This document shows, one piece after another, positions 1 to 37,171 of a stretch of 37,171 bases of DNA. Position numbers and translations under genes: made by a program. The notes beneath the pieces were generated by a model that searched no databases, was not told where the DNA came from, and saw nothing but the letters and a program-made list of their open reading frames with translations. The stretch is from positions 1 to 37,171 of the forward strand of contig NZ_JAGPBB010000036.1 in the NCBI RefSeq assembly GCF_018063565.1. Direction: 5' to 3'. This DNA comes from Rhodoferax sp. GTDB taxonomy: Bacteria; Pseudomonadota; Gammaproteobacteria; Burkholderiales; Burkholderiaceae_C. Every line of letters begins with the position of its first letter. The first letter of the stretch is position 1.

Positions 1-595
1 CCACATGAGGCAGCGGTGGTTGTACCACCGGTGGCTTGGGCGGATCCACATGCAACGGAGGTTGGTTCAACGGTGGTTGCTGTGGTGGTGTGACCACGGG
101 CGGCAGAGTTGGATGTGGCAGCGGTGGTTGTGGCGGATCAACGTGGATCGGGGGCTGCGTCACCGGCGGTTGATTGCTTGGCGTCACGACCCAAGGGCCC
201 GAGACATCCAGATCCACATGTGTCAGCGGGCCGATGTTGACAAGACCAGGGGCAACAGTACCTGTCTGTGTCAATAACTGAGGGGGGATTCCGGGTTCAC
301 ATTGTGGCGAAGGCGAGCCGTCAGTATGAAATGTCCGCTCGGGTCCGGCCGGCGCATAGGCGGCCGGATCGACGTTGGCATTAGCATTAGTCGAGATACC
401 CGCCACATCCGGTTCAATGTCCGAAGCGGGAATCGGCTCAGGGCTGATGCCCGTTTCCCAGGCGATGGGAACCATTTCGCCGCCTTCGATGGGTTCGCCA
501 ACCTTGCCAAGCGGTTTCTCACGGGTTTTGAGAAGCATCGCCTGCTGTTCAGCTGTCAGGTCGGATCTGGTGAAACCAGTGTTTTTTTTGTCCAT
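1..595 (-). CDS. Proline-rich N-terminus of a probable type I secreted protein (partial)
   Basis: The frame is open from the ATG at 595 to the window edge, giving 198 N-terminal residues. The ATG follows a GAGGTGAGCA ribosome site, nearly the same context as the start of the downstream ABC gene at 4162. There is no Sec signal peptide. Residues 1-135 are polar and Pro/Glu/Ala-rich; about 139-198 are close to half proline, with HVDPP recurring at 151 and 182 (31-residue period). It is the last visible gene of the secretion operon, 34 bases after the adaptor gene, so it is probably the exported substrate (RTX or adhesin type). The C-terminal secretion signal and any calcium-binding repeats would lie outside the window, so the substrate role is inferred from context only. 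Confidence 0.7.
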   Translation of the reverse strand, partial: MDKKNTGFTRSDLTAEQQAMLLKTREKPLGKVGEPIEGGEMVPIAWETGISPEPIPASDIEPDVAGISTNANANVDPAAYAPAGPERTFHTDGSPSPQCEPGIPPQLLTQTGTVAPGLVNIGPLTHVDLDVSGPWVVTPSNQPPVTQPPIHVDPPQPPLPHPTLPPVVTPPQQPPLNQPPLHVDPPKPPVVQPPLPHV

Positions 596-629
596 TGCTC
601 ACCTCGGAAAGGACAGAGTAGGGGAGTGG

Positions 630-1973
630 CTATCGCTCGTGGAAGGCGGTGTCAGAAGCAAGGAATATCGGCTTCAGCAGGTACTGCATAACCGACTTGC
701 GACCGGTGGCGATATCGGCCTCCCCGGTCATGCCTGGCATCAGACGGTGGTTCTCGGCGCCGACAAAGGGTTTGACAAGTGCCACTTCGACCTTGTAAAA
801 CGGCGCGCCGTTTTCCTTCATCTTGGTGGAAGTGGGTGCCACGCGTTTGACATGCCCCTCCACCGCGCCAAAGCGTGCCGAGTCAAAGCTGTCAAGCTTG
901 ACGCTGGCGCGCTGACCCTCTTTGATGAAGCCAATGTCGCGCGGCAGCACCATGACCTCCATCACAATATCCATGCCGGTCGGTACGATCTCTGCCACCA
1001 CGCCACCCGGTGCCACCACGGCCCCTTCTGCGGTTTGGGGCAGGTTCATGACGATTCCGGTGACAGGTGCCTTGATTTCGATCCGGCCCTGCCGATCTTC
1101 CAGTGCCTTGCGCTCTGCCTGAAGTTCTCGCAGTTGCTCGGTCACCTTGCTGACCTCCTGGCTCAGTTGCTGGTTAAATTCGGCCCGCACCCGGGCAACT
1201 TCGGCGCCTACGCCGCCCACCGTGCTGCGCATACCAGCGGTGCGGGCTGTTGTATCGGCCAGTCGTTCCTCAAGTGACGAGACCTGCTGGCGTGCATCGC
1301 TCAGGGCCAATTGGGTCACCACACCCTTCTTTGCCCCTTCTTCCAGTCGACGCAGGCGGTCCTGGGCTTCCCGAATCTCGCGCTGTATGAGTGGCAGATT
1401 TTCCTCAGCCCCTCCGATCAAGGCACTTTGCTGCCCGGCCTCGCCACGTTTCGCAGCAATGGCGGCGTCGCGGTTGGCAATCTGCTCCCGGTAGGTCATC
1501 AGTGCCTGCTGTACCAGCATGGGGTATTCCGGCTGAAAACTGGCGAAATCGGGCTTGCGACTTTCCAGCACCGCCAGCATGCGCTCGCGATCAATGGCCA
1601 GTGCGTTGAGCTTGATGTCAGTCTGAGTTCTGAGCTTTTCGATGTCGGTGGTGGCAAAGTCCGCGATGACTTGGCCCACTTTGACACTGTCACCCTCCTT
1701 GACATGCAATTTGACAATGGTGCCGCCTTCCTGGCTTTGCAGCACCTGCACATGACCACCGGGCTGAACTTCGCCGCGTGCGCGGGCGAGTTCGTCAACT
1801 TGGGCCAACATGGCCCAAGCGAACAGCACGATGACACCAGCAACGATACCCATCAAGGTATGTCGCAAAGTCCGTGACTGGCCACGGTCATCCAGCAGGG
1901 CGTCAATGCTGGAAAGCGTGCGCGTATCACCGGCAGCGATGGTAACAATGTCGGGTGTGGAAACTTGACTCAT
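630..1973 (-). CDS. HlyD-family type I secretion periplasmic adaptor
   Basis: The protein has 447 residues from the ATG at 1973; an upstream in-frame extension overlaps the preceding gene and looks unreal. It has a cytoplasmic N-terminus, one membrane helix at about 38-57, a lipoyl-like half motif at about 73-107 (EGGTIVKLHVKEGDSVKVGQ), a long Glu/Arg/Gln-rich coiled coil at about 160-330, then the second lipoyl half and a beta-barrel region ending in MPGMTGEADI. This is the standard layout of adaptors that bridge the inner-membrane ABC exporter to a TolC-type outer-membrane channel. It lies 17 bases after the second ABC gene and just before the proline-rich gene. No TolC homologue is in the window. 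Confidence 0.93.
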   Translation of the reverse strand: MSQVSTPDIVTIAAGDTRTLSSIDALLDDRGQSRTLRHTLMGIVAGVIVLFAWAMLAQVDELARARGEVQPGGHVQVLQSQEGGTIVKLHVKEGDSVKVGQVIADFATTDIEKLRTQTDIKLNALAIDRERMLAVLESRKPDFASFQPEYPMLVQQALMTYREQIANRDAAIAAKRGEAGQQSALIGGAEENLPLIQREIREAQDRLRRLEEGAKKGVVTQLALSDARQQVSSLEERLADTTARTAGMRSTVGGVGAEVARVRAEFNQQLSQEVSKVTEQLRELQAERKALEDRQGRIEIKAPVTGIVMNLPQTAEGAVVAPGGVVAEIVPTGMDIVMEVMVLPRDIGFIKEGQRASVKLDSFDSARFGAVEGHVKRVAPTSTKMKENGAPFYKVEVALVKPFVGAENHRLMPGMTGEADIATGRKSVMQYLLKPIFLASDTAFHER

Positions 1974-1990
1974 GGCGTGTTCCTTGAAAA

Positions 1991-4162
1991 TCAGACTTTT
2001 GCTGGCGCCGCGACAGACTCTGGCGTCGCGACCGGGCCGAAATGGGCAAGTTGTCCGTCGTTGAGGACGGCGACCAGATCGCATCGTTGAATCAGGTCAG
2101 GGCGATGCGTGGCCAAAACGACGGTACTTTGGCCACGTAAACTATCCAGTAGAACCATCAGGTGCGGGTCGAGCGCCGGGTCCCGGTCGCCAAGCGGATC
2201 ATCGAGCAGCACCAGTGGTGGATCACCCAGCACCGACGCGGCCAGTCGCACGATAAACCGACCCCGCGTTGCCTCGCGGTCTTCGCGCGACGGCGCGATA
2301 CTGACATCCAGGGCCGCAGCGGCGGAACTGGCGTTAAAAAACTGCCACCATTTCTCACCCGCTACGCGGCAAAGTGCGTCAAACAGTTCCCGGTCGGTAC
2401 TGACAGGTCGGCGCAAAGTCATGGCCTCGCGCACTGTGATTGGCAGCGCCGGAATCTGTTGAGGCAGGTAGCCATGCCATGAACGGTAGTCCACCGGATC
2501 AAACTGACGAATGTCGCGACCTCCAATACGCACACGGCCATTCTGTGGTGGGCGTATGCCCGCAAGAACTTCAAGCAAGCTACTCTTTCCGGCGCCATTG
2601 GGGCCGACAACCGCCAGAATCTGACCCGGTTCAAGCTTGAAGCTGATTCCAGCAAGAGATGGTTCGCGGTCTGCACTGTAACGGTGGTACAGGCGATCGG
2701 CTTCCAGCGCGGGTGTCAGGCTGGTCACTGTGGAGGTCAGCTGCGGGTTGGATGCCTCATCGGGTGTGGACAGCAGGCGATCCAGCTGGTGTGTGGAGTC
2801 CACCAGTTGCTTCACGCGGACCTGGCTGGCGAAAAATTGCTGGGCTGGCGTGGTGACTCGCCAGATCAGCATCATTGTGGCAATCAGGCCGCCGGTGCTC
2901 ATGTCCTGTGCCAGCACCAGCGCGATCCCCATGCCCATGGTTGCCAGCACAATCAGCATCGACAGCGCTTGCCCGACAGTCTGCGTCAGCGCGTTGGCCA
3001 GGGCGTATTCGCGGTTAAGCGCCACAGATTGCGCCACCAGATCGCTGATCTGGCGGTTCCAAAGGGCAGTGCCTGGCACCCCCCGCAACGCGCGAAGCCG
3101 GCTGGTCAGCACACTGATCATTTCGCCCAAGCGACGGGAGACAAGGCTGACGGCATTTGCCCGGGCATTGAGCATGGTCGCCAGCGGCCATGAGATCAGC
3201 GCAAACAACATCAGCCCGATCACAGGGACAAAGACGATCCACCCGCCAAGCAGGGCAATCACGATGAGAAAGATGATGATGAAGGGATAGTCGGCATTCA
3301 CTGCGCCGCTTGCCCCACTGAACCATTGGCGCGTGCTCTCCAGAGTACGTAGACGGATCAGGTTGTTTTCGATGCCAAGCCGGGCCGATACCTCAAGCGG
3401 GAGTCCGAGCGTCTTGCCCATGGCAACATGGCTGATGTGCGCTCCCGCCCATCCGGTGAGCCGGGAAACCAGGCTCACCCGCGCCATACGCAACCCCCAG
3501 GCGCCGATGACGGCAAGGGTGGCACCAGCCGCCATGGACCAGAGCGTACCGGTGGCACCGCTGGGTATCACCATGTTGTAAACAAACATGGTGAAAAGTG
3601 ACAGTGCCAGCGCCAACAGGTTGGCCGCCAAACTGACGACCAGCACACCGCCAACTTCGCGGCGCGCCACCATCAGCAGTTTGCCCAACCAGCCAACTTG
3701 CGGTGCGTCGAGCGGCTGAAAGGTCGGGTCGGGTTCGATCAGCAACAGTGTGTCAGCCGGGCCGGGTTCGGGGCACTGTAGAACCACTGCACCGTTGTGC
3801 CACCACTCCTGGTTGTCACAGCGACCCAGGTAGACCCGTGCCTGACCAGCCGCTTCAACAATGCTGCCGGTGGGCAAAGTGTCGAATCCACCGGACCACT
3901 CACCCCAGCGCAATTGGCGCATTCGTAAACCCTGGCTGCCAAGCAGCCCAGCGAGGCCCTCAACACCCAGCGCGTTGTCCCTGGATGGCAAGCCCGCAAG
4001 CAGCCGCCGCGGCGCACCCAGCCAGTTGAGCACGACCAGCAGTGGTGCAATACAACGCGCCAGGGGTGAGCTGGCCAGGCGGGGTTCCCCGATGACGGCA
4101 TTGATGGCTGCGATCCGCGAGGATTCGCTGGCGAAACTTGCGGTTGGATGCGCGTTGTTCAT
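1991..4162 (-). CDS. Type I secretion ABC transporter, ATP-binding partner with degenerate signature motif
   Basis: This 723-residue protein has an N-terminal domain of about 130 residues in the place of the C39 peptidase-like domain of HlyB/LapB exporters, with no recognisable catalytic Cys-His pair. A membrane domain spans about 170-450 and the nucleotide-binding domain about 495-710. Walker A is intact (GPNGAGKS, 520-527), Walker B is LVLLDDP (650-656) with Asp in place of the usual Glu, and the switch His is present at 686 (ATH). The LSGGQ signature is unrecognisable (around 630 it reads REATRGRF). The ATG overlaps the stop of the preceding ABC gene (ATGA), so the two should be translated together. 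It probably pairs with that gene's product as a heterodimer. Confidence 0.9.
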   Translation of the reverse strand: MNNAHPTASFASESSRIAAINAVIGEPRLASSPLARCIAPLLVVLNWLGAPRRLLAGLPSRDNALGVEGLAGLLGSQGLRMRQLRWGEWSGGFDTLPTGSIVEAAGQARVYLGRCDNQEWWHNGAVVLQCPEPGPADTLLLIEPDPTFQPLDAPQVGWLGKLLMVARREVGGVLVVSLAANLLALALSLFTMFVYNMVIPSGATGTLWSMAAGATLAVIGAWGLRMARVSLVSRLTGWAGAHISHVAMGKTLGLPLEVSARLGIENNLIRLRTLESTRQWFSGASGAVNADYPFIIIFLIVIALLGGWIVFVPVIGLMLFALISWPLATMLNARANAVSLVSRRLGEMISVLTSRLRALRGVPGTALWNRQISDLVAQSVALNREYALANALTQTVGQALSMLIVLATMGMGIALVLAQDMSTGGLIATMMLIWRVTTPAQQFFASQVRVKQLVDSTHQLDRLLSTPDEASNPQLTSTVTSLTPALEADRLYHRYSADREPSLAGISFKLEPGQILAVVGPNGAGKSSLLEVLAGIRPPQNGRVRIGGRDIRQFDPVDYRSWHGYLPQQIPALPITVREAMTLRRPVSTDRELFDALCRVAGEKWWQFFNASSAAAALDVSIAPSREDREATRGRFIVRLAASVLGDPPLVLLDDPLGDRDPALDPHLMVLLDSLRGQSTVVLATHRPDLIQRCDLVAVLNDGQLAHFGPVATPESVAAPAKV

Positions 4163-5796
4163 TGCTCACCTCCCTGACTTTTGAGCGCCAGCGAGCAGGT
4201 ACACGCAGCGATCAGGGGTTCCTTGTAGGTGGCGATCAGCACGGTGGTTTTGCCACGCAGGGTCTGGAGGTAAGCCGCCAGACGTTTGACCCCGTCGATG
4301 TCCAGGCCACTTGCCGCATGGTCAAGCAGCAGAATTCGCGGCTGGCGAAGCAGCGCGCGGACGATGGCGATGCGCTGGTAGATGCCTTCGTCAATCTGTT
4401 CGGCGTTGGCCGGGCCAACCTCCGTGAGCACACCGTTCTTGAGTTTGTCAATATGTGCCTGCAACCCCAGCGCTTCGCACAGCGGTGTGACCTGGGCGTT
4501 GTAGCGAGGATCGTACAGGGTCAGGTTGTTCAGTATCGAACCCGGCACCAACGCCAGCTGACGGGTCACCAGCATCACGGCGCGCCGATAGTCGTCATGG
4601 TTGTACTTGTCCAGATCGACGCCATCCAGCTCGACCCGAATGCCATCATCCTGACTCAGCCCAGCGATGGCGCTCAGCAAACGCGAGGCCAATGGCGTTT
4701 CGCTGGTATCGATGTGCACAATTTCACCCGGCGCAAGGACGGCCGGCGCTGCCAGAAGATCTGGCGCGTCGATACGCAGTTGCCCAAGTTTTACCACCGG
4801 GCCAGGTTGCCCGGGCTCAACCCTGAAAGTCGGCGCATCTGGTAGATCCAACAGATCATCGACCATTTTTTGAGATTCCCCGATGCGGGCTAATTGGGAC
4901 CAATAACCAAGGCTGGCCATCGCCGGGCCAATCGATCGCCCGGCCAGCATGGTGCAGGCCGCCAGGGCACCGGTTGTCAGTCCTCCGTCCATGACTTCCA
5001 TCGCGCCAAAGCTGACGATCAGCACCGTTGATAGCTGACCAATCGCAGCGGCGTTTTCGCGTACCCAGCCAAGTCTTGTTTCCAGTTCGGCATTCACCGA
5101 CATTGATCGCACATTGATCCCGCGCCAAATTCCGGTCAAACTGGCTTCGGCACCTGTGGCCTTGAAGTAAGCCAGTGCACCGAACAATGTCCAGGCAAAA
5201 TCCTGGCGCTGCCGGGATTCATGCTCAACTGCGGATGCCAGACGTTTGATCTCCGGGTTCCACTTCACGGCAAACCCCAGCGCCAGAACAAACAGCGCCA
5301 GCGGTATGACGGCGAGCCAGCCGCCGATGTAGGCAATCAGTACAAGGTAAAGCGCGACAAACGGAAGTTCATAGAGCGCAGCGCCCGCCTGACCTGACCA
5401 GAAGTCACGCACGTGGCCGATGGCGCGAAGGGCATCACTGATGGCAGCAGGGCCACGACGTTCGACAGCACCGATATCGGCGTGCTGGAGGCGCTCCAGT
5501 GCGGCCATGGTTGTCATCGCCTCATACCGTGCCCCAAGCTTGGCGAAAATCGCCAGACGGCCATACCGCAGAATCGCCTCCAAGACAATGGCAATACCCA
5601 CACCGGCGATGAGAAAGGTCGCCGTACCGTAAGCCTGAGAAGGCAATATTCGGTCATAGATCTGCAGCAAGGCCAGCGGCAATGCCAGTCCCAGCAGGTG
5701 CATGACCAGAGAAACAACAAAAACGTCGGGGCGCAGGAGCGCAAACGCTTGCGGTTTGCCAACTCGTGAAATAGGCGAGGCGAGTGATGCAGGCAT
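4159..5796 (-). CDS. Type I secretion ABC transporter, degenerate-ATPase partner
   Basis: This 545-residue protein has a membrane domain (about 20-300) followed by an ABC-type ATPase domain (about 330-540), but no peptidase-like N-terminus. The Walker A loop is lost: positions 361-371 read HIDTSETPLAS where GxxGxGKS is expected. The signature region keeps only QRIAIVRALL after IDEG (from 468). Walker B is LLLDH, with His at 493 in place of the catalytic Glu, and the switch position is Tyr 524. It is very unlikely to hydrolyse ATP alone. It is the first gene of the operon and overlaps the second ABC gene by four bases. Its family is clear; the heterodimer is inferred. Confidence 0.88.
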   Translation of the reverse strand: MPASLASPISRVGKPQAFALLRPDVFVVSLVMHLLGLALPLALLQIYDRILPSQAYGTATFLIAGVGIAIVLEAILRYGRLAIFAKLGARYEAMTTMAALERLQHADIGAVERRGPAAISDALRAIGHVRDFWSGQAGAALYELPFVALYLVLIAYIGGWLAVIPLALFVLALGFAVKWNPEIKRLASAVEHESRQRQDFAWTLFGALAYFKATGAEASLTGIWRGINVRSMSVNAELETRLGWVRENAAAIGQLSTVLIVSFGAMEVMDGGLTTGALAACTMLAGRSIGPAMASLGYWSQLARIGESQKMVDDLLDLPDAPTFRVEPGQPGPVVKLGQLRIDAPDLLAAPAVLAPGEIVHIDTSETPLASRLLSAIAGLSQDDGIRVELDGVDLDKYNHDDYRRAVMLVTRQLALVPGSILNNLTLYDPRYNAQVTPLCEALGLQAHIDKLKNGVLTEVGPANAEQIDEGIYQRIAIVRALLRQPRILLLDHAASGLDIDGVKRLAAYLQTLRGKTTVLIATYKEPLIAACTCSLALKSQGGEQ

Positions 5797-5928
5797 AGGT
5801 CTCAGGGCGTTGATTGCGTTGGCGGACGATCCGGGATTCTCCGTGAGAATAGCCTAAAAACATAGCAAACGACTTGGCTCTGGCTGATCCTTCGTGGCGG
5901 GTACAACATGACGCCTAGAATCAGCACC

Positions 5929-6010
5929 TCACCGGGGGTGTCCGCTTCTTTGGCGGGCTGAGAAAGTCCCCATACCTGATCTGGATCATGCCAGCGTAGG
6001 GAGCGTGAAG
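5929..6010 (+). promoter_or_regulatory. TPP riboswitch (THI element)
   Basis: The conserved thiamine pyrophosphate aptamer is readable directly: ACCGGGGGTG at 5931-5940, the CTGAGA box at 5958-5963, and ACCTGATCTGGAT then CATGCCAGCGTAGGGA at about 5974-6002. It lies 74 bases upstream of thiB, whose importer takes up thiamine and its phosphates, so repression by TPP is expected. Downstream, AAGGTTT (6008-6014) can pair with AAACCTT (6036-6042); this could belong to the expression platform. No U-run terminator is visible, so control at translation initiation seems more likely, but that part is inference. Confidence 0.95.
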
Positions 6011-6083
6011 GTTTTGGGTTCGAACGCTTGTCGGCAAACCTTGTACCGCGCGCTTGATGCGTTGGTGCTCTGAAAGGCTTGCC

Positions 6084-7061
6084 ATGAAGCGTCGTTTTTT
6101 CCCCTTTGCATCGGCCACTTGCCTTGCGTTTCTGTGGTCTGCACCCGTGCAGGCGGCAGACACTTTGCGTGTCATGGTCCACGGCTCATTTGCCCTGCCC
6201 AAACTCCTGCTGGCGCAGTTTGAACAGGACACGGGCGTGACGCTGAGCATTCTCAAGGGTGGCAATGCGGGTGAAATGCTCAACAAGCTGATCCTGACCC
6301 GTGCCAACCCGGTGGCGGACGTGGTGTTTGGCATCGACAACACCCTGGCGGCCAAGGCGCAGGCGGCCGGTGTGCTGGACGGCAAACTGACCCCGGTGGA
6401 TTTCGGATTTGTCAGCATCAACTTTGACAAGACCGCCATTGCGCAGCGGGGCATGACCTTGCCCAAAACCCTGCATGATCTGACCCAGCCTGCCTATAAG
6501 GATGCGTTGGTGGTGCCCAACCCGGCGACCAGCAGCGCGGGCTATGCCTTTTTGCTGGCGACCATTGCCGGGCTGGGCGAAGAAGCGGCCTTTCAGTGGT
6601 GGGGTCAGATGCGCACCAATGGTTTGAAAACCGCCAAGGGCTGGAGCGAGGCCTACTACACGCAGTTCACCCGCGGCGGCGGGTCACAGCCACTGGTGGT
6701 AGGTTATGCCACCAGCCCGGCCGCCGAAGTGTTTTACGCCAAAGAAAAGCGCACTCAGGCACCCACCGGGAGTCTGACGCTCAAGGGTGGCGTGTTTAAG
6801 CAGACCGAAGGTGTGGCCCTGATCAAGGGCGGGGCGCAACGCCAGGCGGCGCTGAAGTTTGTGGACTTCATGCTGTCCCGCCCGGTTCAACAGGCCTTGC
6901 AAACCGAGATGTGGATGTACCCCGTGCAAGCGGGCACCCCTCTGGCTCCGGCACTACAGCACGCCGCAGCACCCGAGCATTTTGAGAGCATGTCCGAGCA
7001 GGCCATCGCTGACAACGGTGCCAAATGGGTTGCCCGCTGGACCCAGGTGGTGCTGAAGTAG
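6084..7061 (+). CDS. thiB: Thiamine ABC transporter, periplasmic thiamine-binding protein
   Basis: The chosen ATG at 6084 follows a GAAAGG ribosome site and opens with a clear Sec signal peptide (MKRRFFPFASATCLAFLWSA, cleavage likely after VQA). This gives 325 residues, normal for ThiB. The mature start ADTLRVMVHGSFALPK and the later KGWSEAYYTQFTRG and PLVVGYATSPAAE stretches are typical of the thiamine-binding branch of iron(III)/thiamine binding proteins. It captures thiamine, TMP or TPP in the periplasm for ThiPQ. It follows a TPP riboswitch and precedes thiP and thiQ, matching the E. coli thiBPQ order. Confidence 0.95.
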   Translation: MKRRFFPFASATCLAFLWSAPVQAADTLRVMVHGSFALPKLLLAQFEQDTGVTLSILKGGNAGEMLNKLILTRANPVADVVFGIDNTLAAKAQAAGVLDGKLTPVDFGFVSINFDKTAIAQRGMTLPKTLHDLTQPAYKDALVVPNPATSSAGYAFLLATIAGLGEEAAFQWWGQMRTNGLKTAKGWSEAYYTQFTRGGGSQPLVVGYATSPAAEVFYAKEKRTQAPTGSLTLKGGVFKQTEGVALIKGGAQRQAALKFVDFMLSRPVQQALQTEMWMYPVQAGTPLAPALQHAAAPEHFESMSEQAIADNGAKWVARWTQVVLK

Positions 7062-7139
7062 CTTGCACATGGCAAACCTGCAGGTGCTTGCTGTCCGAGT
7101 TCAGGCGGATGTTGATCCCGCACCAGGCGGGTGGGTGTT

Positions 7140-8774
7140 ATGAACTTGTGGTTGACCCGCTGGCGTGGGCTCGGGCTGGCGTTGTTGCCCATGGCCGTGT
7201 TGGGTTGGTTGTTGCTGGCACCGGTCGCACGCCTGGGCTGGGCTGGTCTGTCGGGCGAATTCAATGCGCCGGGTGACTGGTCAATCTGGCAACCCTGGCA
7301 CGACGCCTATCTGCGTGGGCGGGTCCTCTGGTCGCTGGCGCAGGCCGCCATCACCTGCGTGCTGGCGCTGCTGCTGGGACTGCCCCTGGCCTGGGTGCTG
7401 GCACGTTTTGAGTTTGCCGGGCGCACCGTGGTGCTGCGTTTGTTGATGTTGCCATTTGTGGTGCCGACGCTGGTGGCAGCGCTGGGGGTGCTGGCTTTGT
7501 GGGGGCCGCGCGGACTGATCAGCAGCGCTCTGGGCATCAACCTGCAAGACACACCGTGGCTGCTGCTGTATGGCAACCTGTTTTTTAACCTGTGCCTGGT
7601 GGTACGGGCCGGGGTGGATGCGCTGGCTCAGGTGAACGCCCACCAGTTGGCGGCAGCCCGATCTTTGGGTGCCACCCGATGGCGCGCGTTCTGGCGGGTC
7701 GAGTGGCCCGGCATTGCGCCCTGGCTCATGGCCAGCCTGTGCCTGGTATTTTTGTATTGTTTTTCCGGTTTTGGTCTGGCGCTGGTATTGGGGGGCCAGC
7801 GCTATGCCACGGTGGAGGTTGAAATTTACACACTGGTGGCCCACGAGCTGCAATTGGGACAGGCCAGTGTGCTGGCATTGTGGACCCTGCTGCTCACGGG
7901 CGGCGTGGCACTGGCGTATGCGATGCTTGAAAAAAGGCTGGCGGCCCCGGTGCGAATCGCGCCAGTGGCACGTGTGCAACCCTGTGGCTGGCGTCAATGG
8001 CTGGCGGTCGCAGGCACGTTGCTGGTGCTGTTCTGGGTTTCCGCCTTGCCGATATTTGCTATATTTGTAAAGGCATTGAGTGCCCTGTATCAGGGCGCTA
8101 ATGGCATATTTGACTCAGAAATGTGGGTGGCTTTGGGGAACACGCTGCGTTTTTCAGCAGCGGCACTGGTATTGGCCACGCTGCTGGGTGTCTTGCATGC
8201 GCTGGCGCTGCGTACCTCCCTGCTGTGGCGGGCATTGGTTTTTTTGCCTTTTGTGGTGTCACCGGTGACAGTCGCCTTTGGCTTGCTCTTGTTGTACCCG
8301 TCCTGGACCGCCAGCCTGCCGCTGTTGCTGCTGGCGTATGCGGTGTTGGCGTATCCATTTGTTGCCAAAGCTCTGGTGGCGGGGCTCGACAGCCTGCCCC
8401 CACCATTGACACAGGTCGCTCGCACCCTGGGTGCCAGTCCGTGGCGCTGCTTCTGGCGCGTGAGCTTGCCGCTGCTGGCGCCCGCCATGCGCCGAGGCAT
8501 GGCGTTTGCAGCCGCCACCGCCTTGGGAGAATTTGCCGTGACCCTGTTTTTGTCTCGACCTGAGTGGGCCACACTCACCACGCTGATTTATCAGCGCCTG
8601 GGTCGCGCAGGGCAGACCAACCTGGACGCGGCCATGGTGCTGGCCTGCGTGTTGATGGTTTTGGCACTGCTGGCATTTTTGCTGATCGAGTGGCCAACGC
8701 CTCAGCAGGGGGCGGCGCGCGTGCCGCCCCCAAGATCGCAACCCCAAGCTCAGTGGCCCGCGCAACATGCTTGA
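7140..8774 (+). CDS. thiP: Thiamine ABC transporter permease
   Basis: This 544-residue inner-membrane permease has two homologous halves of about six helices each, as in ThiP. Each half has an EAA-type loop that contacts the ATPase: AARSLGATRWRAFWRVEWPG in the first and VARTLGASPWRCFWRVSLPL in the second. The start is taken as the ATG at 7140 behind AGGCGG; a GTG at 7131 would add three residues. Its stop overlaps the start of thiQ by eight bases. A degenerate copy of the local dispersed repeat appears to be read through at about residues 305-326, in the periplasmic segment between the halves. Confidence 0.94.
   Translation: MNLWLTRWRGLGLALLPMAVLGWLLLAPVARLGWAGLSGEFNAPGDWSIWQPWHDAYLRGRVLWSLAQAAITCVLALLLGLPLAWVLARFEFAGRTVVLRLLMLPFVVPTLVAALGVLALWGPRGLISSALGINLQDTPWLLLYGNLFFNLCLVVRAGVDALAQVNAHQLAAARSLGATRWRAFWRVEWPGIAPWLMASLCLVFLYCFSGFGLALVLGGQRYATVEVEIYTLVAHELQLGQASVLALWTLLLTGGVALAYAMLEKRLAAPVRIAPVARVQPCGWRQWLAVAGTLLVLFWVSALPIFAIFVKALSALYQGANGIFDSEMWVALGNTLRFSAAALVLATLLGVLHALALRTSLLWRALVFLPFVVSPVTVAFGLLLLYPSWTASLPLLLLAYAVLAYPFVAKALVAGLDSLPPPLTQVARTLGASPWRCFWRVSLPLLAPAMRRGMAFAAATALGEFAVTLFLSRPEWATLTTLIYQRLGRAGQTNLDAAMVLACVLMVLALLAFLLIEWPTPQQGAARVPPPRSQPQAQWPAQHA
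8053..8117 (+). repeat. Dispersed repeat, degenerate copy inside thiP
   Basis: The stretch holds GGGCGCTAATGGCATATTTG and a leading GCTATATTTGTAAAGGC, resembling the family layout ATAGCT...GCGC...AAGCGCTAGAGGCC-ATTT seen better in other copies of this window. It stays in the thiP frame. It is the weakest of the six copies and could be chance similarity in part. Confidence 0.45.
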
Positions 8775-9411
8775 ATTGCGCGACATCTGCCAGCAGTATG
8801 ACCACCAGCATTCGCTGCACAACGTGAATTTGCAGGTGGCCGCAGGCGAGATTGTGGCGTTGCTGGGGCCGTCCGGAAGTGGCAAGAGCACACTGCTCAG
8901 CATCATTGCGGGCTTGCAGCCGCCCGATGCGGGCAGTGTCTGGCTGGATGGTGTCGACATCACCGCGCTGCCGCCAGAGCGACGTGGTTTTTCCCTGATG
9001 TTTCAGGAGTTCGCCCTGTTTCCTCATCTGAACGTGCAGGACAACGTGGCCTTTGGTCTGGTGGAGCAGCGAGTGCCGCGCGCCCATGCGCGGGCACAGG
9101 CCTTGCAAATGCTGGAGCTGTTTGGTCTGGCCCAGTTGGCGGCACGGCGGGTGTGGAACCTCTCTGGCGGTGAGCAGCAGCGCGTGGCGCTGGCGCGTGC
9201 CCTTATCACACGCCCGCGTGCCTTGTTGCTGGATGAACCGTTCTCGGCCCTGGACACCGAACGGCGGGTGGCACTGCGGGCGGAGTTTCGAAACCGCATT
9301 CGAGCCGCCGGGATGGCCACCTTGTTGGTGACGCACGACGAAGCGGAGGCACGCGTCATGGCAGACCGCGCGGTGCGACTGGAGGAGGGTGGGCTTCAGA
9401 GCGTGGACTAA
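8767..9411 (+). CDS. thiQ: Thiamine ABC transporter ATP-binding protein
   Basis: This 214-residue ABC ATPase has Walker A GPSGSGKS at 34-41, Q-loop region MFQEFALFPHLNV, signature LSGGEQQRVALARAL from about 132, Walker B LLLDEP at about 153 and the switch His in VTHDEAEA. The short length and absence of a C-terminal regulatory domain fit ThiQ rather than the longer PotA/FbpC relatives. It energises thiamine import with ThiP and is the last gene of the riboswitch-controlled operon. Confidence 0.94.
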   Translation: MLELRDICQQYDHQHSLHNVNLQVAAGEIVALLGPSGSGKSTLLSIIAGLQPPDAGSVWLDGVDITALPPERRGFSLMFQEFALFPHLNVQDNVAFGLVEQRVPRAHARAQALQMLELFGLAQLAARRVWNLSGGEQQRVALARALITRPRALLLDEPFSALDTERRVALRAEFRNRIRAAGMATLLVTHDEAEARVMADRAVRLEEGGLQSVD

Positions 9412-9581
9412 GTTTGCGTAAAATCAAGTCCCTCATGTTGAATCAGCACCGCATGTTTTCCCACGGACTGACGCTTGCGCCCTCCAAGCGCCGTCATTTC
9501 GACATGCGGCTGCGCCATTGCGGACCTCCTCACGTTGACTGAGCCCTTGTTCCGGCTTTTCTTACGATACGTGGAGTCCTC

Positions 9582-9638
9582 ATGAAATCACTTAAATCCC
9601 TTTTTCTCTTGTCTTTCGCCGCTTTCGGACAAGCCTGA
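9582..9638 (+). CDS. Possible 18-residue leader peptide coupled to the hyfB-like gene
   Basis: An ATG preceded by GTGGAGTCCTC opens an 18-codon frame (MKSLKSLFLLSFAAFGQA) whose stop overlaps the hyfB-like start codon as TGATG. The hyfB-like gene has no clear ribosome site of its own, so translation of this frame could load ribosomes onto it. The peptide resembles a signal-peptide start and may be a remnant of a lost gene rather than a working leader. Existence as a translated unit is unproven. Confidence 0.35.
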   Translation: MKSLKSLFLLSFAAFGQA

Positions 9639-11653
9639 TGCAGCCGCTGGTCTGGGCCGTCTGGCTGCTGTTGGCGGGCGGCGCGCTGTGCCTCTTGCCG
9701 GTGCGTAACCGGCTGCGTGCCAGTTTCGGTCTGTTGTCGCAGGCTGCGGCGACCTTGCTGGTCTGGTCCGCGGTGATTCCGGTGCTGCTGGGCGCACCGG
9801 CGCTGACGCTGGAGATGCCGTGGAGTCACCCGATTGGAGAGATGCATTTCAGACTGGACGCCCTGGGTGCCTTCTTTTTAAGCTGGTCGCTACCCATGAC
9901 GCTGCTCGGCGCGGTGTATGCGGTGGGGTATTTGCGAAAATATTTCGACAGTCCGCGACATGTCGGCGTGCATTTTGGCCTGCTCAACATGATTTCACTG
10001 TCGTTCATCCTGGTCTATACCGGTGAGCACGCGGTGACGTTTTTAATGGGCTGGGAGGTGGCGGCACTGTCCGCCTGGCTGCTGGTGATCTGGGACTACA
10101 GCAACCAGAAAGTTCGCTTTGCCGGCTTCAACTACCTGGTATCGACCCACATCGGGCTGATTTTCTTGGTGGCGGCGTTCATGATTTTGTACACCCAGAC
10201 GCAAAGCTGGTACCTGGACGACTTTGGCGACTGGATGCGCGGGCACCCCGGCACGGTGCGCAACATGGTGTTTTTGCTGCTGCTGACCAGTTTTGGCCTA
10301 AAGTCTGCGTTTTTTCCGTTTCACTCGTGGCTGCCACGCGCACATGCGGCAGCACCGGCCAATGTGAGCGCGCTGATGTCAGGTGTGATCCACAAGGCCG
10401 GGCTGTTTGCGCTGCTGCACTTTTTGCTGATTCAGGGCAAGCCCGATGCTTGGATGGGCTGGCTGCTGCTGGCGTTCTCAGCCACTTCGGCGGTGATTGG
10501 CGGGCTCTACACCGTAGGCCAGCGCGACCTGAAACGGCTGCTGGGTTATTCCAGCACCGAGAACGTCGGCATTGCCGGCATTGGTTTTGGCGTCGGCCTG
10601 TTGGGCCAGGCGTGGGACGTGCCCAGTCTGGTGGCGCTGGGCTATGCTGGGGGCCTGTTGCATGTGCTGAACCACGCGTTCTTTAAATGCCAATTGTTTT
10701 ACGCGGCGGGATGCGTTTATCAGGCCAAGCACGGGGTGGACCTGGAGCGTCTGGGCGGCCTGGCCAAACTGATGCCGCTCACCGCCTTGAGCTTTCTGGT
10801 GGGCGGTGTGGCGATCTCGGCGCTGCCGCCGTTCAACGGCTTTGCCAGCGAGTTCCTGATTTACAGCGGGCTGTTCACGGGCGATGCCTTGAGTGTCTGG
10901 GTCAAGCTGCTGCTGGGCGGCATGGCCACGCTGCTGGCGTTTGTCGGCGCGGTGTCGGCACTGTCGATCACGCGTGCTTATGGCGTGATTTTTATGGGCA
11001 ACTCGCGCGACGACACGCTGCCGCCGGGTGTTGAGCCCAGCGGCTGGATGCTGGCGCCCCTGCTGATTCACACCGCTGGAACGGTGCTGCTGGGGCTGCT
11101 GCCGGTGCTTGGGCTGGCGATGGTGGCGGCACCGACCCGGCTGTTTTTGCAGGCCATGAACCATGCCGATGTGGCTCAGGTGGAAGCGGCCATGGCGAAC
11201 TTGCAAGCGGTGCTACAGCGGGTCGGATTCATCTCGCTGGCGGTGGCGGCGGGCATGGCCTTGCTGTGGTTGGCGCACCGGCTGTGGCAGCGCAATCCAG
11301 CCGCCAGTGGCGCCACCTGGGGCTGCGGGTACACGGCAGGCAGCGCACGGCTGCAATACACAGCCAGCAGTTTTGCCAAAGACTTTGCGCACAACTACGA
11401 CGGCGCGCTGGTGCTGCTCAAACGGCAGAAGGCGCCGATTGGCTATTTTCCTGACGATGCCTATGTGGTCACCCATTGCGTCGATGCCGTGGAGCGCCGG
11501 CTCTATAACGTGATTGGTCAAGGCGACCAGTCGGCGGGGCTGATCTCCCGGTTGATGCATGAAGACGACCCGCGCCTGGGGTTCGCGCTGGGGTTGGCGG
11601 CAGTGGTGGCCATTGCCGCATTGGTGGTGCTGTCGCAAGGGGCGTTGCCATGA
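9638..11653 (+). CDS. hyfB: HyfB-like antiporter-type membrane subunit of Ehr-like complex 1
   Basis: This 671-residue polytopic protein of the NuoL/HyfB/MrpA family should form part of the ion-translocating membrane arm. Key residues of the family are present: the membrane Glu in FLMGWEVAALSAW, Lys in FGLKSAFFPFHSWLPRAH, Lys in SGVIHKAGLF and Lys in NHAFFKCQLF. The C-terminal part (TWGCGYTAGSARLQYTASSF) is typical of HyfB/HycC rather than NuoL. It is the first subunit gene of the plus-strand operon, and its stop overlaps the next start (ATGA). The start at 9638 is shared with the stop of a short upstream frame. Confidence 0.9.
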   Translation: MQPLVWAVWLLLAGGALCLLPVRNRLRASFGLLSQAAATLLVWSAVIPVLLGAPALTLEMPWSHPIGEMHFRLDALGAFFLSWSLPMTLLGAVYAVGYLRKYFDSPRHVGVHFGLLNMISLSFILVYTGEHAVTFLMGWEVAALSAWLLVIWDYSNQKVRFAGFNYLVSTHIGLIFLVAAFMILYTQTQSWYLDDFGDWMRGHPGTVRNMVFLLLLTSFGLKSAFFPFHSWLPRAHAAAPANVSALMSGVIHKAGLFALLHFLLIQGKPDAWMGWLLLAFSATSAVIGGLYTVGQRDLKRLLGYSSTENVGIAGIGFGVGLLGQAWDVPSLVALGYAGGLLHVLNHAFFKCQLFYAAGCVYQAKHGVDLERLGGLAKLMPLTALSFLVGGVAISALPPFNGFASEFLIYSGLFTGDALSVWVKLLLGGMATLLAFVGAVSALSITRAYGVIFMGNSRDDTLPPGVEPSGWMLAPLLIHTAGTVLLGLLPVLGLAMVAAPTRLFLQAMNHADVAQVEAAMANLQAVLQRVGFISLAVAAGMALLWLAHRLWQRNPAASGATWGCGYTAGSARLQYTASSFAKDFAHNYDGALVLLKRQKAPIGYFPDDAYVVTHCVDAVERRLYNVIGQGDQSAGLISRLMHEDDPRLGFALGLAAVVAIAALVVLSQGALP

Positions 11654-12582
11654 GCGCGCCGGTCTGGTTGACGCTGGCACACATCGCCCTGGTGCTGGGG
11701 ATGCCGTTTTTGCTGGTCGGGGTGATCAACCGCACCAAATCCTGGTGGGCGGCGCGCCAGGGGCCAGGGCTGCTGCAATCCTTTCACGACCTGCGCCGCC
11801 TGCTGCGTAAACGGCCGGTGGTCAGCCACACCGCCACGCCACTGTTTCGCGCCAGCGCCTGGGTGGTGCTGGCCTGTAGTCTGCTGGCGATGGGGTTTGC
11901 GCCCCTTTTGGGTCAGTTTGCACCACTATCGTTTGCGCATGACTTTGTCGCCATGGCCTATACGCTTGGGCTGGCGCGCCTGGTGCTGATGCTGGCCGCG
12001 ATGGACGTGGGCAGCCCGTTTGAAGGCATGGGCGCGGCGCGCGAAGCGATGTTTGGCGCGTTTGCCGAACCGGCGCTGTTCTTGCTGCTGGGCACACTCA
12101 GTGCCGCCACCGGTTTGAGCAGTTTTGCCGACCTGCTGGGGCACCTGCACCACACACCGTATTACGCACTGATCGTGCTGCCGCTGACCTTGGCGCTACT
12201 GATCCTGCTGCAAACCGAAGCCGCCCGGGTGCCGGTGGATGACCCGCAGACGCACCTGGAACTGACCATGATTCACGAGGTGATGATCCTCGACCACAGC
12301 GGCCCCGATTTAGCTGCCATGCAATACGCCGCTGGCCTCAAGCTCACGCTGTATGCCGGGCTGATCGCCACCTTGCTCAACCCGTTTGACCCGTTGGTCG
12401 CACCTCTGGCGGCGATTGCCACGTCAATCGGCCTGATGCTGGCCGTGGCCCTGGTGGTGGGTTGTTTCGAGTCGCTGATGGCGCGCTTGCCGCTCAAGTG
12501 GGTGACCGGCTATGTCTGGGTCGCGGGCTGGCTCACTTTGCTGGCCGCGGCCGTGGTGGGCGTGACCGGGGGCGGCTTATGA
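11650..12582 (+). CDS. hyfC: HyfC/NuoH-like membrane subunit of Ehr-like complex 1
   Basis: This 310-residue membrane protein is of the NuoH/HyfC/HycD family, the subunit that anchors the peripheral arm to the membrane arm. Family hallmarks are the cytoplasmic loop VPVDDPQTHLELTMIHE with its run of acidic residues, and the early GPGLLQSFHDLRRLLRK segment. It overlaps both neighbours by four bases (ATGA), which points to tight translational coupling within the operon. Confidence 0.92.
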   Translation: MSAPVWLTLAHIALVLGMPFLLVGVINRTKSWWAARQGPGLLQSFHDLRRLLRKRPVVSHTATPLFRASAWVVLACSLLAMGFAPLLGQFAPLSFAHDFVAMAYTLGLARLVLMLAAMDVGSPFEGMGAAREAMFGAFAEPALFLLLGTLSAATGLSSFADLLGHLHHTPYYALIVLPLTLALLILLQTEAARVPVDDPQTHLELTMIHEVMILDHSGPDLAAMQYAAGLKLTLYAGLIATLLNPFDPLVAPLAAIATSIGLMLAVALVVGCFESLMARLPLKWVTGYVWVAGWLTLLAAAVVGVTGGGL

Positions 12583-13208
12583 ATGTGGCCAACAACCCGA
12601 CGCTGGCGTTGATCGCCTGCCTGCTGGCCACGGTGATTCCGGTGTTTTTTGGCCGACTCGCTCACACGCCGACCTGGCTGAGCCTGCAGGCGCTGGCCTT
12701 GGGCTGGCTGACGCTCAACCAGCACCAGGAACTGGATGTGCATGCGGCAGCGGCCGGGCTGGAGATTTTGCTGATCCGCGCCTGGCTGGTGCCCCACTTG
12801 CTGCGCTGCACCTTAAAAACCACGCCGGCCGCCGAGCTGGAGGTGATGCCTTCAAATTTGTTTGCCTGGGGTGCCGCTGTGGCGCTGATCATTCTGGCGT
12901 TCCAGTTTGGTGACGGAGCACGCGCCGACTTGCGTGCGCTCACGCTGGGCGTGACGGCAGCGACGGTGACGATCGCCTTTTTGGTACTGGCCACCAACCA
13001 CCAGCCCGTGGCGCAACTGGTGGCGCTGCTGTTCATGGAAAACGCGCTGGCGCTGTTTGAATCGCTGATGCCGCAGCCTTGGCCGCTGCCGGTGCACATC
13101 GCTGTCAGCGGGGTGTACGTGGGCACTGTGGCGGTGGGAAGCTGGCTGATCCGGGGACAGCATGTTGCAAGCGATTTGGCCCTGCAGCCCAAGGGAGACG
13201 AGCGATGA
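12579..13208 (+). CDS. hyfE: HyfE/NuoK-like membrane subunit of Ehr-like complex 1
   Basis: This 209-residue membrane protein matches HyfE, whose C-terminal half resembles NuoK. The MEN motif of the family is present (residues 153-155). In the last helix, where the minus-strand paralogue has VEFGIALDVLVG (Glu 180 and Asp 186), this protein reads VHIAVSGVYVG, so the Glu is replaced by His 173 and the Asp is lost. The start at 12579 overlaps the hyfC-like stop (ATGA); a longer in-frame extension would run back into hyfC. The missing acidic residues suggest changed or lost proton conduction through this subunit. Confidence 0.88.
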   Translation: MNVANNPTLALIACLLATVIPVFFGRLAHTPTWLSLQALALGWLTLNQHQELDVHAAAAGLEILLIRAWLVPHLLRCTLKTTPAAELEVMPSNLFAWGAAVALIILAFQFGDGARADLRALTLGVTAATVTIAFLVLATNHQPVAQLVALLFMENALALFESLMPQPWPLPVHIAVSGVYVGTVAVGSWLIRGQHVASDLALQPKGDER

Positions 13209-14638
13209 TAGCTACTACAGTAGAAGCACCCTCGGCTTCTATAGAAGCCGAGGGTGCCGGTACCCGCTGGGTCGCTCCAGCGCTGGTGGGTGCGGCGGCG
13301 CTGATGTGGCTGGCGGCCATCGGGGTGTTTGTTCGCTTCCCCCTGGCTGAGCTGCCGGTCTATTTTGCCAACCGCTACCTGGTTCTCGATGCCACCTCGC
13401 TGCTGTTCATTGTGGTCATCAACACGGTGTTTCTGGGCATTTGTGTGTACCTGTACTCGCGCGAGCGCAACACCCCGGCGCTGATGCAGGACATCCGCTC
13501 GCGCTCTGCGCTGATGCTCTTGATGATGGCGGTGATCAACGTCGGATTGATGGCCAACCATCTGGTGCTGCTGTGGGCGCTGATCGAAATCAGCACGCTG
13601 TGCGCCGCGCCGCTGGTGGCGCGCGGCGAGGTGGCCAACCCGCGTGCGGTAGCGTGGCGCTACATGCTGTATTCCTCAATGTCGCTGGCGATTGCGTTTT
13701 TGGGCTTCATGTGCCTGACGCAATCGGCCAATGTGCGCGGGGTGGATATCAACTTCATGGTCGACCAGTTGGGCGCTTCGCTCACCCACGCGCCCGATGC
13801 CTGGCAGCACCTGGGTTTGTCATTCATGTTGTTTGGCCTGGGTAGCAAGCTCGGGCTGGCACCGCTGTACGGTTGGCTGCCCGAGACCTACGAGGCCGCG
13901 CCCACCACGACCAGCGCCATGCTGTCGTCGATCCAGTTCAATATCAGTATGGTGGCGGTGTTTCGCATCCTGCAAATTTTTCACGGGCTGCAGGCCAACT
14001 TTATCTCGCAGGAACTGCTGGTGATGGGCTATCTGTCGCTGGTGGTGGCCGCCGTGCAGATCATGGCCAGCAGCAACTACAAGCGGCTGATTGCCTATGC
14101 CTGCGTCAGCTCGTCGGGCGTGATTGCGCTGGGTTTGTCAGTTGGCAAGGCGGCGGCTTACGGCGTGGTGCTGTACATCGTCAGCAACGCGTTTGTCAAA
14201 ACCCTGCTGTTCCTGACTGCTGGACGGATGCGCTCGGTGTACGGTACACACGAGGTCGGCCCCTTGAGTGGCGTGATTCGCACGCTGCCGCTGGCCGGGC
14301 TGCTGTTCACGCTGGGGATTTTTGCGCTGTTGGGGTTTCCGCCGTTTGCCAGCTTTTTGGCCGAGATGCTGATCCTCTCAGGCATCGTGCAAGCCGGCAA
14401 TTTGATGGCGTTCACGCTGATGTGTGTGATGCTGACGGTGATTTTTGTCGCCACCGGGCGCACCGTGTTCCCGATGCTGTGGGGCCAACCCAAGGTACAG
14501 GTCACCGCGCCACCCCAGTCGTGGTTCACGCTGCTGCCCAAGCTGGGGTTTGTGGCGGTGCTGGTGATGCTGGGCACCTACACGCCCGATGTGTTCACCG
14601 ACCTGCTGCGCGCCGTGGCGGTGTCGATTGGGGGTTGA
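13205..14638 (+). CDS. hyfF: HyfF-like antiporter-type membrane subunit of Ehr-like complex 1
   Basis: This 477-residue protein of the NuoN/NuoM/HyfF family is the second antiporter-like subunit of the complex. It keeps the family Glu in WALIEISTLCAAPLV, Lys in GSKLGLAPLYGWLPETYEAAP and Lys in SNAFVKTLLF. The start ATG overlaps the hyfE-like stop (ATGA). The first 20 codons are peculiar: codons 8-18 lie on a perfect 32-base palindrome, giving an N-terminus (VEAPSASIEAEGAG) with no counterpart in the minus-strand paralogue. The next gene starts one base after its stop. Confidence 0.9.
   Translation: MIATTVEAPSASIEAEGAGTRWVAPALVGAAALMWLAAIGVFVRFPLAELPVYFANRYLVLDATSLLFIVVINTVFLGICVYLYSRERNTPALMQDIRSRSALMLLMMAVINVGLMANHLVLLWALIEISTLCAAPLVARGEVANPRAVAWRYMLYSSMSLAIAFLGFMCLTQSANVRGVDINFMVDQLGASLTHAPDAWQHLGLSFMLFGLGSKLGLAPLYGWLPETYEAAPTTTSAMLSSIQFNISMVAVFRILQIFHGLQANFISQELLVMGYLSLVVAAVQIMASSNYKRLIAYACVSSSGVIALGLSVGKAAAYGVVLYIVSNAFVKTLLFLTAGRMRSVYGTHEVGPLSGVIRTLPLAGLLFTLGIFALLGFPPFASFLAEMLILSGIVQAGNLMAFTLMCVMLTVIFVATGRTVFPMLWGQPKVQVTAPPQSWFTLLPKLGFVAVLVMLGTYTPDVFTDLLRAVAVSIGG
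13226..13257 (+). repeat. Perfect 32-base palindrome inside the start of hyfF-like gene
   Basis: The two 16-base arms (GCACCCTCGGCTTCTA and its exact reverse complement) meet with no spacer. In RNA this would form a strong hairpin about 20 bases after the hyfF-like start codon; in DNA it could be a cruciform or a binding site. The arms are read in frame. Confidence 0.95.
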
Positions 14639-14639
14639 C

Positions 14640-16235
14640 ATGACGCACCACACCACCGCCACGCCTCTGCAGCCATGGCTGCAACGCGATTTGATGGTCC
14701 TCGATTTACTGCCAATAGAAGAGCTGGTAGCGCAGGCAAGAAAAGGGCTCGAGGCCAATTTTCATCTTATTTCATGGTTTGGCCGCAGCGCGCGTGCCGA
14801 TGAGCCGGCGGGGGTGTTTGTCACGGCGGTGTTGTTAGCACCGGGTGAGCCGCTGCGCGTGTTGCGCGGCCATGCGGCACCCGCTGCACACTACCCCAGC
14901 CTGACACCGGATTTTCCCGCCGCGCAGATTTACGAGCGCGAGCTGTGGGAGCAAACCGGCCTGTTGCCCGATGGCCACCCCTGGCTGAAACCGGTGCGGT
15001 TTGAAGGGGCGCGCCAGCAGCAGATGGCTGACTACCCGTTTTTCAAGGTGCGCGGAGCCGAGGTGCACGAGGTGGGTGTCGGCCCGATCCACGCCGGGGT
15101 GATCGAGCCAGGCCACTTTCGCTTCATGTGCCATGGCGAACAGGTGCACCATCTTGAAATTCAATTGGGTTACCAGCATCGCGGTGTCGAGGCACTGCTA
15201 CTGCGCAAGACGCCGCAGCGCCTGATGCCGCTGGTGGAATCCATCGTTGGCGACTCAGCGGTGGCCTACGCCTGCGCTTTCGCCAGTGCGCTGGAATCTA
15301 TGGCAAATCGGCCTGTAGCGCTCGCTACGCTTGCGTCACGCGCTATTGGTTTAGAGATGGAGCGGCTCGCCATCCACCTCGCCACCCTGAATGGCCTGGC
15401 GACCGACATCGCCTATTTGCAGCCCGCTGCCACCTATGGACGGCTGCGCACCGCCATCATCAACGCCAGTCAGCGCGTCAGTGGCAACCGATTTGGCCGC
15501 GGCTGGATTCGCGCAGGCAGCGCCAAACCCGTCGGTGATGCCCTGCGGCAAGACCTGCTGACCACGCTGCGTGCCTTTCTGCCGCATTTTCAGCAAGCCA
15601 ACGCGCTGCTGCGCACCAGTCGCACGGCACAGGCGCGTTTTCAGGGGGTGGGGGTGGTCAGCACACAAGCCGCACGCGACATCGGGTTGAACGGTGTGGT
15701 GGCGCGCGCCAGTGGCGTGGCGCTGGACCTGCGCCACGCCTTGCCCGGTGCTTTTTACGCCCAGTACCCGACCCAGCCGCTGGCGCACACCAGCGGTGAC
15801 TGCTGGGCGCGCACGCTGCAGCGCATGAATGAGGCGGAAATCAGCGCGCAGTGGCTGATCGACCGGCTGTCCGACATCTCACTGGATTTGACCCAGACAC
15901 CCGACCCGCACGCAGCGAAGTCCTTCGCGCCCAACAGCCAGGGCGCCCAAAGCGGCTCGCCTGGAGCAAGCCATGCCCCAGTGCCCGATGCGTCCCACCA
16001 CCCCTGGGCGCTGCAACCCAACGCACTGTGCGTGTCGCTGGTCGAAGGCGTGCGCGGCCCAGTGATGCTGGCCCTTGAATCCGACGCGGCGGGCCAGCTG
16101 ATTCACGCCAAGGTGCAAGACCCGTCGCTGGCCAACTGGTTTGGCCTGGCGTGGGCGCTGCGCAATCAGGCGATTTCAGACTTTCCCATCTGCAACAAGA
16201 GTTTCGATTTGTCTTACTGCGGCAACGATTTGTAG
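14640..16235 (+). CDS. hyfG: HyfG-like (NuoCD-type) large subunit of Ehr-like complex 1, without NiFe ligands
   Basis: This 531-residue protein has a NuoC-like N-terminal domain (about 1-125, ending ERELWEQTGLLPDGHPWLKP) and a NuoD/hydrogenase large-subunit domain from about 140 (GPIHAGVIEPGHFRF). In NiFe enzymes an RxCGIC pair and a C-terminal DPCxxC pair bind the metal centre. Here the first site reads VESIVGDSAVAYA (199-211) and the C-terminus ends NKSFDLSYCGNDL, so neither pair exists and there is no tail for a maturation protease. A Ser/Pro/His-rich insert lies at about 425-460. Two repeat copies are read in frame (residues 25-44 and 221-237). It is not a hydrogenase by sequence; the quinone-site-like cavity could still act with the NuoB-like subunit. 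Confidence 0.9.
   Translation: MTHHTTATPLQPWLQRDLMVLDLLPIEELVAQARKGLEANFHLISWFGRSARADEPAGVFVTAVLLAPGEPLRVLRGHAAPAAHYPSLTPDFPAAQIYERELWEQTGLLPDGHPWLKPVRFEGARQQQMADYPFFKVRGAEVHEVGVGPIHAGVIEPGHFRFMCHGEQVHHLEIQLGYQHRGVEALLLRKTPQRLMPLVESIVGDSAVAYACAFASALESMANRPVALATLASRAIGLEMERLAIHLATLNGLATDIAYLQPAATYGRLRTAIINASQRVSGNRFGRGWIRAGSAKPVGDALRQDLLTTLRAFLPHFQQANALLRTSRTAQARFQGVGVVSTQAARDIGLNGVVARASGVALDLRHALPGAFYAQYPTQPLAHTSGDCWARTLQRMNEAEISAQWLIDRLSDISLDLTQTPDPHAAKSFAPNSQGAQSGSPGASHAPVPDASHHPWALQPNALCVSLVEGVRGPVMLALESDAAGQLIHAKVQDPSLANWFGLAWALRNQAISDFPICNKSFDLSYCGNDL
14713..14771 (+). repeat. Dispersed repeat copy in hyfG-like gene 1, NuoC-like domain
   Basis: The stretch contains AGCTGGTAGCGCAGGCAAG followed by AAGGGCTCGAGGCCAATTTT, matching the family layout ATAGCTGCT-GCGC...GGGCTAGAGGCC-ATTTT found between other genes of this window. 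It is translated in frame as about residues 25-44 of the large subunit. Confidence 0.75.
15301..15350 (-). repeat. Dispersed repeat copy in hyfG-like gene 1, catalytic domain
   Basis: On the minus strand it reads CCAATAGCGCGTGACGCAAG then CGAGCGCTACAGGCCGATTT, close to the family core. It encodes about residues 221-237 and keeps the same length as the aligned region of the minus-strand paralogue, so the host protein was not lengthened. Confidence 0.7.
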
Positions 16236-16242
16236 GCCACCC

Positions 16243-17007
16243 ATGTTCAAAAGCATCGCCGTTCGTAAGTCCCAGGGCACACAGTACATCCCTGACCTGT
16301 ACGCCGCGCAACCTGGCGGCTTTCGCGGCAAACCGCAAATTGTCGATGTGCCTTGCGCGAGCGGCTGCATGGCCTGTGCCGAAGTGTGCCCGAATCAGGC
16401 GGTGATGCTCAGCCCGATGGACCGCGATCCGGTGGTGTTTGACCTGGGCCGCTGCGTGCTGTGCGGCGACTGCGCAACGGTGTGCCCGTCGGGCAAAATC
16501 AGCTTTACGAACGATGTGAAAATCTGCGCCACCCGCCGCGAGGCGCTCACCGTCAGCGCGATGCACCCCAACATCGAACCCCTGAAGGTCAGCGCCGAGC
16601 TGAAAAAGCGCTTTGGCCGCTCGCTCAAACTGCGTTCGGTGTCGGCCGGCGGCTGCAATGGCTGCGAGATGGAAATCAACGCCTGGGGTAACGTGAACTT
16701 TGACATTGGCCGCTACGGCATCGACATCGTCGCCAGCCCGCGCCATGCCGACGGCCTGGTGCTGTCCGGCCCGATCAGCCGCAACATGATGGACGCCCTG
16801 CAGATCTGCTGGGACGCGATGCCCGAGCCCAAGCTGGTAATTGCCGTGGGGGCATGCGCCATTTCGGGTGGTGTATTTGCCCAAAGCGAGGCTTTGGGAC
16901 GCGAGTTTCTCGACAAGTATCCACCCAGCCTATACGTGCCCGGTTGCCCGGCGCACCCGCTGACCTTTATCAGCGGCATCATGGATTTGCTGGGCATCGC
17001 GAGGTAG
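16243..17007 (+). CDS. Ferredoxin/NuoB-like fused subunit of Ehr-like complex 1
   Basis: This 254-residue protein joins HyfH- and HyfI-type functions. An N-terminal two-cluster ferredoxin domain has Cys 38, 42, 45 and 49 (first spacing three residues instead of the usual two) and Cys 71, 74, 77 and 81 (canonical CxxCxxCxxxCP). A NuoB-like domain from about 125 carries Cys 138 and 141 (GGCNGCEMEI), 205 (VGACAISGG) and 235 (VPGCPAHP), the ligands expected for an N2-type cluster. It would pass electrons from a soluble donor to the large subunit. It starts seven bases after the large-subunit stop and ends the plus-strand operon. The minus-strand paralogue lacks the ferredoxin part. The ATG at 16243 is chosen because upstream codons overlap the large subunit. 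Confidence 0.9.
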   Translation: MFKSIAVRKSQGTQYIPDLYAAQPGGFRGKPQIVDVPCASGCMACAEVCPNQAVMLSPMDRDPVVFDLGRCVLCGDCATVCPSGKISFTNDVKICATRREALTVSAMHPNIEPLKVSAELKKRFGRSLKLRSVSAGGCNGCEMEINAWGNVNFDIGRYGIDIVASPRHADGLVLSGPISRNMMDALQICWDAMPEPKLVIAVGACAISGGVFAQSEALGREFLDKYPPSLYVPGCPAHPLTFISGIMDLLGIAR

Positions 17008-17080
17008 GCGTTGCAATGGGCCGCGTATGGCGCGCATTTGGCCCGCGTCACGGGTTGACGTGGTTGCCACGGGCATCCGA

Positions 17081-17245
17081 TCAGAGAGCATCACCCGCTT
17101 CGTCAGCCGGGACAGATTGTTCCTGATCCGGCTTTGTTTTTGGCCAGGGCGCAATTGGCGGCGGAAATCCAACAAAGGCCAACACCAACAATACCGGAAG
17201 CAGGATATAGAAAAGCGGTCGCTTCAAACTCAGCTTGATGTTCAT
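17081..17245 (-). CDS. Possible 54-residue membrane protein at the end of the minus-strand Ehr operon
   Basis: I do not recognise this frame. It encodes a basic start (MNIKLSLKRP), one strongly hydrophobic segment (about 11-28, LFYILLPVLLVLAFVGFP) and a Pro/Asp/Glu-rich tail ending at TGA. It lies 100 bases after the NuoB-like stop and in the same direction. An open frame shifted by one base from the NuoB-like end runs down to a TGA overlapping this ATG (ACATGA), so coupling by readthrough is conceivable. The ribosome site is weak. It fills part of the 337-base gap between the two converging operons, where I see no clear terminator. It could be a small accessory subunit or chance. Confidence 0.4.
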   Translation of the reverse strand: MNIKLSLKRPLFYILLPVLLVLAFVGFPPPIAPWPKTKPDQEQSVPADEAGDAL

Positions 17246-17344
17246 GTTGCCAGCAACTTCTGTGCTCGCTGCCGCATTTCAAGATGATGGGCTACTTTTT
17301 CCTTGCTGCTTCTGCCCCAGCTGTACGATGGTCCGGCACAAGGC

Positions 17345-17878
17345 TCAAAGCCTCGGGCGACTGCTAACCTGTCGGCGCACCGCCAGCAGGATTCCGCGCA
17401 AAATTTCCACTGGCTCGGGTGGACAGCCAGGTACGGTCACATCCACCGGGATGACATTGGCCACGCGCCCGCAGGTGGCGTAGGTCTCGCCAAACACGCC
17501 GCCATCGCAGGCGCAGTCGCCCACAGCCACCACCAGCTTGGGCTCGGGGGTGGCCTCATAGGTACGCTTCAAGGCCATTTCCATGTTGCGCGACGCTGGC
17601 CCGGTCACCAGCAGCAGATCGGCATGGCGTGGACTGGCGACAAACTTGATGCCCAGCCCTTCGATGTTGTAGTAGGGGTTGCCCAGCGCGTGGATTTCCA
17701 GCTCGCAGCCGTTGCAGGAACCTGCATCGACTTGGCGGATGGTCAGCGATTGCCCTAAAATTTGTAGCAGTTCACGATGGATGCGTGAGGGCTCAAGGGC
17801 AGAAACGTCCCCGATATCGGGGGCAGGTTCGGTCGGGATACCCGCTTTGCCGATTTGCCAGGCCAGTTTCCAGATCAT
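17345..17878 (-). CDS. hyfI: NuoB/HyfI-like iron-sulfur subunit of Ehr-like complex 2
   Basis: This 177-residue subunit has Cys 55 and 58 (GSCNGCELEI), 122 (VGDCACDGG) and 152 (VPGCPPEP), the four N2-type ligands of the NuoB/HyfI family. Unlike the plus-strand paralogue it has no ferredoxin domain; residues 1-45 are a short linker region. No separate HyfH/HyfA-type ferredoxin gene lies in this operon, so its direct electron donor is unclear. It begins ten bases after the large-subunit gene. Confidence 0.92.
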   Translation of the reverse strand: MIWKLAWQIGKAGIPTEPAPDIGDVSALEPSRIHRELLQILGQSLTIRQVDAGSCNGCELEIHALGNPYYNIEGLGIKFVASPRHADLLLVTGPASRNMEMALKRTYEATPEPKLVVAVGDCACDGGVFGETYATCGRVANVIPVDVTVPGCPPEPVEILRGILLAVRRQVSSRPRL

Positions 17879-17888
17879 GTTGGCATCC

Positions 17889-19481
17889 TCACAGGTCCTG
17901 GCCCGAATAGCTCAGGTTGAACGACTTGTTGATCAAGGGAAAGTCAGCCACGATGTCGTTCATGATGGAATGCTCCAGCACCGGCCAGTTTTGCCACGAC
18001 GGGTCGTGCAGGTGGCAGCGCCGGATGCAGTTCCCTTGCTCGGCACCGGCCAGCTCCAGCGCGACAAATATCTCACCGCGCCAGCCTTCCACCCAACCAG
18101 CACCCTGGCTTGGCTGCTGCGGCAGGGCCACCTCGCTCTGCAGTGCACCCACCGGCAGTTCGCGCAAGATGCCGTGAATCAGTCGCAAGCTTTCCAGCAG
18201 CTCGTCAAAACGCACCGCCACGCGGGCCGCCACATCGCCGCTGCGGTGGCTGGCACGATTGACCTGCAGTTCGGCGTAGGGCGCGAACGGGTGGTCGCAG
18301 CGCACATCCTGGCGCTGGCCGCTGGCCCGCCCCGCCAGCCCGGTGAGACCCAGTTGCCCGGCCAGCGCGGGGGTGATGCGCCCGGTGATGATGAAGCGGT
18401 CTTGCAGGCCGGCGTGCGCTTCAAAAATGTCAAACAGGCCCTTTACCTCGGCTTCGATCACATCACACTGGGAGCGCATCTGGTCGCGCTGCGTCTGGTC
18501 AATGTCGTGCAGCACGCCACCGGGCACGATGCAGTCCATCATGAAACGGTGGCCAAAGACCGCTTTCGACAGGCGCTGCCAGTCTTCGCGCAGCCGTGAA
18601 AACTGCGCCAGCGCAAAGGCAAATGCCACGTCATTGGCAATGGCACCCAGGTCACCGAGGTGGTTGGCAACGCGCTCGCGTTCCAGCAGCAGCGCGCGCA
18701 GCCAGGCGGCCCGCGGTGAAATGCTGCACTGGCAGGCGGATTCGAGCGCCATGCAATAAGCCCAGGCGTAGGCCACGGTGCTGTCACCCGATACCCGCCC
18801 GGCCAATCGAAACGCCTGCAGCGCGGGCAGCTGCGTCATGCGTTGCTCCACACCTTTGTGGGTGTAGCCCAAGCGCTCTTCCAGCCGCAGGATATGTTCC
18901 CCAACCACCGAGAACCTGAAGTGCCCCGGCTCGATGATGCCCGCGTGCACCGGGCCTACCGCAATTTCATGCGCACCATCGCCGCCGACCGAAACAAATG
19001 GGTAATCCGTCAGTTGCCCTGGTGCCGGGGGTGGCAGTGCCAGCGGGTCTTGCAACAGCGGGTAATGGTCAGCCGCCCAGGCACCGTGGTTGAACCAGGG
19101 TCGGGTGTCTGGCGCACCGTCAGCATGCACGTTCGACAAATCAGCGGCGGTTCGCTGCATCCGGTTGGCGCAGGGGAACACAACTGACAAATCCGGGTAA
19201 ATGGCGCGGCCTTCAGTGACTTGCAATGGCAGAGCCAGCCAGAACGCACCATCTGCCGTGACATAGGAGCAAAATATGGCCTTAGCGCTTGCCGGACTTG
19301 CGCCGCCAGCTACAGGTGTAATAGCTCCTGAAGCCCACAATGCCAGCAGCCTGCCGCCAGACTCACGCACTGCGCGGGCAGCAACTTGCCATTGCGCAGC
19401 CGTAACCTGAGCAAAGCCGATCGGTACCGGTGCACTTAGGCGGGTAAATTCAACTTCAAGACCGGCGATCTTCATGGTCAT
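17889..19481 (-). CDS. hyfG: HyfG-like (NuoCD-type) large subunit of Ehr-like complex 2, without NiFe ligands
   Basis: This 530-residue protein starts at the ATG at 19481 behind GGGAGG, eight bases after the hyfF-like stop; an in-frame extension into hyfF is rejected. The N-terminal part is NuoC-like and the large-subunit domain begins near 170 (GPVHAGIIEPGHFRF, 177-191). The first metal-ligand site reads GRVSGDSTVAYAW (228-240) and the C-terminus is NKSFNLSYSGQDL, so all four NiFe-binding cysteines are absent. Between the domains lies an Asp/Pro-rich linker (about 115-155). Residues 53-72 are encoded by a copy of the dispersed repeat. Its closest relative in the window is the plus-strand large subunit. 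Confidence 0.9.
   Translation of the reverse strand: MTMKIAGLEVEFTRLSAPVPIGFAQVTAAQWQVAARAVRESGGRLLALWASGAITPVAGGASPASAKAIFCSYVTADGAFWLALPLQVTEGRAIYPDLSVVFPCANRMQRTAADLSNVHADGAPDTRPWFNHGAWAADHYPLLQDPLALPPPAPGQLTDYPFVSVGGDGAHEIAVGPVHAGIIEPGHFRFSVVGEHILRLEERLGYTHKGVEQRMTQLPALQAFRLAGRVSGDSTVAYAWAYCMALESACQCSISPRAAWLRALLLERERVANHLGDLGAIANDVAFAFALAQFSRLREDWQRLSKAVFGHRFMMDCIVPGGVLHDIDQTQRDQMRSQCDVIEAEVKGLFDIFEAHAGLQDRFIITGRITPALAGQLGLTGLAGRASGQRQDVRCDHPFAPYAELQVNRASHRSGDVAARVAVRFDELLESLRLIHGILRELPVGALQSEVALPQQPSQGAGWVEGWRGEIFVALELAGAEQGNCIRRCHLHDPSWQNWPVLEHSIMNDIVADFPLINKSFNLSYSGQDL
19269..19325 (-). repeat. Dispersed repeat copy in hyfG-like gene 2, NuoC-like domain
   Basis: On the minus strand it reads GGAGCTATTACACCTGTAGC, TGGCGGCGCAAGTCCGGC and AAGCGCTAAGGCCATATTTT, one of the best matches to the family. 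It is translated in frame as about residues 53-72. Its place in the NuoC-like N-terminal domain is comparable to the first copy in the plus-strand large subunit, but orientation and reading frame differ. Confidence 0.75.
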
Positions 19482-19488
19482 GCTCGCT

Positions 19489-20943
19489 TCAACCTCCCAG
19501 CATGGCGGCGGCCTGCAGATACCAGCCGTTGAGATAAGGCGGGATGTACAAGCCCAGCACCAGTGCCAGCAGCAAATGGGCAAACACCGGAAGCAGCGCC
19601 GGCGGGTGCGCCAGCGGTTTGAGTGTGGAGTCGCCAAACACCATCGGCAACACCCGCACCAGCATCGAGGCAAACGCCACGCCCAAAGCCAGAAACAGGA
19701 AGGGGGTGGCCCACGGCTGCTCGCGCATGGCGGTGGTCAAAATCAAAAATTCGCTGGCAAACACACCAAACGGCGGCATGCCCAAAATCGCCATCACGCC
19801 CAGCATCAGGCCCCAACCCACCGTCGGGTTGACCTTGATCAGGCCGCGAATCTCGCTCATCTGCTGTGTGCCGGCCTTTTGCGTGGCGTGCCCCACGGTG
19901 TAAAAAATGGCCGATTTGACCAGCGAATGCACCGTCATGTGCAGCAAACCGGCAAAGTTGGCCAAGGGCGAGGCCATGCCAAAGGCAAAAGTGATCAACC
20001 CCATGTGCTCGATGCTGGAGTAGGCAAACATACGCTTGACATCCTTCTGGCGTGAGATGAAGAACGCCGCTACCACCACCGACAGCAGGCCAAAACCCAT
20101 CATCAGCTCACCGGCCATGGCGTTGCCTAAAGCGCCATCGGTCAGCACCTTGACGCGCAGCACGGCGTACATCGCTACATTCAGCAGCAAACCTGACAAC
20201 ACCGCCGACACCGGCGTCGGACCTTCGGCATGGGCGTCGGGCAGCCAGCTGTGCAGGGGAACCAGGCCTATTTTGGTGCCATAACCCACCAGCAAAAACA
20301 CGAATGCCAGCGTGATGATGGTGGGGTCAAGCTGATTCTTGATGGCGGCCAGATCGGTCCACAGCAGCGTGGCACCGTGTTCACCCAGAAGTTTGTCGGC
20401 TGCCATGTAGAGCAGCACCGTGCCAAACAGCGCCAGCGCAATGCCGACGCCACACAAAATGAAGTATTTCCAGGCGGCTTCCAGGCTGGCCGCAGTGCGA
20501 TAGACGCTGACCAGCAGCACGGTGGTCAGCGTGGCGGCTTCCATCGCTACCCAGATGATGCCCAGATTGTTGGTGGTCAGCCCCAGCAGCATGGTGAAGC
20601 TGAACAACTGGTACATGCTGTGGTACAGCCGCATGCGTGGCGGCGTCATCTTGCCGTGGTCTTGCTCCACGCGCATGTAGGGGCGTGAAAAGATGGCCGT
20701 GGTCAGGCCGACAAAGGCGGTGAGCGTGACCAGAAATACGTTGAGCGGGTCGATGTAAAACAGCTTGTCCCAGACAAACTCCGGGCCCTCGTTGATGACC
20801 TGCGCGGTCATGAAACAGGCCGCGACAAACGTGCCCAGACTAAAGGCCACGTTGACATCACGCGCCCAAGCGCGATGCCCGGTGAGTGCCAGCGCCAGGC
20901 CACCGAGCAGTGGAATGCCCAAAACCAGAAAAAGTGCGTTCAT
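19489..20943 (-). CDS. hyfF: HyfF-like antiporter-type membrane subunit of Ehr-like complex 2
   Basis: This 484-residue protein is of the NuoN/NuoM/HyfF family. It keeps the membrane Glu in VAMEAATLTTVLLV, Lys in GYGTKIGLVPLHSWLPDAH and Lys in HSLVKSAIFY. The ATG at 20943 is preferred because AAGGA lies nine bases upstream; a TTG at 20949 is possible. It follows the hyfE-like gene by two bases. With the HyfB-like subunit it provides two antiporter-type ion channels for this complex. Confidence 0.92.
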   Translation of the reverse strand: MNALFLVLGIPLLGGLALALTGHRAWARDVNVAFSLGTFVAACFMTAQVINEGPEFVWDKLFYIDPLNVFLVTLTAFVGLTTAIFSRPYMRVEQDHGKMTPPRMRLYHSMYQLFSFTMLLGLTTNNLGIIWVAMEAATLTTVLLVSVYRTAASLEAAWKYFILCGVGIALALFGTVLLYMAADKLLGEHGATLLWTDLAAIKNQLDPTIITLAFVFLLVGYGTKIGLVPLHSWLPDAHAEGPTPVSAVLSGLLLNVAMYAVLRVKVLTDGALGNAMAGELMMGFGLLSVVVAAFFISRQKDVKRMFAYSSIEHMGLITFAFGMASPLANFAGLLHMTVHSLVKSAIFYTVGHATQKAGTQQMSEIRGLIKVNPTVGWGLMLGVMAILGMPPFGVFASEFLILTTAMREQPWATPFLFLALGVAFASMLVRVLPMVFGDSTLKPLAHPPALLPVFAHLLLALVLGLYIPPYLNGWYLQAAAMLGG

Positions 20944-20945
20944 GC

Positions 20946-21605
20946 TCAATCGTCCTTGAGCACTTCAAGGTGGTGGATGTCCAGACTGTCAAACTTCTCG
21001 CGGATCTGGAACATGAACACGCCCAGAATCAGCACGCCCACCAGCACATCGAGCGCAATGCCAAATTCCACGATCATCGGCATGCCGTTGGTCACGGTGG
21101 TGGCGGCAAAGATCAGGCCGTTTTCCATCGACAGAAAGCCGATCACCTGCGGCACCGCTTTGCTGCGGGTGATCATCATCATGAACGACAGCAGCACACA
21201 CGCCAGCGCAATGCCCAGCGAACCGCCGGCCAGCGAGTCTGACAGGCGCGACACCGGCAGCGCCAGACTGAAGGCAAAAATCACCAGCGCAATGCCGACC
21301 AGCATGGTGGTGGGAATGTTCAGCAGCGTCTCGACATCCCAGCGCACATTGAGTTTGTGCAGCATGCGGTGCAGCATCCACGGGATAAAGATCACCTTGA
21401 GCACCAGTGTCAGCGCCCCCGACACGTACAGGTCAGGTTGCTGTGTCGCATAGCCCAGCAAAAACGAGGCCGCCACCAGCGCCGCCCCTTGTAGCATGAA
21501 CAGGTTGATCAGCGACACAATGCGCCGTTGCGAGATCATGGCAAACGCCAGCAACAGGATCAGCGTGGCAAACAGGTTGATGAGTTGCGGCACAAACTTG
21601 ACCAT
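20946..21605 (-). CDS. hyfE: HyfE/NuoK-like membrane subunit of Ehr-like complex 2
   Basis: This 219-residue protein has the full HyfE layout: a MEN motif (160-162) followed by a last helix VEFGIALDVLVG containing Glu 180 and Asp 186, the acidic residues expected of the NuoK-like part. The ATG at 21605 is chosen; a TTG at 21611 would add two residues. It lies six bases after the hyfC-like stop. Its acidic pair is absent from the plus-strand paralogue. Confidence 0.92.
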   Translation of the reverse strand: MVKFVPQLINLFATLILLLAFAMISQRRIVSLINLFMLQGAALVAASFLLGYATQQPDLYVSGALTLVLKVIFIPWMLHRMLHKLNVRWDVETLLNIPTTMLVGIALVIFAFSLALPVSRLSDSLAGGSLGIALACVLLSFMMMITRSKAVPQVIGFLSMENGLIFAATTVTNGMPMIVEFGIALDVLVGVLILGVFMFQIREKFDSLDIHHLEVLKDD

Positions 21606-21611
21606 GGCCAA

Positions 21612-22574
21612 TTACCCCGCACCCAGCAACACATTGACCAGCAGCCCGATCACCGCCAGCAAGAAGGCGGTGCCCAGAAACTCCGGCACGCGAAAAATGC
21701 GCATCTTGGCGCTGGCGGTCTCGACCAGCGCCAACAGCATGCCACCAATGGCCAGTTTGAAAAGTAGCACCGGCAGCGCCAGCAGCAGTGCCAGCGGTGC
21801 CTGGGCTTCGGCGATGCCCCACGGGAAAAACAGCGCCAGGCCAATGCACGAGTAGGCAAACAGCTTCAGACTGGCGGCCCACTCCAGCAGCGCCAGATGC
21901 CGGGCCGAATACTCCAGAATCATCGCCTCGTGGATCATGGTGAGTTCCAGGTGCGTGTCGGGGTTGTCCACTGGCACGCGGGCGTTCTCAGCCAGCGACA
22001 CCATGGTGAACGCCACCCCGGCCAGCAGCAAGCTGGGGTAAATCATCAGCTCGCGGTGCGCCAGCGTTTCGACAATGGCGGTGAGTGACGTGGAGCGGGT
22101 GATCATGGAGGCGCAAAACAGCACCATCAGTAAAGCCGGCTCGGCCAAAAAACCCACCAGCATTTCGCGCCGCGCGCCCAGCGTGCCAAACGCCGTGCCG
22201 ATATCCATCGCGGCCAGCGAGATAAACACCCGCGCCAGTGCAAACAGCCCCACCAGCGCAATGGCGTCCGCAGCCGGTGACAGCGGCAGGTCGGTCGACA
22301 GGGTGGGGATGATGGCGCAGGCCAGCAACATGCAGCCAAAGATCAGGTACGGTGCCACCCGGTACAGGCTGGAGGCGTGCTCGGCCATCAGCGACTCTTT
22401 GTGAAACAGTTTGTGCAGCATGCGGTAGGGCTGTAGCACACCGGGAGCCGACTTGTTTTGCATCCAATGCCGACATTGGTTCACCCAGCCCGACAGCAGC
22501 GGTGCGAGCAGCAGCGCGGTCAGCAGCGCCGCCAGTTGCGAAAAAACGCCCAGGACGGTGATGCTTTCGCTCAT
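21612..22574 (-). CDS. hyfC: HyfC/NuoH-like membrane subunit of Ehr-like complex 2
   Basis: This 320-residue NuoH-family subunit carries the hallmark loop VPVDNPDTHLELTMIHEAM and the early GVLQPYRMLHKLFHKE segment. It anchors the NuoB/NuoCD-like peripheral part to the membrane arm. The start overlaps the hyfB-like stop (ATGA). It is ten residues longer than the plus-strand paralogue, mostly at the N-terminus. Confidence 0.94.
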   Translation of the reverse strand: MSESITVLGVFSQLAALLTALLLAPLLSGWVNQCRHWMQNKSAPGVLQPYRMLHKLFHKESLMAEHASSLYRVAPYLIFGCMLLACAIIPTLSTDLPLSPAADAIALVGLFALARVFISLAAMDIGTAFGTLGARREMLVGFLAEPALLMVLFCASMITRSTSLTAIVETLAHRELMIYPSLLLAGVAFTMVSLAENARVPVDNPDTHLELTMIHEAMILEYSARHLALLEWAASLKLFAYSCIGLALFFPWGIAEAQAPLALLLALPVLLFKLAIGGMLLALVETASAKMRIFRVPEFLGTAFLLAVIGLLVNVLLGAG

Positions 22575-24595
22575 CGCTTCACCACCAGCAGCACGACGAT
22601 CAGCGTCGCAAAGCTGTACATCAGATAGACCGCAATGCGGCCCTGCTGCAACAAGCCGACCAGCTTCGAGATGCGTTCAACCCCCCGCGCCAGCGGCAGA
22701 TACAGCGCGTGCCACAGCGGGTCTTCTACTGTGACGCGGTAGGTGGGCTTGGCGTCAAAGGCGCTGGGCAGGTGCTTGGTCATGCGAAAGAACGGCGAGA
22801 AAATACGCCGGATCGGGTGACCAAAACCTTCCGCCGTGTCCTGCATGCGCGCGTTCTGCCAGGGGTGACCGCAGTCCCACGGCGGCACCCGGCGCAAGCG
22901 GCCGTGGTAGAGCCAGCGCACCAGCCAGAACGACAGGCCGTAAGTCAGCACAATGCCCAAAAAGAAAATGACCGGCGCATAACTGGCGCGCTCTGCGTTC
23001 ACCGGCACCAGCAGCCAGCCGCTGTCGGCCACGGTATGCGCCAGCCCGCCATGCACCAGCATGCGTGTCACCGGGTCGATCAGCGCGATCGTGTGGTTGG
23101 GAAACAGGCCCAGCAACACGCACCCTGCCACCAGCCACAGCATGCCCAGGCGCTCCCAGTGACCCGCGTCATGCGCCTGCGATAGCTTTTCTTCACGCGG
23201 CTGCCCCAGAAAGATCACGCCAAAATACTTCACCATGGTGAAACCCGACAGCGCTGCAATCAGCGCAATCAACGCCGCCATCACCGGCACCAGCATGTCC
23301 AGTGAAGTATTGGGCAGCCCGGTGGTGAATAAAAAGCTTTGCAACAGCAGCCATTCGGCCACAAAACCGCCAAACGGCGGCAGCCCGGCGCAAGCCAGCG
23401 CGCCCACCAGCGTCGGCCAGGCCACCCACGGCATATAGCGGATCAAACCGCCAAGCTTGCCCAGACTGCGCTCGCCCGTGGCGTGCAACACCGCGCCGGT
23501 GCTGCAAAACAGCAGGCTTTTGAAAAACGCGTGGCTGATCATGTGGTACAGCGCGGCGGTGAGCGCCAGCGCCGCAAAGGCGTGCATGGCGTAGCTGGAA
23601 AACAGCAGCGACAAGCCAATACCGGCGCACATCAGCCCAATGTTTTCAATGGAGGAATACGCCAGCAAGCGCTTCATCTCGACCTGCACGGTGGAAAACA
23701 CCACGCCAAACAGCGCCGTGGCCAGCCCCAGCCCCATCAGCAGCACCCCCCACCACCAGAGGCGGGTTTGCAGCAGGTCAAACGACACCCGCAAGATGCC
23801 GTACAGCGCAATTTTGAGCATCACCCCACTCATCAGCGCCGAAAAGGGCGAGGGCGCTGCCGGGTGCGCCTCAGGCAGCCAGGCGTGCAGCGGCAGCAGC
23901 CCGGCCTTGGCACCAAAGCCAAATACGGCCAGCACAAACGCCACTGAGCCCCAGAACGGTGTCAGGTTCTGCTGGCGCATATTGGCAAAGGTGTAGTCAC
24001 CCGTGCCCGCCTGCAGCAGGCCAAAGCACAACAAAATACCCAACGCACCCACATGCGCCACCAGCAGATACAAGTAACCCGCCTGGCGGATCGCCGCGTG
24101 GCGGTGATTGGCCAGCACCAGAAAGAAGGAAGACAGCGCCATGGTTTCCCACATCACCATGAACATGTAGGCATCATCAGCCAGCACCAGCAGCGCAATG
24201 CTGGCCAGAAAAACGTGGTACTCCAGACAGATCAGCCCCGGCGGCGTGCCTTCGCCCTTGCGAAAGTAACCGGCTGCAAATGCCGAAACACCCGCCGAGA
24301 CGCCGCCGATCAGCAGCAGGAAAAAGCTCGAAAGACTGTCCAGCCGCAGGTGAAATGGCAGTTGCGGCAGTCCCAGTGGCAATACGGCGGTTTGCACGCT
24401 GGCAAACATGGCGTTCAGTGCCACCGCCATCAGCAGCAGCGAAAGCAGGGCGCCGGCTGGAAACAATACGATGGCGACCAAGCGCAAGCGCCGCAACGCG
24501 ACCACCCCCGCAGCGCTGATCAGCAACCAGCCAAACACTACCAGCAGCACCCAGTCCAAGTGGACCCACGTAGCGGGACTGGTGAAACTGTTCAT
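22571..24595 (-). CDS. hyfB: HyfB-like antiporter-type membrane subunit of Ehr-like complex 2
   Basis: This 674-residue HyfB/HycC-family protein heads the minus-strand operon. The start is taken at the ATG at 24595 (MNSFTSPATWVHLDW); codons further upstream give a basic, low-complexity stretch unlike the family. Conserved features are VMWETMALSSFFLVLANHR, GFGAKAGLLPLHAWLPEAH, SGVMLKIALYGILR and SHAFFKSLLF, plus the C-terminal PPWDCGHPWQNARMQDTAEG region typical of HyfB. No strong ribosome site precedes the start. The gene diverges from the DUF3460 gene across a 155-base gap. Confidence 0.92.
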   Translation of the reverse strand: MNSFTSPATWVHLDWVLLVVFGWLLISAAGVVALRRLRLVAIVLFPAGALLSLLLMAVALNAMFASVQTAVLPLGLPQLPFHLRLDSLSSFFLLLIGGVSAGVSAFAAGYFRKGEGTPPGLICLEYHVFLASIALLVLADDAYMFMVMWETMALSSFFLVLANHRHAAIRQAGYLYLLVAHVGALGILLCFGLLQAGTGDYTFANMRQQNLTPFWGSVAFVLAVFGFGAKAGLLPLHAWLPEAHPAAPSPFSALMSGVMLKIALYGILRVSFDLLQTRLWWWGVLLMGLGLATALFGVVFSTVQVEMKRLLAYSSIENIGLMCAGIGLSLLFSSYAMHAFAALALTAALYHMISHAFFKSLLFCSTGAVLHATGERSLGKLGGLIRYMPWVAWPTLVGALACAGLPPFGGFVAEWLLLQSFLFTTGLPNTSLDMLVPVMAALIALIAALSGFTMVKYFGVIFLGQPREEKLSQAHDAGHWERLGMLWLVAGCVLLGLFPNHTIALIDPVTRMLVHGGLAHTVADSGWLLVPVNAERASYAPVIFFLGIVLTYGLSFWLVRWLYHGRLRRVPPWDCGHPWQNARMQDTAEGFGHPIRRIFSPFFRMTKHLPSAFDAKPTYRVTVEDPLWHALYLPLARGVERISKLVGLLQQGRIAVYLMYSFATLIVVLLVVKR

Positions 24596-24750
24596 CTGCG
24601 ACAGGGTGATGCGATAGGTTTGGGCAGGTCGATGGCTAGCTGCGATATTACACCGCGGTGATTGAGCGGTGCGGCGGGTTTTCGGGTTGAACTGCCGATT
24701 GCCCGCCCCACCATTTTGCAAGGCTAAAATTGTGCGAAAAGGTCAACGCC

Positions 24751-24960
24751 ATGCATATTTTTTATCGCCCCAAATACCAGTCCGAAGCCACCCAGTTCAT
24801 CAACCAACTCAAGGCGAACAAACCGGAGATCGCCGTTGGCCAGCGAGTGGGGCGCAGCTTGCTGTGGGACAAGACGGTGGACCGCGACGCCTGGCGATCA
24901 TTTCGCGAGGCTGAGGTGGCGCAGCAAGCCTATGTCTATCAAACTTGCCCAAAAGAGTAG
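24751..24960 (+). CDS. DUF3460 family small protein
   Basis: This 69-residue protein (MHIFYRPKYQSEATQFINQL...) belongs to a small betaproteobacterial family of unknown function, usually placed next to scpA, panB and panC as here. The ATG at 24751 is preceded by AAAGGT at a normal distance; seven extra upstream codons are possible but unlikely. It is soluble, with alternating basic and aromatic residues and no membrane helix. Confidence 0.85.
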   Translation: MHIFYRPKYQSEATQFINQLKANKPEIAVGQRVGRSLLWDKTVDRDAWRSFREAEVAQQAYVYQTCPKE

Positions 24961-25010
24961 AATTTTAGGCCTCTAGCCCAATTTCAATAAGCGCTGACTG
25001 CTATAGTTTA
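24961..25010 (-). repeat. Dispersed repeat copy between DUF3460 gene and scpA
   Basis: On the minus strand it reads AAACTATAGCAGTCAGCGC then TTGGGCTAGAGGCCTAAAATT. This intergenic copy preserves the TAGAGGCC core exactly. It begins directly after the DUF3460 stop and fills most of the gap before scpA. Confidence 0.8.
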
Positions 25011-25028
25011 GGTGGCAGATTAAGCCTC

Positions 25029-25877
25029 ATGGTGACGGAGTTTGCAGCGTTACGGGCGGGTGACTGCGACCCTTTTGTCATGCCGACCGCCGTGGATCAG
25101 GTGGCGGTGGCGCGGTTGTACGGCGAGCCGCTGTTCAGCTTGCCACAAGATCTTTACATCCCGCCCGATGCGTTGGAGGTGTTTCTGGAGGCCTTTGAGG
25201 GGCCACTGGATTTGCTGCTGTACCTGATACGCAAGCAAAACTTCAATATTCTCGATATCCCGATGGCGGGTTTGACGCGCCAGTATTTGAGTTACGTGGA
25301 GGAAATCCGCCACCGCAATCTGGAGCTGGCTGCAGAGTACCTGCTGATGGCGGCCATGCTGATCGAGATCAAGTCGCGCATGTTGCTGCCGCCCAAGCCG
25401 CAGGCCCCCGGTCAGGAGGGTGAGGACCCGCGGGCTGAACTGGTGCGCCGCCTGCTTGAGTATGAACAGATGAAATTGGCCGCAGCGCGACTGAACGCCT
25501 TGCCACAGCTGGGTCGCGACTTTTTGGCCGCACAGGTGTATATCGAACAGTCGCTGCAGCCACGTTTTCCCGAAGTCACGCTGGTCGATTTGCAAGCGGC
25601 ATGGGCTGCAGTGCAGCAACGCGCACGCTTGGTGCAACGCCACCACATCACGCGCGAGGAACTGTCAGTGCGTGAGCACATGAGTCAACTGCTCAAGCGC
25701 CTGCAAGGCCAACGATTTGTCGAGTTTGAAGATCTGTTTGATGCGGCGCGCGGCATGCCGGTGCTGGTGGTGACCTTCATCGCTTTGCTGGAACTGGCCA
25801 AAGAAACCCTGATTGAACTGACGCAGGCCGAAGCCTACGCCCCGATTTACGTCCGACTGGCTTACACGCCGTCTTAA
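25029..25877 (+). CDS. scpA: Segregation and condensation protein A
   Basis: This 282-residue ScpA kleisin links SMC and ScpB in the bacterial condensin complex. The family signature [20 protein letters not shown] opens the conserved N-terminal SMC-head-binding region, followed by [18 protein letters not shown] and the C-terminal winged-helix part ([20 protein letters not shown]). About 45 residues precede the conserved core; starts at 25029 and 25080 are both possible and neither has a strong ribosome site. scpB is not in the window. Confidence 0.93.
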
Positions 25878-25891
25878 CCCGAGACATTGCC

Positions 25892-27490
25892 ATGAATCCC
25901 AATCCCGCCGACTTGTCCGAACCGTTGAAATTTGACGTGCTGATTGTGGGCAGCGGACTGGCCGGTTTGAGCGCAGCGCTGCTATTGGCCCCGACGCAAC
26001 GCGTGGCCGTGATCACCAAACGTGCGGTCTCCGAAGGCTCCAGCGGCTGGGCTCAAGGTGGCATCGCCGCCGTGTGGAACAAGGATGACAGTTTTGCCGC
26101 CCATATTAAGGACACCCAAATTGCCGGAGCCGGGTTGTGCGATCTGGATGCCACCCGATTTGTCGTTGAAAACGCCCCCAAGGCGATCGCCTGGCTGCAA
26201 TCGATGGGTGTACCGTTCTCGCAGGAGGACGGACAGCTGCACCTGACCCGCGAAGGTGGTCACAGTGCGCGGCGCATTGTCCACGTCACCGACGCCACGG
26301 GGGCCGCCGTGCAGACCACGCTGATCGAGGCGGCGCTGAAAACGCCCAACATCACCCTGTTTGAACAACACACCCTGGTTGATCTGATCACCACGGACAA
26401 ACTTGGCCTGCCCGGCAAACGCTGCCTCGGCTTGTATGCCCTTGACAGCGCAACTGGCCGCGTGCTGACTTTCCAGGCACCGCAAACCATACTGGCCACC
26501 GGGGGTGCCGGCAAAGTGTATCTGTACACCACCAACCCTGACACGGCCACGGGCGATGGCATCGCGGCCGCCTGGCGTGCCGGTTGCCGGGTTCAGAACA
26601 TGGAGTTTGTACAGTTTCACCCGACCTGTCTGTACCATCCGCACGCCAAGTCGTTCCTGATCAGCGAGGCGGTGCGTGGCGAGGGTGGACGTTTGCTGCT
26701 GCCCGATGGCACCCGTTTCATGCCCAACCACGACCCCAGACTAGAGCTCGCGCCGCGGGATGTGGTGGCCCGCGCCATCGACTTTGAGATGAAAAAGGGC
26801 GGTTTTGACTGTGTCTATCTGGACATTTCACACCAGCCCCTGAGTTTCTTGCAAGAGCATTTCCCCAATATCTACGCGCGCTGCCTTGAGTTGGGCATCG
26901 ACATCAGCAAACAGCCCATTCCGGTGGTACCCGCAGCCCACTACACCTGCGGCGGTGTGCTGGCTGACCTGCAGGGGCGAACGGACGTCGCCGGTCTGTA
27001 CGCGATTGGCGAAACCGCCTGCAGCGGCCTGCATGGTGCCAACCGGCTGGCCAGTAACTCGCTGGTGGAATGCATGGTGTTTGCCCAGGCGACCACCACT
27101 GACATTGCCCAGGCGGATGCACCCGTGGCGGTCAAACTGCCGGCCTGGGATGCCAGCCGGGTGATTGACGCTGACGAGACGGTGGTGATCTCGCACAACT
27201 GGGACGAGCTGCGCCGCTTCATGTGGGACTACGTGGGCATCGTGCGTACCAACAAGCGGCTGGAACGCGCGGCACACCGCATTGCCCTGCTGCAGGGTGA
27301 AATTCACGAGTTCTATGCCAACTTTCAGGTCACCCGTGATCTGCTGGAATTGCGTAATCTGGTTCAGGTGGCAGATCTGATCGTGCGCAGCGCACAAAGC
27401 CGACACGAAAGCCGCGGTCTGCATTTCAGCCGCGATTACCCGGACTTGTTGCCCCAGGCCATCCCGACCGTCCTGAGCCCGCGCGCTTAA
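25892..27490 (+). CDS. nadB: L-aspartate oxidase
   Basis: NadB oxidises L-aspartate to iminoaspartate, the first step of NAD synthesis from aspartate, using FAD. The 532 residues match the family. The FAD-binding start is [18 protein letters not shown]; the capping/catalytic part includes [16 protein letters not shown] and [10 protein letters not shown]; the C-terminal FAD motif is [20 protein letters not shown]. The start ATG lies 14 bases after the scpA stop. nadA and nadC are not in the window. Confidence 0.97.
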
Positions 27491-27514
27491 CCTGACAAGC
27501 TGTTGCGTCAGACC

Positions 27515-27543
27515 AGTGGGGTAGACTCGCGCCCACTTTTTTT
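27515..27543 (+). terminator. Possible intrinsic terminator between nadB and panB
   Basis: AGTGGG (27515-27520) can pair with CCCACT (27532-27537) across an 11-base loop, followed by a run of seven T (27537-27543). The stem is short, so strength is uncertain. It would separate nadB from the panB-panC pair, whose ATG follows 14 bases after the T-run. Confidence 0.5.
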
Positions 27544-27556
27544 GGGAAATGCCCTC

Positions 27557-29358
<1,802 letters not shown>

Positions 29359-29400
29359 CCGGGCCTTTGATTTTTCGATAAAGGATCCTCCCGTACCTCG

Positions 29401-29443
29401 CCACCGCTTGGTGGGCTAGCGAACAGACCCGCGCCGGGTCGGT
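29401..29443 (+). other. Two adjacent hairpins in the panC to exported-protein gap
   Basis: CCACC/GGTGG (29401-29405 with 29410-29414, four-base loop) is followed by an imperfect stem pairing about 29419-29430 (GCGAACAGACCC) with about 29434-29445 (GGGTCGGTCGC) around a tiny loop. There is no T-run. They may form structure in the leader of the next gene or end the pan transcript. Confidence 0.4.
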
Positions 29444-29507
29444 CGCTAAGCTGGACATTCCAGAGACAACACAGTGGTGATGTTGTCCAAGAACCCAAGG
29501 AATGTTC

Positions 29508-30128
29508 ATGAAAAAGTACGTGATGCAAGCCAGTGCCCTGCTGGGTGCTGCTCTGTTGTTCTCAGGCGTGAGTGCCGTGGCCCAAACGCTGTCCTCCAGC
29601 GACTACTCGAGTGGCAAAACCCGCATCAATTCGGAATACAAGATCGAAAAGCTGAATTGCAAGGCTTTGGCGGGCAATGCGCAGGACATCTGCGACGCTC
29701 AAGCCAAAGGCAAACGGGAGGTGGCGCTGGCAGCGCTGTACGACAGCTACAAGCCCAGCTCCAAAACCCGTTACAAGTTGCGCAATGCCAAAGCTGATGC
29801 CGTTTATGCGGTGGCCAAGCAGCAGTGCGATGACCGCGCCGGTAACCCCAAAGACGTGTGTATCGACCAGGCAAAAGCCGAGCGAACGACCGCCAAGGCA
29901 GAGGCCAGTGTCGAATACAAGACCGCCGCGGTGAATGCCACCGCTGCCACCATTTCGACCAATGCGCAAAATCGGGCCGACAACCAGGCGGCTGAGATCC
30001 GGACCGATGCGAATGCCGACGAGCGCGCAGCGCGCTATACGGTCGAGAAGGAAAGGTGCGATGCACTTGCGGGTGTCGCCAAGGACAACTGCCTGCGCCA
30101 AGCCAAACAGCAGTTTGGCAAGCTCTGA
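29508..30128 (+). CDS. Exported protein with three cysteine-pair repeats
   Basis: I do not recognise a named function. The ATG at 29508 lies five bases after AAGGAATG, and an earlier ATG at 29502 overlaps that ribosome site. The 206 residues start with a Sec signal peptide (MKKYVMQASALLGAALLFSG, cleavage near VSAVAQ). The mature part is Lys/Ala/Asp-rich and mostly helical. A unit of the form C-x3-AG-x3-D-x-C followed by QAK recurs three times: CKALAGNAQDIC, CDDRAGNPKDVC and CDALAGVAKDNC. Each could form an intramolecular disulphide in the periplasm. It precedes YqjD/E-type membrane genes by 30 bases and is probably part of an envelope-stress group. Confidence 0.75.
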   Translation: MKKYVMQASALLGAALLFSGVSAVAQTLSSSDYSSGKTRINSEYKIEKLNCKALAGNAQDICDAQAKGKREVALAALYDSYKPSSKTRYKLRNAKADAVYAVAKQQCDDRAGNPKDVCIDQAKAERTTAKAEASVEYKTAAVNATAATISTNAQNRADNQAAEIRTDANADERAARYTVEKERCDALAGVAKDNCLRQAKQQFGKL

Positions 30129-30158
30129 TTCATTTTTTACCCCAAACCAGGAAATCAC

Positions 30159-30539
30159 ATGTCCAATGTTCTACCGGTCGACAAAGCCAGCAGTCTGATC
30201 GAGGCTGCTTCTCAAAGTGCTGACCACGCTATTACGGCCAGTCAACAAGCCGCCAATCAGGCCCTGGAGAATCTTGCCCAGGCCATGCAGGAGCTGCGCC
30301 ACCAGGCCACACCGGTGATGGATCGGGCCAGCCAGCAGGTCAGTGACCTTGCCCATCGTGGCTTGAACAGCGTGCGGGAGACCACCTATCAGCTGCGTCA
30401 GAAGGCCGAGCATGCGTCGGAGAACACGGTGAACTACATCAAGCATGAACCGGTCAAGTCAGTGTTGATCGCGGCAGCCACGGGCGCAGCGCTGATGGCG
30501 TTGATCAGCCTCGTGAGTCACTCACGCAGCCACGACTGA
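30159..30539 (+). CDS. YqjD/ElaB (DUF883)-like membrane-anchored protein
   Basis: This 126-residue protein has a long amphipathic helical region (about 8-95, rich in Gln, Ala and Ser) and one C-terminal hydrophobic segment (VKSVLIAAATGAALMALISL) with a short basic tail, the layout of the YqjD/ElaB/YgaM family. In E. coli these tail-anchored inner-membrane proteins are stress-induced and reported to bind ribosomes. The following yqjE- and yqjK-like genes support the assignment. Confidence 0.8.
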   Translation: MSNVLPVDKASSLIEAASQSADHAITASQQAANQALENLAQAMQELRHQATPVMDRASQQVSDLAHRGLNSVRETTYQLRQKAEHASENTVNYIKHEPVKSVLIAAATGAALMALISLVSHSRSHD

Positions 30540-30551
30540 GGGCCTTGCACC

Positions 30552-30932
30552 ATGCACCCGCTATTGGCGGTGCTCACGGCGCGACCGCAATTGCTGGTGG
30601 ACCATGCGCAGGCTTACGTTGCGCTGTTCCAGGAAGACGCCGCGCTGGCAAGCGCCGCCTGGTGGTACCGTGCAAGGCTGCAGTTAGTGGGGCTGTGCTG
30701 CCTGTGCGCCGCGCTGGTACTGGGTGGCGTGGCACTGATGTTGTGGGCCATCGTCCTGCCCGTGAACCTGCACCAGGTCTGGGCCTTGTGGCTGGTTCCG
30801 GCATTGCCGCTGGCGGCTGGACTGGCTTGCTGGTGGGTGGCAAGCACCTCAGGGCAAGCTGCGGCGTTTTCCAACCTGAGTCGACAAATTGCCGCTGATG
30901 TGACCATGCTGCGCGCTGCAGGTGCGCCATGA
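30552..30932 (+). CDS. YqjE-like phage-holin-superfamily membrane protein
   Basis: This 126-residue protein has two hydrophobic segments (about 43-70 and 76-97) between a helical N-terminus and a C-terminal helix, as in YqjE. It starts 12 bases after the YqjD-like gene and overlaps the next gene (ATGA). Function of the family is not established; position in a yqjD-E-K set is conserved in proteobacteria. Confidence 0.75.
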   Translation: MHPLLAVLTARPQLLVDHAQAYVALFQEDAALASAAWWYRARLQLVGLCCLCAALVLGGVALMLWAIVLPVNLHQVWALWLVPALPLAAGLACWWVASTSGQAAAFSNLSRQIAADVTMLRAAGAP

Positions 30933-31354
30933 CGGTCAACACGAGTGCCTGCGAGCGCCTGGTACGTTCGCGCGAGCGGCTGTTTGTCGCCATGCGGGAA
31001 CTTGCCGCTTCGCCGGCTGACAAGCGGCGCCAGCCCAACGGGGGCGGGGCAGACCCATGGCCGCCAAACTTGAGATGCGGGTCGGGGGCAGGTCTTCTTG
31101 CCGAAATTGCCCAGTCCTGGTGGGCCAAGCAGCCCTGGCGGGTGGTTGGGATGCTTGGCATCGAAGCGGCTGGTTTGCTGTTGCGTCCTGTCGCGCAGCG
31201 TTATCCTCATGCGCTGATGGGTGCGGCCGCTGCCACTGGCGCGGTCGTTGTGCTGGTTCGTCCGTGGCGCTGGGTGTCGATCCCGGCGCTGCTGGCGCGT
31301 GTTTTGCCCAAAGTGCTGGCGGAAATAATCAGGCCGGGTCCTGTTCGGCCATGA
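30929..31354 (+). CDS. YqjK-like membrane-associated protein
   Basis: This 141-residue protein has a basic N-terminus (CERLVRSRERLFVAMREL), a Gly/Pro-rich middle and two hydrophobic segments (about 80-90 and 95-112). It is the third member of the yqjD-E-K set and overlaps the next gene by four bases (ATGA). Similarity is by layout and context rather than by a strong motif. Confidence 0.6.
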   Translation: MTVNTSACERLVRSRERLFVAMRELAASPADKRRQPNGGGADPWPPNLRCGSGAGLLAEIAQSWWAKQPWRVVGMLGIEAAGLLLRPVAQRYPHALMGAAAATGAVVVLVRPWRWVSIPALLARVLPKVLAEIIRPGPVRP

Positions 31355-32433
31355 CCGATCGCCAAACCAGGCTTCGGGTACCCATGGGCTTGCCTCGGGA
31401 AAATCGGGCATTGCCTTACCTGCTGGTGGCGGCCTCTGCCGCGCTGCTGACCATTTTGTTGCCGTTCTTTGGTGCCATCCTGTGGGGTGCCATCCTGGCG
31501 CTGCTGTTTTCGCCTCTCTATCGTTGGCTGTTGCCGCATGTCAGTCAGCGACCGACACTTGCAGCCCTGATCACCATGCTGGTGGTGCTGTTCATTGTGG
31601 TGTTACCCCTGCTACTGGTGGCGGCGTCGCTGGTGCGCGAAGCAGCCATGGTGTATGCGCAGCTGCAAAGCGGCGAGCTCAAGCCGGAACTGTATTTGCG
31701 CGGCGTGTTTGACCGTCTGCCAACCGGCATCACCGACGTACTGGACCGTTTCGGTCTGGCCACTTTTGGTACCTTGCAGCGTCGGATCATCCTGGTGCTG
31801 ACACAAGGCACCCAGTACATCGCAACACAAACCTTCAACGTGGGTCAGAACACCTTTGAGTGGGTGGCCAGTGGTTTCATCACCCTGTATCTGTCGTTTT
31901 TCCTGATTCGCGACGGCAACGCCGTGGCTCGCGCCATCTGGTTGACCGTGCCGCTGGCCAGCGATCACAAGCGGGTGCTGCTGGATAAGTTCACGACAGT
32001 CATTCGAGCCACCGTCAAGGGCAACCTGCTGGTTGCCGCCATTCAGGGGGCTCTCGGCGGGATCGGGTTGGCCGTGCTGGGGGTGCCGGGTGCCTCCTTG
32101 TGGGCCGTATTGATGGCCGTCATGTCGCTGCTACCGGCGGTGGGTGCCGCCTTGGTCTGGTTGCCGGTTGCGGCTTACTTTTTGCTGATCGGGGCACTGT
32201 GGAAAAGTTTGGCACTAACGCTGTATGGCGTCCTCGTGATCGGCCTTGCCGACAATCTCTTGCGTCCGATGTTGGTGGGCAAAGACACGCGGATGCCCGA
32301 CTACGTGGTGATGATCACCACTTTGGGCGGTATGGCGGTTTTTGGGATCAACGGTTTTGTGTTGGGGCCAGTCATTGCCGCGATGTTCATCGCCGTCTGG
32401 CATATCCGCGTCGTGTCGGTGGCCGATGCCTAA
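31351..32433 (+). CDS. AI-2E family transporter (PerM/TqsA-like)
   Basis: This 360-residue protein has about eight membrane helices and the family pattern: an N-terminal hairpin (LTILLPFFGAILWGAILALL), a soluble segment around 100-150, then the conserved VKGNLLVAAIQGALGGIG and LADNLLRPMLVGKDTRMPDY. Members export small molecules or ions; substrates range from autoinducer-2 to Na+/H+, and nothing here decides which. The ATG at 31351 overlaps the preceding stop. Confidence 0.88.
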   Translation: MTDRQTRLRVPMGLPRENRALPYLLVAASAALLTILLPFFGAILWGAILALLFSPLYRWLLPHVSQRPTLAALITMLVVLFIVVLPLLLVAASLVREAAMVYAQLQSGELKPELYLRGVFDRLPTGITDVLDRFGLATFGTLQRRIILVLTQGTQYIATQTFNVGQNTFEWVASGFITLYLSFFLIRDGNAVARAIWLTVPLASDHKRVLLDKFTTVIRATVKGNLLVAAIQGALGGIGLAVLGVPGASLWAVLMAVMSLLPAVGAALVWLPVAAYFLLIGALWKSLALTLYGVLVIGLADNLLRPMLVGKDTRMPDYVVMITTLGGMAVFGINGFVLGPVIAAMFIAVWHIRVVSVADA

Positions 32434-32592
32434 CGCTTTGGTACTTCATTGCTTTGCCAATGTGGGTTAACGCACAGATGGCGCGGGCAGCAACTCCGAC
32501 ACTGCGCTCGTGAAACACCAAATCATGCAAGCTGACCAGCTCAAGTTCTTCACGAATGTCACAGCGGACGACCAGCGTGGCCGCAACACATC

Positions 32593-33495
32593 ATGAAGTA
32601 CAAAGACTACTATGCCACACTGGGCGTAGCGCGTGATGCCGATCTGGAGCAGATCAAAAAAGCCTACCGCAAGCTGGCACGCACTTACCATCCTGACTTG
32701 TCCAAGTTGCCCGATGCTGAAGCACGCTTCAAGGACATCGCCGAAGCCTATGCCACTCTGAAGGACACGGCCAAGCGCGCTGCCTACGACGAGTTGGGTC
32801 ATCCCACCGCCGGCGCCGAGTTCTCTCCGCCGCCACAATGGCGTGAAGACTTTGCGGCAGGCGGGCCTGCCTTCGAAGACCTGGACCTGGCGGACTTGCT
32901 GGCAGCACTGGGTCGGGGACAACGTGGCGCCAGGGCAGCGCCGGTGCCAGTCAAGGGGCGGGATTTTGAAAGCACCATCACGCTCGATCTGGCCGATGCG
33001 CGCCACGGTCGCACGGTCACGCTGAATCTGGCTGATGCTGCGGGTGAGCGCACACTCGAGGTCACCGTCGCACCCGGTGTGCGCCAGAATCAGAAGCTAC
33101 GCCTGCGCGGTCAAGGTGGCAAAGGCTTGTCCGGTGGGCCAGATGGTGACATCTACCTCAACATCGCTCTGGCACCGCACCCGGTGTTCCGACCCGATGG
33201 ACTGGATGTGTATTTTGACCTGCACCTGTCTGCCTGGGAGGCGGCGTTGGGTGCCGACATTGAAGTTCCCACGCTGGACGCCCCGGTCTTGCTCACCGTG
33301 CCTGCCGGTTCGCGATCGGGCCGCAAACTGCGATTGCGCGGCCGGGGTCTGGCCCAAGGACGCAGTGATCTTTTCGGTATCGTCCAGATCGAGTTCCCGG
33401 CGCACCTGACTGACGCTGAGCGGACGCTATACGAAGAACTGGCCCGCATTTCAGCTTTCAACCCGCGCGTGCGCGCCCAAGGAGTAAACCCATGA
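32593..33495 (+). CDS. cbpA: CbpA-type J-domain co-chaperone
   Basis: This 300-residue DnaJ-class protein has an N-terminal J domain (about 3-70) with the HPD motif at 33-35 that stimulates DnaK ATPase. A Gly/Phe-poor linker (about 72-110) is followed by two C-terminal substrate-binding barrels (from about 115, including VAPGVRQNQKLRLRGQGGKG and VPAGSRSGRKLRLRGRGL). The zinc finger of DnaJ is absent, as in CbpA. Its stop overlaps the start of cbpM. A 159-base gap upstream could hold its promoter, but none is convincing. Confidence 0.93.
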   Translation: MKYKDYYATLGVARDADLEQIKKAYRKLARTYHPDLSKLPDAEARFKDIAEAYATLKDTAKRAAYDELGHPTAGAEFSPPPQWREDFAAGGPAFEDLDLADLLAALGRGQRGARAAPVPVKGRDFESTITLDLADARHGRTVTLNLADAAGERTLEVTVAPGVRQNQKLRLRGQGGKGLSGGPDGDIYLNIALAPHPVFRPDGLDVYFDLHLSAWEAALGADIEVPTLDAPVLLTVPAGSRSGRKLRLRGRGLAQGRSDLFGIVQIEFPAHLTDAERTLYEELARISAFNPRVRAQGVNP

Positions 33496-33824
33496 CACTC
33501 GGTAGGCCTCAAGTGGGTTGCCTTGACACCCGCGAAACCGTTGGTTTGGCTGAATTGTCCCACTGCTGCGGGCTCAGCGAAGCGGAACTGGATGAACTGG
33601 TGGCGTATTGTGCGCTGGTCCCGCTGACTTCGCCGTCTCTTGAGCCTGCATTCAGCGTCCAATGGGTTGCCCCACTGCGTAACGCCGCCAAACTGCGGTT
33701 GGACTTTGATCTTGATCTCTTTACGGTGGCGATATTGCTCGATCACCTGTGTCGCATCGAGATGCTGGAGCGGCAACTGTCGGCCCTGCAGGCTCTGTTA
33801 CCGTCGCAGCAATTGCCCTCCTAG
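33492..33824 (+). CDS. cbpM: CbpM chaperone modulator
   Basis: This 110-residue MerR-like helical protein is homologous to CbpM, which binds the CbpA J domain and blocks its stimulation of DnaK. It starts within the cbpA stop (ATGA), as in the E. coli cbpAM operon. The pattern SEAELDELVAYCALVPL and the C-terminal LDFDLDLFTVAILLDHLCRI are characteristic. Confidence 0.88.
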   Translation: MTLGRPQVGCLDTRETVGLAELSHCCGLSEAELDELVAYCALVPLTSPSLEPAFSVQWVAPLRNAAKLRLDFDLDLFTVAILLDHLCRIEMLERQLSALQALLPSQQLPS

Positions 33825-33895
33825 CGTTGTCCCAAATGCGCACGGCGCAAGGCAACCTGTCGAAAGCGTGACTGTTCCAATCTGCCACTTTGCCG

Positions 33896-36634
33896 ATGAA
33901 CGCGAAACGATCCGTGGAGTCCACTCCCAACCCATCGAACCTGTTGCCGACGCCGGTGCAACAAGCTGTGGCTTCAGCGGATACGCCTTGGTGTCAGCGC
34001 GAGGTCAATGCGCTCTTTGAGGCGCAGTCTGTGGATCCTTCGGTCGGGCTTTGCCAGGACGAGGTAGCCCGTCGGCTTGCCATTGCGGGCGCGAACGTAT
34101 TGCCAGGTCAGTCCCGGCGCGGCGTCGTCACCTTGCTGCTGGCACAGTTCAGCGACTTTATGGTGTTGGTGTTGCTGGTGGCCGCGGGCGTGTCAGGTTT
34201 GATAGGGGAACTCATCGACACGCTGGCGATCCTGGTGATCGTGGTGCTGAACGCAGTGATGGGTTTTGTGCAAAGCTGGCGTGCCGATCAGGCCATGGCG
34301 GCACTGCAGCAACTCGCTGTTGCCCAGGCCAATGTACTGCGTGACGGCCAAACACAGATGCTCGATGCCAGTGCCTTGGTGCCTGGCGACATCGTGCTGT
34401 TGGAAGCGGGCAATCACATCCCCGCCGATCTTCGTCTTTTCGAGCTGGCACAGTTACAAGTCGACGAGTCGGCGCTGACCGGTGAATCCGTGACTGTGGC
34501 CAAACAGACGACCGTGCTGCCTGCCAACGGTCACAGCGCGTTGGGCGATCAATGCAACATGGCGTTCCGGGGTACCACCGTTACGCTGGGGCGTGCGCGC
34601 GGGGTTGTCGTGGCAACTGGCAGAAGCACTGAGCTTGGCAAAGTGGCGAGACTGCTTGACCAGGATGACCGCAGCACCCCGTTGCAAAACCGCTTATCCG
34701 CATTTGGAAAGCGACTGGCGCTTGTGGTGATTGGTATCTGTGTCATCATTTTCGTAGCGGGCCTGGGGCGCGGCGAGCCTGTGCTGTTGATGGCCTTGAC
34801 TGCGATCAGCCTGGCCGTGGCGGCAATTCCCGAGGCTCTGCCTGCCGTGGTCACCGTGTTGCTGGCGCTGGGAGCGCGGCGCATGGTGGCGGTGCACGCC
34901 TTGGTCCGACGTCTGCCTTCGGTGGAAACACTGGGCTCGGTCACCACCATCTGCTCGGACAAAACCGGTACCCTGACACAAAACAGAATGCGCGCCGAGC
35001 TGCTGTGGACGCCAGTTTCGTCCTGGGTGCCCGGCACCGGGCTTGCGGGGCCAGAGGTTCTGGAAGCGCTGCGTGCTGCGATCCTTTGCAATGACGCTCA
35101 CCTTGGCCAGCGCGCGGGCAGCAGGGAATCGACCAGCAGCTGGCAGGGTGACCCGACAGAAACTGCCCTGGTGGATGCCGCCGCATCCGCCGGGTTGGAC
35201 AAGGTGCAGCTGGAGGTCCATTGGCCCCGGCTGCAGGAGCTACCGTTCGATTCCAGCCGCAAACGCATGACCACGCTGCACCGCGTCGGCAGCGGGTTTG
35301 TGGCTTATACCAAAGGTGCGCCGGAGTCACTGCTGACCCATTGCACCACGCGATGGTCACCTGATGGTGCACAAGCGCTGGACGGCGCCGCCGTCATGGA
35401 CCAGGCGCACGCCATGGCCAGCCGCGGACTGCGGGTATTGGCGCTGGCGCGGCGCGACCATGCGGTGATGCCGGACGCCGATGTGCTGGAAGCACCGCAG
35501 GCGTTCCAGGCGATCGAACGTCATTTGCAGTTTCTCGGGTTGATTGCGCTCATGGATCCACCGCGCCCAGAGGCAGCCGTCGCCGTGGGCGATTGCATCA
35601 GCGCCGGTATTACGCCGGTCATGATCACCGGCGACCACCCGGCTACGGCACGTGCCATTGCACAACGGCTGGGCATTGTGTCCAACGGACAAGCCACGGT
35701 GCTGACCGGAAAGGAGCTGAGCGCGCTGGATGACGCTGCACTGCTGACCCGTGTCGCCGATGTGCGCGTCTACGCCCGGGTGGACCCGGCGCAAAAAATC
35801 CGCATTGTGGAGGCACTGCAGGCACGAGGGCAGATCGTGGCCATGACCGGCGACGGTGTCAACGATGCCCCGGCGCTGAAGCGCGCCGACATCGGCATCG
35901 CCATGGGCAAAGGCGGCACCGACGTCGCACGTGAAGCTGCCAGCATGGTGTTGCTGGACGACAACTTTGCCACCATCGTGGCAGCGGTGCGCGAAGGGCG
36001 GCGCATTTTTGACAACATCCGCAAGTTCATCCGTTATGCCATGACCGGCAACTCGGGCGAGATCTGGACGCTGTTTTTGGCACCGTTGCTGATGCTGCCG
36101 ATCCCGCTGTTGCCAATTCATATTTTGTGGATCAATCTGGTCACAGACGGACTGCCCGGCTTGGCGTTGGCAGCCGAGCCAGCTGAGCGTGGCGTGATGC
36201 AACGCCCGCCGCGGCCACCCACCGAGAACCTGTTTGCCGGTGGCATGTGGCAGCACATTCTGGGTGTCGGGCTGTTGATTGGTGCGTTGTGCCTGGGCGT
36301 TCAGGCCTGGGCGCTGTCTACTGGCCATGCGCACTGGCAAACCATGGTGTTTACCGTGCTGACGCTGTCGCAAATGGTGCATGTCATGGCCATTCGCTCT
36401 GAACGAGATGCGCTGTGGACCCAAGGCTTGTTGAGTAACAAGCCACTGTTGGGTGCGGTGCTGCTGACCTTTGGGCTGCAAATGGCCACCATCTACGTGC
36501 CAGTACTCAACCCGATCTTCAAGACCCAACCACTCAGTCTGGCAGAACTGGGCATATGCCTGGGCGCGGCAGCGGTGGTCGGAGTGGTGGTGGAGCTTGA
36601 AAAAGCGTGGCGCAGGCAGCGGCCTGCAGCATGA
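33896..36634 (+). CDS. Calcium-type P-type ATPase (P2A-like)
   Basis: This 912-residue cation pump has an N-terminal cation-ATPase domain, phosphorylated Asp 355 (CSDKTGTLT), TGES loop (ALTGESV), and hinge TGDGVNDAPALKRADIGIAMG. Membrane helix 4 has Glu 313 in IPEALP, helix 5 Asn 719 and Glu 722 (GNSGE), helix 6 Asn 747, Thr 750 and Asp 751 (NLVTDGLP). These match residues of both calcium sites of SERCA-type pumps, so Ca2+ (or Mn2+) export is likely. The start is taken at the ATG at 33896; TTG at 33890 is an alternative. It lies 71 bases after cbpM. Confidence 0.9.
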   Translation: MNAKRSVESTPNPSNLLPTPVQQAVASADTPWCQREVNALFEAQSVDPSVGLCQDEVARRLAIAGANVLPGQSRRGVVTLLLAQFSDFMVLVLLVAAGVSGLIGELIDTLAILVIVVLNAVMGFVQSWRADQAMAALQQLAVAQANVLRDGQTQMLDASALVPGDIVLLEAGNHIPADLRLFELAQLQVDESALTGESVTVAKQTTVLPANGHSALGDQCNMAFRGTTVTLGRARGVVVATGRSTELGKVARLLDQDDRSTPLQNRLSAFGKRLALVVIGICVIIFVAGLGRGEPVLLMALTAISLAVAAIPEALPAVVTVLLALGARRMVAVHALVRRLPSVETLGSVTTICSDKTGTLTQNRMRAELLWTPVSSWVPGTGLAGPEVLEALRAAILCNDAHLGQRAGSRESTSSWQGDPTETALVDAAASAGLDKVQLEVHWPRLQELPFDSSRKRMTTLHRVGSGFVAYTKGAPESLLTHCTTRWSPDGAQALDGAAVMDQAHAMASRGLRVLALARRDHAVMPDADVLEAPQAFQAIERHLQFLGLIALMDPPRPEAAVAVGDCISAGITPVMITGDHPATARAIAQRLGIVSNGQATVLTGKELSALDDAALLTRVADVRVYARVDPAQKIRIVEALQARGQIVAMTGDGVNDAPALKRADIGIAMGKGGTDVAREAASMVLLDDNFATIVAAVREGRRIFDNIRKFIRYAMTGNSGEIWTLFLAPLLMLPIPLLPIHILWINLVTDGLPGLALAAEPAERGVMQRPPRPPTENLFAGGMWQHILGVGLLIGALCLGVQAWALSTGHAHWQTMVFTVLTLSQMVHVMAIRSERDALWTQGLLSNKPLLGAVLLTFGLQMATIYVPVLNPIFKTQPLSLAELGICLGAAAVVGVVVELEKAWRRQRPAA

Positions 36635-36635
36635 G

Positions 36636-36658
36636 CACGACCTATTGTGAGTCGTGCG
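36636..36658 (+). terminator. Hairpin just after the P-type ATPase gene
   Basis: GCACGAC (36636-36642) pairs perfectly with GTCGTGC (36652-36658) across a nine-base loop, starting one base after the ATPase stop. There is no T-run, so it may stabilise the transcript end rather than terminate alone. The rest of the 302-base gap up to gpmI (36659-36936) shows no gene, repeat or confident promoter. Confidence 0.4.
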
Positions 36659-36936
36659 CTGTGCTACCCACCCGGTCCCCGCATGGCGCAAACACCGTGC
36701 TGGGCCAGTGGTCTGCTGCTGGAGTTGTACCTGTTGAACGCCTTCATACGGTTCCAATTTGGTCAACAGGGTTGATGGATGCCGCGCGAGAGCCTTGATG
36801 CGACAAGGTCGGTCCAGAGCCGGATCAAACCAATGGACTGGATTATTTCTTGAGTGTGTCTCAGCCCTGTACCAGATCGGTGTTTGATGTGGCGCAAAAT
36901 TGAGGCACTCTCCGCACTTTTACCTCGGATACCATC

Positions 36937-37171
36937 ATGCTTCAAAAATTTTCCGCCTTCGCCGGCGTGCCCGGTCCCGTTGTCGTCATCGTGATGGACG
37001 GCTACGGTTTGTCTAAGTTCGACGCGGGCAATGCCATTGCCGCCGCCCGCAAGCCGGTGCTGGAACGCCTGTTTGCACAAGCACCCCACATCAGCCTGCG
37101 CGCCCATGGCACGGCTGTGGGCATGCCGTCGGATGATGACATGGGGAACTCGGAGGTTGGCCACAACGCCA
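36937..37171 (+). CDS. gpmI: 2,3-bisphosphoglycerate-independent phosphoglycerate mutase (partial)
   Basis: The first 78 residues are visible before the window ends. PVVVIVMDGYGLSKFDAGNA and DDMGNSEVGHNA are the N-terminal metal-binding Asp motif and the catalytic Ser motif (Ser 72) of the iPGM family of the alkaline phosphatase superfamily. The enzyme interconverts 3- and 2-phosphoglycerate in glycolysis and gluconeogenesis using Mn2+. Confidence 0.95.
   Translation, partial: MLQKFSAFAGVPGPVVVIVMDGYGLSKFDAGNAIAAARKPVLERLFAQAPHISLRAHGTAVGMPSDDDMGNSEVGHNA

Follow-up and report, generated by a model that had tools for sequence, protein, structure and literature searches.

The two converging six-gene operons described here probably encode two separate Ehr (energy-converting hydrogenase-related) complexes, each complete and each with an input module of its own. 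Both lie in a 37,171-nucleotide stretch of Rhodoferax sp. DNA (the window; contig NZ_JAGPBB010000036.1), in which the plus-strand operon, termed p, occupies 9638-17007(+) and the minus-strand operon, termed m, occupies 24595-17345(-). The genes of both follow the order B-C-E-F-G-I, all 12 ORFs are intact, and the spacing of genes within each operon is tight. A sequence-only reading of this DNA had described the same six subunits in one order and with near-equal lengths, and those lengths are reproduced exactly.

On the plus strand, p begins with the HyfB/NuoL-like antiporter-like membrane subunit B (9638..11653; 671 residues), which overlaps the next ORF by 4 nucleotides. It is followed by the NuoH/HyfC-like membrane anchor C (11650..12582; 310 residues; NADHdh, E 6.8e-24), the HyfE-like small membrane subunit E (12579..13208; 209 residues), the HyfF/NuoM-like second antiporter-like subunit F (13205..14638; 477 residues; Proton_antipo_M, E 5.5e-35), the NuoC/D-HyfG-like large subunit G, which lacks NiFe ligands (14640..16235; 531 residues; C-terminus NKSFDLSYCGNDL), and the NuoB/HyfI-like small subunit I (16243..17007; 254 residues). 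The minus-strand operon m reads from the antiporter-like subunit B (22571..24595; 674 residues; above the NCBIfam hydrogenase 4 subunit B cut-off) through C, again NuoH/HyfC-like (21612..22574; 320 residues; NADHdh, E 2.7e-34), the small membrane subunit E (20946..21605; 219 residues), the antiporter-like F (19489..20943; 484 residues; above the NCBIfam hydrogenase 4 subunit F cut-off) and G, likewise NuoC/D-HyfG-like and without NiFe ligands (17889..19481; 530 residues; C-terminus NKSFNLSYSGQDL), to the NuoB/HyfI-like I (17345..17878; 177 residues). In both operons, Pfam assigns B and F to Proton_antipo_M, C to NADHdh, G to Complex1_30kDa and Complex1_49kDa, and I to Oxidored_q6. Neither E subunit matches a Pfam family; m E scores 83.8 bits against the NCBIfam hydrogenase 4 membrane subunit, below the cut-off of 136, and p E, which matches no NCBIfam model, is identified by its position and by a match to m E that covers 107 residues only, at 26% identity.

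The 337 bases between the operons (17008..17344) gave no terminator-like site when scanned and contain a 54-codon ORF; no such ORF was seen after m I at the other loci examined. Nor, at those loci, do the ORFs found up to 260 bp from m I share, by eye, a protein that could be a seventh subunit. Beyond m lie a DUF3460 gene (24751..24960, plus strand), scpA (25029-25877) and a gene that we take to be nadB (25892-27490), all recurrent neighbours on this side. No donor or acceptor gene was recognised beside p or m in the window.

The two operons are ancient lineages. Identity between p and m is 31.5% for B, 38% for C, 28% for F, 32% for G and 49% for I. In each of the five trees built (B, C, F, G and I), Burkholderiales p sequences form a clade, as does p together with its Bacteroidales relatives. 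The m set forms a clade in the B, C, F and G trees (with weak support of 0.52 in G) and, in the I tree, a clade that also takes in two further rows. The divergent types of G049, G1078, G1126 and G937 were not treated as m, although the first three enter the I-tree m set through its identity cut-off; a fragment, G1168_L101_1382, was not used. A recent tandem duplication is ruled out by the 26-49% identity and by the separate clades in five subunit trees, which bears out the earlier description of the pairs as clearly diverged. An assembly artefact is excluded because the convergent pair recurs in other genomes; in one of these (G1160) it is present in two contigs.

The large and small subunits of p and m are homologous to those of group 4 [NiFe] hydrogenases and complex I. 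In window p G and m G, however, all four NiFe cysteines are replaced and both CxxC pairs are gone. The full NiFe CxxC is found in none of the 35 p and 51 m rows aligned: the first N-terminal cysteine is left in five p rows and one m row, the second in one m row, and the C-terminal pair in none of the filled rows. The two window proteins share the motifs GPxHAxxIEPGHFRF, GD(S/T) and NKSF(D/N)LSYxGxDL. Group 4 [NiFe] hydrogenases carry a large-subunit C-terminal extension that is removed by a maturation protease; p and m have 3 residues past the last Cys motif, as against 35 in E. coli HycE and HyfG, and neither operon contains a protease-like ORF. By these residues, neither p nor m would be classed with the group 4 hydrogenases Hyf and Hyc.

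Complex I is a similarly poor fit. The column of Nqo4 Tyr87 holds Gly in 35/35 p and 50/51 m rows, while His38 is kept in all 86 (numbering as in PMC7684303), and none of the six genes of either operon encodes the NADH module NuoE/F/G; with the Tyr87/His38 quinone site incomplete, the sequences argue against assignment to complex I. The putative pump is better preserved. B and F of both operons retain the equivalents of NuoM E144, K234 and E407 wherever the column is filled, and p C keeps E157, D213 and E220, with His at E218. Homology, the missing NiFe CxxC and antiporter-like subunits with pump residues together point to Ehr for both operons, and the domains, motifs and full subunit sets uphold the earlier view of two complete, Ehr-like, NiFe-less complexes. 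The predicted structure of p G is moderate (mean pLDDT 69.8, with 116-180, 422-454 and the C-terminus below 50), so no claim is built on its active-site geometry.

The main difference between the operons lies in I. Window p I is longer than m I because it carries a dicluster 4Fe-4S domain (Pfam), a ferredoxin domain that m I lacks. All 12 cysteines of p I (8 in the ferredoxin domain and 4 proximal) are present in 35/35 p rows; the four proximal cysteines are present in window m I and likewise in nearly all m rows, and in both operons the proximal motif keeps four cysteines and hydrogenase-type CxxC spacing.

Relatives of p in other phyla have a different I subunit. All 14 Bacteroidota proteins read, and one protein from a Deinococcota plasmid, have lost three or four of the four proximal cysteines and retain the four cysteines of one ferredoxin-type cluster. 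In 14/14 Bacteroidota proteins, D, D and N are among the substituted residues.

We propose that, in each complex, a soluble arm made of the two subunits G and I, which has lost the [NiFe] site and lacks the quinone Tyr, would drive the movement of H+ or Na+ by the membrane arm (antiporter-like B and F, NuoH-like C and small E). The p complex would take low-potential electrons from a soluble donor, with reduced ferredoxin the likeliest candidate. These would enter the two [4Fe-4S] clusters fused to I and continue by way of the proximal [4Fe-4S] cluster to an acceptor in a cavity bordered by I, G and C, and the energy released would power B and F. As m has an engine with the proximal cluster only, a different partner would have to dock on it directly. 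Since the Bacteroidota sisters of p lack proximal ligands, plain electron transfer by way of that cluster cannot be the mechanism of the whole family.

The pairing of p and m recurs beyond the window. The 35 p operons examined in Burkholderiales include 26 from genomes that also carry m; the sequence-only reading had held a joint system to be unlikely if the two almost never occurred together, an outcome that these counts contradict. Within the 26 genomes, the operons are convergent in 12 (ten of them close), tandem in three, apart in seven and unresolved in four. They share a contig in 15, lying less than 10 kb apart in 13 and about 18-20 kb apart in G1205 and G1076. The link was lost or never present in 7/22 resolved genomes, including the single-contig G121, in which 1.9 Mb separate p from m. 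The tandem arrangement, with a spermidine-synthase-like gene between the operons, occurs in three genomes of the family and on the Variovorax sp. PBL-E5 plasmid NZ_LR594673.1, each time outside the metG locus described below. A third type, m2, likewise clusters with p or m.

The surroundings of the operons are also partly conserved. A metG-type ORF, with one member checked in Pfam, precedes p in 13 genomes and lies near m even where p is absent (L043, L046, L087, L088), and DUF3460 lies outside m in 17 loci, including the window. The operons would be neighbours because p fills the interval from metG to m in an old locus, ordered metG, p, m (facing p), DUF3460 and scpA, whose p-m link some descendants would have retained and others broken. 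Genes between the operons were considered as shared cargo and rejected. Ten proteins were scanned, eight encoded in gaps (drawn from six genomes and including one from a p-m2 gap) and two in the tandem arrangement; the gap genes with matches are mutually unrelated (CheB/CheR, B12/MerR, AMP-binding, MCP and HerA-like), three have no match, and these contents do not explain the pairing.

Co-occurrence is strong at the level of the family. In the family sample, m is found in 10/13 genomes with p and 39/386 without p (P = 7e-8), or in 5/7 and 14/134 when counted by genus (P = 5e-4). Within the genus, the corresponding counts (17/21 and 41/68) do not differ significantly (P = 0.12), and genomes with p only, m only, both and neither are all found in one genus. 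Genome markers were compared in 56 of 89 genus genomes, namely every one of the 21 that carry p and 35 p-less genomes, most of which are 93% complete or more. RnfC exceeds the cut-off in 7/21 p-bearing and 9/35 p-less genomes, a nonsignificant difference, and a PFOR-type family does so in 53/56 and therefore does not discriminate; neither ferredoxin source serves as a marker of p. HypD is more frequent in genomes that carry p (20/21 versus 22/35; P = 0.009, with three families tried). Because G1206, which is 98% complete, carries p and m and has no HypD match, p seems independent of NiFe maturation.

It is barely plausible that p and m each supply half of a single larger machine, a possibility raised by the earlier reading, or that they form an obligate supercomplex. 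The operons do adjoin in the window and in other genomes, being convergent or tandem in 15/22 resolved cases, but each holds a full B, C, E, F, G and I set, and p and m can be far apart on one contig. Moreover, each is also found alone: m without p in 39 of the 49 m-bearing genomes of the family sample, and p without m in nine of the 35 Burkholderiales p genomes (seven of them at least 90% complete) and in five Bacteroidales genomes searched with m G. Since each occurs alone, the idea of two halves is unsupported. A looser account, in which p landed once beside m and their association reflects neighbourhood legacy and relatedness with no functional tie, is possible. The recurring metG and DUF3460 neighbours and the nonsignificant within-genus result speak for it, as do the distances of p and m, both of which track rpoB (r 0.59 and 0.69). 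Against it stand the second, tandem arrangement, the clustering of m2, and a partial correlation between p and m distances that persists after rpoB (r 0.23), reached in 1/2000 permutations; this test excluded G000, which has no rpoB hit, and G905, which has a short rpoB piece. The linked state does not cluster on the p tree, where the 12 convergent rows require 10 changes compared with a shuffled mean of 10.3. Placement in unrelated lineages brought together once by chance had likewise been named as a sign against a joint system; the subunit trees put p and m in separate lineages, and each of them largely agrees with the rpoB tree. The best reading is that p and m were inherited together and sometimes moved together, and, though distinct machines, they probably work in a shared physiological setting. 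Their convergence may reflect a single ancient event that has simply persisted.

Other alternatives concern what the complexes do. It is rather unlikely that p and m form a true functional pair of NiFe-free, quinone-Tyr-free pumps with different inputs, ferredoxin-wired p and minimally wired m, that act on one shared substrate, run in opposite directions and together exchange electrons between two pools of carriers, paid for by an ion gradient, as a module made mobile by a plasmid. If so, the Bacteroidota and Deinococcota sisters would point to Ehr energy coupling without electron transfer through a NuoB-type cluster. Less likely still, Ehr might not be driven by electrons at all, its soluble arm having a sensory or regulatory role and the B and F pair working as an ion antiporter. 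The proximal losses in those sisters, with one ferredoxin-type cluster persisting and D, D and N recurring, would suit such a role. However, window p and its 34 Burkholderiales kin keep all 12 cysteines and window m, like nearly all m rows, keeps the four proximal ones, and this retention argues for selection on electron transfer in Burkholderiales. We consider it very unlikely that p, m or both reduce sulfane sulfur (polysulfide) at the proximal cluster itself, as Pyrococcus MBS does. The NiFe ligands and quinone Tyr are missing in p and m, and MBS, in the parts of its description available, lacks the quinone residues and two of four NiFe cysteines. Yet the same source places the MBS proximal cluster on three cysteines in a shortened motif, unlike the four cysteines with CxxC spacing of p and m, and both the GPxH His and the Glu aligned with MbhL E21, kept in p and m, are missing in MBS.

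With two separate Ehr complexes as the favoured reading, one host carries two anciently separate types that differ mainly in the electron-entry module, a controlled comparison that could separate the effect of electron input from that of the engine. The recurrence of the pair in several relatives offers a handle on the role of Ehr, an open question in the passages available from the Ehr literature, and the relatives without proximal ligands provide a natural test of the need for that cluster.

Several known systems resemble the pair. Ehr of comammox Nitrospira, ammonia-oxidising archaea and Margulisbacteria are likewise NiFe-less group 4 relatives, with antiporter-like subunits named in one text; one available passage describes coupling of a redox reaction to charge movement as suspected only, and the passages, unlike the window, present neither a convergent or tandem pair nor a ferredoxin-I fusion. 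The available part of PMC5178258 makes no mention of Ehr, and the open-licence papers, as far as their text was available, yielded no account of a p-m pair or a ferredoxin-fused Ehr I. Pyrococcus furiosus MBS, a sulfane sulfur reductase, is described as a group 4 relative that, like p and m, lost the NiFe site and kept the ion-moving arm. E. coli Hyf additionally has A, D, H, J and R genes, and the NiFe cysteines of E. coli Hyf and Hyc are missing from p and m. Known Hyf operons had been characterised as single, NiFe-bearing and accompanied by accessory genes, but a six-gene hyfBCEFGI operon is published, that of At. ferrooxidans is classed, in the text available, as non-hydrogenase, and Acidithiobacillus caldus is described with two Hyf-type clusters. 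One of these belongs to the core genome and one, on a genomic island, to the flexible genome; unlike those of the window, they are not side by side.

The closest counterpart is the hyfBCEFGI operon of Cupriavidus metallidurans CH34 (Rmet_4666-4671), which has the same six genes as m, as does its H16 counterpart; the CH34 passage reports it as incomplete and unlikely to serve lithotrophy, and mentions no paired p (PMC2864759). The m proteins are 68% (B), 77% (C), 70% (E), 78% (F), 58% (G) and 74% (I) identical to those of CH34. In contrast, p shows 28-45% identity, its E has no match, and p carries the ferredoxin-I fusion. These comparisons place m in the Cupriavidus-type hyfBCEFGI lineage, without ferredoxin on I, and p outside it. 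The expectation of an undescribed system fails for m, which is known and widespread; p is rare and of a different lineage.

The sequence-only reading described two complete, convergent complexes resembling energy-converting hydrogenase-related (Ehr) complexes, with subunits B, C, E, F, G and I, one encoded on the plus strand (p; 9638-17007) and one on the minus strand (m; 24595-17345), and all twelve ORFs are present at the positions and lengths it gave. Because neighbouring genes overlap by 4 bases in four adjacent pairs and lie 1 to 10 bases apart in the remaining pairs, p and m each read as one operon. Subunits were assigned by Pfam and NCBIfam. Both m B and m F exceed the curated NCBIfam cut-offs for hydrogenase-4 B and F; in the NCBIfam comparison of p, which covered the subunits other than C and F, p B fell under the hydrogenase-4 B cut-off (433 vs 667 bits). 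The window belongs to contig C61 in a draft assembly of 4.1 Mb (completeness 92.8%), and Rhodoferax MAGs are the nearest named relatives of p. Directly upstream of p, the window carries an ABC importer (solute-binding protein, two-domain permease and ATPase; 6054-9411), whereas other genomes have metG there.

Neither G subunit of the window retains the RxCGxC or DPCxSC motif found in E. coli HyfG and HycE; their places are taken by GDS and by (D/N)LSY(C/S)GxDL three residues before the end. Across 35 p and 51 m G rows, the first N-terminal NiFe cysteine remains in five p rows and one m row, the second in a single m row and the full CxxC in none, and wherever its columns are filled the C-terminal pair is missing. 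All 35 p rows, the window's p G (14640-16235) among them, and all five Bacteroidales rows have a cysteine between the positions of that lost pair; m and hydrogenases mostly have serine. The quinone tyrosine column is glycine in 35/35 p and 50/51 m rows, and all 86 retain the GPxH histidine and the EPGHFRF glutamate. In B and F, equivalents of NuoM E144, K234 and E407 (numbering checked against the E. coli sequences) are retained in every p and m row with a filled column. The NuoH E218 position of C is histidine throughout (31/31 p and 48/48 m rows), including the window's C subunits at 11650-12582 and 22574-21612; it is also histidine in readable Bacteroidales C, and glutamate in E. coli HyfC, HycD and NuoH. 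In the I subunit of p, eight ferredoxin-type and four proximal cysteines occur in 35/35 rows. The I subunit of m lacks the ferredoxin domain and keeps each proximal cysteine in 50 to 52 of 52 rows, the exceptions being a fragment and a divergent row. By these counts, the ligands present suffice for three [4Fe-4S] clusters in p and for one in m. In the p I of the closest relative (L010:3682-4506), 21 extra residues separate the first and second cysteines of the ferredoxin motif.

The window's p keeps all its proximal ligands; some of its kin have lost theirs. Readable Bacteroidota I subunits numbered 14, from five Bacteroidales loci and nine further genomes among 247 Bacteroidia searched (L012-L016 and L162-L170); one further match (G1420) had no readable I subunit. 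All 14 read D, C/N, D, N at the proximal positions and have lost half of their eight ferredoxin cysteines; the remaining four could hold a single cluster. An Ehr I subunit on an Allomeiothermus silvanus plasmid (L173:10314-11186) has lost all four proximal cysteines and keeps the four of one ferredoxin-type cluster.

Between p and m, pairwise identity is 26-49% across subunits. Trees built with FastTree for the B, C, F, G and I subunits (92 to 103 rows each, with an E. coli Hyf or Hyc protein as root) recover p as a clade in 5/5 cases (support 0.89 to 1.0), as well as p with the Bacteroidales rows (0.97 to 1.0). The m set, delimited by an identity threshold, forms a clade in the B, C, F and G trees, with support of only 0.52 in G, and in the I tree has two extra rows nested in it. 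Since these clades repeat across subunit trees, each operon evolved as a block; p and m are two ancient lineages. In 24 genomes (276 pairs), distances correlate at 0.54 between p and m, 0.59 between p and rpoB and 0.69 between m and rpoB; conditioning on rpoB leaves a partial p-m correlation of 0.23, matched in 1 of 2000 permutations. Both operons mostly follow vertical inheritance, and the additional link between them is weak.

The p operon is rare. At 1e-20, p G matched 109/399 genomes of the order sample, mostly at 33-39% identity; four fetched matches at 36-39% (L044-L047) are m operons and two at 31-32% (L095, L096) are NiFe-type, so m is common but not all 109 are m. Operons of the p type occur in 13/399 genomes of the family sample and 21/89 of the genus; the order sample adds two (G455, G413), and the phylum sample (398 genomes) has only the window's own, for a total of 35, including G905, all fetched. 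In the family sample, with m scored at 50% identity or more, m is found in 10/13 genomes with p vs 39/386 without (P = 7e-8), or 5/7 vs 14/134 by genus (P = 5e-4), both uncorrected for relatedness. Within the window's genus the difference is not significant (17/21 vs 41/68, P = 0.12, likewise uncorrected), the 41 being any second-type match, not all fetched, some of which may hold only m2, a third Ehr type. HypD was found in 20/21 genus genomes with p vs 22/35 without (56 genomes; P = 0.009, HypD being among three families compared in this way).

Physical pairing proved more general than the sequence-only reading could know: among 26 genomes with both operons, 12 are convergent, three tandem (G143, G1147, G1089) and seven scored apart, with four (G1174, G1177, G934, G1010) left unscored as their contigs end near an operon. 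Ten convergent pairs are separated by 21 to 7343 bases; in G1076 the gap is about 18 kb, and in G1205 an m2 operon lies 1.5 kb from p, with m about 20 kb away. The operons stand 1.9 Mb apart on the single contig of G121. In G1169, G1217, G1214, G061 and G905, contigs extend 8 kb or more beyond p, and still further beyond m or up to where m's contig ends; G1229 was scored apart because the glycogen genes behind p are the same as in G1214, its contigs by themselves ruling out a gap only below about 5.6 kb. On the p tree, genomes with linked operons are scattered. In 13 genomes p is preceded by a metG-type ORF, two of them having an RHH gene in between, and metG lies near m in four m-only loci (L043, L046, L087, L088). 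DUF3460 lies outside m in 17 loci, the window counted, as does scpA where the contig reaches that far; one metG member and the window's DUF3460 and ScpA were checked by Pfam. The simplest history would be an old locus, metG - p> <m - DUF3460 - scpA, later broken in some lines. In the tandem form, p and m are separated by an RHH gene and a spermidine-synthase-like gene. On plasmid 3 of Variovorax sp. PBL-E5 the order is an RHH gene, p, small genes, spermidine synthase and m, with proteins 53-81% identical to the window's. The pair thus comes in two gene orders and is also plasmid-borne. In two genomes, a YhcG/DUF1016-type nuclease gene sits between E and F of p (L052:2778-3827; L058:4029-4948, split over two ORFs).

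The m2 type, its G 42-47% identical to m G, forms one clade of six in a tree with a warning of long outgroup branches. It adjoins m or p in G1205, G1088, G1168, G1184 and G1204 (panB in G1171), so that Ehr operons accumulate at this locus (m2 at L056, L057, L085, L101-L104 and L106). On one 34-kb contig, G1205 has p, m2 and an m cut by the contig end. A further divergent Ehr-like type (L093, L094; G1078, G937) has other G motifs, SGCAAF and ASFGLSVAESDR, and I subunits in which the proximal ligands are S, L, D and C.

The sequence-only reading left open whether p and m are two enzymes or halves of one larger machine. One joint machine is unlikely; p and m are likely two independent Ehr complexes associated with each other. 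Co-occurrence and linkage suggest that they may cooperate. As two separate pumps, p would draw electrons from ferredoxin, a donor suggested by its fused domain, and m would be fed by a different partner.

Ehr complexes are described in the literature as NiFe-less group 4 relatives of undetermined function, suspected of coupling redox reactions to charge movement (PMC6349859, PMC10284858, PMC10432482). Among hyfBCEFGI clusters, that of At. ferrooxidans was classed as a non-hydrogenase (PMC7735108) and one in Nitrospira interpreted as a putative group 4 hydrogenase (PMC5596200). The p half and the p-m pairing were not found in the open-licence literature searched; the m half is already known, being the hyfBCEFGI operon of Cupriavidus (PMC2864759, together with sequence identity).
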